Shown here in pieces: positions 1 to 64,000 of a stretch of DNA of 64,000 nucleotides (position 1 is its first letter; each line of letters opens with the position of its first letter). The DNA comes from Chelativorans salis (lineage in GTDB: Bacteria > Pseudomonadota > Alphaproteobacteria > Rhizobiales > Rhizobiaceae), in the NCBI RefSeq assembly GCF_025336525.1, contig NZ_JAOCZP010000006.1, forward strand, positions 62,001 through 126,000, read 5' to 3'. A program made the position numbers and the translations under genes. The notes under the pieces are model-generated. The model did no database searches, was not told where the DNA came from, and was given only the letters and a program-made list of their open reading frames with translations.

Positions 1-158
1 CCAAGGCGCTGTGGAACGACAACACGCGCAAGCTTCTCGACGCGGGCCACCAGAAGGGCCAACAGATCACGCTTGAGACGGCGTTGGACGGCGTCGGCAT
101 TCCGCTCCATCCCGGCGCCGAAAAGTTCTACCGCGAAGCCGGTGTGTTGAGCGAGTAG
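1..158 (+). CDS. TAXI-family TRAP transporter solute-binding protein, C-terminal end (partial)
   Basis: The reading frame enters at base 3 and stops at 156-158, giving about 51 C-terminal residues that end in EAGVLSE. The segment has the pattern GVGIPLHPGAEKFYREAG, which matches the C-terminus of TAXI (TRAP-associated extracytoplasmic immunogenic) binding proteins. These are periplasmic proteins that hand a ligand to a fused TRAP permease. The permease directly downstream is of exactly that fused type, which supports the call. The start and signal peptide lie outside the window. The ligand cannot be told from this fragment. Confidence 0.75.
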   Translation, partial: KALWNDNTRKLLDAGHQKGQQITLETALDGVGIPLHPGAEKFYREAGVLSE

Positions 159-189
159 CCTAGTTGACCGGCAGACAGCCGGCTGAACA

Positions 190-218
190 GCGACCCGGCA
201 CCGCAGGCGCCGGGTCGC
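190..218. promoter_or_regulatory. Intercistronic hairpin between TRAP binding protein and permease
   Basis: Perfect 10-bp arms GCGACCCGGC and GCCGGGTCGC flank a 9-nt loop, 32 bases after the binding-protein stop and before the permease start. There is no clear T run. It is more likely an mRNA 3'-end stabiliser or partial attenuator, keeping binding protein above permease, than a full terminator. A similar hairpin sits at the same place in the TRAP operon at 12963-15843. Confidence 0.5.
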
Positions 219-275
219 CTTCCAGATGGCGGGCGGGCAATACCGCCGCCCTCGTTTCCCGAAAGGTCGTGCAGG

Positions 276-2360
276 ATGGCGGCTCCGTCTGAAGCTGAAC
301 GCACAGAGGCGTTGACCGAGCAACAGATGAAGGAGCTGGAGGAGCGCTTCGACCCGGAAGTGCGGTTCCGCCCCTTGCCGCCCCTCCTCGGCTGGACCGC
401 CGCCGGCGCGCTGTTCATCCTCTCCTGCTATCACTACTACACCGCCGGCTTCGGCATCCCGCAGGCAACGACCCATCGCGGCCTGCACCTTGCCTTCACG
501 CTGGCGCTTACCTTCGTCTTCTTTGCCGCCTGGGGACAACCGCGCGAGCCGCGTTCCGGCCTCCTGAGGCCACTGGGCCTGCCGCTATATGACTGGCTCT
601 TCGCCATCGCCGGCGCCGTGACGGCGCTTTATGTTCCATGGATCTTCAACGACCTGGCCTTCCGCGTCGGCAACCCGCTGCCCATCGACGTTTTCATGGG
701 CACGGTCCTGATCGTCGTGATGTTGGAAGCCACCCGGCGGGCCATGGGATGGCCGCTGCCGGTGATCGCGATCCTGTTCATCGCCTATGCCTATTTCGGC
801 CGGTCGATGCCGGGCGTCCTGGCGCATCCGGGGGCGAGTTGGGACAACATCGTCAACCACCTTTACCTGACCAGTCAGGGCATCTACGGCACGGCCCTCG
901 GCGTCATCTCTACCTACGTGTTCCACTTCGTCCTGTTTGGCGTGCTGGCCACGCGGATCGGGCTCGGGCAGCTCTTCATCGATCTCGCCTCCGCGCTCGC
1001 GGGGCGCTATTCCGGGGGTCCCGCCAAGGTGTCGGTCCTGTCTTCGGCGATGCTCGGCTCCATCTCTGGCTCGTCCATCGCCAACACGGTGACCACCGGC
1101 TCGCTCACCATTCCCGCCATGATCCGCATCGGCTATCCGCGCCACTTCGCTGCCGCGGTCGAAGCGGCCAGCTCCACCGGCGGGCAGATCACGCCGCCTG
1201 TCATGGGCGCGGTCGCCTTCCTGATGATCGAGTATCTCGGCGTGCCGCTGACGACGATCCTCACCGCCGCGCTGGTGCCGGCCTTCATGCATTTCTTCGG
1301 CGTTTTGGTGCAGGTGCATCTCGAGGCGCGGCGGCGCGGCCTCCGCGGGCTGACCAAGGACGAGCTTCCGGTCGCCTGGGTCGTCTTCAAGGCCGGCTGG
1401 CTGACGACGCTGCCGCTGTTCGTGCTGGTGGCCGTGCTCCTGTCCGGCAAGACGCCCTATCTCGCCGCCTTCTGGGGCATCACCTCCTGCCTTCTCGTCC
1501 TGGTGATCCAGAACCTGATCCGCCACGACATCCGCACCGCGCTCAGCGAAAGCGTCCGCGAGACCTGGGATGGTTTGGTGGTGGGTGCGAAGTACTCGCT
1601 CTCCGTCACGGCGGCGGCAGCGCTCGTCGGCGTCGTCATCGGCGTCGTTACGCTGACCGGCGTGGGCTTCAAGATCGCCTACATGGTCACCTCCATCGCC
1701 GCCGGATGGGCTCAAAGCGTGTCGGCCAGCCTCGCGTTTCTGCCCTTCGAGGTGCTGAGCGTCACAGCGCTGACGCTGCTGTTCACGCTCATCATGACGG
1801 CGGTGGTGTGCGTCCTGATGGGCTGCGGCATTCCCACCACGGCAAACTACCTCATCATGATTGCCGTGGCGGCGCCGATTCTGGGCCTGCTCGGCGTTGA
1901 GCCGCTCGTCGCCCATTTCTTCGTCTTCTATTACGGCGTGCTGGCCGACATCACACCGCCCGTGGCCTTGGCGGCCTATGCCGCCGCCGGCATTGCCGGG
2001 GCCAACGCCTTCAAGGCCGGCAACACCGCCTTTCGGCTTGGTATGGGCAAGGCACTGGTGCCTTTCGTCTTCGTGTTCTCGCCCTCCTTGCTGCTCGTCG
2101 TCGAAGGCTTCAGCTGGACCGAATTCCTGCTCGCTGGGACCGGTGCGATGGCGGGCATCTGGATGCTCTCGGCCGCCTTCGCCAACTGGCTTTTCGCACC
2201 GCTACGTGCATACGAACGAGCACTCCTCATAGTGGCCGCGATCCTGCTGGTGGCTCCGGACCTTTACGCCACACTCGTGGGCGTCGTTCTCGTTGCGCCC
2301 GTGTTCCTGCGGCAGGTGCCTTTCATCGGCGGGGAGGCGGCGGCAGGCAAAGAGCGGTGA
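276..2360 (+). CDS. TRAP transporter permease, fused small and large subunits (TAXI type)
   Basis: A 694-residue integral membrane protein joins the roughly 4-helix small subunit (first ~200 residues) to the 12-helix DctM-like large subunit in one chain. This is the usual form in TAXI-TRAP systems. The large-subunit hallmark LGSISGSSIANTVTTGSLTIPAM and the later GCGIPTTANYLIM and DITPPVALAAYAAAGIAG stretches are visible; these are ion- and substrate-path helices in the family. It imports a solute using a sodium or proton gradient. It follows the TAXI binding protein by about 117 bases and is probably in the same operon. Start ATG at 276; the N-terminus is charged and cytosolic (TEQQMKELEERF). 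The substrate is unknown; many TAXI systems carry dicarboxylates or amino acids. Confidence 0.9.
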   Translation: MAAPSEAERTEALTEQQMKELEERFDPEVRFRPLPPLLGWTAAGALFILSCYHYYTAGFGIPQATTHRGLHLAFTLALTFVFFAAWGQPREPRSGLLRPLGLPLYDWLFAIAGAVTALYVPWIFNDLAFRVGNPLPIDVFMGTVLIVVMLEATRRAMGWPLPVIAILFIAYAYFGRSMPGVLAHPGASWDNIVNHLYLTSQGIYGTALGVISTYVFHFVLFGVLATRIGLGQLFIDLASALAGRYSGGPAKVSVLSSAMLGSISGSSIANTVTTGSLTIPAMIRIGYPRHFAAAVEAASSTGGQITPPVMGAVAFLMIEYLGVPLTTILTAALVPAFMHFFGVLVQVHLEARRRGLRGLTKDELPVAWVVFKAGWLTTLPLFVLVAVLLSGKTPYLAAFWGITSCLLVLVIQNLIRHDIRTALSESVRETWDGLVVGAKYSLSVTAAAALVGVVIGVVTLTGVGFKIAYMVTSIAAGWAQSVSASLAFLPFEVLSVTALTLLFTLIMTAVVCVLMGCGIPTTANYLIMIAVAAPILGLLGVEPLVAHFFVFYYGVLADITPPVALAAYAAAGIAGANAFKAGNTAFRLGMGKALVPFVFVFSPSLLLVVEGFSWTEFLLAGTGAMAGIWMLSAAFANWLFAPLRAYERALLIVAAILLVAPDLYATLVGVVLVAPVFLRQVPFIGGEAAAGKER

Positions 2361-2391
2361 ACGCACGCTCCATGCCTGGCCGCCACCCCGC

Positions 2392-5300
2392 TCATTCACC
2401 CGCGCTGACGGCGGGAGCGGGGATCGTCGCCTCCCCCGTTTGCTTCAGCGGCCGATTGCCGGCGAGGCGACGCAGTGCCACGTAGAAGACCGGTGTCAGA
2501 AAGATGCCGAAGGCCGTCACGCCGATCATGCCGGCAAACACCGCAATCCCCATCGCCGCGCGCATCTCCGCGCCCGCGCCGGAGGAAAGCACCAGCGGCA
2601 CCACGCCCATGATGAAGGCCATCGACGTCATCAGGATCGGGCGCAGCCGGAGCCTGCTGGCCTCGATTGCCGCTTCCTTCGGCGTCATGCCGGCGAATTC
2701 GAGCTCACGCGCGAATTCGACCATCAGGATGGCGTTCTTGGCCGACAATCCGACGAGAACGATAAGCCCGATCTGCGTGAAGATGTTGTTGTCACCCTCA
2801 CTCAGCCAAACTCCGGTAAGCGCTGCCAATATACCCATCGGCACGATCATGATGATCGCCAGCGGCAGTGTCAGGCTTTCATAGAGCGCCGCCAGCACCA
2901 GGAACACCAGAAGCAGCGCCAGCGGGAAGATCACGATTCCCGAATTTCCGGCTAAGATCTGCTGGTAGGTCAGTTCCGTCCATTCAAAGCTGATCCCCGG
3001 TGGCAAGGTCTCCGCGGCAATCCGCTCCACCGCCGCCTGCGCTTCGCCCGACGAATAGCCGGGCGCCGGCCCACCGCTTATATCCGCCGACAGGAAGCCG
3101 TTATAGCGCATCGCACGCTCCGGTCCGGCACTGGGCTCCACGTCAAGCAGTGCCGACAGCGGGATCATCTCGCCGGATTGCGACCTGACCTCCAGCCGGC
3201 CGATATCGTCCGCCCGCCCGCGAAAAGGCGCATCCGCCTGAACGCGCACGGAATAGGTCCTGCCGAACTGATTGAAGTCATTGACATAGAGCGAGCCGAG
3301 ATAGATCTGCAGCGTGTCGAAGACATCGGTCACCGCCACGCCGAGCTGGTGCGCCTTGGTCCGGTCGAGATCGGCATAGAGCTGCGGAACGTTGACCTGG
3401 TAGCTGGAAAACAACCCCGCCAGCTCCGGCGCGGCGTAGGCCTTAGCAAGAAACGCCTTGGTCGCTTCGTCGAGCGCTTGGTAGCCGAGGCCGTTGCGGT
3501 CCTCGATCTGCAGCTTGAAGCCACCGATCGTGCCGAGCCCCTGGACCGGAGGCGGCGGGAACATGGCGATGAAGGCCTCCTGAATGCCCGCATACTGCGC
3601 ATTGAGCTGCTGGGCGATCGCCCCGCCGGAAAGCTCCGGCGCCTGGCGTTCCTCGAACGGCTTCAGGGTCAGGAAGACAATGCCGGCGTTGGAGCTGTTG
3701 GTGAAACCGTTGATCGACAGGCCGGGGAAGGCCACGGCACTTTCGACACCCGGCTGCTCCAGGGCGATGTCGCCCATGCGCCGGATGACCTCATCGGTGC
3801 GGTCGAGTGTTGCACCGTCCGGCAATTGCGCGAACCCGACAAGATATTGTTTGTCCTGCGCAGGCACGAAACCGCCGGGCACCACGTTGAACATGCCGAA
3901 GGTCGCGCCGACGAGCACGAGATAGAGCCCCATGATCACCGTCTTGCGCGACAGGATGCGTCCAACGCCACCGCTATAATACTGAGAACCATGGCCGAAG
4001 GCATAGTTGAAGCCGCGGAAGAACCAGCCGAACACCTTATCGATGACACGGGTAAGCCAATCCTTCGGCGCATCGTGGCCGCGTAAGAGCAGAGCCGCCA
4101 GCGCCGGCGACAGGGTGAGCGAATTGAATGCGGAAATCACGGTGGATATCGCAATCGTCACGGCGAACTGGCGATAGAATTGCCCGCTGAGCCCGGAGAT
4201 GAAGGCAAGCGGCACGAACACGGCAACCAGCACCAGCGAAATCGCAATGATCGGGCCCGAGACCTCCCGCATGGCCCGGTACGTCGCCTCGCGCGGCGCC
4301 AGGCCCTCTTCGATGTTGCGCTCGACATTCTCCACCACGACGATGGCGTCGTCGACGACAATGCCGATGGCGAGCACAAGACCGAAGAGCGTGAGGGCGT
4401 TGATGGAAAAGCCCAGCATGTAAAGCACCGCGAACGTGCCGATGATCGAAACCGGGACGGCGACCAGCGGAATAATTGAGGCACGCCAAGTCTGCAGGAA
4501 CACGATGACGACGAGCACGACCAGAGCGATCGCCTCGAGCAGCGTGTGCACCACCGCATCGATCGAGGCGCGGACAAACTGCGTCGTGTCATAGACGATC
4601 CGGTATTCGACCCCCTCCGGCATGACCTGCTGGAGCTCGCTCATCACCGCCTCGATATTGTCGGAAATCTCGATCGCGTTGGAATTTGGCGCCTGGAATA
4701 TTCCGATCGCAACGGCCGGCTTGTTGTCGAGCAGCGAGCGCAGCGCATACTCCGCCGCTCCGAGCTCCACACGGGCGACATCGCGCAAGCGCGTGATCTC
4801 GCCGTTGTCGCCGGCCTTCACGATGATGTTGCCGAACTCCTCCGCGCTCTGCAGTCGTCCTTGCGCGTTGATGGAAAGCTGCAGATCGAGGCCGGGGACA
4901 CTCGGCGATGCGCCGACGACACCGGCGGCGGCCTGGATGTTCTGCCCGCGGATCGCCTGGACCACGTCGCTCGCCGAAAGATTGCGCTCCGCCACCTTCT
5001 GCGGGTCGAGCCAGACGCGCATGGAATAATCGCCCGAGCCGAAGACCTGCACATCGCCGACGCCGTTGATACGCGCGAGCCGGTCCTTGACCTTGAGCAC
5101 TGCGTAATTGCGCAGATAGGTGATGTCGTAGCGGTCGTTCGGCGATAGAAGGTGCACGACCATCGTCAGGTCGGGCGAACTTTTGACAGTGGTGACGCCA
5201 AGGCGGCGCACTTCCTCGGGCAGGCGCGGTGCGGCCTGCGCGACCCGGTTCTGCACGAGTTGCTGTGCCTTATCCGGATCGGTGCCGAGCTTGAAGGTGA

Positions 5301-5580
5301 CCGTCAGCGTCATCAGGCCATCCGTCGTGCCCTGGCTCGACATGTAAAGCATGTCCTCGACACCGTTGATGGCTTCCTCGATCGGTGTTGCCACCGTCTC
5401 GGCGATGACCTTCGGATTGGCGCCTGGATACTGTGCGCGGACAACGATCGACGGCGGAACAACTTCGGGATACTCCGAAATCGGTAAGGCACGTAGGCCA
5501 AGCAGGCCGGCGACCAGGATCAAGACCGACAGCACACCCGCGAAGACCGGCCGGTCGACGAAAAATCTTGAAATATTCAT
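2392..5580 (-). CDS. RND multidrug efflux permease, HAE1 family (AcrB/MexB-like)
   Basis: This 1062-residue protein is full length for the hydrophobe/amphiphile efflux-1 family. It starts MNISRFFVDRPVFAGVLSV, the standard first helix. The proton-relay residues are present: D410 and D411 in GIVVDDAIVVVEN (helix 4) and K948 in GLSAKNAILMVEF (helix 10). Two large periplasmic loops follow helices 1 and 7. It should pump hydrophobic compounds from the inner leaflet or periplasm to a TolC-type channel, driven by protons. The adaptor gene lies just upstream on the same strand with a 131-base gap. No outer-membrane factor gene follows, so the pump must use one encoded elsewhere. The gene ends 32 bases from the convergent TRAP permease. 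Confidence 0.95.
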   Translation of the reverse strand: MNISRFFVDRPVFAGVLSVLILVAGLLGLRALPISEYPEVVPPSIVVRAQYPGANPKVIAETVATPIEEAINGVEDMLYMSSQGTTDGLMTLTVTFKLGTDPDKAQQLVQNRVAQAAPRLPEEVRRLGVTTVKSSPDLTMVVHLLSPNDRYDITYLRNYAVLKVKDRLARINGVGDVQVFGSGDYSMRVWLDPQKVAERNLSASDVVQAIRGQNIQAAAGVVGASPSVPGLDLQLSINAQGRLQSAEEFGNIIVKAGDNGEITRLRDVARVELGAAEYALRSLLDNKPAVAIGIFQAPNSNAIEISDNIEAVMSELQQVMPEGVEYRIVYDTTQFVRASIDAVVHTLLEAIALVVLVVIVFLQTWRASIIPLVAVPVSIIGTFAVLYMLGFSINALTLFGLVLAIGIVVDDAIVVVENVERNIEEGLAPREATYRAMREVSGPIIAISLVLVAVFVPLAFISGLSGQFYRQFAVTIAISTVISAFNSLTLSPALAALLLRGHDAPKDWLTRVIDKVFGWFFRGFNYAFGHGSQYYSGGVGRILSRKTVIMGLYLVLVGATFGMFNVVPGGFVPAQDKQYLVGFAQLPDGATLDRTDEVIRRMGDIALEQPGVESAVAFPGLSINGFTNSSNAGIVFLTLKPFEERQAPELSGGAIAQQLNAQYAGIQEAFIAMFPPPPVQGLGTIGGFKLQIEDRNGLGYQALDEATKAFLAKAYAAPELAGLFSSYQVNVPQLYADLDRTKAHQLGVAVTDVFDTLQIYLGSLYVNDFNQFGRTYSVRVQADAPFRGRADDIGRLEVRSQSGEMIPLSALLDVEPSAGPERAMRYNGFLSADISGGPAPGYSSGEAQAAVERIAAETLPPGISFEWTELTYQQILAGNSGIVIFPLALLLVFLVLAALYESLTLPLAIIMIVPMGILAALTGVWLSEGDNNIFTQIGLIVLVGLSAKNAILMVEFARELEFAGMTPKEAAIEASRLRLRPILMTSMAFIMGVVPLVLSSGAGAEMRAAMGIAVFAGMIGVTAFGIFLTPVFYVALRRLAGNRPLKQTGEATIPAPAVSAGE

Positions 5581-5711
5581 GTCACATCCGCCCCTTCCGG
5601 CAGTGCGTTGGCATCGGTGGATAGTTCGCGGCGAATGGCGTGCATCGTCGCGAAGGGATTTTCGGTAATGTTCGGTGTCGGGAACGGAGAAACCTCCGCT
5701 CCCGGCTACGA

Positions 5712-6932
5712 CTAGAGTCTAGATCCGTCAGCTTCGGCCATCGCCCGCTCGGCCGGCGCTGCATCCGCTACCTGAGGCTCTACGAGGGCGCCAGGCCGGA
5801 CCCTTTGCAGACCGTTGACGACGATACGCTCTCCCGGCTCAAGGCCGCTTTCGACGATACGCAGACCTTCAGTCGAGGGGCCCAGCGTCACCGGGCGATA
5901 GGCAAGGGTGTTTTCCGCATCGACGACAAGGACGAACTTCTTGTCCTGATCGGTCCCGACTGCCCGCTCGCTGATCATGAGTTGCCGCTCCGGCTTGGGC
6001 TGGCCCACGCGCACGCGCACGAACTGGCCAGGGATAAGGCGACCGTCGGCATTGTCGATAACCGCCCGGGCACGCACCGTCCCGCTCGCCGTGTCCACTT
6101 CGTTGTCGATGAGCTGAAGGTGCCCCTGGATCGGCGTGCCGTCTTCATCTGCCGTGCTGATCCGCACGGGGATCTGTTCCACGGCCGGCGCACCCGCCTC
6201 CGTCGTCGGTAGCTGCGACAGGGCACGCGTCACGAACCGCTCATCGATGTCGAAGCTCGCATAAATCGGATCGACCGAAACCAGCCTTGCCAGAACCGGC
6301 GAGCCGGCACCTGCCGCGACCAGATTGCCGGCCGTGATCTCGAGTTGGCCGACGCGGCCCGAGATCGGGGCGCGAATCTCCGTATAGCCGAGATCGAGGC
6401 GGGCGGACTGCAGCGCCGCCTTGGCCGAACGAAGGCTGGCTTCCGCCTCATGGTGAGCGCTCAGGCGTTGGTCGAGATCGCTTTGCGAGACGGTACGGGA
6501 GGCGGCAAGCCGGCGTCCACGCTCAAGTTCGAGCTTGCTCAGTTCCACACGCGCCTCGGCGGCGGCGACAATGGCCTCCGCCTGTGCGACCGCCGCTTCA
6601 AAGGGTGCGGGATCGATGGCGATGAGCAGATCGCCCTTCTCCACCAGCGCCCCTTCGCGGAAATGCACCGACTGGATGGCGCCGGCGACGCGGGAGCGAA
6701 CCTCCACGCGATCGACTGCTTCCAGGCGGCCGGAAAATTCCCGCCAAACCGTGACCTCGCGCGGTTCGACCACGGCAACGGATACGGGTATGGCCTGCTG
6801 GGCAGGCGCGGCGGCAGTTGTGTCGGCCGGGGCCCCGTCGAGTGACTTCGGCAACAAGATGGTGCCTGCGATCGACGCGACAACAACCAGGCCGGCTCCC
6901 CAGAGGAGCCCGCGGGTGATAGTTCTTTTCAT
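5712..6932 (-). CDS. RND efflux periplasmic adaptor subunit (membrane fusion protein, AcrA/MexA-like)
   Basis: 406 residues. An N-terminal membrane segment (about residues 9-27, RGLLWGAGLVVVASIAGTI) without a lipobox cysteine suggests anchoring by a transmembrane helix. Then come the biotinyl-lipoyl half motif (EFSGRLEAVDRVEVRSRVAG), a coiled-coil hairpin (residues ~110-170), the second lipoyl half (GYTEIRAPISGRVGQ) and beta-barrel and membrane-proximal domains. It bridges the RND pump to an outer-membrane channel. It lies 50 bases after the esterase-like gene and 131 bases before the pump, all on the minus strand, so the three probably form one operon opposite the LysR gene. Confidence 0.95.
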   Translation of the reverse strand: MKRTITRGLLWGAGLVVVASIAGTILLPKSLDGAPADTTAAAPAQQAIPVSVAVVEPREVTVWREFSGRLEAVDRVEVRSRVAGAIQSVHFREGALVEKGDLLIAIDPAPFEAAVAQAEAIVAAAEARVELSKLELERGRRLAASRTVSQSDLDQRLSAHHEAEASLRSAKAALQSARLDLGYTEIRAPISGRVGQLEITAGNLVAAGAGSPVLARLVSVDPIYASFDIDERFVTRALSQLPTTEAGAPAVEQIPVRISTADEDGTPIQGHLQLIDNEVDTASGTVRARAVIDNADGRLIPGQFVRVRVGQPKPERQLMISERAVGTDQDKKFVLVVDAENTLAYRPVTLGPSTEGLRIVESGLEPGERIVVNGLQRVRPGALVEPQVADAAPAERAMAEADGSRL

Positions 6933-6982
6933 GAATCGTCTCCTTGCGGCGCTAGGGCCGGATCAGGTCAAAACAGTCCGTG

Positions 6983-7858
6983 TCAGTGGGAAAACGCTCC
7001 GGTTTCATGGAAGAACGCGGCGAAATGGCCGCAAACGGTCTCCCCCCAGTCCGGCTGCACGCCCACGCTATTGCCGTAGGCGCCCGGCCATCCGGTCCGA
7101 ACAGTCAAAACGTGCTCACGCACGGCGACGCCCGCCTCCCTCAGGCGCGTCGCATATTTCAGGCTCTCGTCGTGCATCGGGTCGTCCTCGGCTGTCAGCA
7201 CGAGTGCCGGAGCGACCCCGGCAAGCCGCATGCAATAGGCGGGTGCGGCGTAGGGGTGGCAGGCCTTGGCGGCAAATCCGAGATAGCGGTTCCAGCCATC
7301 CGCCCACCTGCAGCCGCTTGCGCCCGCTTCCGCCTTGCGGAACGAGCCTGTCGCCATGCACGGGTCGAGCATCGGCGAGAGCAGGATCTGCCCCTGTAGC
7401 CCTCCCATGTGCTGGTCGCGGGCCATGAGTGCGACGCCGGCCGCAAGATTGCCTCCGGCCTCTTCCCCGGCCACGAACAGAGAGGATTGCCTGTGCGCCA
7501 GGCTCGCGCGCCGGCTGCACAACGACCTCATGATGTCGAACGAGAGCTGAAGCGCCGCCGGGAAGGGATGCTCGTTTGCACTGGAATAGTCGGCCGAAAC
7601 CACGACAGCCCCCGCCTTGGCAAGCAGCGTGGAAACCAATTGCCCGGTTGCCAGCGAACCGTTGAGAAAGGCGCCTCCATGCAGGTGCAGCACGAGAGGG
7701 GGCGATTTCGTGAGGACATTGTCGCGGTAGATGCGCACCGGAACCGATCCGGCGGCAGCATCAAACCTCTCCTCTGTCCACTCCGTTCCCATGGCTTCCA
7801 GCATCTTCCCGTATGAGCAACCGTCCCGGCTGCGAGAAATTCCGTTGGCGTATCGCAC
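6983..7858 (-). CDS. Alpha/beta-hydrolase fold protein, HSL-like, catalytic serine and histidine missing
   Basis: 291 residues with the hormone-sensitive-lipase fold: oxyanion-hole motif HGG at 60-62 (HLHGGAF) and the acid-residue segment AEDDPMHDE at 223-231. The nucleophile elbow, normally G-D-S-A-G-G, reads G-E-E-A-G-G at 131-136, so the serine is Glu133. The usual P-G-M-x-H-G-F histidine segment reads TVRTGWPG (~252-259), with no histidine. Ester hydrolysis by the family mechanism looks impossible; a binding or regulatory role is more likely. Start GTG at 7858 is chosen because AGGAG lies a few bases upstream; ATG at 7804 or 7792 is possible. It is first in the pump operon and divergent from LysR. 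Confidence 0.8.
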   Translation of the reverse strand: MRYANGISRSRDGCSYGKMLEAMGTEWTEERFDAAAGSVPVRIYRDNVLTKSPPLVLHLHGGAFLNGSLATGQLVSTLLAKAGAVVVSADYSSANEHPFPAALQLSFDIMRSLCSRRASLAHRQSSLFVAGEEAGGNLAAGVALMARDQHMGGLQGQILLSPMLDPCMATGSFRKAEAGASGCRWADGWNRYLGFAAKACHPYAAPAYCMRLAGVAPALVLTAEDDPMHDESLKYATRLREAGVAVREHVLTVRTGWPGAYGNSVGVQPDWGETVCGHFAAFFHETGAFSH

Positions 7859-7861
7859 AAC

Positions 7862-7887
7862 TCTCCTGACAACACCTCGTCAGGAGA
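7862..7887. promoter_or_regulatory. 9-bp inverted repeat covering the ribosome binding site of the esterase-like gene
   Basis: TCTCCTGAC, 8-nt spacer, GTCAGGAGA: a perfect dyad three bases upstream of the GTG start at 7858. On the minus-strand transcript the arm nearer the gene contains its AGGAG Shine-Dalgarno sequence, so a folded RNA would hide it. It could equally be a DNA operator in the divergent promoter region. Confidence 0.5.
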
Positions 7888-7968
7888 CGCGCGATAACGT
7901 CGCCGCGCCCCTGACGGCCGGGTCGTCCAGTGTCGATTTGGAAGATGGTATTGTTCTCCTCTTGGAAA

Positions 7969-7988
7969 AAGTCTGCTATTTATGACTT
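7969..7988. promoter_or_regulatory. Candidate LysR-type binding dyad
   Basis: AAGTC-N10-GACTT lies in the divergent region 48 bases before the LysR start at 8036. Interrupted short dyads of this size upstream of the regulator's own gene are typical LysR boxes, although the canonical T-N11-A core is not clear here. The assignment rests on position and symmetry only. Confidence 0.3.
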
Positions 7989-8035
7989 CACTATTTCTAC
8001 ATATGAATAATCAACGTAGCACCAGGAGACAGGGG

Positions 8036-9025
8036 ATGGACCAGCTTGCTGCGATGCGCGCCTACGTTCGCGTCGTGGAAACAGGCAATTTCACGCGCGC
8101 CTCGGACTCCCTCGATATGCCGAAGGCGACCGTGACCAAGCTGATACAGGGACTGGAAGCGCACCTTCGGACGAAACTTCTGAACAGGACGACCCGCCGC
8201 GTTCTGGTGACCCCCGATGGAGCGCTCTACTACGAAAGGGCGCTCAGGCTCCTGGCGGATATCGAGGAGCTGGACAGCAGCATGGCCTCCTCCTCCTCCC
8301 TCCCTCAGGGCAGGTTGCGGGTCGACATGTCGGGAGCGCTGGCGAGCCTGATTCTCATCCCCGCAATGTGCGATTTTCATGCCCGCTATCCGGATATCGG
8401 GATCGATCTTGGCGTTTCGGATCGACAGATCGACATCCTCGCTGAGAATGTTGATTGCGCAATCCGGGTCGGAGAGCTTTCCGAACCGTCGCTGATCGCC
8501 AGACGCATCTCGGAGATGAGCCTGGTGACCTGTGCCGCCGCTACGTACGTGGCAAGATACGGCGAACCCCGGCATCCGCGCGATCTGGAGCAGGGCCACC
8601 ATGTGGTGGGCTATTTCCGCGCCGAGAACGGCCGCCAGCTGCCCTTCGTCTTCAACCGGGGGGATGAACAGCTCGAAGTGATTGGGCGCTCCGTCCTATC
8701 GGTCAACGATGCCATGACATACATGACAGCCGTAAGAGCTGGAATGGGTGTCGCACAGGCTCCCCGCTTCATGGTCGAGGACGCATTTCGCGACGGCACC
8801 CTGCAGCCGGTCCTCACCGAGTGGAACAGGGACGCGATGCCGATCTACGTGGTCTTCCCGCCGAACAGGCACCTCAGCAACAAGCTGAGGGTTTTCGTTG
8901 ACTGGGTCGCCGCTCTTTTTGCGGATTCAGGAATCGATGGCCGGCGCTCCGGCTCGCAAGCAGTGTCGCGCTCGGCCGGGTTTCCCTCCCCTCCTGAGTT
9001 TGTCGAGGGGGTGGAGAGGGATTGA
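8036..9025 (+). CDS. LysR-family transcriptional regulator
   Basis: From ATG 8036 the protein is 329 residues. That start is preferred over an upstream in-frame ATG at 7982 because AGGAG precedes it and MDQLAAMRAYVRVVETGNFTRA is the family's typical N-terminus. The winged helix-turn-helix covers residues ~1-60 (ASDSLDMPKATVTKLIQGLE recognition region) and the effector domain ~90-295. It is divergent from the esterase-like/adaptor/RND operon and probably controls it. The C-terminal ~30 residues (after FVDWVAALFAD) do not look like LysR sequence. The end of that tail is encoded by an intergenic-repeat-like stretch. Confidence 0.9.
   Translation: MDQLAAMRAYVRVVETGNFTRASDSLDMPKATVTKLIQGLEAHLRTKLLNRTTRRVLVTPDGALYYERALRLLADIEELDSSMASSSSLPQGRLRVDMSGALASLILIPAMCDFHARYPDIGIDLGVSDRQIDILAENVDCAIRVGELSEPSLIARRISEMSLVTCAAATYVARYGEPRHPRDLEQGHHVVGYFRAENGRQLPFVFNRGDEQLEVIGRSVLSVNDAMTYMTAVRAGMGVAQAPRFMVEDAFRDGTLQPVLTEWNRDAMPIYVVFPPNRHLSNKLRVFVDWVAALFADSGIDGRRSGSQAVSRSAGFPSPPEFVEGVERD
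8984..9020. repeat. Intergenic palindromic repeat-like element inside the LysR 3' end
   Basis: An imperfect inverted repeat with CCCTCCCCTCC-type and GGGGGTGGAGAGGG arms around a TGAGTTTGTCGA centre. Its look is that of small dispersed palindromes in rhizobial genomes; read in this frame it gives PSPPEFVEGVE. Only one copy is in this window, so its dispersed nature is prior knowledge rather than something seen here. Confidence 0.45.
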
Positions 9026-9108
9026 GGATGGGGATCCGGCGAAGCCGAACAAAGACTCCATCCACGGTAGCGGGAATAATCCCGTTTATGCTCCCACCGC
9101 ACTCCCTT

Positions 9109-9825
9109 CTACGTGGGCCATCTCCCCGGCTGCAGTGCGCCGTGGAACCAATGGACGAAGCTCGCCATCGAGAACGCCGGCAGGCCTGTCGCCTCGCGGA
9201 TGTCGGCGGCATAGGGGATCATGTTCGTGCATTCGAGCACGATGGCGCCAAGGTCGGGATTAGTCGCGGCCAGTTGCAAGGCTGCTTCGACATTGTCCTG
9301 CCGCGCAGCCTCGACATCCAGCTCGTTCTCGTCGCCGAGGATGACGCGGGTGAATTCACGTCCTCCTTCCGTTGTGCCGATCGGTGTGTCGGCAGGAGCG
9401 CCGGCTTTTTCCAGATGGAGGGGTGTCAGCGTCGATCCCGAAATGGTCAAGATGCCGGCGCGCTTGCCCTTGGGCAGGAGCCGGTTCACGAGCGCGACCT
9501 GCATCAGCGAGGACGTTGCCACCGGCACGCCCACCGCCTCGGCAAGCTCGTCCTGGAAGAGCGACAGGAACCCGCAATTGGTGGTAATGCCGTCGGCGCC
9601 ATCGGCCACCAGCTCCCGCGCCGCATCAACGAAGACGCCGAGCAGGCCTTCCGCGTTCCGCCGCACCACGCGGTCGGGCGTGGCGCCGCGGACGACCTTG
9701 TAGAGGACAGGAAACGGCCAGGTGAGCGCATTGCCCATGTCGCCGGGTATGCGCGGAAAGCGCGCCTCGAGCATCAGGATGCCGACCGCGGCACCATAAA
9801 CCGGCTTCCCGCCTTTTACACGCAT
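9109..9825 (-). CDS. Aspartate/glutamate racemase family protein
   Basis: 238 residues from ATG 9825, chosen because AGGAA lies 7 bases upstream and MRVKGGKPVYGAAVGILMLE is the natural N-terminus. A longer frame extends into the divergent promoter. The two catalytic cysteines of the cofactor-independent racemase fold are present: C84 in ITTNCGFLSLF and C199 in VLECTNMIPYA. Family members racemise amino acids or hydantoins or isomerise maleate-like acids by a two-base mechanism. It is divergent from the ThDP enzyme, DadA-like oxidase and TRAP genes and may supply the D-isomer to that pathway. The exact substrate is unknown. Confidence 0.85.
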   Translation of the reverse strand: MRVKGGKPVYGAAVGILMLEARFPRIPGDMGNALTWPFPVLYKVVRGATPDRVVRRNAEGLLGVFVDAARELVADGADGITTNCGFLSLFQDELAEAVGVPVATSSLMQVALVNRLLPKGKRAGILTISGSTLTPLHLEKAGAPADTPIGTTEGGREFTRVILGDENELDVEAARQDNVEAALQLAATNPDLGAIVLECTNMIPYAADIREATGLPAFSMASFVHWFHGALQPGRWPT

Positions 9826-9935
9826 GATTCGTTCCTGAGCGGCATGATCTGGAAGTCCCGTCTTGACGGCCCCTCCCATTCGCGCCTGTATACGGGCTTC
9901 CTGCCCGTGCGTCCAAGCCCTTCGAACGGTCATCG

Positions 9936-11639
9936 ATGACTTCAACCACACCGCAAAATACGCTCACCGGCGCCGAAGCCATGGTGAGGATGCTCGATGC
10001 CTACGGTGTCAGGCACATATTCGGCCTGTGCGGAGACACCACACTGCCGCTCTACGACGCGCTCTTCCGGCTCGACCACGGCATCACTCACCTGTTGACC
10101 CGTGACGAGCGCCACGCAGCCTATATGGCCGACGCCTACGCCCGCGTGACCGGGCGGCCCGGCGTCTGCGAGGGCCCGTCCGGCGGCGGGGCGACCTACA
10201 TCCTGCCCGGCGTGGTCGAGGCGAACGAAAGCTCGGTGCCTGTGCTGGCGATCAACAGCGACGTGTCGACCGCCTCGCGCGGCCGCTATCCGCTGACCGA
10301 GCTCGACCAGGTGGCGCTGTTCAGGCCGCTCACCAAGTGGAACGCCTCGCTGGACGACGCCGAGCGCCTGCCCGCCATGGTGCGCCGGGCCTTCCGGGAG
10401 ATGACCACGGGGCGGCCAGGCGCGGTGCATCTGGCGCTGCCCTTCGACGTGCAGAAGGCCGAGGTGACGCCGGATGACATCTGGGCCGACCCGCGCCACC
10501 AGACCTTCCCGGCGATGCCCGCCGCCCCGGATCCGGGAGCCGTCGACGCGGCAGCCGCAGCACTCTCCTCCGCCAGGCGCGCGGTGGCCGTCTGCGGCGG
10601 CGGCGTGGTGCTGGCAAACGCGATGGAGCCGCTCTTAAAGCTCGCCCGGATGCTCGACCTGCCGGTCGCGACCACCGTCTCCGGCCAGGGCGCCATCGCC
10701 GAGACCGATCCGCGCGCCCTCGGCGTGGTCGGCTCCAACGGCGGCGTCCCCGCCACCCGCGTCGTGGTGGACGAGGCAGACCTTGTGCTCTTCATCGGCT
10801 GCCGTGCGGGTTCCGTCACCACGGAGCGGTGGCGCAGCCCCACGCCCGGCGCACGGATCGTCCATATCGATTCCGACCCCGCCGTCATCGGCGCCAACTA
10901 CGCCATCGAAGCCGCTGTCGCCGCGGATGCGCGGCTGGCACTCGAGGCGATCGTCGCTGTGCTCGAAAGGCGCGGCGCGAAGGGCGCGAACGAAGGTGAG
11001 GCACGCGCCTCGGCGGCCTGGCAGGCGAAACGCGCCGCCTTCGCGCCGCTGGCCGCCTCCGACGAGACGCCGATCCGGCCGGAGCGCATCATCGCTACGC
11101 TGCAGCGCCTTCTCGATGCCGACGCCATCGTCTGCGCCGATCCCGGCACGCCGTGCCCCTATTTCTCGGCGCACTACCGCTGGCCCTCGGCCGGCCGTCA
11201 CTTCATCACCAACCGCGCCCACGGCGCGCTCGGCTACGCCATGGGCGCGGCGATCGGAGCCCATGTCGGGCGGCCGGATGTCAAGACCGTCGCCGTGATG
11301 GGCGACGGCTCCTTCGGCATGAGTGTCGGCGAACTGGAGACGGTGGTGCGCTACCGCATGCCAATCACCTTCATCACCCTGTCGAACAGCGCTTATGGCT
11401 GGATCAAGGCCGGCCAGCGCTCGGGCTTCGGCGCCCGCTTCCACAATGTCGACTTCACGCGCACGGACCACGCGGCCGTCGCCGCCGCCTACGGCCTGAA
11501 GAGCTGGAAGGTCGAGGACCCGGCGAAGCTCGAAACGGTGCTGCACCAGGCGCTCGAAGCCGGCGGGCCGACGCTGGTCGACATTGTCACCCAGCCGCTC
11601 GACGAGGCCGCGGCCCCCGTCTCCGAATGGGTCGCCTGA
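9936..11639 (+). CDS. Thiamine diphosphate-dependent enzyme, acetolactate synthase/2-oxo acid decarboxylase-like
   Basis: 567 residues with the three-domain ThDP layout: N-terminal pyrimidine-binding domain with the activating glutamate E58 (TRDERHAAYMADAYAR), a central domain (~190-330), and a C-terminal diphosphate-binding domain with GDGSFG near residue 455 and a distal Asn in LSNSAYGW. The substrate loops differ from true IlvB. The family includes acetolactate synthase, sulfoacetaldehyde acetyltransferase and various 2-oxo acid decarboxylases. Coupling to the next gene by a TGATG overlap suggests it acts on the 2-oxo acid made by that oxidase. First gene of a six-gene run; the racemase is divergent. 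Confidence 0.85.
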   Translation: MTSTTPQNTLTGAEAMVRMLDAYGVRHIFGLCGDTTLPLYDALFRLDHGITHLLTRDERHAAYMADAYARVTGRPGVCEGPSGGGATYILPGVVEANESSVPVLAINSDVSTASRGRYPLTELDQVALFRPLTKWNASLDDAERLPAMVRRAFREMTTGRPGAVHLALPFDVQKAEVTPDDIWADPRHQTFPAMPAAPDPGAVDAAAAALSSARRAVAVCGGGVVLANAMEPLLKLARMLDLPVATTVSGQGAIAETDPRALGVVGSNGGVPATRVVVDEADLVLFIGCRAGSVTTERWRSPTPGARIVHIDSDPAVIGANYAIEAAVAADARLALEAIVAVLERRGAKGANEGEARASAAWQAKRAAFAPLAASDETPIRPERIIATLQRLLDADAIVCADPGTPCPYFSAHYRWPSAGRHFITNRAHGALGYAMGAAIGAHVGRPDVKTVAVMGDGSFGMSVGELETVVRYRMPITFITLSNSAYGWIKAGQRSGFGARFHNVDFTRTDHAAVAAAYGLKSWKVEDPAKLETVLHQALEAGGPTLVDIVTQPLDEAAAPVSEWVA

Positions 11640-12901
11640 TGGCCGCAAACGGCGCACAAGACCGCCTCCCCGTCGCCGTCATCGGGGCCGGCATCGTCGG
11701 CGTTTCGACCGCCATCTGGTTGCAGCGCACCGGCCATGAAGTCATCCTCATCGACCGCGGCGAACCGGGCGAGGGGACGAGCTACGGCAATGGCGGCGTG
11801 CTCGCCTCCTGCTCGATCGTACCCGTCACCGTCCCCGGCCTCATGCGCAAGGCGCCGCGCATGCTCTTCGACCCGCGCCAGCCGCTCTTCCTGCGATGGT
11901 CGTACCTGCCAAGGCTGGCGCCGTGGCTGCAAGCCTATCTGAGGCACTGCACGCCGGAGCACGCCCGGCGCATCGCCGCCGCCCTCGCCCCGATCATCGG
12001 CGACAGCCATGCCGAGCATCAGGCGCTGAGCCAAGGCACCGGCGCGGAAAAATGGCTCGTGCCGTCCGACTATGTCTTCGTCTATCGCGACCGAGCGCAT
12101 TTCAACGGAGATGCCCTCGGCTGGTCCATCCGCCGCGACCACGGCTTTCGCTGGGACGAGCTCGAAGGGCAGGCCTTTCGCGCCTACGATCCCGCCTTTG
12201 CCGATCACCTCGGCTTCGCCGCGCGGCTTCCCGATCATGGCCGCATTTCCGATCCGGGACGCTATGTGAAGGACCTCGCCGCCCATGTCGCGGTATCGGG
12301 CGGCAGGATCGTCAAGGGCGAAGTCGGCGATCTCGTGCGCGAGAATGGTCGCGTCACGGGCGTGCGCATCGGCGGGGAGACGCTCCCCTGTTCGGCGGCG
12401 GTGCTTGCCACCGGCGTCTGGTCGAAGCCGCTTTGCCGCAAGCTCGGCCTCGACGTGCCGCTCGAAAGCGAGCGCGGCTATCACCTGGAGCTTTGGGAGC
12501 CGAGCCTCATGCCGCGCTCGCCCGTCATGGTGGCCGCGGGCAAGTTCGTCATAACACCGATGGAAGGGCGGCTCAGGCTTGCCGGCATTGTCGAGTTCGG
12601 CGGACTGGAGGCGCCGGCTTCGCGCGCGCCTTTCGCTCTCCTGACCAAGAACATACAAGCCGCCATGCCCAGCCTTACATGGAAAGAAACCAGCGAATGG
12701 ATGGGCCATCGCCCCGCGCCCACCGACTCCATACCGCTGATCGGCGAGGTGCCGGGCGCAAAAGGCGCCTTTCTCGGCTTCGGCCACCACCATGTGGGGC
12801 TCACCGGCGGTCCGAAGACCGGCCGCATCCTGGCGCAACTCATTTCCGGCACAGCACCGAATTTAGACCTTGCACCATACGCGCCTTCGCGTTTCCAATA
12901 G
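11639..12901 (+). CDS. FAD-dependent oxidoreductase, D-amino acid dehydrogenase (DadA)-like
   Basis: 420 residues. The start ATG overlaps the upstream stop (TGATG). The N-terminal dinucleotide-binding motif VAVIGAGIVGVSTAIWLQ lies at residues ~12-29, followed by GTSYGNGG, which is typical of the DAO/DadA family, and a C-terminal FAD-contact segment GFGHHHVGLTGGPKTGRILAQ. DadA-type proteins oxidatively deaminate D-amino acids to 2-oxo acids at the membrane. Here it would act between the racemase and the ThDP enzyme. Glycine- or proline-type substrates remain possible. Confidence 0.85.
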   Translation: MAANGAQDRLPVAVIGAGIVGVSTAIWLQRTGHEVILIDRGEPGEGTSYGNGGVLASCSIVPVTVPGLMRKAPRMLFDPRQPLFLRWSYLPRLAPWLQAYLRHCTPEHARRIAAALAPIIGDSHAEHQALSQGTGAEKWLVPSDYVFVYRDRAHFNGDALGWSIRRDHGFRWDELEGQAFRAYDPAFADHLGFAARLPDHGRISDPGRYVKDLAAHVAVSGGRIVKGEVGDLVRENGRVTGVRIGGETLPCSAAVLATGVWSKPLCRKLGLDVPLESERGYHLELWEPSLMPRSPVMVAAGKFVITPMEGRLRLAGIVEFGGLEAPASRAPFALLTKNIQAAMPSLTWKETSEWMGHRPAPTDSIPLIGEVPGAKGAFLGFGHHHVGLTGGPKTGRILAQLISGTAPNLDLAPYAPSRFQ

Positions 12902-12962
12902 GGACAGAGACTTAGAACAGGAAACGACACGGCGATTTCCGCCAGAAAATGGGAGCACTACG

Positions 12963-13937
12963 ATGAGGGGTAGTTCAGTTCTTTTCGCGTCGGTGGCCGC
13001 CGCCGCGATTGCCACAGGCGCGGCCCGGGCCGAAACATGGGACATGCCGCTTGCCTATCCGGCGACCAATTTCCACTCGGAGAATGCCGAGCAATTCGCC
13101 GAATGCGTGCGCGAGGGCACGGACGGCGAGATCGACATCGTGACGCACCCGAATGGCTCGCTGTTCAGCGGCGACGACATCAAGCGTGCGGTCCAAACGG
13201 GCCAGGCGCCGATCGGCGAGCGCCTGATCTCCGCGCACGCCAATGAAAACCCTTTGTTCGGCGTCGATTCCATCCCCTTCCTGGCCACCTCCTACGAAGA
13301 GTCCGACAAGCTCTGGGAGGCAGCGCGTGACAAGCTGGAGGCAGTGCTCGAAGACCAGAATCTTGTCTATGTCTATGCCGTGCCTTGGCCACCGCAGGGC
13401 TTCTACTTCAAGAAGGAGGTCAACTCCGTCGACGACATGCAGGGCATCAAGTTCCGCGCCTACAACGCCGCCACCGCTCGTATTGCCGAGCTTGCCGGAA
13501 TGGCGCCGGTGCAGATCGAAGCGGCTGAGCTCAGCCAAGCGCTCGCCACAGGGGTGGTCGAGAGCTTCATCTCGTCCGGCTCCACGGGCGTGGATTCCAA
13601 GGTCTGGGAAAGCCTGACCCATTTCTATGACGTGCAGGCCTGGCTGCCGCGCAACGTCGTCTTCGTCAACAAGGATGCGTGGGACGGGCTGGACGAGGCG
13701 GCGCAGCAGGCCATCACCGAATGTGGCGACCAAATCGCCGCTGAGGGCACCAGCAAGTCCGAGGAGCTTTCGGGCGGTTATCTGGAGACCCTTGCCGAGA
13801 ACGGCATGACCGTTTCTCCGCCGAGCGATCAGCTCAGGGAGGAACTCGCAGCCTTCGGCAAGACGATGACCGACGAGTGGCTCGAGAGCGCCGGCGAGGA
13901 CGGCAAGGCCATCATCGACGCCTATCGCGCCCAGTAA
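12963..13937 (+). CDS. TRAP transporter solute-binding protein, DctP family
   Basis: 324 residues from ATG 12963, preceded by GGGAG. A Sec signal peptide covers residues ~1-23, ending GAARAETWD. The DctP fold is shown by PQGFYFKKEVNSVDDMQGIKFRAYN (the family's substrate-clamping arginine region) and the ELSQALATGVVESFISSG motif. It is periplasmic and delivers a ligand, probably a carboxylate, to the DctQ/DctM pair downstream. It lies 61 bases after the DadA-like gene, so its substrate is likely the amino or hydroxy acid processed by that run. Confidence 0.92.
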   Translation: MRGSSVLFASVAAAAIATGAARAETWDMPLAYPATNFHSENAEQFAECVREGTDGEIDIVTHPNGSLFSGDDIKRAVQTGQAPIGERLISAHANENPLFGVDSIPFLATSYEESDKLWEAARDKLEAVLEDQNLVYVYAVPWPPQGFYFKKEVNSVDDMQGIKFRAYNAATARIAELAGMAPVQIEAAELSQALATGVVESFISSGSTGVDSKVWESLTHFYDVQAWLPRNVVFVNKDAWDGLDEAAQQAITECGDQIAAEGTSKSEELSGGYLETLAENGMTVSPPSDQLREELAAFGKTMTDEWLESAGEDGKAIIDAYRAQ

Positions 13938-13951
13938 TCCGCTTGAACAAT

Positions 13952-13974
13952 GCGGCCCGGATCCTCCGGGCCGC
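13952..13974. promoter_or_regulatory. Intercistronic hairpin after TRAP binding protein
   Basis: Perfect 9-bp arms GCGGCCCGG and CCGGGCCGC around a 5-nt loop, 14 bases after the DctP-type stop, followed by a weak pyrimidine tract (TTCCCTT). Probably lowers or stabilises transcript across the binding-protein/permease boundary; see the similar element at 190-218. Confidence 0.5.
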
Positions 13975-13993
13975 TTCCCTTCTGGAGCCTGGA

Positions 13994-14527
13994 ATGCCAA
14001 CAGCCGCGCGCGCGATACGCCGCAGCCTCGACGCCGTCTATGACGGGGCGGGCGCACTTGCCGCACTCTGCCTGCTCGCCATCCTCATCGTGATCTCTGC
14101 ACAGGTGGTGGCGCGCTGGACAGGTGTCCCCTTCCCCGGCTCCAGCCAGTATGCCGGCTATCTCATGGCCGCCGCGTCGTTCCTTGCCTTCGCCCATACC
14201 CTCAACCGGGGAGCCCATATCAGGGTCAACCTGTTTCTCACCGCGCTTGGCCAGCGGCGCTTCTGGGGTGAACTCTGGTGCCTCGTCATCGCCTCGGCCG
14301 CCTCGACCTATCTTGCCTGGTTTGCGGTCAGGGCCGTCTACTGGTCCTGGAGGCTCGGCGACGTCAGCCAGGGCCAGGATGCCACTCCGCTATGGATCGC
14401 TCAGACGCCAATGGCGGTTGGCGCCGTCATCCTCGCCGTCTGCTTCATCGACAATCTGGTGACATTGCTTCTGGCCGGCCGCGACAACATCCGCCCCGAC
14501 CTCAGCCAACAGAGCCGGGCGGAGTAA
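13994..14527 (+). CDS. TRAP transporter small permease subunit, DctQ family
   Basis: 177 residues with four predicted membrane helices (about residues 22-42, 58-75, 96-116 and 137-157). The DctQ signature VVARWTGVPFPGSSQYAGYLMAAASFLAFAHTLNRGAHIRVNL is present. The start ATG at 13994 is preceded by CTGGAG; a longer frame reaching into the binding-protein gene is rejected. It pairs with the large subunit two bases downstream. Confidence 0.92.
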   Translation: MPTAARAIRRSLDAVYDGAGALAALCLLAILIVISAQVVARWTGVPFPGSSQYAGYLMAAASFLAFAHTLNRGAHIRVNLFLTALGQRRFWGELWCLVIASAASTYLAWFAVRAVYWSWRLGDVSQGQDATPLWIAQTPMAVGAVILAVCFIDNLVTLLLAGRDNIRPDLSQQSRAE

Positions 14528-14529
14528 TC

Positions 14530-15843
14530 ATGGACCAGATCTACGCCATCGGCCTCTTCCTCTTCGTCCTGTTTCTGCTGCTCGGCTCGGGCGTATGGAT
14601 CGGGCTGGCGCTGCTCGGCGTCGCCTATGTCGGTATGGACATCTTCACCACGCGCCCCATCGGCGATGCCATGATGACGGTGATGTGGCGCTCGGCTTCC
14701 TCATGGTCGCTGACGGCCTTGCCGATGTTCATCTGGATGGGAGAGATCCTCTACCGCACGCGGCTTTCCGAAGACATGTTCAGGGGCCTCTCGCCCTGGA
14801 TGGCGCGGCTCCCCGGCGGGCTGATGCACACCAACATCGCCGGCTGCACCGTCTTTGCCGCCGTCTCGGGCTCCTCTGCCGCCACGCTCACCACCGTCGG
14901 CAAGATGACGATCCCGGAGCTGCGCAAGCGGAACTATCCCGAGCGCATGGTGATCGGCACGCTCGCCGGCTCAGCGACACTCGGGCTGATGATCCCGCCC
15001 TCTCTCACCCTCATCGTCTACGGCGTCAGCATCAACGAATCGATCACCAAGCTCTTCATCGCCGGCATCCTGCCCGGCCTCATCCTGGCGGCGATGTTCA
15101 TGGTCTACGTCGTGGGCGCCTCGCAGCTCTCGAAAAGCTACCAGCCCATCGCCGAGCCCGCCATGACCTTTGCGGAGAAGGTCCGGCAGTCACGATTCCT
15201 CATTCCGGTCTTCATTCTGATCCTGCTCGTCATCGGCTCCATGTATATGGGCGTGGCGACGGCGACGGAGGCCGCCGCCATCGGCGTCATCGGCTCGCTT
15301 CTCCTTGCCGCCTGGCAGGGCTCGCTTTCGGCCAGCACGTTCTTCGAGACCCTGATGGGGGCGGCGCGCACCTCGGCCATGATCGCCCTCATCCTGTCGG
15401 GTGCCGCGTTCCTGTCGCTCGCTATGGGCTTCACCGGCCTGCCGCGCGGCCTGGCGGAGGTGATCGCGGCTATGGAGCTTTCCCGCTTCGAGCTCCTCAT
15501 GGCGCTGATGGTCTTCTACGTCGTGCTCGGCTGCTTCCTCGACGGCATTTCCATCGTGGTGCTGACCATCGCCATCGTCGAGCCGATGATCCGCCAGACC
15601 GGCATCGACATCATCTGGTTCGGCATCTTCGTCGTGCTGGTGGTGGAGATGGCGCAGATCACGCCGCCCATCGGCTTCAACCTCTTCGTGCTGCAGGGGA
15701 TGACCGGCCACGAGATGAATTTCATCGCCCGCGCCGCACTGCCGATGTTCATTATCATGGTGCTGATGGTGTTCCTTTTGATCGCCTTCCCGGAGCTGGC
15801 GACCTGGCTGCCCGCCAATATGCGGCCGGCAGCCGGCGGTTGA
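14530..15843 (+). CDS. TRAP transporter large permease subunit, DctM family
   Basis: 437 residues, about 12 helices. Family landmarks are SGSSAATLTTVGKMTIPEL (first conserved loop), TLGLMIPPSLTLIVYG and QITPPIGFNLFVLQG. It forms the ion-coupled translocation path with the DctQ subunit. The ATG at 14530 lies two bases after the DctQ stop, preceded by GGAG, so the two are translationally coupled. A frame running further upstream is only a shadow of dctQ. Confidence 0.93.
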   Translation: MDQIYAIGLFLFVLFLLLGSGVWIGLALLGVAYVGMDIFTTRPIGDAMMTVMWRSASSWSLTALPMFIWMGEILYRTRLSEDMFRGLSPWMARLPGGLMHTNIAGCTVFAAVSGSSAATLTTVGKMTIPELRKRNYPERMVIGTLAGSATLGLMIPPSLTLIVYGVSINESITKLFIAGILPGLILAAMFMVYVVGASQLSKSYQPIAEPAMTFAEKVRQSRFLIPVFILILLVIGSMYMGVATATEAAAIGVIGSLLLAAWQGSLSASTFFETLMGAARTSAMIALILSGAAFLSLAMGFTGLPRGLAEVIAAMELSRFELLMALMVFYVVLGCFLDGISIVVLTIAIVEPMIRQTGIDIIWFGIFVVLVVEMAQITPPIGFNLFVLQGMTGHEMNFIARAALPMFIIMVLMVFLLIAFPELATWLPANMRPAAGG

Positions 15844-15853
15844 TGGAATTGGC

Positions 15854-16810
15854 GTGACCGCAGCCCTCAACCTCCTTGGCCTTGCCGCCCGCTACGGCCG
15901 CCTGGTCCTCATCCTCGGCCTTGTCGCCGGCATCGCGCTTCCCGATCTCGCTCTCGCCTTGCGGCCGTGGATCGGATCGCTTATCGCAGCCCTTCTGTTC
16001 CTCGGAGCGCTCCGCGTCGGGCCACGCCAGGCGGTCGGCGCGCTAAGCGACCTGCGCAACTCCATCGGCTTCGCCCTCGTCTTCCAGGTGGCGCTTCCCG
16101 TCGCCGCTCTCCTCACCTTTCAGGCTGCAGGATGGGCGGGAGCGCTCGCCACCGCGCTTATCCTGATGATGGCGGCCTCGCCGATCTCCGGCAGTCCGAA
16201 CCTCACCATGCTTACCGGAAACAATCCGGCTCCGGCCCTTCGCCAGCTCGTCGTTGGCACCGCACTTCTGCCGCTGACGGTCATCCCCGTCTTCTGGCTG
16301 TCGCCCGCGCTGGGCGGGGTGGGGGAGGTGCTTGCGGCCGCCGGTAGACTGCTCGCCATCATCGCGCTTTCGGCGGGTATTGCCTTCCTCATCCGCGCGT
16401 TCGCCCTCAAAAACCCCTCCCCCGCCGCGATGGCCGGCATAGACGGGCTTTCGGCGATCGTCATGGCAGTCGTCGTCGTCGGCCTGATGTCAGCCGTGGG
16501 CCCGGCGATCCGCAGTGCACCGCAAGCGCTGGGCATTGCCCTCCTCGCCGCCTTCGCCGGCAATTTCGGGCTCCAGATCCTGGTGGCCGCCGCGTGGCGC
16601 CGCGCAGGCAACCCCCACCTCGCCGCCCCCTTCGGCATCGTCGCCGGCAACCGCAACATCGCCCTGTTCCTGACCGCTCTCCCCGCGACCGTAACCGACC
16701 CCCTGCTCCTGTTCATCGGCTGCTACCAAATCCCCATGTATCTGACACCGATCCTGATGGGGTGGCTCTACGGAACCGAACGATCCCGTTCATCACGAAG
16801 CGCCGGCTAA
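15854..16810 (+). CDS. Bile acid:sodium symporter (BASS)-like membrane carrier
   Basis: 318 residues, hydrophobic throughout with 8-10 predicted helices. The stretch AASPISGSPNLTMLTGNNPAPALRQLVVGTALLPLTVIPVFW resembles the conserved BASS/ArsB-like crossing region, and GIVAGNRNIALFLTALPA matches the second one. Start GTG at 15854, ten bases after the dctM stop, so it is the last gene of the run. It may carry a pathway product or a second substrate, either in or out. The assignment to the superfamily is fairly sure; the substrate is unknown. Confidence 0.7.
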   Translation: MTAALNLLGLAARYGRLVLILGLVAGIALPDLALALRPWIGSLIAALLFLGALRVGPRQAVGALSDLRNSIGFALVFQVALPVAALLTFQAAGWAGALATALILMMAASPISGSPNLTMLTGNNPAPALRQLVVGTALLPLTVIPVFWLSPALGGVGEVLAAAGRLLAIIALSAGIAFLIRAFALKNPSPAAMAGIDGLSAIVMAVVVVGLMSAVGPAIRSAPQALGIALLAAFAGNFGLQILVAAAWRRAGNPHLAAPFGIVAGNRNIALFLTALPATVTDPLLLFIGCYQIPMYLTPILMGWLYGTERSRSSRSAG

Positions 16811-16842
16811 ACATTCCGTCCCGGGCCACAGAACCGTGGCAA

Positions 16843-17049
16843 TCAATCCGCCTTGGTGGCTGATTGCGTATCGTGAATGTTGTCCGGCTCCATCCTACCA
16901 GTATGCAGGTGGTCGACGGCCTCGCGGGCTTCGCGGTCGCCCAGGCCAGACAGCGGCATGCCGTCCACGACGACGACTTCCCCGCTCACCGTATCGTAGA
17001 TCTCCCACAAACCATCCCGGTTCTGGCGCCTATCGAAGTCGCTCAGCAT
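16843..17049 (-). CDS. Small conserved-looking protein of unknown function (68 aa)
   Basis: A 68-residue acidic protein starting MLSDFDRRQNRDGLWEIYD with a perfect AAGGAG ribosome binding site four bases before the ATG at 17049. That site is the reason for calling it a gene: a much longer frame on this strand runs on through the polyketide synthase gene and is a shadow. The sequence reads as a compact beta-type domain (LWEIYDTVSGEVVVVDG) followed by a helix (GDREAREAVDHLH). No family is recognised. It is convergent with the BASS carrier and divergent from the polyketide synthase. Confidence 0.65.
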   Translation of the reverse strand: MLSDFDRRQNRDGLWEIYDTVSGEVVVVDGMPLSGLGDREAREAVDHLHTGRMEPDNIHDTQSATKAD

Positions 17050-17256
17050 TAGTGCTCCTTGCGCGGCCTCACCGCTTGCTCTCGTTCTTCTGCTCGTAAT
17101 GGTAGACGCTGTCTTGCCTGTGTCCGGATGGAACGATGCCGCGCTGAGATGCCCGGCAGAACCACACCGACCAAACATCGTCGCCTTCCAACGGTTCCCT
17201 AGCTGGGCATCACTTGGGCCTGGAATCTCTCGATCTAAGGAACTGCAGGACTGCGA

Positions 17257-17280
17257 AAGGGTTGAAGGTTCAACTACCTT
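17257..17280. promoter_or_regulatory. Dyad upstream of the type III polyketide synthase
   Basis: GTTGAA-GG-TTCAAC is a perfect short palindrome, with AAGG and CCTT outside it giving a nested outer arm. It ends six bases before the ATG at 17287. MerR-family operators have this nested form, but no regulator gene is adjacent. Protein partner unknown. Confidence 0.3.
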
Positions 17281-17286
17281 GCACCG

Positions 17287-17328
17287 ATGACTGGGACTGC
17301 AAAGGTGATGACTGAAACTGCAAAGCTT
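17287..17328 (+). repeat. 21-bp tandem duplication at the polyketide synthase start
   Basis: Bases 17287-17307 and 17308-17328 agree at 17 of 21 positions, each beginning ATGACTG and containing ACTGCAAAG. The repeat doubles the start codon, so translation could begin at 17287 or 17308. The AAAGG within copy 1 lies close in front of the second ATG. Confidence 0.7.
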
Positions 17329-18360
17329 TTGTCGCTCGCTACAGCGGTCCCTCCCTATGTTCTGCCGCAAGACGAAGTGGCTGAAAAAGCTTGTGGCGTC
17401 TTTGCGCACCGGCTGCCCGAGTTCGAGCGTTTGGCGCAGGTCTTTGAAACCGCCGGGATAGAACGGCGGTACGGTGTCCGCCCGATCGGCTGGTATCTTC
17501 AGCAAAGAGGCTGGCCCGAGAGAACAGCCGCATATACTGACGGTGCCGTCGACCTTTTCGTCGAGGCGGCCGGCGCCGCGCTCACTTCGGCCGGTCTGAA
17601 GGGCGAGGATATCGACGTCGTCGTCACGGTGTCCTCCACGGGTATCTCGACACCAAGTTTGGAAGCCCGCGTCGCCGAAACCATACGGTTCCGCCCCGAT
17701 CTCAAACGCGTGCCGGTGTTCGGGCTGGGCTGCGCGGGCGGAGTGACAGGGCTTGCAATCGCCTCGCGCCTGGCGACATCGCTGCCCGGCAGCACAGTTC
17801 TGCTGGTGGTCGTTGAAATCTGCACGCTGGCGTTTCGGCTGGACAAGCTGACGAAGGCCAATCTGGTCGCCACGGCGCTTTTCGGGGACGGTGCTGCGGC
17901 ATGTATCCTGAAGGCGGGCCACGAGGGTTTTGCCGAGGTGACTGGAACCGGCGAATACATGTGGCCCGACACACTCGATATCATGGGGTGGAAGGTCGAT
18001 GTGGAGGGCTTCGGCGTCATCTTCGACCGCGCCATACCGCCCTTTGCCGAGGAGAACCTGGGGGCGGCGTTTGCCGCCATCCTCGAGACGGCCGGCATCG
18101 AACGGCAGCAGATCGACCGCATCCTGTGCCATCCCGGCGGGGCGAAAGTAATCGCCGCCGTCGAGCACGCTCTGGCGATGCCGGAAGGCACGCTCGACCA
18201 CGAGCGCAGGATCTTGCGCGAGTTCGGCAACATGTCCGCGCCGACGGCACTTTTCGTGCTGGCGCGGGCACTGGAAGCTGGTCTGCCGCAGCATACTGCG
18301 CTGCTCGCGCTCGGCCCCGGCTTCACGGCAAGCTGCATATTTCTGGCAAAAGCGGCATGA
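17287..18360 (+). CDS. Type III polyketide synthase (chalcone/stilbene synthase family, alkylpyrone type)
   Basis: 357 residues. The Cys-His-Asn triad of the family is clear: C149 in GLGCAGGVTGL, H282 in LCHPGGAKVI and N315 in EFGNMSAPTALFVL. Such homodimeric enzymes extend a starter acyl-CoA with malonyl-CoA and cyclise it to pyrones or resorcinols. The next gene, an ICMT-like methyltransferase, overlaps by ATGA. This is the same pairing as BpsA-BpsB of Bacillus subtilis and SrsA-SrsB of Streptomyces, which make methylated alkylpyrones and phenolic lipids. The starter is therefore likely a long-chain acyl-CoA. The start may be at 17308, since a 21-bp duplication repeats the start region. Confidence 0.92.
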   Translation: MTGTAKVMTETAKLLSLATAVPPYVLPQDEVAEKACGVFAHRLPEFERLAQVFETAGIERRYGVRPIGWYLQQRGWPERTAAYTDGAVDLFVEAAGAALTSAGLKGEDIDVVVTVSSTGISTPSLEARVAETIRFRPDLKRVPVFGLGCAGGVTGLAIASRLATSLPGSTVLLVVVEICTLAFRLDKLTKANLVATALFGDGAAACILKAGHEGFAEVTGTGEYMWPDTLDIMGWKVDVEGFGVIFDRAIPPFAEENLGAAFAAILETAGIERQQIDRILCHPGGAKVIAAVEHALAMPEGTLDHERRILREFGNMSAPTALFVLARALEAGLPQHTALLALGPGFTASCIFLAKAA

Positions 18361-18893
18361 CTCCAGCAAGTCTCGTCCTTGGCTTCGTCACGCTGATGCG
18401 GCTCGTCGAGCTTTTGCTATCCCGCCGCAACACCGCACGATTGCTAGCCGCCGGCGCTCGTGAGCACGCTCCAGGCCACTATCCCCTTATTGTTCTACTC
18501 CATGCCTCGTGGCTTGCGGGCCTCTGGCTGCTCGCTTGGGACCGTGCGATCGACCCCTTGTGGCTCGGGCTCTTCGCCGTCCTGCAGGTCGTCAGGATTT
18601 GGGTGCTGGCAACGCTTGGGCGCAGGTGGACGACGCGCATTATCGTGCTGCCAGGCGCGCCGCTCGTCACAAGCGGACCGTACCGGTTCTTCTCCCACCC
18701 GAATTATCTGATCGTCGTCGGCGAGATAGCGGTTCTGCCGCTCGTATTTTCAATGCCGCTCTACGCGCTGGTTTTCTCGGTCGCGAACGCGGTCGTCCTT
18801 TCCGTGCGCATCAGGGCGGAAGATGCCGCACTCGCGTCACAACGGCCGGTGACGAAGCAGAATTCGTCTCATACCGCATCATCGGGACGTTGA
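18357..18893 (+). CDS. Isoprenylcysteine carboxyl methyltransferase (ICMT)-family membrane protein
   Basis: 178 residues with about four or five membrane helices. The C-terminal ICMT core is present: LVTSGPYRFFSHPNYLIVVGEI, where the RxxxHPNY-type segment binds S-adenosylmethionine, followed by RIRAEDAAL. It overlaps the polyketide synthase stop by four bases (ATGA). In characterised pairs the ICMT-like partner O-methylates the pyrone or quinol made by the synthase, so the same is inferred here. It ends 80 bases from the convergent aminotransferase gene. Confidence 0.88.
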   Translation: MTPASLVLGFVTLMRLVELLLSRRNTARLLAAGAREHAPGHYPLIVLLHASWLAGLWLLAWDRAIDPLWLGLFAVLQVVRIWVLATLGRRWTTRIIVLPGAPLVTSGPYRFFSHPNYLIVVGEIAVLPLVFSMPLYALVFSVANAVVLSVRIRAEDAALASQRPVTKQNSSHTASSGR

Positions 18894-18973
18894 GCTGTTG
18901 GAGGCGCGGCCGCGTCACCGCCTCGCATATCGACTCTGCATCATTCCCGCCCCTCAAGGAGCGGGAAAATAGG

Positions 18974-20329
18974 TTACTCCACCCCCTTCGCCACATCGCA
19001 CAACGCGGCTTCCGCAATATCGAACATCTCGTCGATCTCCTTCTCGGAGATGACGAGCGGCGGACAGAAAGCAAGCGTGTCGCCGAGGTTGCGCAAGATC
19101 AGGCCTCGGTCCTGCATGGCCTGGTAGATGCGGCCGCCAAGCGCGCCGGGCGTGTCGGCGAGCGAAGGATGCGTGAACTCGACGGCGCCGATCAAGCCGA
19201 TGCCGCGCGCCTCTATCGCCAGTGCATGCCCGCCCAGCGCCTGAAGCCTCGCCAGGAAGCGCGGGGCGATTTCCCGCACATGACCGAGCACATCGCGCTC
19301 CTCCATGATCTTCAGGTTCTCCAGCGCCACGGCAGCCGCTACCGGATGTCCGCTGCCGGTAAAACCGTGGCCCCAAGTGCCGATGGTGTGGGATTCGTCG
19401 GCGAGCGGCGCATAGACCTTCTCGTTAACGAGCAGCGCGGAGATCGGCAGGTAGGAGGACGAAAGCTGCTTCGACAGCGTCATGATGTCGGGCTCGAGGT
19501 GATAGGTGGTCGAGCCGAACAACTCGCCGGTCCGCCCGAAGCCGCAGATCACCTCGTCGGCCACGAAGAGAATACCGTATTTCTTCAGAACCGGCTGGAT
19601 CGCCTCCCAATAGCCTTCCGGCGGCACGATGACGCCGCCCGCCCCCATCACCGGTTCGGCGAAGAAGGCGGCGATGGTCTCCGGCCCTTCCTCAACGATC
19701 AGCGCCTCCAGATCCCGGGCGCAGCGTTTTGCGAACTCCGCCTCGCTCTCGCCCTCTTTCTTCATAGTGCGGTAGTGCGGGCAGGTGGTGTGCAGGATGC
19801 CGGCAAGCGGCAGGTCGAAGGAGCGGTGGTTGTTGGGCAGTCCCGTGAGGCTGGCCGAAGCAAGCGTGACGCCGTGATAGCCCTTGACGCGCGAGATGAT
19901 CTTCTTGCGTTGCGGCTCGCCCATCGCGTTGGCGCGATACCAGATCATCTTGATAGCGGTATCGTTGGCCTCGGAGCCGGAATTGGTGAAATAGGCCTTG
20001 GACATCGGCACCGGCGCCATGGCCACCAGCTTCTCGGCGAGTTCCACCGACGGCCCGTGCGATTTGTGAGCGAAGGTGTGGTAGTAGGGCAGCTTCTCCA
20101 TCTGCCGCGCCGCAGCCTCCGCCAAACGCTTCTCGCCGAAGCCCAGCGCCACGCTCCAAAGCCCGGCCATGCCCTCGATATAGCGCTTGCCATTGTTGTC
20201 GTAGACATGGACGCCCTCGCCCCGCTCGATGACAAGCGGCCCCGTTTCCTCGTGCTTGCGCGCGTCGGTGTAGGAGTGGAGGTGGTAGGCGATGTCGCGC
20301 GCTTCGAGGGAATTGGGCAGGCGGCTCAT
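18974..20329 (-). CDS. Class III pyridoxal-phosphate aminotransferase (omega-aminotransferase)
   Basis: 451 residues from ATG 20329 (MSRLPNSLEARDIAYHLHSYT), preceded by GGAGAGG. The cofactor residues are in place: SGSEAND at ~117-123, D258 in FVADEVICGFGRTG, and Schiff-base lysine K287 in DIMTLSKQLSSSYLPISA. The N-terminus resembles the taurine/beta-alanine/putrescine-pyruvate transaminase subgroup, which move a terminal amino group to pyruvate or 2-oxoglutarate. The neighbouring genes do not fix the substrate. Upstream lies a pair of gene remnants. Confidence 0.9.
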   Translation of the reverse strand: MSRLPNSLEARDIAYHLHSYTDARKHEETGPLVIERGEGVHVYDNNGKRYIEGMAGLWSVALGFGEKRLAEAAARQMEKLPYYHTFAHKSHGPSVELAEKLVAMAPVPMSKAYFTNSGSEANDTAIKMIWYRANAMGEPQRKKIISRVKGYHGVTLASASLTGLPNNHRSFDLPLAGILHTTCPHYRTMKKEGESEAEFAKRCARDLEALIVEEGPETIAAFFAEPVMGAGGVIVPPEGYWEAIQPVLKKYGILFVADEVICGFGRTGELFGSTTYHLEPDIMTLSKQLSSSYLPISALLVNEKVYAPLADESHTIGTWGHGFTGSGHPVAAAVALENLKIMEERDVLGHVREIAPRFLARLQALGGHALAIEARGIGLIGAVEFTHPSLADTPGALGGRIYQAMQDRGLILRNLGDTLAFCPPLVISEKEIDEMFDIAEAALCDVAKGVE

Positions 20330-20463
20330 GTCGGGCCTCTCCGTTTGTTGGCATCGGCCGTGGCACGCCGCCACGGCTCCTCACCATTCCTGACAAGCGA
20401 AAGGCTAGCGATCAATAGGCCACGGAGGCAGTGGACCATAGGCCGCGCCCCGGGCGCGCCATG

Positions 20464-20676
20464 CTATCCCCGCCCAACCAGCGGCATTTTGGTGGCCATG
20501 ACCGCCAGGTTCAGCACATCGGCGCGCCGGCCCGAGACGACCACCGTGTAGCCCTCCGCGCCGAGCGCCTCGGCGATGCCGCGCCCGACGCCGGTACCGC
20601 CGCCCGTCACCAGGGCGATCCTGCCCGTTGCCGATTTTGCTTCTGCCAGGTCAGATCGCTCCGCGAAGTTCGTCAT
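20464..20676 (-). pseudogene. N-terminal remnant of a short-chain dehydrogenase/reductase
   Basis: 70 residues starting MTNFAERSDLAEAKSATGRIALVTGGGTGVGRGIAEALG. The Rossmann motif TGGGTGVG and the following VSGRR segment are clear SDR features. The frame then stops at about residue 70, where an SDR of ~250 residues should continue; the active-site Tyr-x3-Lys is absent. It appears to be the 5' end of a gene whose rest was deleted, and lies directly after the denD-like remnant on the same strand. Confidence 0.65.
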
Positions 20677-20812
20677 CAATATGGATCCGTATGATGTCGT
20701 CGAAACTGTTCTCCGACGCAAAACCCAGCCCCTCGGCGCGCCTCGCGTCGAAATTCGTCGGCCAGCCGGCAACGATCGCACGGATCGTTGGGTCGGGCTC
20801 GTGCATCTGAAG
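20651..20812 (-). pseudogene. C-terminal remnant of a D-erythronate dehydrogenase (DenD)-like NAD-dependent epimerase
   Basis: Read on the minus strand, 20812-20651 gives about 53 residues including EPDPTIRAIVAGWPTNFD and RAEGLGFASENSFDDIIR, then a stop. This matches the C-terminal end of DenD-type extended SDR proteins (pattern WP-x-x-FD-x-x-RA-x-x-LGF). The frame closes with a stop 50 bases further upstream, without the Rossmann half. It overlaps the start of the SDR remnant, as if two neighbouring genes were truncated in place. Confidence 0.5.
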
Positions 20813-20952
20813 CGTTCCTCTCCACGTCGCGCCACTCCGAGGACGGCGGGGCGCAGTCTGTCATCAAACACAAAGCAGCGGTATGCAGCGATTCTCCGCG
20901 CGAGCGGAGGGCAGTCGGACGGCGAGGTCGAGTTGTGTTGGTAGCAACAGTG

Positions 20953-21804
20953 CTAGGCTGCCGCGGCCCAGCCGTCGCGGATGTGGCGGTAGCCCTCGCG
21001 ATAGACCTCCTCGGGGCTTTCGGCGAAGTCGCGCCAGACCTTGGTAGCCGCAGCCAGGTCCTTGAGCCCGCGGCCGAAGGACTCGATGGTGAGCCACCCG
21101 TCATAACCGCTCCCGCGGATGGCGGCGAAGGTCTGCGCCCAGGGGATGTTGCCGCGGCCGGGCACACCGCGGTCGTTCTCCGAGATGTGGACGTGAACGA
21201 TGTTTGCCGCATTGCGCGTGAAGGCGCCGATGGGATCGGCCTCCTCGATATTGGCATGGAAAGTGTCGTAGAGCGCCTTGATATTGGGATGGCCGATCTC
21301 CTCGATATGCGCCGAGAGCGCGTCCATGGTGTTGAGCAGATAGGATTCGAACCGGTTCAGCGCCTCGAGCCCGATGGTCACGCCGCGGCTTGCCGCATGG
21401 TCGCCGATCAACCGCTGCGCATCGACCGAGCGCCGGCGCTCGGCGGGGGTGGGGCCTTTGCCGGAGAAGTGGCCGAGGGTGGAGTGCAGCGGCCCCGAGA
21501 GCGTGGTCGCGCCGAGCGCCGCCGCGCAGTCGATCGCCCGCCGCATATAGGCAATGCCGGCCTTGCGCGTAGGCGCGTCGGCGGCGATGAGGTTCTGCCT
21601 CGGATCGCCAATGGCAGAGACCGCCGTGCGCTCCAGGCCGATATGGTCGAGCATGGCGCCCAGCTTGCGATATTTTGCCGGGTTTCCGGCCATGACAGGA
21701 ACCTCGACGCCGTCGAACCCGGTCGCCTTGATGTCGCGCAGCAGCGCCTCGTGCCTTGCGGAGACGTTCGTCGTCCACAGATACATGCACATACCGATCT
21801 TCAT
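20953..21804 (-). CDS. Sugar isomerase/epimerase, D-tagatose/D-psicose 3-epimerase-like TIM barrel
   Basis: 283 residues from ATG 21804, preceded by GGGAGG. The metal site of the family can be placed: E147 (GLEALNRFESY), D180 and H183 (LYDTFHANIEE), H206 (VHVHISEN) and E241 (LTIESFGR). These enzymes move a carbonyl or invert C3 of ketoses or related sugar acids using Mn or Mg. It is divergent from a second member of the same family. Its promoter carries a TGGT-N3-ACCA operator over the -10. Confidence 0.88.
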   Translation of the reverse strand: MKIGMCMYLWTTNVSARHEALLRDIKATGFDGVEVPVMAGNPAKYRKLGAMLDHIGLERTAVSAIGDPRQNLIAADAPTRKAGIAYMRRAIDCAAALGATTLSGPLHSTLGHFSGKGPTPAERRRSVDAQRLIGDHAASRGVTIGLEALNRFESYLLNTMDALSAHIEEIGHPNIKALYDTFHANIEEADPIGAFTRNAANIVHVHISENDRGVPGRGNIPWAQTFAAIRGSGYDGWLTIESFGRGLKDLAAATKVWRDFAESPEEVYREGYRHIRDGWAAAA

Positions 21805-21843
21805 GCGTTCCCTCCCGAACCCGCCTCTCCGGGCGGTTTCTTC

Positions 21844-21854
21844 TGGTAATACCA
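21844..21854. promoter_or_regulatory. GntR/FadR-type operator TGGTAATACCA
   Basis: Perfect 11-bp palindrome of form TGGT-N3-ACCA, 40 bases upstream of the epimerase gene that starts at 21804. FadR and PdhR of Escherichia coli bind this half-site arrangement. It covers the -10 element of the predicted promoter, so binding should repress. One of five such sites in the window. The surrounding gap 21805-22126 (322 bases) holds this site, the one at 22024 and the two divergent promoters; no gene is seen in it. Confidence 0.65.
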
Positions 21855-21872
21855 AAATGAACAATGGGTCAA
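21846..21872 (-). promoter_or_regulatory. Predicted promoter of the epimerase gene
   Basis: On the minus strand, TTGACC (21872-21867) is followed by a 15-bp spacer and TATTAC (21851-21846). The ABC importer promoter at 31798-31824 has the same arrangement, with TTGACG, a 15-bp spacer and TAATAC, and both share CATTT-type sequence before the -10. The spacer is shorter than usual, but its repetition supports it. Confidence 0.5.
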
Positions 21873-22023
21873 GGATGCAACGGCTGTATCAATGGCAAGG
21901 GACAGGACCTGAAGGAACGCTGGAACATGCGAAAAAAGGAGAGAATTTGCCTCCTCAGCGCTCCCTTTCCTGCATCCTTGCTGCAACGAGAAAAGTGCGC
22001 TAGAGCTTCCCTTCATGCATATT

Positions 22024-22034
22024 TGGTCGAACCA
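22024..22034. promoter_or_regulatory. GntR/FadR-type operator TGGTCGAACCA
   Basis: TGGT-N3-ACCA palindrome, 92 bases before the second isomerase start (22127), ahead of the operon that includes the GntR gene. The same 11-mer recurs at 31965. A leader hairpin with 8-bp arms (GCGCCTGC/GCAGGCGC) lies between it and the gene at 22072-22100. Confidence 0.6.
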
Positions 22035-22126
22035 GTTACTCAGAGACTGGACGGCTAGAGGAGGAAAAGGCGCGCCTGCCCTAAAGGTCTGCGCAGGCGC
22101 AAGGACCGGATTCGGGGAGGAACACC

Positions 22127-23014
22127 ATGCATCTTTCGACGCACAACTGGATGCGCGCGGAGCCACTGGAAACGACGCTGCGGCGGATCAAGCAATTCGG
22201 CTACGAGAGCATCGAGATATCCGGCGAGCCGGCCCAGTATGACGTGAACGAGACCCGCGCGCTCCTCAAGGAGCATGGCATCCGCTGCTGGGGTGCGGTG
22301 ACGCTGACGCTCGGCGAACGCAACCTGGCGGCCAAGGACGAAGGCCAGCGTGCCCGTTCCGTCGACTATATGAAGAGCGTCATCACTATGGTCTCGGAGC
22401 TTGACGGTGAAATCGTCACCCTGGTGCCGGCGACCGTCGGCAAGGTCGTGCCGGACGGGACCGAGGAGGAAGAGTGGAGATGGGTGGTGGATGCCACCAA
22501 GGAGTGCTTCGCCCATGCCCAGGCCAAGGGTGTGCGGGTGGCGATCGAGCCGCTCAACCGCTTCGAGACCTATCTCTTCAATCGCGCGGCGCAGGCGCTT
22601 GCCCTGGCAGAGGCAGTGCATCCCGACTGCGGCGTGTGCCTCGACGCCTTTCACCTCAATATCGAGGAGGAAGATATGTACGAGGCGATCCGGCTCGCCG
22701 GAAAACGCCTCTACGATTTCCACGTGGCGGATAACAACCGCTTCGCCTGCGGGCTAGGCATGCTCGACTGGGAAAAGATCATCGGCACTCTGAAGGAGAT
22801 CGGCTATGACGGCGCGCTCACCAACGAGTTCGTAGCGCCCGTCGATCGCACACCGGCGGCGAAATATCCCAACATGGTGGAGCGCGACCCGGTCGACATC
22901 CCGCCCGAGCAGCTCAAGTTCATCCAGGATCACGGCTCCAGCCTTCTGACGGAGGAGTTTTATTCCGACCAGATGCGGATCACGGCCGAAACGATCCTGC
23001 CGCTCATCAGATAA
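22127..23014 (+). CDS. Sugar isomerase/epimerase, tagatose-3-epimerase-like TIM barrel (second copy)
   Basis: 295 residues; ATG 22127 follows GGGGAGG. Metal-site residues are E141 (AIEPLNRFETY), D173 and H176 (CLDAFHLNIEE), H199 (YDFHVADNN) and E234 (LTNEFVAP). It is clearly a paralogue of the divergent protein at 20953 (both have E-x-LNRFE and D-x-FHxNIEE) but longer at the C-terminus. It opens an operon with the enolase-superfamily enzyme, GntR regulator and hydroxyacid dehydrogenase. The pair may catalyse two successive epimerisations of one sugar or sugar acid. Confidence 0.88.
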   Translation: MHLSTHNWMRAEPLETTLRRIKQFGYESIEISGEPAQYDVNETRALLKEHGIRCWGAVTLTLGERNLAAKDEGQRARSVDYMKSVITMVSELDGEIVTLVPATVGKVVPDGTEEEEWRWVVDATKECFAHAQAKGVRVAIEPLNRFETYLFNRAAQALALAEAVHPDCGVCLDAFHLNIEEEDMYEAIRLAGKRLYDFHVADNNRFACGLGMLDWEKIIGTLKEIGYDGALTNEFVAPVDRTPAAKYPNMVERDPVDIPPEQLKFIQDHGSSLLTEEFYSDQMRITAETILPLIR

Positions 23015-23046
23015 GCGGCCTCAGGCGGCGGGTCGGGGGAACGGGC

Positions 23047-24219
23047 ATGCGGATCAAGAAGGCAGAAGCGTGGTGGGTGCGCATACCCATCGAGGAAAGC
23101 CGCCAACACCGCAGTGATTTCGGCCAGACGGCCACCTTCGACGCGGCGATCCTGCGCATCGAGACCGACGATGGCCTCGTCGGCTGGGGGGAAGGCAAGA
23201 ATGCGGCGGGGAGCGCCGGCACCTACGCCGCACTCGTCCATCTTCTCAACCACGAGATCTGTCCGAGGCTGATCGGCCGCGACCCGACCGACATAAGCAT
23301 CATCTGGGAGATGCTCTATAACGGGGTGCGACACGAGACGGCGGCCGCCAGTGGCCACGCCATGCCGGTGCTTGCCCGGCGCGGGCTGACGGTGGCGGCC
23401 ATCAGCGCTGTCGACATCGCGCTGTGGGACATCCTGGGAAAGTCCGTCGGCCAGCCGGTATGGAGGCTTCTCGGCGGCCGCAAGGCGGAGCGCCTTGCGG
23501 CCTACGCCTCCGGCGGCTGGGCGGGAGCGGAGACGATCGGCGAGCAGCTACGGGCCTATGTCGGGACCGGCGGCTTCAAGGCGGTCAAGATGCGCGTCGG
23601 CGCCCAGGACGGGCCGGTGCAGGCGTCGGCTGCACGCGTGCGCGCGGCGCGCGCGGCGCTTGGTCCGGAAATCGATCTGATGGCGGATGCGCACGGTACC
23701 TATACGGTGGCCGAGGCCAAGCGCTTCGCCCATCTCGTCGCCGACTGCGATCTTGCCTGGTTCGAGGAACCGGTGATCGCCGACGACAAGAGGGGCATGG
23801 CGGAAGTCCGCGCCTCAAGCAGCGTTCCCATCGCTGCCGGCGAAAGCGAGGCGACGCGGTTCGCTTTCCGCGAGCTTGCCGTATTGAGATCGGCGGACAT
23901 CTTCCAGCCCGATCCCGGCTTCTGCGGCGGCATCACCGAGACCATGCGCATCGGTGCGCTTGCCAGCGCCTTCAACCTGCGTCTGGCACCGCATTTGTGG
24001 GCCGGGGCGCCTTGTTTCTTCGCCGGCTTGCATGTATGCGCGGCCTCGCCGGCGAGTTTCATCGTCGAATATTCCCTCGGCGCCAATCCCATGATCCACG
24101 ACCTGATTGAGGAAAAGGTGGAGGTGAGCGAGGGCATGGTCCAGATTCCGGAAAAGCCGGGCCTCGGTTTCACCATACGCGAAGAATTCCTGGAGGCGCA
24201 CGCGCAGAAGAGCTCATGA
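23047..24219 (+). CDS. Mandelate racemase/muconate lactonizing enzyme family protein (enolase superfamily)
   Basis: 390 residues. An N-terminal capping domain (~1-125) is followed by a beta/alpha barrel. The metal ligands are D214 (LMADAHGTYT), E240 (WFEEP) and E266 (AAGESEATR). Candidate bases are K181 in FKAVKMRVG and H316 in LAPHLWAGA. This set is typical of sugar-acid dehydratases of the MR subgroup, such as those acting on gluconate-type acids. It lies 32 bases after the isomerase gene and overlaps the GntR start by four bases. Inferred role: dehydration or epimerisation of the sugar acid handled by this operon. Confidence 0.88.
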   Translation: MRIKKAEAWWVRIPIEESRQHRSDFGQTATFDAAILRIETDDGLVGWGEGKNAAGSAGTYAALVHLLNHEICPRLIGRDPTDISIIWEMLYNGVRHETAAASGHAMPVLARRGLTVAAISAVDIALWDILGKSVGQPVWRLLGGRKAERLAAYASGGWAGAETIGEQLRAYVGTGGFKAVKMRVGAQDGPVQASAARVRAARAALGPEIDLMADAHGTYTVAEAKRFAHLVADCDLAWFEEPVIADDKRGMAEVRASSSVPIAAGESEATRFAFRELAVLRSADIFQPDPGFCGGITETMRIGALASAFNLRLAPHLWAGAPCFFAGLHVCAASPASFIVEYSLGANPMIHDLIEEKVEVSEGMVQIPEKPGLGFTIREEFLEAHAQKSS

Positions 24220-24920
24220 AGGAGAACAACCTCCTGCCGGATTTGGCGGCCTATCTCTATTCCCGCTCCAACGCGGACAACGGACGAACACCGTCCGAAC
24301 GCGAGCTGGCGGAGCATTTTTCCGTAAGCCGCGGCCAGGTCCGCGAGGCCCTAGCGATCCTCGAGGCCATGCGCATCGTTGAGCGCCGTGCCAAGTCTGG
24401 CATCTATCTGACAACGCGCCAGGCGAGCGTCGAGGCGATGGCGCTGTTTGCCAAGGCAGGCGTGCCGCTCGACCCGATCCAGATCTACGAGACGGTGGAA
24501 TTGCGCAAGATCCACGAGATCAAGGCGGCGGAGCTTGCGTGCGAACGCGCGACGGAGGAGAACTTCGCGCGGCTGCGCGAGATCCTGAACGCCTCGGAGC
24601 AGCAGCTTGCCGCCGGCGAAGGCCTGTGGCGAGAGGACCGCGACTTCCATCTGGAGATCGTACGCGCCACCCAAAACAGCGTCTTCCATAAGGTGTGCAG
24701 CGTCTACTACCTGATGGGAGAACAGCGCCTGCCGATCTATTTCAGCGATCCGGAGCGGGCGCGACGCTCGCATGCCGAGCATATCCAGATCTACGAGGCG
24801 CTCCTGCGCCGCGACGGCAATCTGGCGCAGGCTTTGATGAGCGCGCATCTCAAAGGGGCGGAGAGCTATTGGAAGGGCCTGATCGGCGGCGTAGAGTCCG
24901 AGGCCGTGGAGCAAGCATAG
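24216..24920 (+). CDS. GntR-family transcriptional regulator, FadR/FCD subfamily
   Basis: 234 residues; the ATG overlaps the preceding stop (ATGA). The winged helix covers residues ~1-70 (TPSERELAEHFSVSRGQVREALAILEAMRIVERRAKSGIYL). The FCD effector domain follows, with a predicted metal site around RDFHLEIVRATQN and SHAEHIQIYEAL. It sits inside the catabolic operon it probably controls. FadR/PdhR relatives bind TGGT-N3-ACCA, and five copies of that palindrome lie near the promoters here, one in front of this operon. It is the best candidate for the regulator of the whole 20.9-39.5 kb group. Confidence 0.9.
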   Translation: MKENNLLPDLAAYLYSRSNADNGRTPSERELAEHFSVSRGQVREALAILEAMRIVERRAKSGIYLTTRQASVEAMALFAKAGVPLDPIQIYETVELRKIHEIKAAELACERATEENFARLREILNASEQQLAAGEGLWREDRDFHLEIVRATQNSVFHKVCSVYYLMGEQRLPIYFSDPERARRSHAEHIQIYEALLRRDGNLAQALMSAHLKGAESYWKGLIGGVESEAVEQA

Positions 24921-24931
24921 GTGCGGGTCCC

Positions 24932-25906
24932 TTGCCGATTATCCTTTCCACCAACGCGCTTCATCCGCGCGCAGAAGCGATGCTGGCCGAGGCCGGCGAA
25001 TTGCGCATAGCGAGCAATGCCAAACCGGAAACACTGCTTGAAGAAGGCCGCGAGGCCGACGTTGTCATCGTCCGCGCGCCCCTGCCTGCGCCGCTTTTTT
25101 CCGCCGCACCCCGCTTGCGCGCCGCCATCCGCCATGGCGCGGGGCTCGATATGATCCCGGTCGAAGCGGCAACGGCAGCGGGCGTGCTGGTTGCCAATGT
25201 GCCGGGCGTCAATGCGCGTGCGGTGGCAGAGCACGTGTTCCTGGTCACGCTAGCGCTTCTCCGGCGCTTCCGTCCGATGGACTGCGACCTGAGGGACGCG
25301 GGATGGTCCGCCGGCCGCGCCCATGCCGACAACGGTGCCGAGCTCGCCGGCCGCACGATGGGCATCGTCGGCATGGGCAATGTCGGCCGCGCCGTCTTCC
25401 GCATCGCGCGCGGTTTCGGCCTGGATGTGCTAGCCAATACACGCAAGCCGGCGACGTTGCCGGAAGGCGCGCTCGCGGCAAGTCTCGACCAGCTCGCCGA
25501 GAAAAGCGATATCGTCGTCCTGTGCTGCCCGCTGACCCCGGAGACGCGGGGCCTCATCGGACGGGAGCGCCTTGCGCGCATGAAGCCCTCGGCCCTGCTG
25601 GTCAACGTCTCGCGCGGCCCCGTCATCGATGAACAAGCGCTCATCGCCGCACTTGGCGAGGGCCGTATCGCGGGTGCCGCACTCGACGTTTTTGACGTTC
25701 ATCCGCTGTCCGCCGATCACCCCTATTTCACATTCGACAACGTTGTCCTAACGCCGCACGCGGCCGGCATCACCGATGAAAGCATGATGAGGATGGGAAC
25801 GGGCGCGGCCGAAGAGGCGATCCGCGTGCTCAATGGACAATTGCCCGAGAACTTATGTAACCCAGAGGCGGTGGAGCGTTATCGGAAGCGCTTTCCGGCG
25901 GAGTGA
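24932..25906 (+). CDS. D-isomer-specific 2-hydroxyacid dehydrogenase family protein
   Basis: 324 residues from TTG 24932 (MPIILSTNALHPRAEAML); no ATG or GTG fits in this frame after the GntR stop, 11 bases away. The NAD-binding motif GMGNVG spans 147-152. Of the catalytic residues, R228 (NVSRGPVID) and H276 (LTPHAAGIT) are present. The usual Glu of the DVFxxEP motif is replaced: the sequence reads DVFDVHPL, with His at 257. Some relatives carry Gln there, so activity is not excluded. Likely oxidises or reduces a 2-hydroxy acid in the sugar-acid pathway. Confidence 0.85.
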   Translation: MPIILSTNALHPRAEAMLAEAGELRIASNAKPETLLEEGREADVVIVRAPLPAPLFSAAPRLRAAIRHGAGLDMIPVEAATAAGVLVANVPGVNARAVAEHVFLVTLALLRRFRPMDCDLRDAGWSAGRAHADNGAELAGRTMGIVGMGNVGRAVFRIARGFGLDVLANTRKPATLPEGALAASLDQLAEKSDIVVLCCPLTPETRGLIGRERLARMKPSALLVNVSRGPVIDEQALIAALGEGRIAGAALDVFDVHPLSADHPYFTFDNVVLTPHAAGITDESMMRMGTGAAEEAIRVLNGQLPENLCNPEAVERYRKRFPAE

Positions 25907-25987
25907 GTCGCACCAGAACCGTCGGCTGCGGCAGGCGGAAGCAGGGTAACAACCCCCGCCCTCCTTCCGGCGTGCCGTCAGCCTCCT

Positions 25988-27067
25988 CTATCCCCCGTGC
26001 CTCAGGCTGAGCCCGCTAGCGCCATCGAAAAGAACCACCTTTTCGGGGTTCCATGCAAACCGTACCGTCTCGTCCACCGCGACATTCGTCCGAGCCGAGA
26101 CGGTGGCGCGCAGCACAGCATCGCCGGCATGCAGGGTGAGGATTTTTTCCACGCCGTGGTTCTCCACGTCGTGCACCATCGCCTCGACAGGTGCTCCCGA
26201 TTCGACGGTGAGGTCTTCCGGGCGGATGCCGAAGACGAGCGGCTGCCCTTCCGAAACCGCTCCCGCCTGACCGTTCAGCGGCAGTTCGAAGCGCTTCGGC
26301 GCAACGACGGCGCGTCCCTTCACCAGACGGCCGTCGAGGAGGTTCATCGGCGGCGAGCCGACGGAACGGGCGACGAAGGTGTTGCGCGGGTTGTTGTAGA
26401 TTTCATAGGGCGTGCCCGTCTGCACCAGCCGGCCCCTGTCCAAAACGCCGATCTTGTCGCCCATCGACATGGCCTCGATCTGGTCGTGCGTGACGAATAG
26501 AAAGGTAGCACCAAGCGTCATCTGCAGGTTTTTCAGTTCCGTGCGCAGCGCCTCGCGCAGCTTGGCGTCGAGTGCGGACAAGGGCTCGTCCATCAGGAAG
26601 ACGCGCGGCTTGCGCACGATGGCGCGACCGATGGAGACGCGCTGCATCTCGCCGCCCGAAAGCCTGTCGGTCTTGCGGTCGAGAAGGTGCTCAATGCGCA
26701 GGATTTTTGCCGCGCGGGCTACCTGCTCCTTAATCTCCTCCGACTCGACGCGGCGGATCTTCGCCTTCAAGGGAAATTCGAGATTCTCGCGCACCGTGTA
26801 GCGCGGATAGAGCGAGTATTGCTGCAGCACCAGCGCCACGTCGCGCTCGGCCGGGCCCCAGTCGCTAACATCCGCACCATCGATGAGGATTTTTCCTTCT
26901 GTCGGCCTTTCGAGACCGGCAATCAGCCTGAGCGTCGTCGTCTTGCCGGCGCCCGTCTCACCGAGCAAGACGAAAAATTCGCCGTCGGCGATCTCCAGGT
27001 CGAGATTGCGGAGCGCCGTCTGCGCGCCGAACTTCTTGGTGACGCGTTTGAGCTCGATATGGGCCAT
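25988..27067 (-). CDS. ABC importer ATP-binding protein (MalK/UgpC-like), second ATPase of the operon
   Basis: 359 residues from ATG 27067, which overlaps the preceding stop (TAATG). Walker A is GETGAGKT at 36-43, an unusual form of GPSGCGKT. The ABC signature is LSGGEMQ in place of LSGGQ. Walker B (VFLMDEPLSALDAKLRE) and the C-terminal regulatory OB-fold (FGIRPEDLTVESG) are present. With the next gene upstream it forms two distinct ATPases, as in the glycerol importer GlpSTPQV of Rhizobium leguminosarum. It energises sugar or polyol uptake. Last gene of the operon. Confidence 0.93.
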   Translation of the reverse strand: MAHIELKRVTKKFGAQTALRNLDLEIADGEFFVLLGETGAGKTTTLRLIAGLERPTEGKILIDGADVSDWGPAERDVALVLQQYSLYPRYTVRENLEFPLKAKIRRVESEEIKEQVARAAKILRIEHLLDRKTDRLSGGEMQRVSIGRAIVRKPRVFLMDEPLSALDAKLREALRTELKNLQMTLGATFLFVTHDQIEAMSMGDKIGVLDRGRLVQTGTPYEIYNNPRNTFVARSVGSPPMNLLDGRLVKGRAVVAPKRFELPLNGQAGAVSEGQPLVFGIRPEDLTVESGAPVEAMVHDVENHGVEKILTLHAGDAVLRATVSARTNVAVDETVRFAWNPEKVVLFDGASGLSLRHGG

Positions 27068-28176
27068 TACAACCTCACCCCAAGGGACCTGCCGCTCTCT
27101 ACGTCGAAGAAATGTGCCTGGGCGGGATCGATCCTCACCCACACCTTTTCACCGGGCCGCGGCACGAAGCCTGCTTTCGTGCGTGCCCTCAGCATCTGCG
27201 TGCCGACCTGCAGGTCGATGATGTCGTGCGAGCCGAGCGGCTCTATGATGTGTGCCTCGACCGGCAGGTAGCCCTCCCGGCGCTCGCGCTCGACAAGCAC
27301 GCCCTCCGGGCGGATGCCGAGCGCGAGACCGTCCCCCTTCGCTCCGCCGGCTTCGAGCCGGCCGAGAAGATTTCGCGGGAAGACAAAACCTTCTGCCGCA
27401 CCCGGCATGACGACGCGGGCTTCCGAGTCCGCCTCGGCCACCTGCGCCTCCGCAATGTTCATCACCGGACTGCCGACGAACTGTGCGACAAAGAGATTGG
27501 CAGGATGGAGATAGACTTCGTCCGGCGAACCCACCTGCTGCAGCACACCCTCGTTCATGATGACGATGCGGTCGGCGAGCGCCATCGCTTCCACCTGATC
27601 GTGGGTGACATAGACGGTGGTGGAACCCTGTTGCATGTGCAAGCGCTTGATCTCGGTGCGCATCTCCTCGCGCAGCTTCGCGTCGAGCGCACCGATAGGC
27701 TCGTCCATCAGAAGCGCCTTGGGGCTGCGCACCAGCGCGCGACCGATCGCAACGCGCTGCATGTCACCGCCCGACAGGGCCGACGGACGGCGCTTCAGGA
27801 GCGGCGCGATCCGCAGCACATCCGCCACCTGCCGCACCGCCCGGTCGATCTCCGCCCTGCTTTGCCCGGTTGCGCGCAGGGGGAAGGCTATATTTTCGTA
27901 GACGGTCATGTGCGGGTAGAGCGAGAAGGACTGGAACACGAAAGCGATGTCGCGGTCGGCTGCCTTCAGGTGCTGAACCACCTTGCCGTCGATCAGGATA
28001 TCGCCCTCATCGATCGTCTCGAGGCCGGCGACGGCACGTAGCGTCGTTGTCTTGCCGCAACCCGACGGCCCCAGCATGACGATGAACTCGTTGTCCTCGA
28101 TCACGAGGTTCATGTCCTTGATGACCTGAACCTCGCCGAAGAATTTCTGCACGTCGCGCAGTTCGATGTGTGTCAT
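27067..28176 (-). CDS. ABC importer ATP-binding protein (MalK/UgpC-like), first ATPase of the operon
   Basis: 369 residues. Walker A GPSGCGKT at 36-43, signature [14 protein letters not shown] (Asp where most members have Gln), Walker B LLMDEPIGALDAKLREE, and a C-terminal OB-fold (LGIRPEGVLVER). Start ATG 28176 overlaps the stop of the small membrane-protein gene, and its own stop overlaps the next start. The two ATPases differ clearly and probably form a heterodimer. Substrate unknown. Confidence 0.94.
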   Translation of the reverse strand: MTHIELRDVQKFFGEVQVIKDMNLVIEDNEFIVMLGPSGCGKTTTLRAVAGLETIDEGDILIDGKVVQHLKAADRDIAFVFQSFSLYPHMTVYENIAFPLRATGQSRAEIDRAVRQVADVLRIAPLLKRRPSALSGGDMQRVAIGRALVRSPKALLMDEPIGALDAKLREEMRTEIKRLHMQQGSTTVYVTHDQVEAMALADRIVIMNEGVLQQVGSPDEVYLHPANLFVAQFVGSPVMNIAEAQVAEADSEARVVMPGAAEGFVFPRNLLGRLEAGGAKGDGLALGIRPEGVLVERERREGYLPVEAHIIEPLGSHDIIDLQVGTQMLRARTKAGFVPRPGEKVWVRIDPAQAHFFDVESGRSLGVRL

Positions 28177-28394
28177 TCCGCCAGTCTCCCCTCATGCGCA
28201 TCCTCCTCCGGCGCCTCCTGCTCGGGCGGAATGTGGGACGTTATGATGAAGGAGACGAGCCCGATGAGGGTGATCGTCACGCCGTAACGGTGCAGGAACA
28301 GGTTCCAGGGCTGGCAAAGCGCGATGATGCCGAGGATCATCACGGTCTGCGCACCCGGCACGAGATACTTCTGGTTCAGCCTGCGGAAGCTCAT
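28173..28394 (-). CDS. Small membrane protein in sugar ABC operon (73 aa)
   Basis: 73 residues with two predicted membrane helices (VMILGIIALCQPWNLFL and GVTITLIGLVSFIITSHI) and an acidic, soluble C-terminal tail (PPEQEAPEEDAHEGRLAE). It overlaps the genes on both sides by four bases (ATGA each), so it is certainly translated as part of the operon. The R. leguminosarum glycerol ABC operon also has a small membrane-protein gene, but sequence similarity to that protein is not evident. It may be an accessory subunit of the permease. Confidence 0.75.
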   Translation of the reverse strand: MSFRRLNQKYLVPGAQTVMILGIIALCQPWNLFLHRYGVTITLIGLVSFIITSHIPPEQEAPEEDAHEGRLAE

Positions 28395-29347
28395 TTGCGG
28401 ATCGCTCCGAAGGACATGCCGCGCAGGAGATGGTTGCGAAGCAGGAAGGTGAAGATGGCGACCGGCAGCAGGAACAAGAAGGTGCCGGCGGCGATGGTCG
28501 TCCAGTCGGTCAGGCCGGAGCCGACCTGGGCGGGAATGAAGGGCGGCGCAGTCTGGGCATCCCGGTTGGTCAGCATCAGCGCGAAGGCATATTCGTTCCA
28601 GGCGATGATGAAGCAGAAAACACCCGTCGCGGCGATGCCGGTCGCCGCCTCCGGCAGCACGATCTTGAAGAAAGCCTGCATGCGTGTGTAGCCGTCGACG
28701 AGGGCAGCTTCCTCATACTCCCTCGGAATCTCGTCGATGAAGCCCTTCATAAGCCACACCACGAAGGACAGATTGAAGGCGGTATAAAGGATGATCAGCC
28801 CGAGATGCGTGTCGGTCATGCCCACCGCGCGGTACATGAGGAACATCGGGATCGCCACGACCACGGGTGGCAGCATGCGCGTCGACAGGATGAAGAACAG
28901 CCAGTCCTGTTCGCCCGGCACCCTGAAGCGTGAGAAGCCGTACGCCGTCAACGTGCCCATCGAGACGGCGAGCAGGGTACTGGTGACCGCGATGATCAGG
29001 CTGTTGAGGAACCGGTCGGGATAGGCGGAAAGCTGAACGCTGTCGCCCACGCGCAGCACGCGCTCGCCGCCGTCCAGAATCCTTTTTTCCCACCAAGGTG
29101 CCGCCTCGTAAACCTCCTCGTCGACGGGCTGGGTGAGTTGGACGCGCTTGGTGAACAGCTTGATGAAGGGCGTAATCTCCGGCTGGAATACGACCGTCGG
29201 CGGCACGGTGGTGGCCAGCGCCCGCGGCTTGAAGGCCGTTGTGGCGATCCAATAGATCGGCGCCAGAAAGATGATGGTGGTGACGATGACGGCCACGATG
29301 GCGAGCCGGTTCGCGATCCTCTGGCGCGGTGTCTGGACGGCGGCCAT
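28391..29347 (-). CDS. Carbohydrate ABC transporter permease (MalG-like)
   Basis: 318 residues, six or seven helices. The binding-protein-dependent transport EAA loop is EYEEAALVDGYTRMQAFFKIVLPEA near residue 215. A long periplasmic stretch between helices 1 and 2 (residues ~40-115) is larger than in MalG and may contact the binding protein. It overlaps the small membrane-protein start by four bases and follows the partner permease by one base. Confidence 0.93.
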   Translation of the reverse strand: MAAVQTPRQRIANRLAIVAVIVTTIIFLAPIYWIATTAFKPRALATTVPPTVVFQPEITPFIKLFTKRVQLTQPVDEEVYEAAPWWEKRILDGGERVLRVGDSVQLSAYPDRFLNSLIIAVTSTLLAVSMGTLTAYGFSRFRVPGEQDWLFFILSTRMLPPVVVAIPMFLMYRAVGMTDTHLGLIILYTAFNLSFVVWLMKGFIDEIPREYEEAALVDGYTRMQAFFKIVLPEAATGIAATGVFCFIIAWNEYAFALMLTNRDAQTAPPFIPAQVGSGLTDWTTIAAGTFLFLLPVAIFTFLLRNHLLRGMSFGAIRK

Positions 29348-29348
29348 C

Positions 29349-30281
29349 TCAGCGCTCCTTCACGCGGTTGAGATATTTGATGTAGATGTTGGTGATCGCG
29401 ATCACGACGATCAGCATGATGTAGGCGAGTGCGCAGGAAAGCCCCGTCTGCCATTCCTGGAAGGCCATCTTGTAGAGGCGGATGGCGATCACCTCGGTGG
29501 TCGGCTGGCCGCTCATGATGAAGGGAAGGTCGAAGCTCTTGAACGCCTCCATGGTACGGAAGATGAGGGCGATCAGTAGCATCGGAGCGACCAGCGGCAG
29601 CGTGATGCGCGTGAAGGTGTACCAACTCGAGGCACGGTCGATCGCCGCTGCCTCGTAAAGGTGCTTGGGCACTGCCGAGAGGCCCGCCAACGACAGGAGC
29701 ATCACGAAGGGCGACCACATCCAGATATCGGTGATGGCCACCGCGTAGAGCGCCATGTCGGGATTGGAAAGCCAATCGAACCGGCCGAGGCCGAGTGCAT
29801 AGTTGATGATGCCCCAGGACGGATCGTAGAGCAGCTTCCAGAAGAGGCCGACGACGGCCATCGACATCATCATCGGCAGGAGCAGAAGCGTGGTGAAGAG
29901 CCCCTTGAAGGGGAACGCCCGGTTGAGCAGCAGTGCGATACCGAAGCCGACGATCATCTGACCGCCCACCGAGACGATCACGTATTTCGCCGTGACCGTG
30001 AAGTTGCGCCAGATGTTCGGGTCGGAAAGGAGCCGCTTATAGTTGTCGAGGCCGACGAAGTTCGCCGGCGCACTGACAGACGCACGGAAGTCGGTGAAGG
30101 AATAGCCAAGCGAATAGAGCAGCGGGAAGATGTTGAAGACGATAAGGAAGACGATCGTCGGAATGATGAATACGTTGCGGATCGTAAGATCGCTCCAGCC
30201 GCGGGCAGCAGCGCGGGAGCTGGGATCCAGCCTTTCAAGGGCGATCGTCGTCACGACCCGGTTCCTTTCCACTTCAGCCAT
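29349..30281 (-). CDS. Sugar ABC transporter permease (MalF-like)
   Basis: 310 residues, six helices. The EAA loop reads HLYEAAAIDRASSWYTFTRITLPLVAP at ~205-230. The N-terminal cytosolic segment of ~35 residues precedes helix 1 (VFIIPTIVFLIVFNIFPLLYSLG). It forms the channel with the following permease. It is separated from the binding-protein gene by a terminator-like hairpin. Confidence 0.94.
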   Translation of the reverse strand: MAEVERNRVVTTIALERLDPSSRAAARGWSDLTIRNVFIIPTIVFLIVFNIFPLLYSLGYSFTDFRASVSAPANFVGLDNYKRLLSDPNIWRNFTVTAKYVIVSVGGQMIVGFGIALLLNRAFPFKGLFTTLLLLPMMMSMAVVGLFWKLLYDPSWGIINYALGLGRFDWLSNPDMALYAVAITDIWMWSPFVMLLSLAGLSAVPKHLYEAAAIDRASSWYTFTRITLPLVAPMLLIALIFRTMEAFKSFDLPFIMSGQPTTEVIAIRLYKMAFQEWQTGLSCALAYIMLIVVIAITNIYIKYLNRVKER

Positions 30282-30292
30282 GGCAGATTGCT

Positions 30293-30326
30293 AAAAAAGG
30301 GCGGAGGGAGCAGGTGCCCCCTCCGC
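30293..30326 (-). terminator. Terminator-like attenuator between ABC binding protein and permease
   Basis: On the minus-strand transcript, arms GCGGAGGG and CCCTCCGC (8 bp, 10-nt loop) are followed after CC by six T (30298-30293). It lies 11 bases after the binding-protein stop at 30338. Partial termination here would give more binding protein than membrane subunits. Confidence 0.6.
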
Positions 30327-30337
30327 TTTCCCCGCCC

Positions 30338-31648
30338 TCAATCGAGACGGCCATACCGCTTGAACGTCTCTTCCCAATCCGTGGCAAGCCCGTCGAGGGC
30401 CTCTTCCGCGGTGCCCTCACCGCCGACAACGTAGGGATAGACACGGGTATTCATCTGCGTGAGCAGCTCCGCGTATTCCGGCACCGCCCAGAAGTCCTTC
30501 ACGATCTGCATCGACTGAAAGAAGGCCTCGTTAAAGGGGGTGGCGTTGCGGAATTCCTCCGACTCCAGAACAGCAGCGTGGCAGGTGTAGCCGCCGAGCG
30601 CGGCCCATTTCTGCTGCACGTCCTCACGGATGAACCACTCCAGGAACTTGAACGCTTCCTCCTTGTTCTGCGAATAGCTGACGATCGACATCCCCTGCCC
30701 GCCGAGGGCAGCATGGTGCGCGCCCGTCGGTCCGGGCGGGTTGACGAAGTAGCCGGTCGCATCCGCGTGCGGGTTGGTCGCCGGATTGGCGAGTGCCGGG
30801 AAGAAGGCAAAGTAGTTCATGCTCATCGCCGCCAGGCCCTCGGTGATCGCCTGGTTGTTCTCCAGGAAGAACGTCTTGCCCCAGTTGGGCGGCGTGAACT
30901 GGTAGAGCTCGCGATACATCTCGAGCGCCTGCACGTTCTCCGGCGAATTGGTGATGCCCTGCACCTGGAAGGTCTCGTAATCGCCGAGCTCGCCCCCATA
31001 GGTGAAGATCGTCTGCTCGACGCCCATGATCAGACCGTCATAGGAGTTGTCTGTATAAAGGGCGATGCCGTAGCGGCCCTCGTCCGGGCGGTGGAAGAAC
31101 TCGGCGATATCGCGAAGCTGCTGGTAGTTCTCCGGCACCCCGAGCTCGTAGCCGTACTTCTCCTGGAAGGCCGCCTTCTCCTCTGGGTCCTCGAACCAGT
31201 CCTTGCGGTAGGCCCAGCCGTTGGCGTCGCCCTCGGTCGGGATCGCCCAGTACTTGCCGCTCGCCTTCGGATATTCGGCATAGGACTCGACTGTCGCGGG
31301 AACGAAGACCTCGGCGAGATTGTGCTCCTCGAAGAACTCCGTCAGGTCGACATAGTGACCGCCCTCGGAACCAGCGCCCAACCATTGGGAATCGCCGACC
31401 ACCAGGTCATAGGCGTCGCCGTGGGCGTTGAATTCCGCGAAGGCTTTGGTCTGGAAGTCCGCCCAAGGGGTCGTCTCGACCCTGACGGTGACGCCGGTTT
31501 CGGCGGCGTACTCGTTAACCAGTTCCTGCAGATAGTTAGCTGGATCCCACTCGGCCCAGAAGATGGTGAGCTCCTGCGCGAACGCCGACGTTCCGCTGGA
31601 CAAAGCAAGGCTTATCCCGGCAAGCATGCCGGTCATTTTCATGCGCAT
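30338..31648 (-). CDS. Extracellular solute-binding protein of sugar ABC importer (family 1)
   Basis: 436 residues from ATG 31648, chosen because GGGAGG lies at good distance. The signal peptide runs about 1-25 (MTGMLAGISLALSSGTSAFAQE). The mature protein has a typical type I sugar-binding fold (ELTIFWAEWDPANYLQELVNEY at the start; aromatic-rich ligand cleft). Periplasmic; captures the substrate for the two permeases and two ATPases downstream. The promoter has two TGGT-N3-ACCA operators, so expression is likely controlled by the GntR at 24216. The ligand is unknown. Confidence 0.93.
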   Translation of the reverse strand: MRMKMTGMLAGISLALSSGTSAFAQELTIFWAEWDPANYLQELVNEYAAETGVTVRVETTPWADFQTKAFAEFNAHGDAYDLVVGDSQWLGAGSEGGHYVDLTEFFEEHNLAEVFVPATVESYAEYPKASGKYWAIPTEGDANGWAYRKDWFEDPEEKAAFQEKYGYELGVPENYQQLRDIAEFFHRPDEGRYGIALYTDNSYDGLIMGVEQTIFTYGGELGDYETFQVQGITNSPENVQALEMYRELYQFTPPNWGKTFFLENNQAITEGLAAMSMNYFAFFPALANPATNPHADATGYFVNPPGPTGAHHAALGGQGMSIVSYSQNKEEAFKFLEWFIREDVQQKWAALGGYTCHAAVLESEEFRNATPFNEAFFQSMQIVKDFWAVPEYAELLTQMNTRVYPYVVGGEGTAEEALDGLATDWEETFKRYGRLD

Positions 31649-31795
31649 GACGAATTCCTCCCAATCATACCTACGCATTTCTGGATGCCGGCGGTGCCGG
31701 CTCCTGTACTCCTCCGTCTGCCGCCTCCGTGAGCAAAGCCCTCCCCGGCTTCGCCCGTCCGGCTGCGAACCCGACGGCCCGCAACCTCCTCGATC

Positions 31796-31806
31796 TGGTA
31801 TTACCA
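31796..31806. promoter_or_regulatory. GntR/FadR-type operator TGGTATTACCA
   Basis: TGGT-N3-ACCA palindrome, 148 bases upstream of the binding-protein start; its reverse complement is identical to the site at 21844. It overlaps the -10 of the predicted promoter. The gap 31649-31981 (333 bases) contains this site, the one at 31965 and the promoter; no gene is seen. Confidence 0.65.
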
Positions 31807-31824
31807 AATGTAAAGTTCCGTCAA
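31798..31824 (-). promoter_or_regulatory. Predicted promoter of the sugar ABC operon
   Basis: Minus strand: TTGACG (31824-31819), 15-bp spacer, TAATAC (31803-31798). It has the same geometry as the epimerase promoter at 21846-21872. Confidence 0.5.
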
Positions 31825-31964
31825 GCTCTTTGTGGCGTATTCCTCCCGCTACTCCTCCTCAAAACACCCTTATATTCCGGCCTTTCTTGCTCGATCACGA
31901 CCGGGCTTCCAGCTTGCAAAGATTCAACCGCATCATTTTCAGACTTTTCGATAAAAACCCGATC

Positions 31965-31975
31965 TGGTCGAACCA
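31965..31975. promoter_or_regulatory. GntR/FadR-type operator TGGTCGAACCA
   Basis: Identical 11-mer to the site at 22024, inside a slightly larger palindrome (TCTGGT...ACCAGA). It lies six bases past the TetR stop and about 317 bases upstream of the ABC binding-protein start, so it may serve as an auxiliary operator for looping. Confidence 0.55.
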
Positions 31976-31981
31976 GATTCC

Positions 31982-32629
31982 TCAGCCTTTCTTCGAGGAC
32001 CTTGCCTCCTCCACCGCCGCGCGCACTAGCGCGCTTGCAGCCCACTGCGCCACGGCTTGCGTCCGGCCAGCGTCGAGGCCCCAGATATCCTTCAGGACAA
32101 TCAACGTCTCGACGCCGAAGGTCAACGACAGGGCCTGCGCCAGCCGGTCAACCTGCCCCTTGGAAAGCTCCCCCTTGAGAGGTGCCAGCGCTTGCCGCAG
32201 AAGGTCGACGCGGTGACCGCGCGTGAACTGCGGCTCGTTGCCGAGCGTGCCGGCCTGACGTCCCGCCCACTCCTCCAGCGACAGTTTCAGCGCTGCCTTG
32301 AAGGTAGCTTCAAACTCCTCGATGCGCGGCAGCGAGCTTTCGAAAAGATCGGCCACGCGCTCACCAGCGTCGGCCGAAGTCGATCGCCAGGTCAGGATTG
32401 GCCCCAGCGCCTCGTCGACGACTGCATGCACGAGGGCGGCCTCACTGGGAAAATAGCGATATGCGGTGGCGCGCGATACGCCGGCGGCCTCCGCAACCTC
32501 GCTCACCGACGGCGTGACGCCGGCCTGCATCAGCCGCGTCGCCGTCTCCAGCATCAGCCGCCTGGTCCGTGCCCGCGGCCCCCGCTCGGTCTCCTCGACC
32601 GGTTCTGATTGTTGACGTGAGACGTCCAT
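31982..32629 (-). CDS. TetR/AcrR-family transcriptional regulator
   Basis: 215 residues from ATG 32629 (MDVSRQQSEPVEETERG); the longer frame upstream runs through the operator and is unlikely. The helix-turn-helix is at ~20-70 (VTPSVSEVAEAAGVSRATAYRYFPSEAALV). The ligand domain follows and ends in an Arg/Lys-rich tail. No good Shine-Dalgarno precedes the ATG; the start sits within a dyad, so the message may be nearly leaderless. It is divergent from the Tm-1-like genes and probably represses them. Confidence 0.87.
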   Translation of the reverse strand: MDVSRQQSEPVEETERGPRARTRRLMLETATRLMQAGVTPSVSEVAEAAGVSRATAYRYFPSEAALVHAVVDEALGPILTWRSTSADAGERVADLFESSLPRIEEFEATFKAALKLSLEEWAGRQAGTLGNEPQFTRGHRVDLLRQALAPLKGELSKGQVDRLAQALSLTFGVETLIVLKDIWGLDAGRTQAVAQWAASALVRAAVEEARSSKKG

Positions 32630-32651
32630 ATCAATATGATACGCGTGTCTC
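32619..32651. promoter_or_regulatory. TetR-type operator dyad over the TetR start
   Basis: Inverted repeat with 14-bp arms matching at 10 of 14 positions, including GAGAC and TATC, around a 5-bp centre (AATAT). It covers the TetR ATG at 32629 and lies 113 bases before the divergent UPF0261 gene. Position and size fit an autoregulatory TetR site. Confidence 0.5.
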
Positions 32652-32763
32652 AAAAATTTGCAACGGCATTCTTTCGGGAGGAGCCGCGGCAAGCGGGGCA
32701 ATAGCGGGGGCTGCGACGGCGCAGACTGCCGCAAAGACGAGGCCCGGGCCGCGCGGGAGGACG

Positions 32764-33960
32764 ATGAAGCGCATCTATGCCGTCGCCACGGCTGATACCA
32801 AAGGCGAGGAATTGGCCTTTCTGGCCTCCGCCATTGCGGCGGCCGGCGGAGACGTTATGCGTGTCGATGTCGGCACGCGTGCGCCGACCGTGGAGGTCGA
32901 CGCAAGTGCTGCCGAAGTCGCCGCGCACCACCCGGAAGGTGCCGAGGCGGTGCTTGGCAGCGACGACCGCGGCAAGGCGGTCTCGGCCATGGGCGAGGCC
33001 TTCGCCAATTTCATCGCTGCACGCGACGATGTCGGCGCGGTGATCGGCATCGGCGGCGGCGGCGGCACGTCCATCGTCACCGCCGGCATGCGGCGGCTTC
33101 CCTATGGCGTGCCCAAACTGATGGTCTCGACGCTGGCTTCCGGCGACACCGCCCCTTACGTCGACATTTCCGACATCATCATGATGCCGTCGGTGACAGA
33201 CATGGCCGGCCTCAACGGCTTGAGCCGCACCATCCTGCACAACGCGGCGCAAGCGATCGCCGGCATGGCCATGCGCCCGGCACAGCGGGCGGACGGAAAG
33301 CCGGCGCTCGGGCTCACTATGTTCGGCGTCACCACGCCCTGTGTGACGGCGATCACGCACCGCCTGCGCGACGATTACGACTGCATGGTCTTCCACGCCA
33401 CGGGGACCGGCGGGCGTACCATGGAAAAGCTCGCTGACAGCGCCATGCTCGCCGGTCTCCTCGACATCACGACGACCGAGGTCTGCGATCTGCTATTCAA
33501 CGGCGTGCTGCCGGCGACGGAGGATCGGTTCGGGGCCGTGGTACGCACAATGTTGCCTTACGTCGGCGCACCGGGTGCCTGCGACATGGTCAACTTCTGG
33601 GCACCTGAAACCGTGCCGGAGCGATATCGCGGCCGGACCCTCTACCGCCACAATCCCAACGTGACACTGATGCGCACGAATGCCGAGGAGTGCCGCGCCA
33701 TCGGCGAGTGGATCGGCACGCGGCTCAACGCTTGCGAGGGACCGTTGCGCTTCCTGATTCCGGAAAAGGGCGTATCGGCCCTCGATGTCGAGGGCGGCGC
33801 TTTCTTCGATCCGGAGGCCGATGCAGAACTTTTCGCTGGCGTGGAGCGGACACTGAAACCAGCCGCCAACCGGCGCATCGAGCGCCTGCCGCTCAACATC
33901 AACGATCCCGAATTCGCCGAGGCGGCCGTCGCCGCTTTCCTCGATATGGCCAGAAAGTGA
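32764..33960 (+). CDS. Tm-1-like ATP-binding domain protein (UPF0261)
   Basis: 398 residues; ATG 32764 follows GGGAGG. The glycine-rich loop [19 protein letters not shown] (residues ~98-116) and the phosphate-contacting stretch [24 protein letters not shown] identify the family, which is homologous to the N-terminal domain of tomato Tm-1, a protein that inhibits tobamovirus replication. Bacterial members have no settled function. The next gene encodes the equivalent of the Tm-1 C-terminal TIM barrel. Together with the cupin these probably act on one small molecule, possibly under the divergent TetR. Confidence 0.88.
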
Positions 33961-33968
33961 GACACCGC

Positions 33969-34823
33969 ATGCCCGCCATCCCCCGCACGACAATCCTGGA
34001 GAAATTCCGCGCTATGATCGCCGAGGGTCGGCCGATCGTTGGCGGCGGCGCGGGCACAGGCCTTTCCGCCAAGGCGGAGGAGGCTGGCGGCATCGACCTC
34101 ATCATTATCTACAATTCCGGCCGCTACCGCATGGCCGGTCGCGGCTCGGCCGCTGGCCTGCTCGCCTATGGAAACGCCAACGAGATTGTCAGGGAGATGG
34201 CCGTCGAGGTGCTGCCGGTGGTGAGAAACACGCCGGTGCTGGCCGGCGTCAACGGCACCGACCCGTTCGTGCTGATGCCGCAGTTCCTGGCCGAACTTAA
34301 GGCGATGGGCTTCTCCGGCGTGCAGAATTTTCCCACCATTGGCCTGTTTGACGGCCGCATGCGGCAGAGCTTCGAGGAAACCGGTATGGGCTACGGTCTG
34401 GAGGTCGACATGATCGCTGCCGCCCACGAGCTCGACCTTCTGACAACGCCCTACGTCTTCAATACGGAAGAAGCCGCGGCCATGACCAAGGCAGGGGCCG
34501 ACATCATCGTCGCCCATATGGGCGTGACCACCGGCGGCACGATCGGCGCCACCTCGGCCAAGTCCCTCGATGAATGCGTCGGCGAGATCGAGGCAATTGC
34601 TTCCGCCGCGCGCGCTGTGCGCGAGGACGTCATCGTACTGTGTCACGGTGGGCCGATCGCCATGCCGGAGGACGCGCGCTACGTCCTGGAACGCGCTGAG
34701 AGCTGCCACGGCTTCTACGGCGCCAGCTCGATGGAACGCCTGCCGGCCGAGGTGGCGATCCGCGATCAGATCGCCAGCTTCAAGGCGCTGCCAGTTCGGG
34801 TGCCAGCTTCAGCAGGAGGATGA
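33969..34823 (+). CDS. TIM-barrel protein of the phosphoenolpyruvate hydrolase-like family (Tm-1 C-terminal domain homologue)
   Basis: 284 residues, starting eight bases after the UPF0261 stop. Family stretches are [36 protein letters not shown] and [15 protein letters not shown], with a final [12 protein letters not shown]. In tomato Tm-1 this domain is fused behind the UPF0261 domain; here the two are separate, adjacent genes. The chemistry is not established, and the PEP hydrolase name comes from fold relatives only. Confidence 0.87.
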
Positions 34824-34824
34824 G

Positions 34825-35241
34825 ATGAGCGGCATGGAAAAAATTTTCGTCTATCCGGAGGAGGTCGACGCCTTCGCCTTCGACTGGGGGCGGCTGGCCC
34901 TGACGGTGGGACCGGAGGTGAACGGTGCCGGGCGTTTTTCCGGTGGCGTGGTCGACCTCGAAAAGGGCCAGGGCCATGCACGCCACAACCACCCCGGCGC
35001 GGAGGAGATCATCTTCGTGATCGCCGGCACCGGCGAGCAGATGGTCGAGGACGAGGAAGGTAATCCGGTCGTGCATCAGGTCCGGCCCGGCTGCACGATC
35101 TACGTACCCGAAAGCCGCTACCACTCGACGCTCAATACGGGCGAGGGACCGATGCAGCTTTTCGTGGTTTACTCCCCGACCGGCCCCGAGCAGGCGCTGC
35201 GGAAACTGCCTGATTTCCGGCTGGTGCCGGCCAAGGGATAG
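34825..35241 (+). CDS. Cupin-domain protein
   Basis: 138 residues, single-domain cupin. Motif 1 appears as HARHNHPGAEEIIFVIAGTGE (His, His and Glu metal ligands) and motif 2 as PGCTIYVPESRYHSTLN. ATG 34825 is one base past the preceding stop, with AGGAGG upstream. It probably binds a metal and acts as an isomerase or sugar-binding enzyme in the Tm-1-like operon. Confidence 0.85.
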   Translation: MSGMEKIFVYPEEVDAFAFDWGRLALTVGPEVNGAGRFSGGVVDLEKGQGHARHNHPGAEEIIFVIAGTGEQMVEDEEGNPVVHQVRPGCTIYVPESRYHSTLNTGEGPMQLFVVYSPTGPEQALRKLPDFRLVPAKG

Positions 35242-35268
35242 GCCGCACCGGCCGAGCGAGGTTCTGTG

Positions 35269-35673
35269 ATGGCTGGAGAAGAATGGACGGGCGGCTGCAT
35301 GTGCGGCGCTGTCCGCTTTCGCGCCCAGGGTTCGCCGATCCGCGTCGAGATCTGCCATTGCAGGACCTGCCGCAAGGCAACCGGTTCTGCCTTCGCCGTG
35401 TTTGTCCTTTTTGCCGGCGATCAGGTGGTGATCGAAAGCGGCGAGACGATCCGGTTCGTATCGTCCGAGACGGTCATCCGCCACTCCTGTGGAGGTTGCG
35501 GCTCGCCGGTATTCGACACCTTCACCCATTCCGACAACATTGATTTCCACCTCGGTGCTCTGGATCAGGCGGAGCGGCTCGTTCCGCAGAGGGAAGTTTG
35601 GACAGCGCGCCGGCTTCCCTGGGTTTCACGCGCACCGGGCACGACTTGCCATCGGTTCGGCAACCCGGACTGA
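35269..35673 (+). CDS. GFA-family protein (glutathione-dependent formaldehyde-activating enzyme-like)
   Basis: 134 residues with the Mss4-like zinc fold. Cysteine sets are GGCMCGAVRF (N-terminal), CHCRTCRKATGSAF, and CGGCGSPVFDT. Family members are usually annotated as binding glutathione conjugates, though few have been tested. Start at ATG 35269; an overlapping GTG at 35266 is in frame. It follows the cupin gene by 27 bases and may belong to the same operon. Confidence 0.88.
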   Translation: MAGEEWTGGCMCGAVRFRAQGSPIRVEICHCRTCRKATGSAFAVFVLFAGDQVVIESGETIRFVSSETVIRHSCGGCGSPVFDTFTHSDNIDFHLGALDQAERLVPQREVWTARRLPWVSRAPGTTCHRFGNPD

Positions 35674-35817
35674 GGCGGCATGCGCCGGGATGAGCTGCCA
35701 GCCGCGGGCGCTCTCAGCGGTGCGTGCAATCGCCTTTTTCTTGCCAAGCTGCCTCCAAGTTAACGCCCCATTGGTTGGCCACAAGCCCCGCAAAACAAGA
35801 TAGCAAGGGGTTGGGCG

Positions 35818-36363
35818 ATGATCCGATCAATCGCGAGCGCAAAGCTCGCCATGGGCGCCTTGTGCGTCATTTTTTCCGCCTTGTCGGCCACTGCCGGGCC
35901 GATACCGGTGCCGAAATTCCGCTCCGCGGTGGCGCCGGCCTATCTGAGTTACAGCAAGGAAATCGAGTGCCTGGCGCGGGCGATCTACTTCGAAGCAAGA
36001 GGAGAATCCCGCGACGGCCAGAGAGCCGTGGCGCACGTGGTTCTCAACCGGGTGGAGAGCGGCTTCTATCCAAACTCGATCTGCGGCGTGGTGTATCAGA
36101 ACGACCACCTGAGGGATGCCTGCCAGTTCTCCTTCGCCTGCGACGGCACCCCCGACCGGATAAAAGACCCCGAAGCGTACGAGACCGCGGAAACGATTGC
36201 CAAGCGAAGCTTCGCACGCGACGGCTGGTGGCGCGTTATTAACAGCGACCTCGCTCGCTCGACCCACTACCATGCCGACTATGTGAAACCTTGGTGGGCG
36301 AAGAAACTAGAGCGGACCGGTCAGATCGGGCGGCATATCTTTTACTATACCGCCACGATGTAA
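35818..36363 (+). CDS. Cell wall hydrolase, SleB family
   Basis: 181 residues with an N-terminal signal peptide or anchor (about residues 8-26, AKLAMGALCVIFSALSATAG). The Hydrolase_2 domain covers ~50-180: CLARAIYFEARGES with the catalytic glutamate, QRAVAHVVLNRV, and CQFSFACDG. Homologues cleave peptidoglycan in the manner of spore cortex-lytic enzymes. Stand-alone gene; cell envelope maintenance is the likely role. Confidence 0.88.
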   Translation: MIRSIASAKLAMGALCVIFSALSATAGPIPVPKFRSAVAPAYLSYSKEIECLARAIYFEARGESRDGQRAVAHVVLNRVESGFYPNSICGVVYQNDHLRDACQFSFACDGTPDRIKDPEAYETAETIAKRSFARDGWWRVINSDLARSTHYHADYVKPWWAKKLERTGQIGRHIFYYTATM

Positions 36364-36543
36364 CCCGGAAGCGTGCCTGATCCGGCCTGTATCGGCACAA
36401 GGATAGGGACGACCCCCGAGCGGGAATGGCTCATACCGCTGAGGGATGGCCGCCTGCACGGCCGGCATGACGATCATTGTCATTTCCCGGATTTCGGCAG
36501 ACACTGGATTGCGCTATCCGCGCGCAAGCTCTGGGAGGAAGCA

Positions 36544-37794
36544 ATGACGAGGACAATTGCGGCTTCGCTGGCCATGTTGATCGGCACCACGGCGCTGGCT
36601 TATGGTCAGCAGCAATCGGACAATCTCGAGCGGCTGAGCTCTTTCAAGACCACCGGCACCACCAAGTTTACCGAGATCGAGCAGGGCGGAGAGAAAGCCG
36701 AGGCTATCAACCGTACGCTCGAAAAGATCAAACTGCCTGACGGCTTCCAGATCAGCCTTTATGCAATCGTGCCCGATGCCCGTCACATTGCAATCGGGCC
36801 GCAAGGCGTGGTCACATTCGTCGGCACCCGCAAGACAAAAGTCTGGGCCGTGACCGATCGCGATAAGGATCGCGTTGCCGATGAAGTCAAGGACTTCGCG
36901 CCGCCGCTGGCCATGACGGTACCCAACGGGCCGTGCTTCTCGCCGGAGGGAGTGCTCTACATCGTCGAGCAGAACCGTGTGATCGCCTATCCGGCTGCCG
37001 AATTCTTCTACGAAAGCCCCGACGTTGCCGCCAGCGAGATGGTGAAGCAAGGCGAACTGATCCCGGTCGAGGAGGAAAGCTATAACCACACCGCTCGCGT
37101 CTGCCGTGTCGGGCCCGACGGCAAGCTCTACATTTCGCTCGGCCAGCCCTTCAATGTTCCGCCGCCGGAGAAGCTGGATCTCTACAATGAGCATGGCATC
37201 GGCGGCATTATCCGCATCAACCAGGACGGCACCGGCCGCGAGGTCTATACCTATGGCGTGCGCAACTCGGTCGGCCATGATTTCAATCCGGCCAATGGCG
37301 ATCTCTGGTTCACCGACAATCAGGTGGATGGGATGGGTGATGACATCCCGCCTGGTGAACTCAACCGGCAAACGGAAGCTGGCCAGCATTTCGGCTTTCC
37401 CTGGTATGGCGGAGGCTCGGTGCGCACGGAGGAATACAAGGGCGAGGAACCGCCGGAAGACGTGGTCATGCCGGCGGTGGAAATGGACGCTCACGCGGCC
37501 GATCTCGGCATGACCTTCTACACCGGGCGGCAATTCCCCGCCAAATATCGTGGCGGCATCTTCTCCGCTCAGCACGGCTCGTGGAACCGCACCACACCAA
37601 TTGGCGCGCGGGTGATGTTCACCGCCGTCAAGGAGGATGGCACCGCCGGAGAGACGGAGGTCTTCGCGGAAGGTTGGCTGAACGAGAACGGCGAATATCT
37701 CGGCCGCCCGGTCGATGTGGCGCAGTTGCATGACGGCTCCATCATCGTCTCCGACGATCTGGTGGGGGCGCTCTACCGCATATCGTACGAATAG
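36544..37794 (+). CDS. Soluble sugar dehydrogenase-like beta-propeller protein (glucose/sorbosone dehydrogenase family)
   Basis: 416 residues from ATG 36544, preceded by GGAGGAAG. Signal peptide ~1-22 (MLIGTTALAYGQQQ). Propeller features include FSPEGVLYIVEQNRVIAYP, YNHTARVCRVGPDGKLYISLGQP and HDFNPANGDLWFTDNQVDGMGDD. PQQ-dependent soluble glucose dehydrogenase and L-sorbosone dehydrogenase share this fold. A cytochrome c gene follows and could take the electrons. The periplasmic substrate is not known; PQQ binding is inferred. Confidence 0.85.
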   Translation: MTRTIAASLAMLIGTTALAYGQQQSDNLERLSSFKTTGTTKFTEIEQGGEKAEAINRTLEKIKLPDGFQISLYAIVPDARHIAIGPQGVVTFVGTRKTKVWAVTDRDKDRVADEVKDFAPPLAMTVPNGPCFSPEGVLYIVEQNRVIAYPAAEFFYESPDVAASEMVKQGELIPVEEESYNHTARVCRVGPDGKLYISLGQPFNVPPPEKLDLYNEHGIGGIIRINQDGTGREVYTYGVRNSVGHDFNPANGDLWFTDNQVDGMGDDIPPGELNRQTEAGQHFGFPWYGGGSVRTEEYKGEEPPEDVVMPAVEMDAHAADLGMTFYTGRQFPAKYRGGIFSAQHGSWNRTTPIGARVMFTAVKEDGTAGETEVFAEGWLNENGEYLGRPVDVAQLHDGSIIVSDDLVGALYRISYE

Positions 37795-37811
37795 GAAGGG
37801 TGGGCGTGAGC

Positions 37812-37840
37812 GGTCCCTCGCGTATTCGGCACGAGGGACC
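37812..37840. promoter_or_regulatory. Hairpin between sugar dehydrogenase and cytochrome c genes
   Basis: Perfect 9-bp arms GGTCCCTCG and CGAGGGACC with an 11-nt loop, 17 bases after the dehydrogenase stop. No T run follows. It may stabilise the upstream message or reduce read-through. Confidence 0.4.
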
Positions 37841-37896
37841 ATGTGTTCAAGTACCGCCTGCCGCCAAGCGGCGGGCGTCTTCTAGTGAGCACTGAG

Positions 37897-38229
37897 ATGG
37901 CATCGATCGTCAAACTGCTTCTCGCCGCATCTCTCCTCGCGGCATTGCCAGGCGCGGCCGCCGCAGCCGATATCAAGGCGGGTCGGCAGATCGCAAGTGC
38001 TCAGTGCCGCACCTGCCACGGGCTCGACGGGATCGCACAAATCCCCGTCGCGCCTCATCTGGCGGGCGAAAGCGAGATCTACCTGCAGACGCAGTTGAAA
38101 GCGTTCCGCTCCGGCAAGCGGACGAACGAGATGATGGACGTGGTGGCGAAGAACCTCACGGACGACGACATCGCGAACGTCGCAGCCTGGTATTCGGCGA
38201 TCAAGATTTCGGTCGAGATGCCGGAATAG
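37897..38229 (+). CDS. Class I cytochrome c
   Basis: 110 residues from ATG 37897, which gives a regular signal peptide (residues 1-24, ending GAAAAAD); a GTG at 37843 would add 18 charged residues. Heme-binding motif CRTCH at 37-41; the axial methionine is probably one of the pair in RTNEMMDVV. Periplasmic. The position after the sugar dehydrogenase suggests it is that enzyme's electron acceptor, passing electrons to the respiratory chain. Confidence 0.87.
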   Translation: MASIVKLLLAASLLAALPGAAAAADIKAGRQIASAQCRTCHGLDGIAQIPVAPHLAGESEIYLQTQLKAFRSGKRTNEMMDVVAKNLTDDDIANVAAWYSAIKISVEMPE

Positions 38230-38233
38230 TGCA

Positions 38234-39418
38234 TCACCCCCCGCCCCTGTTCCAGCCCCTGCCCCGGTCGCCGAACATTTCGTAACCGTCGGCCGTCACC
38301 GCCACCGTGTCTTCCAGCTTGATGAAACCACGGGTGGGATGAAGCATGGTGGTCTCCACCGAGAGCACCATCCCCGCCTCCAGTGGGCGCGCGGCGTCGA
38401 CACCCTCGTAGGTGACGGGATGGTTGGTCACCAGGAACGGCACCTCGTGCGTGATCAACCCGATACCGTGGGCGAAGAAATCGGTGAAGTCGGCAACAGG
38501 TGAGGCCTTCAGGGTCTCTTGCGCGTGGGCGATCACGTCGCCGCCCAGCGCGCCAGCCCTGACCTTGGAGAAGGCTGCCTGCTGCACCGCCTCCACCTCT
38601 GCCAGGAGATCCTGGAGTTCCGCATCCGGCTCGCCGAGCACGCCCATGCGGCAAAGGTCGCCGATGTAGCCTTGGTAGTTGCCGCCCGAGTCGATCGACA
38701 GCACCTCGCCCCGCGCCCAGGCCTGCGGTGAGGCGGCCCGGTTGTGACTGGCGCCCAGCGTCAGCAGGCAATATTCGAAGGTGAGGCCACGTTCCGTTTC
38801 TTCCCGGCGCAACCGTTCGATGATCTCCGTCTTCGTCGTCCCCTCACGCGCCCAGGCAATGGTCGCAAGCATGGAATCCGTGATCAGTTCCGACGCCAGC
38901 CGCAGCTTGTCCAGCTCAGCGGACGTCTTGATTGCGCGCAAGCGCTCCAGCGTGCCGGTGGCATCGACGAAAGAGGCGCCCTCAAGCCGCGCAGTCAGGA
39001 GTTGGTATGCATCGACCGGCAGAAAGGCCGGCTCGATGCCGATGCGTGCGCCTGCCCTACCGATCTTTTGAAGATGCTCCACCGCCATTCTGGTGGCATC
39101 CAGGGTCCCCCAGGCGGCGGGGTGAAATGCCGGCGTCCAGAACGGATTGTTCTGATGCTCGCCCCCCTCCATGCGGTTGGCGACATAGGCCGCCCGTTCC
39201 GGCCGTCCCTTCTCATAGACGACGATGGGGAGATAGCGGCTATGGCCGATGGCATCCATGGCGGCAAAGAAGATGAACTTGTAGCCACCCAGCAAATACT
39301 GCGTGTTGTGCTTGGACGTCGCCAGGAGCACGTCGATGCCTGCCTCTTCCATCAGCCGGTCGAGCCGCTCCGTGTCGAACGGAACATCCAACGCCAGGTC
39401 GTTTTCCTCCTGCATCAT
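38234..39418 (-). CDS. M24-family metallopeptidase (Xaa-Pro peptidase-like)
   Basis: 394 residues from ATG 39418. An ATG at 39424 lies only one base from AGGAGG, while 39418 has a normal seven-base spacing, so it is preferred. N-terminal creatinase-like domain ~1-165; C-terminal pita-bread domain with the five metal ligands in SIDSGGNYQGYIGD (two Asp), AHGIGLITHE (His), SVETT (Glu) and IKLEDTV (Glu). Family members cleave Xaa-Pro bonds or, like creatinase, small amides. A TGGT-N3-ACCA operator lies 56 bases upstream, linking it to the sugar-acid regulon rather than to general proteolysis. Confidence 0.88.
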   Translation of the reverse strand: MMQEENDLALDVPFDTERLDRLMEEAGIDVLLATSKHNTQYLLGGYKFIFFAAMDAIGHSRYLPIVVYEKGRPERAAYVANRMEGGEHQNNPFWTPAFHPAAWGTLDATRMAVEHLQKIGRAGARIGIEPAFLPVDAYQLLTARLEGASFVDATGTLERLRAIKTSAELDKLRLASELITDSMLATIAWAREGTTKTEIIERLRREETERGLTFEYCLLTLGASHNRAASPQAWARGEVLSIDSGGNYQGYIGDLCRMGVLGEPDAELQDLLAEVEAVQQAAFSKVRAGALGGDVIAHAQETLKASPVADFTDFFAHGIGLITHEVPFLVTNHPVTYEGVDAARPLEAGMVLSVETTMLHPTRGFIKLEDTVAVTADGYEMFGDRGRGWNRGGG

Positions 39419-39473
39419 GCTCATCCCTCCTAATCCGTGCGCTTGCCCGGTACTTTTCGCGCACCGTAGCATC

Positions 39474-39484
39474 TGGTCCGACCA
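39474..39484. promoter_or_regulatory. GntR/FadR-type operator TGGTCCGACCA
   Basis: TGGT-N3-ACCA palindrome in the 5' region of the M24 peptidase gene; very close to the known E. coli FadR core TGGTCNGACCA. Fifth copy in the window. Confidence 0.6.
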
Positions 39485-39626
39485 ATTTGTCATCTCACTC
39501 GAACAAGGTCCAGAGCGTCAAACAAGGTAAAGGTGCAGGGACTCCGGCCGCCGAGGCGAACCGAATGCCGCATCCGCGCGTTGTCCAGGCAGACTAGTAG
39601 GCAGCCGGACCGAAAAAACGTCGTGC

Positions 39627-41177
39627 ATGCAGGGTGAGATCGAGGTGAAAGGCGCAGCAGGAATCCGTCCGGGGCAGCGGAAGCTGCTGGTACCGGGTCG
39701 CAATTGCTGCGCGGCCGCCATGGCGCGCCGCGCTGCTCTGCTGGTGGATGCCGAAGCCTACTTTGCGGAACTCGACAAGGTGCTCCGCATGGCGAGGCAG
39801 TCGATCTATATCATCGGCTGGGACTTTGATGCCCGCGTCCGCCTGCGCCCGCGGGACGGGCCGGACACGCCGGCACTGGGGGCCCTTCTCCGCGCACTGG
39901 TGGAGGAACGCCCGGAACTGGAGGTCCGGGTGCTCGTCTGGAGCCTGGCCGCCGTGCATGCGCCGGGCGCCACGCTGCCCCTGGTGCTGGGCGAGGAGTG
40001 GCAGAACCACCCGCGTATTCACCTGCACCTCGACACCCATCACCCGCTCCATGCCGCGCATCACCAGAAGATCGTGCTGATCGACGACTCCATCGCCTTC
40101 GTCGGCGGTATGGACCTGACCATCGAGCGCTGGGACACCACAAGCCACGAGGCGGAGCATCCGCTGCGCCACAATCCCGACGGCTCGTCATACGATCCGG
40201 TGCATGATCTACAGATGGTGGCCGACGGCCCTGTTGCACGCATCGTGGCACAGGTCGTGCGCGAGCGCTGGCGGGATGCAGTCGGTGAGGACCTGGCTCT
40301 TGGACCGCCCGTCGAGCGGTGGCCGGAGGGGCTGGAACCGGAGTTCGCCGATGTGCCCATGGCCGTGGCCCGTACCATCCCGAGCCTCGGCGGACGCCGC
40401 CCCGTCGAGGAGTCCGCGCAACTGACGGAGGACATGCTGCGGGCAGCCGAACACACCATCTACATCGAAGCTCAGTACTTCACAGCAAGACGACTGCGCA
40501 GCATCCTCGGGGAAAGCCTGTCGCGACCGCGCGGACCTGAAATCGTGGTGATCTGCACACGTTCCGCCAATGGCATGATCGAGCGCTTCATCATGGGGGC
40601 CAACCGCGAGCGGCTGCTGCGCGTCCTCAAGCAGGCCGATCGCTACAACCGCCTGCACATCCACTACCCTGTCGTGCCCGGCCTTACCGGCGATCACCGG
40701 GTCCTTGTGCATGCCAAGCTGATGATCGTTGACGACAATGTGATGTGCGTCGGTTCTTCCAATCTCAACAACCGCTCCGTCGGTCTCGACACCGAATGCG
40801 ACCTGGCGATCGAGGCCGACCGGCCGGAGAGCCGTGCCGCCATCGCCGGATGCCGCGAAAGGCTGATGGCCGAACATCTCGGTGTCGAGCCTGCGCTGGT
40901 GCGCGCGGCAGTCCTTCGCGAAGGCAGTCTCAGCCGGGCCATCGAGCGCCTCAACCACAATAGCCGCGGGCTGCGGGCGCTGACGGTCTACCGCGGGTCG
41001 ACCCGCTCCTTTCCCGGCACGGGACTCCTCGATCCCGAGCGCCCCTTCCGCTTCATTGAAAGGCTGCGCAAGTTGTTCGGCCGCGGACCGGCTCACGACG
41101 TGCCGGCCGAGCGCGATAGGACAAGCTCTGACGAGGCCAGCAAGACGCTGCCGAGCACGAGTGGCAAGAGAAAGTAG
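39627..41177 (+). CDS. Phospholipase D-like protein, cardiolipin synthase ClsB type
   Basis: 516 residues with two HKD motifs: H146-x-K148-x4-D153 (HQKIVLIDDSIAFVGGMD) and H362-x-K364-x4-D369 (HAKLMIVDDNVMCVGSSN). This double set is needed for phosphatidyl transfer. In E. coli clsB (ybhO) lies with ybhP and ybhN; both families are next to it here. It probably makes cardiolipin or a related phospholipid at the inner membrane. The 3' end overlaps the convergent YbhN-like gene by 85 bp. The start at 39627 is provisional; an ATG at 39720 would remove 31 weakly typical residues. Confidence 0.87.
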   Translation: MQGEIEVKGAAGIRPGQRKLLVPGRNCCAAAMARRAALLVDAEAYFAELDKVLRMARQSIYIIGWDFDARVRLRPRDGPDTPALGALLRALVEERPELEVRVLVWSLAAVHAPGATLPLVLGEEWQNHPRIHLHLDTHHPLHAAHHQKIVLIDDSIAFVGGMDLTIERWDTTSHEAEHPLRHNPDGSSYDPVHDLQMVADGPVARIVAQVVRERWRDAVGEDLALGPPVERWPEGLEPEFADVPMAVARTIPSLGGRRPVEESAQLTEDMLRAAEHTIYIEAQYFTARRLRSILGESLSRPRGPEIVVICTRSANGMIERFIMGANRERLLRVLKQADRYNRLHIHYPVVPGLTGDHRVLVHAKLMIVDDNVMCVGSSNLNNRSVGLDTECDLAIEADRPESRAAIAGCRERLMAEHLGVEPALVRAAVLREGSLSRAIERLNHNSRGLRALTVYRGSTRSFPGTGLLDPERPFRFIERLRKLFGRGPAHDVPAERDRTSSDEASKTLPSTSGKRK

Positions 41178-42052
41178 ACGAAGCGGAACGCGAGCACCGC
41201 GCCGATCAACTGCGCGTGAGGTAACAGGAAAAGAACGACGCTTTCCACCACGCCTAGTCCTCCCGGAGCATGGGTGACGAGCGTGGCTACATTGGCCGTC
41301 ACGTAGACCGATGCCACCGCAAGATAGGACACATCCTGCAGTGCGACGATCGCCTGGTGCAGCGCGGCCGCCACCAAAGCGAAGTTCACCGGCCCGATGA
41401 TCATCTGCCCGATGGCCAGCCTGGGGCTTGGCAAGGCGAGGCTGCGGCCGCGAATGTGCAGCGGATGCTTCAAGGTGGCGGTCAAAAGCAGATAGAGCAC
41501 CGGCCAGGTAAGGCACGCCGCCCCCGCAAAATACACCACCTCGCGCGGTACTTTCATCACCTCGACGGCGAGATCGGGGTGAACGAGAAGCGCCACACCG
41601 CCCAAAATCGACAGGCCCAGCCCCACGGTCAGCGCGCAAAACAGGATGACCTTGGCGACCTCCCCCGTACCGAGACCCCAGCGCGAATAGAAGCGATAGC
41701 GGATAGCGCCGCTACTCAAGGCGGCGAAGCCGATATTGTGGCCGATGGAAAGGCTGCAAAAGGAGGCCAGCGCTGCCTGTCGGTAGGCAAGCGGATGGCC
41801 AGCATAGCGCAAGGCGAGATAGTCGAAGCCTGTAAGGCTGAGATAGCTTGCCGCGGTAAAGCCAATCGCCAGCAACAGGCGGTCGAGGGAGACAGATTTG
41901 ACGGCGGAGACCAGCTCAGACCAATCATATCGCGACAGCGTCCTGTATAGCAGGAACGCGGCGATAGCCACCGCCGCAGCAGCAACGATGTAGCTGAGGT
42001 AGCGCCGCCATGGCTTGGCGGACCGGACGCCTGTCTCACTCCGGGATATCAA
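41093..42052 (-). CDS. UPF0104/YbhN-like integral membrane protein (lysylphosphatidylglycerol synthase TM region family)
   Basis: 319 residues, about eight helices. The family's conserved stretches SIGHNIGFAALSSGAIRYRFYSRWGLG and VTHAPGGLGVVESVVLFLLP are present. The start is TTG 42052, preceded by GGAGAAAGG. Relatives include the flippase half of MprF, but this short form lacks the aminoacyl-transfer domain. E. coli YbhN is implicated in phospholipid movement across the envelope, and its gene is beside clsB. Convergent overlap of 85 bp with the phospholipase D-like gene. Confidence 0.85.
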   Translation of the reverse strand: MISRSETGVRSAKPWRRYLSYIVAAAAVAIAAFLLYRTLSRYDWSELVSAVKSVSLDRLLLAIGFTAASYLSLTGFDYLALRYAGHPLAYRQAALASFCSLSIGHNIGFAALSSGAIRYRFYSRWGLGTGEVAKVILFCALTVGLGLSILGGVALLVHPDLAVEVMKVPREVVYFAGAACLTWPVLYLLLTATLKHPLHIRGRSLALPSPRLAIGQMIIGPVNFALVAAALHQAIVALQDVSYLAVASVYVTANVATLVTHAPGGLGVVESVVLFLLPHAQLIGAVLAFRFVYFLLPLVLGSVLLASSELVLSRSAGTS

Positions 42053-42172
42053 TGGCAGTTACCTTTCTCCGTTGCCCGGTCAGGGACAACGCGCCGGAGC
42101 CCTCAGCGATCCAGATGCGAAAAAAGCTCGACCGCCACCTCAACGATCCTGCTGCCTCGACGTTCACATGGT

Positions 42173-42916
42173 ATGGAACCCGATACCCCTGAAATGGCAC
42201 ACGCGGATGGCGTCAGTGCCGACCTCGCCACCGTGCGGGTGATGACCTGGAACATCCACGGCGGCCTCGGCCCCGACCGCCGCCGCGATCTGCAGCGCGT
42301 GGTGGCGCTCGTACAACGGCATGCGCCGGACATCGTCGCCCTGCAGGAGGTCGATTCGCGCCGGCGGCTTACGGAAACCTCGGACGCCTTCGCCTTTCTC
42401 GCCGCCGCATTGGGCGGCAATTCCAGGGAAAGCCGGCTGATCACCGCACCGGACGGCGATTATGGCCATGCCGTCATCAGCCGCTGGCCGATGTCGGAAA
42501 CGCACTGCCACAACATCTCCTATCGTCGGCGCGAACCGCGGGCGGTTATCGAAACACTCGTGCACACGCCCCACGGCCCGCTCCACCTCGCTGCCGTGCA
42601 TCTCGGATTAAGTTTTGCGGAGCGGCGCCATCAGGCGCGATTCCTCACCCGGATCTGCGAGAGCGGACCGCACCGCACGGTCATGCTCGGCGATTTCAAC
42701 GACTGGATCTGGCGCGGTTCGGTGCAAACGACACTCAACCGCCTGTTCCCAGGGCACAGCCATATGAAGACATATCCCGCCTTCTACCCCCTGCTCGCCC
42801 TCGACCGCGTCTATTGCCGGCCGACCGGGATGCTGCTCAAAAGCTGGACAGACCCAACCGCCCGCGCCGCATCGGACCATTTGCCGGTGGTAGCCGAGCT
42901 AGCAATGGAGGAGTAG
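42173..42916 (+). CDS. Endonuclease/exonuclease/phosphatase family protein (YbhP-like)
   Basis: 247 residues. EEP motifs: MTWNIHGG (~24-31), ALQEVDSR (metal Glu), LGDFNDW (Asp-Asn pair) and the final SDHLPVVAEL (catalytic Asp-His). These proteins hydrolyse phosphodiesters; ybhP in E. coli lies with clsB and ybhN. Probably cleaves a phospholipid-derived diester. Start at ATG 42173; ATG 42194 is an alternative. Divergent from the YbhN-like gene. Confidence 0.87.
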   Translation: MEPDTPEMAHADGVSADLATVRVMTWNIHGGLGPDRRRDLQRVVALVQRHAPDIVALQEVDSRRRLTETSDAFAFLAAALGGNSRESRLITAPDGDYGHAVISRWPMSETHCHNISYRRREPRAVIETLVHTPHGPLHLAAVHLGLSFAERRHQARFLTRICESGPHRTVMLGDFNDWIWRGSVQTTLNRLFPGHSHMKTYPAFYPLLALDRVYCRPTGMLLKSWTDPTARAASDHLPVVAELAMEE

Positions 42917-42937
42917 CGGGGACGGATGCCGAGGCGG

Positions 42938-43357
42938 CTACAGCCCGATCCGCAACCACGGCCGCGCCAGCGCGACAAAGCGGCGGGCCACCTCCGGCAG
43001 TCTCTCGCCGAAGGCTTCGCGCAGCTTGCCGTGCTCGTCCTCGAGGCCGGTGTTCACGTAACGCTGGAGGGAGACGACCAGGTGCTCCTCGTCGCGCACG
43101 CGCGGCGACCATTCCCCCATGGGCCGCTTGGTACTGGTGCCGTGTGCCGCACTCCACAGCGACCAGGAATACGGCCATCCCAGCTCGTCGGCGATGAAGG
43201 AATGGGCGATCTCGTGCTCCGTCAGCATGCGCCGCTGGTCGCCGCCGTAGCCGGCATACCACGACGCACGGATGTGATCGGGGTCGCCCCAGTGGACATC
43301 CGCCTCGGCCACCGACCCGTCCTCGCGGAAGATCGTCTCCACTCGGCCGGGCCACAC
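42938..43357 (-). CDS. Uncharacterised protein with HExxH motif (possible zinc metallopeptidase)
   Basis: 139 residues from GTG 43357. HEIAH at residues 48-52 is a zincin-type zinc-binding motif (RRMLTEHEIAHSFIADELG). H72, and E91 next to H92, further on are possible third ligands. No signal peptide is seen. Upstream of the GTG the frame stays open for about 33 codons to a TAA and looks coding (QEGFNVELRTAEIGVW), but offers no ATG. The true start may therefore be a rare codon, or the gene's 5' end may be lost. No known family is recognised. Confidence 0.6.
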   Translation of the reverse strand: MWPGRVETIFREDGSVAEADVHWGDPDHIRASWYAGYGGDQRRMLTEHEIAHSFIADELGWPYSWSLWSAAHGTSTKRPMGEWSPRVRDEEHLVVSLQRYVNTGLEDEHGKLREAFGERLPEVARRFVALARPWLRIGL

Positions 43358-43542
43358 GCCGATCTCGGCGGTGCGTAATTCGACGTTGAACCCCTCCTGG
43401 GTCGCCGCCTCGGCGGGAACGGCTTGCGGTGCATGCTGCAGGACGGGAAGCGGCCGCGCACGCGCGCCCGCTTACTGCCGAATCGTGGCATCTACTATTC
43501 GCAAGTTGCTCTGCTTCATCGCTTGGCTTGCCCCTGAATTCC

Positions 43543-44319
43543 TCATTCAGCCGGTGTCTCCTTGGTCATACCAGGTACAAGGCTGGCAAGTTCCATGGGG
43601 AAGGGAAAAACGATGGTGGAGTTCTTCTCGCCCGCCACCACATTAAGCGACGCCAGGTAGCGGAGCTGCATAGCCTGAGGCTGCTTGGAAAGGATTTGTG
43701 CCGCCTCGAGCAGCTTCTGGGCGGCCTGCTGCTCGCCCTCGGCATTGATGATCTTGGCGCGCCGCTCGCGCTCGGCCTCGGCCTGTCGGGCGATGGCGCG
43801 GATCATAGATTCGTTGATGTCGACATGCTTGATTTCGACGTTGGCGACCTTGATGCCCCAAGCGTCGGTCTGCTCATCGAGAATGTCCTGGATGTCGTTG
43901 TTGAGCTTGTCGCGCTCGGCCAGCATCTCGTCGAGGTCGTGCTTGCCGAGCACCGAGCGCAGCGTCGTCTGGGCGAGCTGGCTGGTCGCCATCATGAAAT
44001 CCTCGACCTGGATCGTCGCCTTCTCGGGATCGACGACGCGGAAGTAGATCACCGCGTTGACACGCACCGAAACATTGTCGTGGGAGATGACGTCCTGGCT
44101 CGGCACGTCGAGCACGAGCGTGCGCAGATCAATCCGTACCATCTGCTGGACGAAAGGGATGATCAGGATCAGGCCGGGACCTTTGACCGCAGTGAAGCGG
44201 CCGAGCGTGAAGACAACGCCACGCTCGTATTCCCTTAGGATTTTGATCGCCGAAGCAAGAATGAACAGCAGGATGACGATCAGGACGGCATAGAAGGTGA
44301 AACCGCCGAAAAGATTCAT
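43543..44319 (-). CDS. Slipin/stomatin family protein (SPFH/band 7 domain)
   Basis: 258 residues. One N-terminal membrane helix (residues ~5-25, [21 protein letters not shown]) is followed by the SPFH domain ([47 protein letters not shown]) and a C-terminal coiled coil rich in Ala, Glu and Arg. It assembles into membrane-bound rings. The start overlaps the NfeD-type protease stop by ATGA, the classic slipin-NfeD pairing, in which the protease cuts the slipin C-terminus. Confidence 0.93.
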
Positions 44320-45797
44320 GGTTCTTCTCCTCTCGCGCTCGCGGGCGCCTGCCCGTTAGTGGCAACGACTTCGAGGGTGAGGCCCTTGAGGTCGGTGACG
44401 CGCACCGCATCGCCAACCTGCAACGGCGTGGATGAAACCGCTTTCCAGCGCTCGCCATGGATAAGCACATAGCCCTGTTTTCCGTTCCAGTCCCGCACCT
44501 CGCCGACGGCGCCGATCATCCCTTTCTCGCCGGTAACGACCGCGCGCCTATGCGAACTCCAGGCAAGCCGCATGATGAGAAGCGTCATGCCCAGGCTCGC
44601 CACCGCCACAGCTCCCACCACCTCCCAGGAGAGCCCGAAGCCCGGAACCTCGGTGTCGAACAGGATGGTAGCGCCCAGCACCAACGCCAGCGTGCCGCCG
44701 ATGCCGAGAATGCCGAAGGACGGCGCGAACGCCTCGGCCACGACCAGCGCCATTCCCAGCACCATCAGCGCAGCACCGGCATAGCTGACCGGCAGCACCG
44801 CCAATGCATAAAGCCCGGTGAGGAGGCTGACTGCGCCGACGGTGCCCGGCAGCAGCGCGCCGGGATTAAGGAACTCGAAGATGAGACCGTAAATGCCGAT
44901 CATCATGAGGATAAGCGCAACATTGGGATTGGTGATGACGGAGAGTAGCCGCGTGCGCCAGTTGGGCTCCATCTCCACTACCGACAGCCCGGCCGTCTCC
45001 AGCGTCACGGTCTGCTGGGCCACCTCCACCTCCTGCCCGTCGGCCGCCTCAAGCAGCTCTTGGACGGAGGCGGCGGTGTGATCGATGACCCCCTGCTCGA
45101 GCGCCGCCGATGAGGAAAGACTGGCCGCCCGGCGCACGGCGCGCTCGGCCCAGTCGGCGTTGCGCCCACGCAGTTCGGCCAGCCCGCGGATATAGGCTAC
45201 GGCGTCGTTGATGGCCTTGGCCTCCGATGCGTTCTGCGGCGCCTGGGCCTGCCCGCCGTCCTCCTCCTCCGTCGTCTCGCCGTTCTCTTCCTCCTCCTGC
45301 CCCTGCGGCTCCTCACCGCCGCCGAAGGGCCACCCGCCGCCACCGTCTCCGCCGCCGAGGGCGACAGGCGTGGCGGCGCCGAGATTGGTGCCGGGCGCCA
45401 TGGCGGCAACATGGCTGGCATACATGATATAGGTGCCGGCACTGGCCGCCCGCGCGCCGGAAGGCGCCACGTAACAGGCCACGGGCACCGAGGAGGCAAG
45501 AATGGCGCGGATGATGTCGCGCATGGAGGTGTCAAGTCCGCCGGGCGTATCCATCTGCAGGATCACCAGCCCGGCGTCGCGATCCGCCGCCTCTTGGAGG
45601 CCGCGCTGCACATAGTCCGCCGTTGCCGGGCTGACCGCGCCGTCAAGCCGCAGCAACAGCGCCACACCGCCTTCCTGCGAAGACAGCGGGAGCGCGAGAC
45701 CGAAAAGGCCGGCCATGACGAGAAGCAGCGAGGCGAGCGAGCGCACCCGGCGACGCAAGCCGCAAATGAGCCGCGCAATTTGCCGTTGAGCCGTCAT
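44316..45797 (-). CDS. NfeD-family membrane serine protease (ClpP class, long form)
   Basis: 493 residues from ATG 45797. Signal or anchor ~21-38; ClpP-like protease domain ~45-225 with serine S119 in [11 protein letters not shown] and lysine K194 in [10 protein letters not shown], equivalent to the Ser-Lys dyad of the Pyrococcus PH1510 protease. Then four or five helices and a C-terminal NfeD OB-fold ([26 protein letters not shown]). Residues ~147-191 are an insert of Gly, Glu and Gln not seen in short relatives. The open frame continues upstream into a broken yihY gene; those residues are not considered part of the protein. Confidence 0.88.
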
Positions 45798-45849
45798 GCG
45801 AAACGCATATAGGCCACAAACGCGGAACGGACAGGAGAGGACAAAGCAG

Positions 45850-46262
45850 CCGGCACCCCAGGTGAGCCAGGGCAACTGAGGTTGGTCGCGGCTGGGGCCG
45901 TAGCGATAGATCAACATGATCCCTGCAGTTACCGCAACGTATATTGCCGGCCAACGGACGAAGCGCAGCAAACTCTCGAGCCACCCATCCAGACTGAGAA
46001 ATGCCACTATAGCCTGAACAATGCCCAACGCGACCAGGAACGCTGTGCCAATCACAATGACCCCCATGGTGAAAGCAAGCGTCACGAGGTTCAGCCGTAC
46101 AAAGCCGCGCTTTTCGGTTTTGTCGTAGGCCACATCATCGCTTCGAACAATGCCTTCATGCCATTGTTGGCGCTCCAGAGCGCGACCAAGAGCCCGAGAA
46201 TGAAACCAAAGGTTAAGGCACTCGCATCTTGGGCGGCGAGGCTTTCTAGCTGTGCCTGATGA
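45850..46262 (-). pseudogene. Remnant of yihY/BrkB-family membrane protein gene
   Basis: Read on the minus strand, 46262 to ~46140 gives QLESLAAQDASALTFGFILG and LLVALWSANNGMKALFEAM. After a one-base shift, 46133 onward gives AYDKTEKRGFVRLNLVTLAF and ends near YRYGPSR...LTWGAG. Both halves match consecutive parts of the YihY/BrkB family. The missing base (ATGAT for ATGAAT) causes the shift. The N-terminal third and the C-terminus are absent, and the frame then runs without a stop into the NfeD gene. Confidence 0.75.
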
Positions 46263-46374
46263 GATCGAGGCCGGCAGATGGCATTAAGTTCCCGAGAAAG
46301 GCGATGTGTTCAACGATTGTTCTCGGGTCGGCTATTAAGCTTCAGTCCCGAGCGGCCGGCAAACCGTCACCATG

Positions 46375-46560
46375 CAGCACTTCTCCCCGGCCATGCACGC
46401 GTTTGCGGGCGATGACCGGCCAGATGCAGGGTCTCGGCATCGCGCAGCGGCCGAATGGCCGGCTTGGTGGCCTCGGCGAAGCGGGCGATCACGGCCGCAT
46501 CGATCAGATCGGCCTTGGCTCACAGACCGAGGGAGCGCGCAAAGGCGCGGGCGGCGTGTC
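46375..46560 (-). mobile_element. IS110-family transposase remnant
   Basis: The minus strand encodes ARAFARSLGL, a stop codon, then AKADLIDAAVIARFAEATKP and AIRPLRDAE, a good match to the DEDD-domain stretch of IS110 transposases (FARxxGxLAKTDxIDAxVIARFAE). A frameshift follows before VIARKRVH. Only about 60 codons remain. It lies between the ABC ATPase end and the broken yihY, and may mark the rearrangement that removed the start of yihY. Confidence 0.65.
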
Positions 46561-46565
46561 GGCCC

Positions 46566-47579
46566 TCACGCAATCGCCTTCCCGTCATCGTCGAACCGAT
46601 AGATCCGCTCCGGCTGCGGCGTGGCGTAGAGCACGTCGTCCGTGCCGAAGCGGTGCTCGCCGAATAGGCGAACCGTGAGGAAGCCCGCCTGCTCGGTATC
46701 CAAATAGAGGATCGTGTCGGCGCCCAGATGCTCGGCGTGGAGCACGGTGCCCTTCCAGCGGCCTTCCTGCGCGTCGACCGTGATGTGCTCCGGGCGGATT
46801 CCGACGGTGCTCGCGCCGCCATCACGCAGCGTTGCAGCGGGGATGAAGTTCATCTTGGGCGAGCCGATAAAGCCGGCGACGAACAGGTTGGCCGGCCGGT
46901 TGTAGAGCTCCATCGGCGTGCCCACCTGCTCAATCCTGCCTTCGTTCAGGATGGCGATCCGGTCGGCTAGCGTCATCGCCTCCACCTGGTCGTGGGTGAC
47001 GTAGATCATGGTGGCGGATAGCTCGCGGTGGAGCTTGGCGATTTCCAGCCGCGTGTTGACGCGCAGCGCGGCGTCGAGGTTCGACAGCGGCTCGTCGAAG
47101 AGGAAGAGCTTGGGGCTGCGCACGATGGCCCGGCCGATCGCCACGCGCTGGCGCTGGCCGCCGGAAAGCTCTGCCGGGCGGCGGTCCAGATACTTGTCGA
47201 GGCCGAGCATCTTCGAGGCCACGGCAACGCGTTCTCCGATCTCCGCCTTCGGCCGGCCGGCCTGCTTCAGGCCCAGGCCCATATTGTCGCGCACGTTCAG
47301 ATGCGGATAGAGCGCGTAGCTCTGGAAGACCATGGCGATGCCGCGCTTGGCGGGCGGCACGTGATCCACCGCCTCGCCGTCGATCAGCACATTGCCGGAG
47401 GTGGCGTCCTCCAGCCCGGCGATGACGCGGAGCAGCGTGGACTTGCCGCAGCCCGACGGGCCGACGAAGATGACGAACTCGCCGTCCTTCACCTCCAGGT
47501 CGATGCCTTTCAGCACCTCCACCTTGCCGAAGGACTTGCGGATGTTTTCTAGCCTCAGCGAACCCACAGAGCGCCTCAC
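46566..47579 (-). CDS. ABC importer ATP-binding protein (UgpC/MalK-like)
   Basis: 337 residues. Walker [10 protein letters not shown] at 40-48, signature [14 protein letters not shown], Walker [17 protein letters not shown], and a C-terminal OB-fold regulatory domain ([11 protein letters not shown]). GTG at 47579 overlaps the oxidoreductase stop (GTGA); a second GTG lies at 47567. Last gene of a five-gene sugar ABC operon. Unlike the operon at 25988-31648, one ATPase serves as a homodimer. Confidence 0.94.
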
Positions 47580-48643
47580 AGTCTGACCGCGCGTCCGGTG
47601 CGCACGCTTTCATCGGCGGCGAGGCAGACTTTGAGCGACTGCACCGCGTCCTCCATATGTCGGGAAAGGTCGAGATCCTCGCGCACCGCCTTCAGGAGAA
47701 ACGCCTGCTCGCGCTCGCACAGCTCCTGATGTCCCGGCTCCCCCTCCATGCGCAATATCTCGTCGGGCGCAGCGAAGTGGCCCTCCGGCCCGCGCGCAGC
47801 CTTGTGGATGCGAATGGTGGCGGTCTTGGTATGCGTGTCGATATCGTCGGACTTCGCGCCCTCGTCCATAATGATGGAGACGCTGCCCTTGGGTGACATG
47901 ATGTCTTTGACGAAGAAGGCGGTCTCCGAGATCATCGGCCCCCAGCCCGCCTCGTACCAGCCGACCGAGCCATCCTCGAACAGCACCTGCAGGTGCCCGT
48001 AATTGTACATGCCGGGCTTGATCTCGTTCGACAGGCGGAGGCCCATGCCACGCACCTCGACGGGCCGCGCATCGGTGATCTGGCACATCACGTCCACATA
48101 GTGCACGCCGCAATCGACGATGGGGGAGGTGGTCTGCATGAGCTCTCTGTGCGTCTCCCAGGTCGGGCCGCTCGACTGCTGGTTCAGGTTCATGCGGAAG
48201 ACGAAAGGCCCGCCCAGGGCCCGCGCCTCGGCGATGAGGCGCTGCCAGGAAGGATGGTGGCGCAGGATATAGCCGATGACGAGCTTGCGCCCGTTCGCCT
48301 TGGCCGCCGCCACCACGCGCTCGGCATCCCTCACCGTCGTCGCCAGCGGCTTTTCCACGAAGACGTGGCAGCCGACCTCCAGCGCCATCACCGCGAAGTC
48401 GGCATGGCTGTCGGAATAGGTGTTGATGGAGGCGACGTCCGGCCGCTCGCGCTTCAACGCCTCCTCGAAGGAGGGCTCCATTGCGTAGCCGGCAAGCTCT
48501 CCCTCCAGATTAACCGAAGAACGGTTAACCAGAGCCGCTATCTCGAATCCGGGGTTGCGGTGATAGGCGAGGGCATGGCTGCGGCCCATATTGCCGAGGC
48601 CAGCGACGACGACGCGCAGCGGGTCATTCCGCGTTTCGCTCAT
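47576..48643 (-). CDS. Gfo/Idh/MocA-family NAD(P)-dependent oxidoreductase
   Basis: 355 residues from ATG 48643, overlapping the permease stop (ATGA). N-terminal Rossmann motif [18 protein letters not shown], then the family EKPLATT motif ([13 protein letters not shown]; the Lys contacts substrate) and the downstream [14 protein letters not shown] with the catalytic His region. Such enzymes oxidise a sugar or inositol-type hydroxyl. Lying within the ABC operon, it probably acts on the sugar the importer brings in. Confidence 0.92.
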
Positions 48644-49479
48644 TTGACGGCTCCTGATGTGATCCCGCGGATGAGCTGGCGGGAGAAGATCAGATAGAGG
48701 ATGAGGACGGGCAGGATCGCCAGCGAAAGCGCGGCAAGCACCGCGTTCCAGTTGGTGACGAACTGCCCGATGAAGACCTGTGCGCCGAGCGTGATGGTCT
48801 TGGTGGATTCGGCCGGCGCCAGGATCAAGGGGAACCACAGGTCGTTCCAGATCGGGATCATGGTGAAGACGGCGACCGTCGCCATGGCCGGACGCACCAG
48901 CGGCAGGACGAGGCGGAAGAAGATCCTGTATTCCGACAGCCCGTCCATGCGGCCTGCATTCTTGAGATCGTCGGAGACCTGCTTCATGAATTCCGACAGG
49001 ATGAAGATGGCGAGCGGCAGCCCCTGTGCGGTGTAAACGAGGATGAGCGCCGTCAGCGTGTTGACGAGGCCTCCCGCCACCATCATCTGCAGGATCGCCA
49101 CCGTGCCGAGGCGGATCGGGATCATGATGCCGAGCGCCAGGTAGAGCGCCATCAGCGGGTTGCCGCGGAAGCGGTATTCGGCCAGCGCAAAGGCCGCCAT
49201 CGCGCCGAACAGAAGCACCCCGGTGATCGACATCACCGTGACGATCAGGCTGTTCTGAAAGTAGAGCAGGAAGTCGCCCTGCGCGAGCACGGTATCATAG
49301 CCGATCAGGCTGAAAGATTCCGCATTGGGCAAGGAGAGGGGTGAGCGGAAGATTGCCCTGCGTTCCTTGAACGAGTTGATGATGATGACGAGCACGGGAA
49401 AGAGGGCGACCACCGTGTAGGTGATCAGGATCGCGTGTGCCGCCGCGCTTCGCACTGGGGAGGTGCGGGCCTTGCTCAT
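48640..49479 (-). CDS. Carbohydrate ABC transporter permease (MalG-like)
   Basis: 279 residues, six helices. EAA loop at ~180-205 (DDLKNAGRMDGLSEYRIFFRLVLPLVRP). ATG 49479 has GAGG five bases upstream; an adjacent GTG at 49482 is in frame. It starts eight bases after the partner permease stop and overlaps the oxidoreductase start. Confidence 0.93.
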   Translation of the reverse strand: MSKARTSPVRSAAAHAILITYTVVALFPVLVIIINSFKERRAIFRSPLSLPNAESFSLIGYDTVLAQGDFLLYFQNSLIVTVMSITGVLLFGAMAAFALAEYRFRGNPLMALYLALGIMIPIRLGTVAILQMMVAGGLVNTLTALILVYTAQGLPLAIFILSEFMKQVSDDLKNAGRMDGLSEYRIFFRLVLPLVRPAMATVAVFTMIPIWNDLWFPLILAPAESTKTITLGAQVFIGQFVTNWNAVLAALSLAILPVLILYLIFSRQLIRGITSGAVK

Positions 49480-49486
49480 CACCGCC

Positions 49487-50416
49487 TCAAAACTGGTAGC
49501 GGCGCAGCCGCGTCTGGATGACGAAGAGGTATAAGCACACGCCGATCAGGATGATGAAGAACATCATCGAGGCGATGGTCGCGCCCATATTCGGGTCGCC
49601 CGTCTGGAGCTGGAAGCCGAAGAAGGTGCGGTAGAGGAAGGTGCCGAGGATGTCGGTCGAGAAGTTCGGCCCGGCGAGTGCGCCCTGGGTGGTGTAGATC
49701 AGGTCGAAGGCGTTGAAGTTGCCGACGAAAGTCAGCACGGAGATGATGCCGATCGAGGGCAGGATGAGCGGCAGCTTGATCTTCCAGAACTGCCCCATGC
49801 CGGTGATGCCGTCGCATTCGGCCGCCTCCAGGATCTCGTCGGGAATGGCCAGCAGCGCGGCATAGATCAGCATCATGGGAATGCCGACGAACTGCCAGAC
49901 GGAGATGAGGCCGAGCGTCGTCAGCGCATATTCCTCCTTGCCGAGCCAGGGCGCGAAGAGGCCTTTCAGCCCGACAAGGTCGAGCAGGCCGGGCGCCACG
50001 CCCCATATCGGGCTCAAAAGCAATTTCCAGACGAAGCCGACGATGACGAAGGAGAGGATCGTCGGCACGAAGATGGCGGTGCGGTAAAAGCCACGCAGCC
50101 GCAGGCGCGGGCTTGAAAGGAGCGCGGCCAGAAGCACGCCGATCGGGTTCTGCACCAGCATGTGGATGATGAAGAACCAGGTGTTGTTCCACAGCGCGTT
50201 CCAGAAGCTCGCCGACCAGCGCGGGTCGCCCAGAAGCGTGCGGAAATTATCGAGGCCGACGAAGGCCTGGCCTACAAGCGAGGGGCGGAAGAGGGAGAAC
50301 TGCAGGGTGCCGAACAGCGGCAGGATCATCACCGTCGTGTAGACGAACACGGCCGGCGCCAGAAAAACGGCGATGTGCCAGCGGATCGGCTTCTTCCTGC
50401 TGCTTGCGAATTCCAT
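49487..50416 (-). CDS. Sugar ABC transporter permease (MalF-like)
   Basis: 309 residues, six helices; helix 1 at ~16-36 (VFLAPAVFVYTTVMILPLFG). EAA loop DEILEAAECDGITGMGQFWKIKLPLILP near residue 210. The C-terminus ends FVIQTRLRRYQF. Forms the channel with the MalG-like subunit; the binding protein lies upstream across a 259-base gap containing strong hairpins. Confidence 0.94.
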   Translation of the reverse strand: MEFASSRKKPIRWHIAVFLAPAVFVYTTVMILPLFGTLQFSLFRPSLVGQAFVGLDNFRTLLGDPRWSASFWNALWNNTWFFIIHMLVQNPIGVLLAALLSSPRLRLRGFYRTAIFVPTILSFVIVGFVWKLLLSPIWGVAPGLLDLVGLKGLFAPWLGKEEYALTTLGLISVWQFVGIPMMLIYAALLAIPDEILEAAECDGITGMGQFWKIKLPLILPSIGIISVLTFVGNFNAFDLIYTTQGALAGPNFSTDILGTFLYRTFFGFQLQTGDPNMGATIASMMFFIILIGVCLYLFVIQTRLRRYQF

Positions 50417-50632
50417 GAACCCCTCTGCCGTTTAGGGCCGGCGCTTTCGTCGCGGCTGGCGTTTCCTCGCCCCCGAGAGGCGGCCCGCGAAGCGGGTCGG
50501 TGAGGGGGTAAGCGGCGGTGCACTTTCCTCATGCACGGACTTCGGACCGAGAGGGCGCCCGCCGGGGTGAGGCTTGTGCGGTGCTTCCCGCCGAGCCCGG
50601 TCCCCTCACCGTCTCGGCCTTCGGTCGATCCA

Positions 50633-50660
50633 CCTCTCCCCCATCTTCATGGGGGAGAGG
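50633..50660. repeat. Perfect 12-bp hairpin in a repeat-rich gap after the ABC binding protein
   Basis: Arms CCTCTCCCCCAT and ATGGGGGAGAGG around the tetraloop CTTC, 15 bases past the binding-protein stop (50676). The surrounding gap 50417-50675 also contains further GC-rich partial palindromes (CCGAGAGGCGGCC... and CTCGGCCTTCGGTC...), of a type dispersed in rhizobial intergenic DNA. In the transcript it would protect the 3' end of the binding-protein message. Confidence 0.6.
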
Positions 50661-50675
50661 AACTCGGGCGCCAGC

Positions 50676-51941
50676 TTACTTCTGCTGCGGCTCGTACCAG
50701 CTCTCGAGCCCCTCCTGGAGGCGCTGGGCGGCCTCCTCGGGCGTCTCTGTGCCGTTGATCACATTGGCGGAGGCGACCCAGGTTTCGTTCTCGAGATTGG
50801 GCGTGCCGCGCGACAGGATCTGGTAGGTCGAGCGGATCGTGCTCTCGCACTGCCCACGCCAGGAGACGAACTCCTTGGCCAGCGGGTCCTCCATCTCCAC
50901 GGGCGTGGAGGAGAGGCTGAAGAAGCCGGGCAGGGCGTTGGCGTAGATCTTGGCGAATTCGGGCGAAGCCACCCAGGACAAGAACGTCTTGGCGGCTTCG
51001 GCATTGGGGCTCGCCGCGTTGAGGCCAATGGCGATGTCCGTATGGTCGGAGATGTAGCAGGTGTCGCCCTCTGCCTTCACCGGCGGCGGGAAGGCGCCCA
51101 TTTCAAAATCGGCCTGCTCGTTAAACACGGAGATTTCCCAGGAGCCGGCCGGATAGATGGCGGCGCGGCCGAGCGTGAAGAGGTTCTGGCTGTCGGGGTA
51201 GGACTGCGCCTCGAAGCCATCGCCCAGATAGTCGCTCCAGCGCGCGAGCGTCTCGTAAGGCTCGACCCATTGCGGGTCGGTCAGCTTCTGCTCGCCCTGG
51301 ATCAGTGCCAGCCGGCCTTCCTCGCCCTTCCAGTAGTTCGGGCCGATGTTCTGGTAGCCCATGGTGGCGGCTTCCCACAGGTCCTTGGTGCCCATCGCCA
51401 TGGGGATGTAGGTGCCGTCCTCCTTGATCTTGTCGAGCACGGCGAAGAACTCCTCCTCCGTCTGCGGCACTTCCAGCCCCAGTTCCTCGAAGGCGTCCTT
51501 GTTGTAGATGAAGCCGTGGATCACCGAGGCCATGGGCACGCAGAAGGTGGCCGAGCCGTCGTCGGTCTGCCAGGCGGACTTGGCGACGTCCGAGAAGTTC
51601 TCCATGCCGGGCAAGTCGGAAAGATCGGCAAGCTGACCCTTGTTGAAGAGCTCCAGCGAGGCGTCGAACGGGCGGCAGGTGATGAGGTCGCCGGCCGATC
51701 CCGCGTCCAGCTTGGCATTCAGCGCGGCGTTGTACTCGGTCGGTGCCGAGGGCGAGAAGACGACATTGATGCCCGGATTGGCCTCCTCGAAAGCAGGGAT
51801 GAGCTGTTCCTGCCAGATGGCCAGATCGTCGTTGCGCCAGCTCTCGATGGTCAGCGTCACGTCCTGCGCCGAGGCGACGGCGACTGAGCCGACGAGTACC
51901 GTCGAGCCCATCAGCAGCGTGGTCAAAGATGCAAACTTCAT
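50676..51941 (-). CDS. Extracellular solute-binding protein of sugar ABC importer
   Basis: 421 residues from ATG 51941, with AGGGAG upstream. Signal peptide ~1-25 (LLMGSTVLVGSVAVASAQD). Family 1 sugar-binding fold: the mature start DVTLTIESWRNDDLAIWQEQLIPAFEEANPGI and the C-terminal lobe with AASPNAEAAKTFLSWVASPEFAKIYA. First gene of the operon binding protein - permease - permease - oxidoreductase - ATPase. Substrate unknown. The upstream gap (51942-52977) is decayed mobile DNA, so the promoter may have been affected by rearrangement. Confidence 0.93.
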   Translation of the reverse strand: MKFASLTTLLMGSTVLVGSVAVASAQDVTLTIESWRNDDLAIWQEQLIPAFEEANPGINVVFSPSAPTEYNAALNAKLDAGSAGDLITCRPFDASLELFNKGQLADLSDLPGMENFSDVAKSAWQTDDGSATFCVPMASVIHGFIYNKDAFEELGLEVPQTEEEFFAVLDKIKEDGTYIPMAMGTKDLWEAATMGYQNIGPNYWKGEEGRLALIQGEQKLTDPQWVEPYETLARWSDYLGDGFEAQSYPDSQNLFTLGRAAIYPAGSWEISVFNEQADFEMGAFPPPVKAEGDTCYISDHTDIAIGLNAASPNAEAAKTFLSWVASPEFAKIYANALPGFFSLSSTPVEMEDPLAKEFVSWRGQCESTIRSTYQILSRGTPNLENETWVASANVINGTETPEEAAQRLQEGLESWYEPQQK

Positions 51942-52569
51942 GTGTGTCTCCCTCGGCGCGCTCGACGCCTTGTTCCCGTCATTCATTTTTCTGGGCCGCA
52001 GTCGGCCGTGTCATGGCGATCATAGACCCGGCGCCGGCTGTTCAACAACGATGGCGGTGACGCCCACACGGAACGCCAGCCCTCGAGTATGAGAAGGTTG
52101 TGTGCCGTGTCGAACGTGGTCCGCCTTGTTGTCCATCCCGCCGGAAATGCCAACCTGCCACCAGACCAGTCTATGTTAAGAATATTCCTGACGCGTTTTC
52201 CAGTGGAGATAATCTTTTCCTCCAGTTGGCGCGGGGGCGGGAAAGACGATGATCGCGATCCCGCATCAGCACGCCGATAGTGTCGAAGCGTTTTTCCTCG
52301 ATCGGATCGGCGTGCCGCTTGCCGATCAGATGATTGCCGAATTCGGGTCGGGTGAGGGCTGGCAGCGCGCCAACACCATCGAGTGGATGATGAGACTAGC
52401 AGAATCGGTAAACCCGAGCGCAAATTGCTGTTTGAAGGCCAGATCTACCCGCCTCTCTTTCCTCACAGAGGGAGCGGCGGCTGCCGGCGAACTCGCCTAT
52501 CTGCCGATCCTCGTGGACTGCGACGACGACAGCCGATGGAAGCGTCTGGCGATCGCTCGCGAACAGCCT
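51942..52569. other. Unassigned gap, probably decayed DNA
   Basis: About 630 bases without a supported gene. A short plus-strand frame begins after a GGCGGGAAAGACG stretch near 52248 (MIAIPHQHADSVEAFFLDRIG), and minus-strand frames are also open, but none matches a family or keeps one consistent frame. The part near 52165-52180 (TTAAGAATATTC) is AT-rich and may be the ABC operon promoter. Together with the integrase remnant to its right, the stretch looks like an old insertion site. Confidence 0.4.
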
Positions 52570-52790
52570 GAACTCGTGAACCGTGCGCACCGTCCGGGTC
52601 GCGACCTTCGCGTAAAGGGCGGTGTTGTCGAGCTGGCGTTCCCGAGCAGGACCTGGACGACCCGGATGTCGGTGCCGTCCTCCAGGAGGTGGGTGGCGAA
52701 GCTGTGGCGCAGCGTGTGCGGCCCGCCCCGCTTGGCGATGTCGGCGGCCTGTGCCGCCTCGACCGAAATATTGGTCCATGGCTGTCCTCC
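52570..52790 (-). pseudogene. Remnant of a tyrosine recombinase/integrase (C-terminal catalytic part)
   Basis: The minus strand gives [20 protein letters not shown] and [20 protein letters not shown] followed by QVLLGNAS, then a one-base deletion (GCCAGCTC for GCCAAGCTC), and in the next frame [18 protein letters not shown]. These are the HxxR box and downstream segment of XerC/D-like integrases of the type found with IS91-related elements. The catalytic tyrosine (ALY) survives but in the shifted frame, and the N-terminal domain is gone. Confidence 0.75.
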
Positions 52791-52977
52791 GTTCGATGCC
52801 TGGGCCCAGTGTCAATCGTGAGCCCGTTCTTCATCCTATCGGCGGACAGCCAGCCGGCTAGATGTTCGAACATCGCCGCCACAACTTAGGTGGCTACCGC
52901 TCCTGCGATTACGTCATGTTCGTTCCCCGGCCCGCTGCTGGCAAGCAGCGCCCTAGAACGGAACGGCGATCCGCGCC

Positions 52978-53649
52978 TCAGTCGATCTCACCGCCGAGCG
53001 CAAGCTGCATCGAGTTGCCAATGTGTTTGCGCATGGCCGCCGCGGCTTCCTCCCCCTGCCCGCGGCGCAGCGCTTCGAGGATGGCGAGATGCTCGTTCAT
53101 AACGCGGATGGCGTTTCTGGGCGTGACCAGAAGACGCTTTTGCGCCGCCATCCGCACCTTGATGGCGTTGACGCGATAGACCTCGGCGATCAGGTCGTTG
53201 CCCAACGAGCGAATGAGGTGTTCGTGCATCCCCCAGTCCAGGGCCTGGGCCTTCTTTGCCAGCTCTTCCGTCGCCTCCTCCTGCAGGCGCTGCAGAATAT
53301 CCCGGTGCTCCCTTTCCCATTCCTCGATGGTGGCAGGCTCGATGTTGCGCGGCACGTTGGCGATCGCCTCGAGCTCCAGAATGACGCGCAGCTGATAAGC
53401 GTTGCGTATGAAGGTGACATCGACATTCGGAAACATGAGGCCGCGCTGTCGCAGCGTGACGATGAGACCCTCCGCCTCGAGGCGCGGGATGGCCTCACGC
53501 ACGGCAGCAAGCGAGGTTTGCGTGCGCTCGACGAGCTCGCGCTGGGTCACCACCTGCCCCGGATGCACCTCCTGCGTGTTGAGGAGATCGACAATCCGGC
53601 CGTAAGCCTCCGCGCGAAGCGTCTTCAGGCCGTTTTCAGACTTCAGCAT
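52978..53649 (-). CDS. GntR-family transcriptional regulator (FCD-type)
   Basis: 223 residues. wHTH at ~8-72 (QEVHPGQVVTQRELVERTQTSLAAVREAIPRLEAEGLIVT) and an FCD effector domain (HEHLIRSLGNDLIAEVYRVNAIKVR; MNEHLAILEALRRG). Divergent from the TRAP/aldolase operon, with a palindrome in the shared promoter region 16 bases from its start. Probably represses that operon until the transported acid or its product binds. Confidence 0.9.
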   Translation of the reverse strand: MLKSENGLKTLRAEAYGRIVDLLNTQEVHPGQVVTQRELVERTQTSLAAVREAIPRLEAEGLIVTLRQRGLMFPNVDVTFIRNAYQLRVILELEAIANVPRNIEPATIEEWEREHRDILQRLQEEATEELAKKAQALDWGMHEHLIRSLGNDLIAEVYRVNAIKVRMAAQKRLLVTPRNAIRVMNEHLAILEALRRGQGEEAAAAMRKHIGNSMQLALGGEID

Positions 53650-53664
53650 CCCGCCACTCGTGAA

Positions 53665-53677
53665 ATGTCATTGACAT
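53665..53677. promoter_or_regulatory. Operator palindrome ATGTCATTGACAT
   Basis: Perfect 13-bp palindrome between the GntR gene (start 53649) and the TRAP operon. It overlaps the TTGACA -35 at 53671-53676, so a bound regulator would block RNA polymerase. It differs from the TGGT-N3-ACCA sites elsewhere, consistent with a different GntR protein. Confidence 0.6.
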
Positions 53678-53700
53678 GTTAGTCTGCGTTTGCATTGTAA
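53671..53700 (+). promoter_or_regulatory. Promoter of the TRAP/aldolase operon
   Basis: Consensus -35 TTGACA (53671-53676), 18-bp spacer and TTGTAA (53695-53700). Transcription would start about 50 bases before the binding-protein ATG at 53760. Confidence 0.5.
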
Positions 53701-53759
53701 TAGCATCGTTCCCCGCAAATGGGAATCCGAACTTAACTGCGATCAGGGAGGAGTGAAAA

Positions 53760-54758
53760 ATGCACATGACCAGACGCCTCACATTAGCCGCCATGGCGGC
53801 GCTGGCCCTTTCGACGGCCGCACCGGCGCTTGCAACGGCAGACACCGTCAAACTGAGGATCTCGACGCCAGCCGTCGAGTCCGACTGGCACGCAAAGATG
53901 CTGACCGTCTTCAAGGACGAGCTGGAAAGCGCGGCCCCCGGTGAGTTCGACGTTGAGATCCACCTCAACGCCACGCTCTTCAAGCAGGGTACGGAGCCTG
54001 CTGCCATGCAGCGCGGCAATCTCGACATGGCGATGATCTCCGCCCAGGACATCGCCAAGCAGATCCCCGCCTGGTCCGTCTTCACCGCCGGCTACCTGAT
54101 CCGCGATCCGGAGCATCAGAAGAAGGTATTCCGAGGCGACATCGGCGCCGAGTTCTACGGCATGGTCGAGGATGAGATGGGCATCCACATCCTCGATGTC
54201 GGCTATCTCGGCACCCGCCAGCTCAACCTGCGCACCGACGACGAGATCCAGACGCCTGAGGATCTTGCCGGCGTGAAACTGCGTATGCCGGGCTCTGACG
54301 CTTGGCTATTCCTGGGAACAGCGCTCGGCGCCTCGCCGGTGGCGATCGCCTTCGGCGAGGTCTACACGGCACTGCAGACCGGCGTCATCGACGGACAGGA
54401 CAACCCATTGCCCACCAACAAGGCGGCGAAGTTCTACGAGGTCACCAATCAGATCGTGCTGACATCGCACCTGGTCGACGGAATCTTCCTGTCCATGTCG
54501 GGCAAGACCTGGGATGGCCTCTCCGATAGTCAGAAGGAGGCGGTCACAGCCGCCGCCGAGAAAGCAACCGCCTATAACGATGAGAACCGCATCGCCGACG
54601 AGGCGGAACTGGTGTCCTTCTTCGAGAGCGAGGGCCTGAAGGTCTACGAGCCCGACCGCGAAGCCTTCCGCGAGCGGGTGCAGAAGATGTACCTGGAATC
54701 CGAGTTCGCCGCCGACTGGCCGGAAGGCATCGTCGACCGCGTCAACGCCGTCGAGTAG
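53760..54758 (+). CDS. TRAP transporter solute-binding protein, DctP family
   Basis: 332 residues; ATG 53760 lies eight bases after GGAGG. Signal peptide ~1-29 (LAAMAALALSTAAPALATADT). DctP features: GTRQLNLRTDDEIQTPEDLAGVKLRMPGSD with the carboxylate-binding Arg, FGEVYTALQTGVIDGQDNPLPT. Periplasmic. Followed by DctQ, DctM and an aldolase-like gene, so the ligand is probably a sugar acid or 2-oxo acid that the aldolase cleaves. Confidence 0.94.
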   Translation: MHMTRRLTLAAMAALALSTAAPALATADTVKLRISTPAVESDWHAKMLTVFKDELESAAPGEFDVEIHLNATLFKQGTEPAAMQRGNLDMAMISAQDIAKQIPAWSVFTAGYLIRDPEHQKKVFRGDIGAEFYGMVEDEMGIHILDVGYLGTRQLNLRTDDEIQTPEDLAGVKLRMPGSDAWLFLGTALGASPVAIAFGEVYTALQTGVIDGQDNPLPTNKAAKFYEVTNQIVLTSHLVDGIFLSMSGKTWDGLSDSQKEAVTAAAEKATAYNDENRIADEAELVSFFESEGLKVYEPDREAFRERVQKMYLESEFAADWPEGIVDRVNAVE

Positions 54759-54782
54759 CGTTCGAAGGATCCGTCCAGCTCC

Positions 54783-55271
54783 ATGATCGGCATGTGGCGC
54801 AAATTCGCTGAGATCGTGGCCGTGGGCTTGCTCACGGCCATGTTCGCCTCATTCCTGTTGCAGGTCTTCACGCGCTACGTCATCAACCAGCCGCTCGGCT
54901 GGACGTCGGAGGCTTGCGTCATCCTCTATATCTGGGCGGTCTTCTGGACATCCGCCTTTCTTCTGGAGGAGCGCGAGCACATCACCTTCTCAATGCTGTC
55001 CGATGCGCTCTCCCCGCGGCCACGCTGGGTCCTGAGCCTGATCGGTCATGCCGTGCTGGCCACCGCCTTCGCCAGTGCACTGCCTGCTATCGTCGACTAC
55101 ATCGCCTTCATGAAGATCGACTCCACGCCGATCACCCGCATCCGCTTCGACTATGTCTTCTCAATCTTCGCGGTGTTTGCCGTCGCGGTGGTCATCCGGT
55201 CGGTCCTGGCGCTCTACCGCGCCCTCCGCGATGGCATAACGGCAACCGAGAGGGCGGCGGAAAACCCATGA
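54783..55271 (+). CDS. TRAP transporter small permease subunit, DctQ family
   Basis: 162 residues, four helices; the family stretch FLLQVFTRYVINQPLGWTSEACVILYIWAVFWTSAFLLEEREHITF is typical. It follows the binding-protein gene by 24 bases and overlaps dctM by four (ATGA). Confidence 0.93.
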   Translation: MIGMWRKFAEIVAVGLLTAMFASFLLQVFTRYVINQPLGWTSEACVILYIWAVFWTSAFLLEEREHITFSMLSDALSPRPRWVLSLIGHAVLATAFASALPAIVDYIAFMKIDSTPITRIRFDYVFSIFAVFAVAVVIRSVLALYRALRDGITATERAAENP

Positions 55272-56560
55272 GCACATCATTTCTCCTCGCCGTCGGCGGC
55301 TTCTTCATAATGGCCGGCGGTGGCCTGCCGATAGCCTTCGCCATGTTCGCGGCGGCCATCGCCTACCTGTTCATGAGCGGCCAGGACGTCGGCCTCATCG
55401 CCGAGCAAAGCCTGAACGGGTTGTTCGGCTCCTTTGTGCTTCTGGCCGTCCCGCTATTCATCCTCGCCGCCAACTTCATGAACGCAGGTACCGTGACGGA
55501 CCGGCTCCTGACGTTCTGCGTCGCCCTGGTGGGACGCTTCCGCGGCGGGCTGGCGCAGGTCAACGTGGTAGCAAGCCTTATCTTCTCGGGCATGTCGGGG
55601 TCGGCCATCGCCGACGCCGCCGGCATCGGCCGCATCATCATCGACATGATGCGCAAGGATGGCCGCTACCCCGCCGGATACGCTGCCGCACTCACTGCCG
55701 CCTCGTCGGTCATCGGCCCGGTCATCCCACCGTCCATCCCGATGGTGCTCTACGCGCTGATCTCTGGCAGCTCGATCGGCTACCTGTTTCTCGGCGGCAT
55801 CGTGCCGGGGCTGCTCATCGGCGCCACGCTGATGGTCTTCAACGCCTGGACGGCACGGCGGCGCAACTTCCATACCGATGAGGTGGTGCCACTCAAGGCG
55901 CTGCCGGTGATCACCTTCCGCGCTTTTCCCGCGCTCATGCTGCCGGTCATCCTGCTTGCGGGCATCTATGGCGGTGTGACGACGCCGACGGAGGCCGCTG
56001 CGGTGGCCGCCGCCTATGCATTGCTGCTCGCCGCTTTCGTTTACCGTGCCATGAGCTGGCGGCAGTTCCACGAGCTGGTTCTGGGCAGCGCCCGCTCCAC
56101 CGCCGTCATCGGAATGATCATCGCCGCCGCATTGGTGTTCAACTATCTGGTGGCGAGTGAGAATATTCCGGGCATCGTGGCCGAGAGCCTCGCTGGCCTC
56201 GATATCCCGCCGGTGCTGTTCCTCATCGCCGTCAATCTCCTGTTCCTGGCACTCGGCTGCCTATTCGACGCCACGACGCTCCTGCTCGTCGTCGTCCCCC
56301 TGTTCCTGCCCACCGTGGCAGCACTCGGCATCGACCCGGTGCATTTCGGCGTCGTCATCGTCATCAACATCATGGTCGGGCTCATCACACCGCCCTACGG
56401 CGTGCTGCTGTTCGTCATCAATGCCGTGACGGACATTCCGCTCAAGGACATCATCCGCGAGATCTGGCCTTTCATGGGCGTCCTCCTCGCCGCCCTCCTG
56501 GTGATGATTTTGTTCCCGCAGATCGTTTTGTTCCTACCTGAACTCTTCGGATACCGCTGA
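55268..56560 (+). CDS. TRAP transporter large permease subunit, DctM family
   Basis: 430 residues from ATG 55268 (MSTSFLLAVGGFFIMAGGG), overlapping the DctQ stop. Landmarks: IFSGMSGSAIADAAGIGRIIIDMM, ASSVIGPVIPPSIPMVLYALISGSSIG and GLITPPYGVLLFVINAVTDIPL. About 12 helices. A longer frame upstream is a shadow of dctQ. Confidence 0.94.
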   Translation: MSTSFLLAVGGFFIMAGGGLPIAFAMFAAAIAYLFMSGQDVGLIAEQSLNGLFGSFVLLAVPLFILAANFMNAGTVTDRLLTFCVALVGRFRGGLAQVNVVASLIFSGMSGSAIADAAGIGRIIIDMMRKDGRYPAGYAAALTAASSVIGPVIPPSIPMVLYALISGSSIGYLFLGGIVPGLLIGATLMVFNAWTARRRNFHTDEVVPLKALPVITFRAFPALMLPVILLAGIYGGVTTPTEAAAVAAAYALLLAAFVYRAMSWRQFHELVLGSARSTAVIGMIIAAALVFNYLVASENIPGIVAESLAGLDIPPVLFLIAVNLLFLALGCLFDATTLLLVVVPLFLPTVAALGIDPVHFGVVIVINIMVGLITPPYGVLLFVINAVTDIPLKDIIREIWPFMGVLLAALLVMILFPQIVLFLPELFGYR

Positions 56561-56607
56561 ACCTAAACCCCAAGGCCCCTCCCGCCTGCCATGAGAAGTC
56601 CCCAACC

Positions 56608-57567
56608 ATGATCGCCCCCATCGATGGAATCATCCCCGTCATGCTGACCCCGTTCGACGATGAGGGGCGCATAGACTGGGCGGATCTCGAAGCCCTGATA
56701 GAGTGGTACATAGTCAACGGCTCGTCGGCGCTTTTCGCGGTCTGCCAGTCCAGCGAGATGGCGCGCCTGAGCGTCGAGGAACGGGTCGCATTGGCGCGCT
56801 TCACGGCCAAAGCGGCGGGCGGGCGGCTGCCGGTCGTCGCCTCCGGCCACGTGGCGGACGATCTGGAGGAACAGAAGGCCGAGCTTTCCGCAATGGCCGA
56901 CACCGGCATTGACGGGCTGGTGCTCGTCACCAACCGCCTCGACCCGTCGAAGGCGGGTGCGGAGACTTTCCGATCCAATCTTGAAGCCTTGCTCGCGGCC
57001 CTCCCGGCCGACCTGCCGCTGGGGCTCTACGAGTGCCCAGCGCCCCATCGCCGGCTGCTGGGCGACGAGGAGTTCAAATTCTGCTGCGACAGCGGGCGCT
57101 TTGCGGTCCTGAAGGACGTTTCCTGCGACCTCGACATCCTCAAGCGGCGGCTGGCGCTGGCGAAGGGATCGCCGCTTGCGGTGGTCAACGCCAACACGGC
57201 CATCGCCTGGCCGGCGCTACAAGCCGGCGCACCGGGCTTCTGCGGCATCGCCAACAACTATCATCCCGACCTTTACCGCTGGCTCGCCGACCATGGCGCG
57301 GAGTGGCCGGAATTCGCCGGCGAACTCGCCGCCCATCTCACCCTTGCCGCTCTTTCGGAAGCCTACGGCTACCCGGCAGTCGCCAAGCTCTACCACCAGC
57401 GCCTCGGAACGATGAAAAGCGCCCGCTGCCGGGTCATCGATTACGACGTCCGCCAGCGCTTCTGGGCGCTCGACGCGATTGTCGATGCGGTCATCCGGGG
57501 CACGGAGGATTTTCGTGCCCGCATTCGGGCGCTATCGCGCGAAGGCGGAGAGCGCTTCACGGCATAA
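56608..57567 (+). CDS. Dihydrodipicolinate synthase/N-acetylneuraminate lyase family aldolase
   Basis: 319 residues. The Schiff-base lysine is K169 (RFAVLKDVSCD) and the catalytic tyrosine Y141 (LGLYECPAP). The substrate-carboxylate loop, normally G-T-T-G-E, reads C-Q-S-S-E (46-50), so it is not a lysine-pathway DapA. Such relatives cleave or dehydrate 2-keto-3-deoxy sugar acids and similar compounds to pyruvate and an aldehyde. It lies 47 bases after dctM, as the likely enzyme for the imported acid. Its last 11 bp overlap the convergent TRAP gene. Confidence 0.9.
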   Translation: MIAPIDGIIPVMLTPFDDEGRIDWADLEALIEWYIVNGSSALFAVCQSSEMARLSVEERVALARFTAKAAGGRLPVVASGHVADDLEEQKAELSAMADTGIDGLVLVTNRLDPSKAGAETFRSNLEALLAALPADLPLGLYECPAPHRRLLGDEEFKFCCDSGRFAVLKDVSCDLDILKRRLALAKGSPLAVVNANTAIAWPALQAGAPGFCGIANNYHPDLYRWLADHGAEWPEFAGELAAHLTLAALSEAYGYPAVAKLYHQRLGTMKSARCRVIDYDVRQRFWALDAIVDAVIRGTEDFRARIRALSREGGERFTA

Positions 57568-58879
57568 CCAGATCAACCAGCCAATAGGTCGTTGCCGGCA
57601 CCGCGACGACGAGAGCGATGCGCAGGAACTCCGCCAGGATGAAGGGGACGGCGCCACGGAAGACCTCGCGCGTCTTTATCTCCGGTGCTAGGGCGGAGAT
57701 GACGAAGAGGTTGAGCCCCACCGGCGGCGTGATCATGCCGAGCTCCACCACGATCAGCGTGATGATGCCGAACCACATGGCCTGGTGCACTTCGGTCATG
57801 CCGAAATCGAGCCCCATGAAGGCGGGGAAGAAGACCGGCACGGTGAGCAGGATCATCGACAGGCTGTCCATGATGCAGCCCATCACCAGATAGAAGCCGA
57901 TCAGCACGATCAGCACCAGCATGGGCGAGATCTCCGCTGCCTGCAACCAACCGGCGGCAAGAGTGGGAATGCGCGTCAGCGCCAGCGCCACGTTGAAGAG
58001 GTCGGCGCCGAAGATGATGGCGAAGATCATCGCCGAGGTTGCCGCCGTCTCTATGACGCAGTCGAACAGGCTTTTGACCGTCAGGCTGCGCAGGACAAAT
58101 CCCACCGCTGCCACCATCACCACCCCGACGGCCGCGCCCTGGGCGGGGGTGAAGAAGCCGGCATAGATGCCGCCCAGCACGCCGACGAACACCAACGCCA
58201 CATGCCAGACCCCGAGAAGCGAGCGGAAGCGCGCCGCAAACGGCATGCGCTCGCTCGCCGCCGCCTCCTCAGGAAAGATGCGCACATAGACGGCGATCGC
58301 CAGCACGAAACCGACGACGGCCATCAAGCCCGGCACGGTGGCGGCCAGGAACAGCTTGACGATGTTCTGCTCCGTCAGAAGTGCATAGATGATGAGCACG
58401 ATGGAGGGCGGTATGAGGATGCCGAGCGTGCCGCCGGCGGCGAGGGAGCCGGCGCTGAGCGCTCCCGAATAGCCGTGGCGGCGCATCTCCGGCAGGGCCA
58501 CCTGCGCCATAGTGGAGGCGGTGGCAATGGACGAGCCGCAGATGGAGCCGAAGGCGGCACAGCCGGCCACCGAGGCCATGGCGAGGCCGCCGCGGTGGTG
58601 CCCGAGCCAGGCATTGGAGGCGGAGAAGATGGCCCGGCTCATGCCCGTGCGCATGGCGATCTGCCCCATGAGGATGAAGAGCGGCACGACCGCGAGGTCG
58701 TAGGAGACGAACTTGTCGACCATCGCCGTCTTCAGATACGCCGCAAGCGGCGGCCAGCCCGTCTGCACGATGTAGCCCGCCGCCCCCACGAGCCCCATGG
58801 CGAGCGCGATGGGCGCGCGCAGCGCGATCAGCGCCAACAGCGCCACCACCATTGCGGCGAAAACCTCGGTGGGGCTCAT
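57557..58879 (-). CDS. TRAP transporter large permease subunit, DctM family
   Basis: 440 residues, about 12 helices. Landmarks: GCAAFGSICGSSIATASTMAQVALPEM, GTLGILIPPSIVLIIYALLTEQ and MITPPVGLNLFVISAL. Start overlaps the DctQ stop by four bases. The 3' end overlaps the aldolase gene of the neighbouring operon. Confidence 0.94.
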   Translation of the reverse strand: MSPTEVFAAMVVALLALIALRAPIALAMGLVGAAGYIVQTGWPPLAAYLKTAMVDKFVSYDLAVVPLFILMGQIAMRTGMSRAIFSASNAWLGHHRGGLAMASVAGCAAFGSICGSSIATASTMAQVALPEMRRHGYSGALSAGSLAAGGTLGILIPPSIVLIIYALLTEQNIVKLFLAATVPGLMAVVGFVLAIAVYVRIFPEEAAASERMPFAARFRSLLGVWHVALVFVGVLGGIYAGFFTPAQGAAVGVVMVAAVGFVLRSLTVKSLFDCVIETAATSAMIFAIIFGADLFNVALALTRIPTLAAGWLQAAEISPMLVLIVLIGFYLVMGCIMDSLSMILLTVPVFFPAFMGLDFGMTEVHQAMWFGIITLIVVELGMITPPVGLNLFVISALAPEIKTREVFRGAVPFILAEFLRIALVVAVPATTYWLVDLVMP

Positions 58880-59430
58880 CGCGTCACCGTGGCATGACCG
58901 ATGGCCCTGCCGCTAAGAAGCGTGACGCCGTGGCGTATGGCGACGATTGCCGAAAGCACCGCGCCGAAGAGCGCCGGCACGTAAATTGCCCACAGCGGTA
59001 TCTTCAAGAGCATGGAGCGGTCGTCATATTCGAGTGCGCCCGCCATGCCGTCGGTGAAGCGCCAGGCGATCACCAGCCAGGCGGCAGCGAAGACGATCTC
59101 CCACAGGCCTTCGAGACCGTACCGCCCCCTTGCCGGCAGCCAGTTCGAAAAGAGGTCGACGATGATGTGGCCGCGCCTGAACTGGCAAAGCGGCAGGAAT
59201 AGAAAGGCGGAAACGCCGCAGCCATATTCCACCAGCTCGAACTCGCCGCGGATGCCGCCGAAGCCCAGCGCACTTCCCGCCACCGACCACACCACGGCGA
59301 GCGAGACGCCCAGTACCACCGCGCCGGCAAGCGTCGCCGCGGCCCAGCAGAGAAAGTCGACAAGCCGGTTCAGCGCGGCAAGAACGCCACTTCGCCTTGC
59401 CGGGCCGTCATCCTCGCCAGACCGCACCAT
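58876..59430 (-). CDS. TRAP transporter small permease subunit, DctQ family
   Basis: 184 residues, four helices (e.g. LCWAAATLAGAVVLGVSLAVVWSVAG). The DctQ region includes EYGCGVSAFLFLPLCQFRRGHIIVDLF. It begins seven bases after the binding-protein stop; unlike two other TRAP operons here, no hairpin separates them. Confidence 0.91.
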   Translation of the reverse strand: MVRSGEDDGPARRSGVLAALNRLVDFLCWAAATLAGAVVLGVSLAVVWSVAGSALGFGGIRGEFELVEYGCGVSAFLFLPLCQFRRGHIIVDLFSNWLPARGRYGLEGLWEIVFAAAWLVIAWRFTDGMAGALEYDDRSMLLKIPLWAIYVPALFGAVLSAIVAIRHGVTLLSGRAIGHATVTR

Positions 59431-59437
59431 GCGCGCT

Positions 59438-60496
59438 TCACGTGCTCTCGGCGTCGATCAAGGCATTGAGACGCTCGACCGCATGGGCGCCATCGATGCC
59501 CTTGTCGTTGAGCATGGCGATCCAATCGTCGATGACCGGCTGCACCCTCTCGCGCCAGTTTTCCACCTCCGAGGCCGGGACCTCAACGAAGGTGTTTCCC
59601 TGCTCCTCGCAGAGCTTGCGTCCCACCTCCTCAAAGGCGTCGAAATTAGCGCCGATGCGGCGCGCGAACTCGACGCCCGAATGATCGTCCACCACTGCCC
59701 GCAGATCGTCCGGCAGCCCTTCGTAGACCCGTTCGTTCATCAGCACGTTGAAGGTGTTCGAATAGAACCCGCGGCCGACAGGGGCCGCAGCGCTGTGCAC
59801 GCTCGTCAGCTCCTGCAGCTTGAAGACGGGCACCACCTCGTAAGGCAGGAGGGTGCCGTCGATAACGCCGTTGGCTAGCCCCACCGCCATCTCCGTGACG
59901 GGGAAGAAGACCGGTTCGGCACCGAGGATCTCCAGCGCCTTGCCGAAGGTCTCGTTGGGCGCGCGGATCTTCAGGCTCTTCATGTCCTCCGCCTTCTCGA
60001 TGGCCTGTTCGCGCATGTGGAATTTTCCGGGCGCATGGGCGTGGAAGGCGAGCGGCTTGACGCCCTTGTACTCGTCCATGCCCATCTCCTCCATGAACTT
60101 GTGAAGCGCGACGGAGGTCTTTTCCGCCGTCGTCACCATGAAGGGCAGGCTGCCGGTCTCCGACAGGGGAAAGCGGCCGGGCGTGTAGACGACCAATGTC
60201 CAGGCGATGTCGGCGATGCCGTCGCGCACCTGATCGGCGAGCTGCGGCGGCTTGCCGCCGAGCTGCATGGCCGGGAAGATCTGCACATCGATACGGCCTT
60301 CGCTCTTCTCGCCGATCTCTTTGGCCCAGGGCTCCAGAACCTGGCTGTGCATGGGCGAGACCGGCGGCAGCATGTGCGACAGGCGCATGGTCACCTCGGC
60401 CGCATGCAGGTCGCGGATATAGGCGGGCGCTGCCAACGCACCGCCGATGAGGCCGAGCGTGTGCCGGCGCGTGATGGAACGTCTCTTGTCAGTCAT
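59438..60496 (-). CDS. TRAP transporter solute-binding protein, DctP family, probable Tat substrate
   Basis: 352 residues from ATG 60496, with AGGGAGG upstream. The N-terminus MTDKRRSITRRHTLGLIGGALAAPAYI has a twin-arginine motif (TRRHTLG) before a hydrophobic stretch, suggesting export in folded form by Tat. DctP core: GKFHMREQAIEKAEDMKSLKIRAPNETFGKALE with the ligand Arg, and EMAVGLANGVIDGTLLPYEV. Because a crotonase and an acyl-CoA ligase of feruloyl-CoA-synthase type follow, the ligand may be an aromatic (phenylpropenoid) acid; this is inference. Confidence 0.92.
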   Translation of the reverse strand: MTDKRRSITRRHTLGLIGGALAAPAYIRDLHAAEVTMRLSHMLPPVSPMHSQVLEPWAKEIGEKSEGRIDVQIFPAMQLGGKPPQLADQVRDGIADIAWTLVVYTPGRFPLSETGSLPFMVTTAEKTSVALHKFMEEMGMDEYKGVKPLAFHAHAPGKFHMREQAIEKAEDMKSLKIRAPNETFGKALEILGAEPVFFPVTEMAVGLANGVIDGTLLPYEVVPVFKLQELTSVHSAAAPVGRGFYSNTFNVLMNERVYEGLPDDLRAVVDDHSGVEFARRIGANFDAFEEVGRKLCEEQGNTFVEVPASEVENWRERVQPVIDDWIAMLNDKGIDGAHAVERLNALIDAEST

Positions 60497-60599
60497 TGCT
60501 TCCTCCCTGGTTTCGATCCCGCGGGCGGCATTTTCGCCTCCTCCTCCACGCGGGAATGGATGCAATCGATTCCGTTTCCTCCCGATGCCTCCCCTGCCC

Positions 60600-61382
60600 C
60601 TAGCGGAAGCGCGGCGAGCGCTTTTCGAGAAAGGCCGTCAGCCCCTCCCGTGCGTCCTCGCTGGAGACCGAAAGGGCCGCGCACAGGCTTTCGGTGAACA
60701 GCCCGTCCGCGCGCGACATGTCATCGATGCGCGCCAGGCTCTGGATGATGAGGTGGTTGGAAAGCGGCGCATTGCCGGCGATCTGCCGCGCCAGCTTCTC
60801 CGCCTTGGCGAGCGCCTCCCCCTCGTCCACGCGGTAGTGGACGAGACCGAGGGAAAGCGCCTCGTCGGCATCGTATTTGCGGCCCGTCAGCATCATCTCC
60901 GTCAGCCGGTCAGGGCCGAGGATGCGGCCGATACGCACCGAAGCGCCGCCGCCCACGAAGATGCCGCGCCGCCCCTCGGGCAACTGGAAGAAGGCCGAAG
61001 GCTCCGCCACCCGCACATGCGTGGCTGCCGCCAACTCGAGCCCGCCGCCGATGGCCCCGCCATGCAGCGCCGAGACCACTGGAAGTCCGCCGAACTGGAT
61101 CAGGTCCATCACCCGGTGCCAGTTGCGCGAGTGATGCATGGTCTCGGCCGCGCTCCGCTCCACGTGCTCGCCGAGGTCGAGGCCGGCTGAAAAATGATTT
61201 CCCGCGCCCGAAAGCACCACCACGCGCACATCCTCGCCGGGTTTGGCAAAGAAGCGGTCGAGCGCGTCGATCACCCGGTCGTTGAGTGCATTCTGCTTTT
61301 CCGGGCGCGTCAGCTTTAGGTGGGCAATGCCCTCCTCGATGCGGACAGACAGCACATCACCAAAGGCGGGAATTTCATTCAT
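60600..61382 (-). CDS. Enoyl-CoA hydratase/isomerase (crotonase) family protein
   Basis: 260 residues. Oxyanion-hole segments HFSAGLDLGEHV (~63-74) and ALHGGAIGGGLELA, with both hydratase glutamates E116 (GGGLEL) and E136 (QLPEGRRG). Divergent from the feruloyl-CoA-synthase-like gene across a dyad. Together they could hydrate and cleave a hydroxycinnamoyl-CoA, although the sequence is not that of the well-known Ech/Fca lyases. On the same strand as the TRAP operon that follows. Confidence 0.9.
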   Translation of the reverse strand: MNEIPAFGDVLSVRIEEGIAHLKLTRPEKQNALNDRVIDALDRFFAKPGEDVRVVVLSGAGNHFSAGLDLGEHVERSAAETMHHSRNWHRVMDLIQFGGLPVVSALHGGAIGGGLELAAATHVRVAEPSAFFQLPEGRRGIFVGGGASVRIGRILGPDRLTEMMLTGRKYDADEALSLGLVHYRVDEGEALAKAEKLARQIAGNAPLSNHLIIQSLARIDDMSRADGLFTESLCAALSVSSEDAREGLTAFLEKRSPRFR

Positions 61383-61424
61383 CGACGGCCCTCATGCATT
61401 GGCTTGAATGATAACGCAGAATTT

Positions 61425-61443
61425 TGTTATATTCAATAACAAT
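61425..61443. promoter_or_regulatory. MarR-like operator TTGTTAT-N5-ATAACAA
   Basis: Perfect 7-bp arms in the divergent region between the crotonase (start 61382) and the CoA ligase (start 61555). Size and AT-rich sequence fit MarR-type repressors (FerR/CouR control ferulate and coumarate genes in other bacteria). No marR gene lies in the window. Confidence 0.55.
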
Positions 61444-61554
61444 GTACCATCAGCCTATCTGAAAGATGCCGCCGCCGGAAGGGTATTGCCTGACGAGAAA
61501 GGTGTGGGCACACAAGGGGTAGAGGTGCACCGTCTGTTTGGGAGGAGTAAGCGC

Positions 61555-63408
61555 ATGAGCGCAATGGTTTCGAGCCCGTTCCGGGACGTGCCGTTCGGCA
61601 ACCTCGACATCACGCTGGAGCGCCGCGACGACGGGGCCATCTTCGTGACGCCGGTGAACACGCTTCCCGACTACGCCCCCTCCATGTGCGACTGCCTCGA
61701 GAAATGGGCCGTGGAGAGGCCGGACAAGGTGTTCATGGCCGAGCGCCAGGGCGAAGGCTGGCGCAAGATCAGATATCGCGAGACGCTGGCGGCGGTGCGC
61801 CGCCTGGGCGCGGCCCTTCTGCCCTTCGAGCTTTCCGAAGAGCGGCCGCTGGCGATCTTGTCGGGCAACGGCATTGACCACGCGCTCATCGCGCTCGCCG
61901 CCATGTATATCGGCGTGCCGCACGCCCCCCTCTCGCCTGCCTATTCGCTGGTATCCACCGACCACGGGAAGCTGAAGCATATCTTCAAGCTCATCACTCC
62001 CGGCCTCGTCTTCGTCGCCGACGGCGCCGCATTCTCGAAGGCCCTCGATGCCGTATGGCCGGCCGATGCGCCCACCGTCTTCACCCGCAGTGCCCCGGAA
62101 GGCCGGGAGGCGATCCCGCTTTATACGCTTTGCGACACCGAACCCGACGCCGCTCTCGACCGCGCCCGCGAGAAAGTCCAGCCGGATAGCATTGCCAAGT
62201 TCCTCATGACCTCCGGCTCGACCGGCGGCCCGAAGGCCGTCATCACCACCCAGCGTATGCTGACGGCCAACCAGGAGATGCTGCGTTACGCGCTCACCTT
62301 CCTGAAAGACGGCCCCACCATCATCGACTGGCTGCCCTGGAACCACACCTTCGGCGGCAACCACAATATCGGCCTCGTGCTCTACAACGGCGGCTCGCTC
62401 TATATCGACGACGGGCTGCCGACACCCGCGGGCATCTCTGCGACGGTGAAAAACCTGCGCGAGATCGCACCGTCCATCTATTTCAACGTACCCAAGGGAT
62501 ATGAGGCGCTGGTGCCGTTCCTGAAGGAAGACAAGGTCTTGCGCGACCACTTCTTTTCGCGCGTCCAGGCGCTCTTCTTCGCCGGTGCCGGGCTCTCTCC
62601 GCATGTCTGGAACGCGCTCGACGAGCTTGCCGTCGCCTCGATCGGCGCTCGCATTCCCATCCTCACCGGGCTCGGCGCCACCGAGACCGCACCCTTCTCG
62701 CTGAGTTGCACGCCATACACCGCCGCATCCGGGCGCGTCGGCGTTCCTGTACCGGGTAACCGGCTGAAGCTCTTCCCCGTCGACGGCAAGCTGGAGGCGC
62801 GGGTGAAGGGGCCCAACGTCACACCCGGCTATTGGCGCGAGCCGGACAAGACGGCGAACGCCTTCGACGAGGAAGGTTTTTACCGCTTCGGCGATGCCCT
62901 GAAATTTGTCGATGAGAACCGTCCGGAGGAAGGCTTTTTCTTCGATGGTCGTATCTCGGAGGATTTCAAGCTCGCTAGCGGCACCTGGGTAAGCGTCGGG
63001 CCTTTGCGTGCCCGTATCATCGCCCACGCCGCCCCTCTTGTCCGTGACGTGGTTCTCGCCGCCATCAACCGTGACTATCTGACGGCTTTGATCATAGTCG
63101 ACCCGCAAGAATGCCGCCTGCTCGCCGGCGACCTTTTAGCCGATGCCCCACTGGCCGAGATCGTGGGCCATCCCGCTGTGCGCGGCGCGCTGCAGGCCCA
63201 TCTCGACAGCCTTGCCAAGCTTCCCGGCGGCTCGTCCACCCGCGTCATGCGTGCCATCCTGCTCGACACCCCGCCCTCCATCGATGCCGGTGAAGTCACC
63301 GACAAGGGCTCCATCAATCAGCGTGCCGTACTTGAACATCGCGCGGCGGATGTGGAGGCGCTGTATGCCGAGCCGCCGGACGGGCGGGTGCTGGTGGTGA
63401 ATGTCTGA
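61555..63408 (+). CDS. Feruloyl-CoA synthase-like AMP-dependent acyl-CoA ligase
   Basis: 617 residues from ATG 61555, preceded by GGGAGGAGT; upstream in-frame codons belong to the promoter region. ANL motifs: LMTSGSTGGPKAV (phosphate loop), LGATETAPF (A5), and the RISEDFKLASGTWVSVGPLRARI hinge (A8), where the usual K-x-x-GE is KLASGTWV as in feruloyl-CoA synthases. It activates an aryl or acyl carboxylate to the CoA thioester with ATP. With the divergent crotonase and TRAP importer it suggests hydroxycinnamate or related aromatic acid uptake and activation. Confidence 0.87.
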   Translation: MSAMVSSPFRDVPFGNLDITLERRDDGAIFVTPVNTLPDYAPSMCDCLEKWAVERPDKVFMAERQGEGWRKIRYRETLAAVRRLGAALLPFELSEERPLAILSGNGIDHALIALAAMYIGVPHAPLSPAYSLVSTDHGKLKHIFKLITPGLVFVADGAAFSKALDAVWPADAPTVFTRSAPEGREAIPLYTLCDTEPDAALDRAREKVQPDSIAKFLMTSGSTGGPKAVITTQRMLTANQEMLRYALTFLKDGPTIIDWLPWNHTFGGNHNIGLVLYNGGSLYIDDGLPTPAGISATVKNLREIAPSIYFNVPKGYEALVPFLKEDKVLRDHFFSRVQALFFAGAGLSPHVWNALDELAVASIGARIPILTGLGATETAPFSLSCTPYTAASGRVGVPVPGNRLKLFPVDGKLEARVKGPNVTPGYWREPDKTANAFDEEGFYRFGDALKFVDENRPEEGFFFDGRISEDFKLASGTWVSVGPLRARIIAHAAPLVRDVVLAAINRDYLTALIIVDPQECRLLAGDLLADAPLAEIVGHPAVRGALQAHLDSLAKLPGGSSTRVMRAILLDTPPSIDAGEVTDKGSINQRAVLEHRAADVEALYAEPPDGRVLVVNV

Positions 63409-63492
63409 CCCATCAATCCCGTGAATCGCAGCGCCCTGATCGATTCAAATTAGTCATTGGACCGGCGCCGGGACGGCGGGGAAGATGGCGGC

Positions 63493-63735
63493 ATGGAACC
63501 CGCCGACGAACCCCTCGTCCTCACGCGCATCGACCCCGCCCGCAACATGGCGCGCTTTTATCTGCTGTCGCTCGAGCCGACGCTCCTCGGCCAGATCGCG
63601 CTCCGGCGCAACTGGGGACGCATCGGCACCTGGGGCCGGCAGCGGCTGGAACTGCATGACGACGCGCAGGCCGCGAGGCAGGCGCAGGCACGGCTCCTGG
63701 CGGAAAAGCTCAGGAAGGGCTACCGGCCTTCCTGA
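63493..63735 (+). CDS. WGR-domain protein
   Basis: 80 residues, essentially a single WGR domain: the motif sits in RRNWGRIGTWGRQRLELHDD (Trp-Gly-Arg twice). WGR domains bind nucleic acid and occur in PARPs and in bacterial DNA-associated proteins. ATG 63493 has GGGGAAG upstream; an upstream frame start is less likely. Stand-alone; role unknown. Confidence 0.83.
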   Translation: MEPADEPLVLTRIDPARNMARFYLLSLEPTLLGQIALRRNWGRIGTWGRQRLELHDDAQAARQAQARLLAEKLRKGYRPS

Positions 63736-63739
63736 GCTG

Positions 63740-64000
63740 TTACTCTCCGTACGGCACCCAGATATTCTTCACCTGCGTCGCGCGCCGCAAAAACTCCCTC
63801 CCCCGCGCCTGGCGATCGTCCAGCCAGTCACGCGCCCTGCCGTCGCTCACCCAGGTGGCCTTGAGATTGCCGCAGGAGGCACGTTCCACCATGGCGCTGC
63901 CTTTCTTGCCGCCGAAATACCACATGGCCGCCACCTCGTCGTGCTCGGCCAGCGTCTTGGCCAGCACGTCCTTCTCGCCGGTGACGATGTTCACCACACC
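63740..64000 (-). CDS. Aldehyde dehydrogenase family protein, C-terminal part (partial)
   Basis: The last ~86 residues of a minus-strand gene that continues past the right edge. The segment GVVNIVTGEKDVLAKTLAEHDEVAAMWYFGG followed by ...REFLRRATQVKNIWVPYGE matches the end of NAD(P)-dependent aldehyde dehydrogenases, including the WVPYGE tail. The catalytic Cys region (here ERASCGNLKATW, where the usual nucleophile motif has been altered) is uncertain from this fragment. It could oxidise the aldehyde released by the neighbouring aromatic pathway. Confidence 0.75.
   Translation of the reverse strand, partial: GVVNIVTGEKDVLAKTLAEHDEVAAMWYFGGKKGSAMVERASCGNLKATWVSDGRARDWLDDRQARGREFLRRATQVKNIWVPYGE

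Follow-up and report, generated by a model that had tools for sequence, protein, structure and literature searches.

A predicted local GntR-FCD regulon with operator pairs of near-constant spacing at a sugar import and conversion cluster of Chelativorans salis

The FadR subfamily of GntR regulators includes several local regulons, those of DgoR, ExuR, GlcC, LldR and PdhR, in which an FCD-domain protein is matched with a TKGT/ACMA palindrome and is found among its own targets (Suvorova et al. 2015, PMC4494728). The subfamily consensus is flanked by A/T and has 3 nt between GT and AC, and divergons of the subfamily carry double sites, some of them at a constant distance (PMC4494728). The locus described here shares these features; both the half-site class and the local-regulon design are already known for FadR-type GntR proteins. 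Another point of comparison is Atu1419 of Agrobacterium fabrum, an FCD repressor with a metal site of one Asn and three His. Its own intergenic region contains two palindromes spaced by 190 bp, and it forms a loop seen by electron microscopy (PMC7797058). Looping in the GntR superfamily has been demonstrated for this VanR-type tetramer (PMC7797058), and our locus resembles it in the geometry of the operator pairs. Atu1419 is a six-helix protein of the VanR group that binds ATGTATACAT (PMC7797058), whereas the motif here is TGGT-N3-ACCA and seven helices are modelled; the two proteins share 18-21% identity in a fold match.

The locus lies in a 64,000-nucleotide stretch of DNA, hereafter the window. 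The host is a soil bacterium, and its GntR gene sits amid genes for sugar import and sugar conversion. The features of the cluster are as follows.

20953..21804, minus strand: isomerase A, a xylose-isomerase-like TIM barrel, likely O1 target
21844..21854: predicted operator O1, TGGTAATACCA, overlapping the -10 of the promoter for leftward isomerase A (minus-strand TTGACC-N15-TATTAC), conserved in relatives
22024..22034: predicted operator O2, TGGTCGAACCA, 180 bp from O1, at the rightward isomerase B-MR-gntR-dehydrogenase operon
22127..23014, plus strand: isomerase B, a xylose-isomerase-like TIM barrel, likely O2 target
23047..24219, plus strand: mandelate-racemase/enolase-superfamily (MR) enzyme, presumed isomerase B operon
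24216..24920, plus strand: GntR-FCD regulator, 234 aa
24935..25906 (start codon provisional), plus strand: D-2-hydroxyacid dehydrogenase, presumed isomerase B operon
25988..31648, minus strand: ABC importer operon, likely O3/O4 target, comprising ATPases (25988-27067 and 27067-28176), permeases (28391-29347 and 29349-30281) and the solute-binding protein, SBP (30338-31648)
31796..31806: predicted operator O3, TGGTATTACCA, overlapping the -10 of the promoter for the leftward ABC importer (minus-strand TTGACG-N15-TAATAC)
31965..31975: predicted auxiliary operator O4, TGGTCGAACCA, 169 bp upstream of O3, directly after the TetR stop codon
31982-32629: TetR gene adjoining O4
38234..39424 (start codon provisional), minus strand: M24/creatinase-like peptidase, likely O5 target
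39474..39484: predicted operator O5, TGGTCCGACCA, an unpaired site preceding the leftward M24 gene

An earlier note on this DNA had named two isomerases, a sugar ABC importer, an M24 peptidase and a GntR protein, and these identities hold: the cluster encodes two AP_endonuc_2 TIM barrels, a mandelate-racemase-like enzyme, the GntR-FCD protein, a 2-hydroxyacid dehydrogenase, the ABC importer and the M24 peptidase. The mandelate-racemase-like enzyme is a probable sugar-acid dehydratase. As to the substrate, domain searches yielded superfamily names only, with none of ten proteins scanned (this enzyme included) reaching an NCBIfam cut-off, and a search of the open-licence literature gave nothing on the cluster.

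The protein encoded at 24216 belongs to the FCD subfamily of the GntR family, matching the GntR winged helix-turn-helix (PF00392, 42.0 bits, cut-off 27) and the FCD domain (PF07729, 87.6 bits, cut-off 24.3). It is not an orthologue of a named FadR-subfamily regulator; its best NCBIfam match is NanR, at 96.5 bits where the cut-off is 260, and the NanR operator consists of direct repeats of TGGTATAW (PMC4494728), unlike the palindrome here. The solved structures that match best by sequence and fold, PmiR (7XP0), E. coli NanR (6ON4) and DhdR (9JPJ), are distant, with 25-29% identity in the fold match and TM scores of about 0.5. Residues D141, H145, H189 and H211 are invariant (27/27) and would fit the FCD metal site, whose ligands in metal-binding FCD regulators are Asp or Asn together with three His; matched by order, they correspond to N137, H141, H192 and H214 of Atu1419 (PMC7797058). 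FadR-group proteins have seven effector-domain helices, the extra one following the linker, and VanR-group proteins have six (PMC7797058). The AlphaFold2 model has seven from residue 72 onwards, the first (72-81) standing separate at a pLDDT of about 68, and Foldseek scores the model at a TM of about 0.5 to the FadR and VanR groups alike.

The five palindromes listed by the earlier note were all recovered by a pattern scan of the window, which returned six matches against 0.36 expected from dinucleotide shuffles, a number reached by 0 of 100 shuffles. Alternative spacers (N0-2 and N4-8) gave 0-2 matches each. The sixth palindrome, at 43563, was treated as background and set aside from the regulon because it falls inside a Band_7 gene (43543-44319). 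The two promoters described as alike are indeed so, with minus-strand TTGAC[C/G]-N15-TA[T/A]TAC under 21844 and 31796, and the half-site, attributed in that note to FadR/PdhR-type proteins, matches the TKGT/ACMA consensus of PMC4494728. The note had also held that a background frequency of the palindrome across the genome would speak against a regulon. The genome-wide count is in fact a background one, with 37 sites where the shuffle rate of the window predicts about 32, and the reversed control pattern is commoner (68); there is therefore no genome-wide enrichment, as would be expected of palindromes that had arisen near promoters by chance. Despite this count, the five sites within 17.6 kb form a strong local cluster: at least five sites in that length has a Poisson P of 1.5e-7, or 5e-5 once multiplied by the number of such windows. 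Sites are also found at matching positions across 93 distinct isomerase regions. Local density and conservation thus stand above background, and on these two grounds a chance origin, which we regard as extremely improbable, was rejected.

The conservation was traced through fetched relatives and a set of named loci; five of the latter duplicate a genome of the first set, and the distinct isomerase pairs number 93, the window included. Exact pairs are found in 21 of the 23 fetched relatives with a complete isomerase region and upstream of isomerase B in 76/78 named loci. Across 80 named loci, the N3 spacer accounts for 191 sites, other spacers from N0 to N8 for 1-27 each, and the reversed pattern for 10. 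In GntR-bearing genomes, all 24 importer promoters fetched have the site on the -10, with TTGAC alongside it at N14-N15. A CTTG[CA] element is present 46 bp upstream of the O2-type site in 75/93 distinct pairs; by inference, O2 would lie some 10-20 bp downstream of the start point of its operon. Leftward M24 genes carry an exact site in 11 of 12 cases, counting the window, the M24 gene of L102 having none. The A/T-flanked consensus built from 98 isomerase pairs and 24 importer promoters fits the operator class of the FadR subfamily.

The earlier note had only inferred that the 24216 protein acts on these sites, and comparative data now support the link. Among 397 genomes of the order, importer genes have exact sites in 8/8 GntR-bearing and 0/15 GntR-lacking genomes (Fisher 2e-6), with second SBP copies of about 61% identity in G088, G224 and G317 kept outside this count; a one-mismatch match occurs in 2 of the 15. 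All 15 GntR-lacking genomes come from other families, which makes descent a confounder. This was counter-checked by a congener (G012), which has neither the GntR gene nor the sites and retains the TetR neighbor, and by a genome of another family (G208), which has both GntR and sites. In L099 and L101-L103 the importer does not adjoin the GntR gene, and the sites are retained.

The sites could instead be bound by another regulator, either the TetR protein (31982-32629) or another FCD protein of the genome. TetR adjoins O4 in most loci, and the genome holds 41 FCD domains, that of the 24216 protein included, so that cross-talk between paralogues is conceivable. Beyond the cluster, several comparable sites are found close to genes for other FCD proteins, and the half-site class is therefore shared. 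However, where TetR is present without a 24216-type GntR (L097, from G012, and L098, from G105) there are no sites, the best match having three mismatches, whereas sites occur at L064, L101 and L103, loci in which TetR gave no match; TetR was rejected as the likely binder on this evidence. A locus with a 39% paralogue (L066) has no site, and the presence of the 24216-type GntR predicts exact sites at 23/23 SBP loci. Binding by another regulator is thus quite unlikely, and the comparative pattern argues strongly that the GntR-FCD protein is the local regulator of the predicted sites. For a previously uncharacterised regulator, this would supply a predicted operator and regulon together with a mechanism that can be tested.

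We infer that this protein acts as a local, self-regulating repressor of a cluster for import and conversion of a sugar or sugar acid. A GntR dimer would bind TCTGGT-N3-ACCAGA-like palindromes and, where these cover the -10 box at the isomerase A and importer promoters, obstruct RNA polymerase. The palindrome of the isomerase B-gntR operon would lie just downstream of the start point, and one site would serve the M24 gene. A small inducer in the FCD domain may release the operators. Two dimers on a pair about 170-180 bp apart would probably act jointly, perhaps via a DNA loop.

Both main promoter regions of the window carry paired sites, 180 and 169 bp apart, an arrangement overlooked in the earlier note. 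The isomerase operators are exactly 180 bp apart in 74/93 distinct pairs; by group, 20/38 have exactly 180 bp and 33/38 have 176-180 bp. Pair spacing has a standard deviation of 2.0 bp, against 11.1 bp for the distance from site to ATG (34 groups), and the DNA between the paired operators has no other similarity across relatives. Spacing falls to 139-156 bp in three distant isomerase pairs, and SBP pair spacing varies (65 in L053, 99 in L099). A spacing of about 180 bp kept across dissimilar DNA points to cooperative, perhaps looped, repression, and from sequence we give joint action of the paired operators an even chance. In its specific form, which is tentative, two dimers of a FadR-group GntR protein would bridge operators separated by 180 bp, or about 17 helical turns, and silence two divergent operons, with the second pair acting likewise at the importer.

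The same regulator might instead work without cooperation, each operator acting singly and the spacing set by back-to-back promoters or by a protein bound between them; this is possible, if somewhat doubtful. O1 and O2 are located at separate promoters, and FadR-group proteins are known as dimers. Divergons with separate sites form the larger FadR class (71/100; PMC4494728). Helical phasing was dropped as proof of looping, the test on distinct spacings not being significant. Independent sites should drift, however, and yet 33/38 groups hold to 176-180 bp with unconserved DNA between; O4, for which no promoter of its own was seen by eye, still keeps about 170 bp from O3; and a constant inter-site distance is described as a mark of co-operative pairs (PMC4494728). 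Whichever applies, the near-constant pair offers a natural data set on whether FadR-type repressors loop DNA.

Six of the 37 genome sites are in the window and 31 elsewhere. Among 15 of the outside sites, 14 fall within an open frame of at least 300 nt, and the other 16 all fall within one of at least 240 nt, a weak test in GC-rich DNA. The site C15:45524 looks intergenic, yet passes the latter test. A 17-base pattern at two mismatches gave 88 matches, hardly above the 73 of its reversed control. A regulon extending beyond the cluster was rejected, since the outside sites are nearly all in open frames and the loose pattern is near its control.

No publication on this regulon was found in the open-licence literature, subscription papers and supplementary files being outside the scope of the search. 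The words Mesorhizobium, Rhizobium and Rhizobiales are absent from the main text of PMC4494728, and an earlier prediction within the data files of that work is possible. The GntR regulator occurs in many Mesorhizobium genomes as well as in genomes of Chelativorans and Aquibium.

Scanning the window with TGGTNNNACCA returned matches at 21844, 22024, 31796, 31965, 39474 and 43563. The first five, TGGT-N3-ACCA palindromes already described in the earlier note, are treated here as predicted operators O1 and O2 (isomerase region), O3 and O4 (importer) and O5 (M24); the sixth is additional. Our gene calls agree with the earlier assignment of isomerases, an ABC importer, an M24 gene and a GntR gene at 24216 to the cluster:

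20953-21804, minus strand: isomerase A, AP_endonuc_2 TIM barrel
22127-23014, plus strand: isomerase B, AP_endonuc_2 TIM barrel
23047-24219: mandelate-racemase-like enzyme
24216-24920, plus strand: GntR-FCD protein (GntR)
24935-25906: 2-hydroxyacid dehydrogenase
25988-31648, minus strand: ABC importer with two ATPases
31982-32629, minus strand: TetR
after TetR, plus strand: UPF0261, then a PEP-hydrolase-like gene
38234-39424, minus strand: M24

The six matches compare with 0.36 expected, none of 100 shuffles reached six, and control spacers gave 0-2 matches each within the window. Over the whole genome (5.66 Mb, 19 contigs, with the window at C16:62001-126000) the palindrome occurs at background frequency, with 37 sites against ~32 expected from the shuffle rate in the window and 68 for the reversed pattern. 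The earlier note had looked to a genome-wide scan; such a scan reveals no excess, and it is the local density that stands, five sites within 17.6 kb having a Poisson P of 1.5e-7, or 5e-5 once multiplied by the number of such windows. The flanked pattern WTYTGGTNNNACCARAW has three exact matches in the genome, every one inside this cluster; one mismatch adds the remaining two cluster sites and three other places, and two mismatches give 88 places versus 73 for the reversed control.

Matches to GntR at 1e-30 were found in 25 of 151 genomes, own genome counted, and we fetched 24 other orthologue loci together with the locus of a 39% paralogue, which has no site. Leaving out L061, whose contig is too short, the exact isomerase-region pair is present in 21 of 23 orthologue loci; the other two (L048, L055) have one exact site and a one-mismatch partner 177 bp off. 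In the set of named loci, limited to the best 80 of 118, the start of isomerase B was usable for 78, and 76 of these carry at least two exact isomerase sites, five of the 76 pairs duplicating one from the first fetched set; in the other two, a single exact site is joined by a partner with one mismatch at a distance of 157-176 bp. Of the 24 hits to the importer's solute-binding protein (SBP) in these loci, nine extend to the edge of the locus and were left out of the count; the 15 scored importer promoters have a pair in 13 cases (167-190 bp apart) and one exact site in two. Leftward M24 genes have an exact site in 11 of 12 cases (L102 is the exception), and none was found near the five rightward ones. 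L050 and L052, where no isomerase A was hit, still have the leftward operator, there facing another AP_endonuc_2 TIM-barrel gene with a GFO/IDH/MocA gene after it.

The earlier note had linked the sites to GntR, an interpretation supported by comparative evidence, which points to GntR as the probable regulator. SBP orthologues of at least 67% identity occur in 23 of 397 genomes of the order, own counted; at a threshold of 1e-60, GntR is present in eight of these and was not found in 15. All eight GntR-bearing genomes have an exact promoter site plus a distal one (seven exact, one with one mismatch), against 0/15 with an exact site within 500 bp in the others, where two have a one-mismatch hit (8/8 vs 0/15, Fisher 2e-6), a comparison confounded by descent because all 15 GntR-lacking genomes belong to other families. 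Two genomes serve as counter-checks on descent: G208, from another family, has GntR and the sites, and G012, from the same genus, has orthologues of the importer, isomerase A, TetR and UPF0261 and no GntR at 1e-30. The SBP upstream regions of G012 and G105 contain nothing better than three mismatches, and the exact site is absent within 450 bp upstream of SBP in eight fetched importers that are ~55% alike. At the importer promoter of G105 (L098), without GntR, we observed an AT-rich, partly palindromic stretch, ATCGATTATCGAT, perhaps the operator of a different regulator. Importer sites are kept in L099, L103, L102 and L101 even though the importer lies away from GntR in the respective genomes (G047 and G045, other contigs; G053, ~40 kb; G072, ~16 kb). 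In G082 (L100) importer and GntR are each found at the end of a contig, perhaps as pieces of a single cluster split by assembly.

The structure model of GntR (pLDDT 81, pTM 0.66) has seven predicted effector-domain helices, the FadR-group count, and D141, H145, H189 and H211 are invariant across 27 sequences. NanR, DhdR, PmiR and Atu1419, a VanR-group FCD repressor of Agrobacterium fabrum, are among the best fold matches (TM ~0.5). FadR-group proteins are known to form dimers.

O1 and O3 sit on TTGAC[C/G]-N15-TA[T/A]TAC on the minus strand, bearing out the earlier description of two sites on promoters built alike; inspection by eye revealed no shared promoter at O4. Every one of the 24 importer promoters retrieved from genomes with GntR (own genome counted) has a site, TTGAC standing at N15 in 20 of them and at N14 in the other four. 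For the 93 distinct isomerase pairs, each selected for having both sites exact, TTGAC on the O1 side stands at N16 (81 pairs) or N15 (six), with six pairs showing neither. On the O2 side, 75 pairs have CTTG[CA] 46 bp upstream and 11 more have it 45-49 bp upstream, leaving seven with neither; this position would place O2 ~10-20 bp downstream of the start point.

The distance between isomerase operators is nearly constant: 180 bp in 67 of the 76 named pairs (from the best 80 of 118 loci), 176-181 in eight and 143 in one (L117, where three sites occur and the outermost two are 175 bp apart), and 180 bp in 74 of the 93 distinct pairs. Clustering 98 pairs at 60% identity of the sequence between promoters gave 38 groups, whose representatives are spaced by 180 bp in 20 cases and by 176-180 in 33, the others being 170, 156, 144, 143 and 139. 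Middle sequence identity between groups is 0.49 vs 0.47 shuffled, partly by construction since groups were built to be <60% alike. Across all 38 groups the standard deviation is 10.7 bp for spacing vs 14.6 for site-to-ATG distance (Levene 0.005); in the 34 groups of at least 165 bp it is 2.0 vs 11.1 bp (Levene 9e-10), a result that leaving out four outliers favours. SBP pairs are looser (159-179 bp in 18 of 20, the remaining two 65 and 99), with no significant helical phase among distinct spacings. A FadR-subfamily regulon study treats constant inter-site distance as a mark of co-operative pairs (PMC4494728), and Atu1419 is described as looping two palindromes 190 bp apart (PMC7797058). Together with the constant spacing, these precedents tentatively favour cooperative and perhaps looped repression at the operator pairs. 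The new point is the unusually rigid operator pair; the system is otherwise ordinary in kind.

The genome encodes 41 FCD domains. Sites at C15:45369/45524, C9:909171 and C16:176433 and a one-mismatch site at C3:90463 lie ~0.3-3 kb from other FCD domains, so the half-site is probably common to paralogous local regulons. The two C15 sites are separated by ~152 bp and flanked by a GFO/IDH/MocA gene and a further SBP gene; they may belong to a paralogous regulon built in the same way. They are GGT-N3-ACC palindromes, at ~5004 and ~5156 in L212 (own genome, C15:40369-50369), with an FCD domain nearby (C15:42422).

Within the window, the UPF0261, PEP-hydrolase-like and cupin genes (32764-35241) go with the importer in most fetched relatives; no exact TGGT-N3-ACCA precedes them, and the adjoining TetR may control them. 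Between the cupin gene and M24 (35818-38229) there are weak matches, under the cut-off, to SleB (35818-36363) and to PVC-type heme-binding proteins (36373-37794), followed by what we take to be a small cytochrome c gene (37843-38229), judging by its motif.
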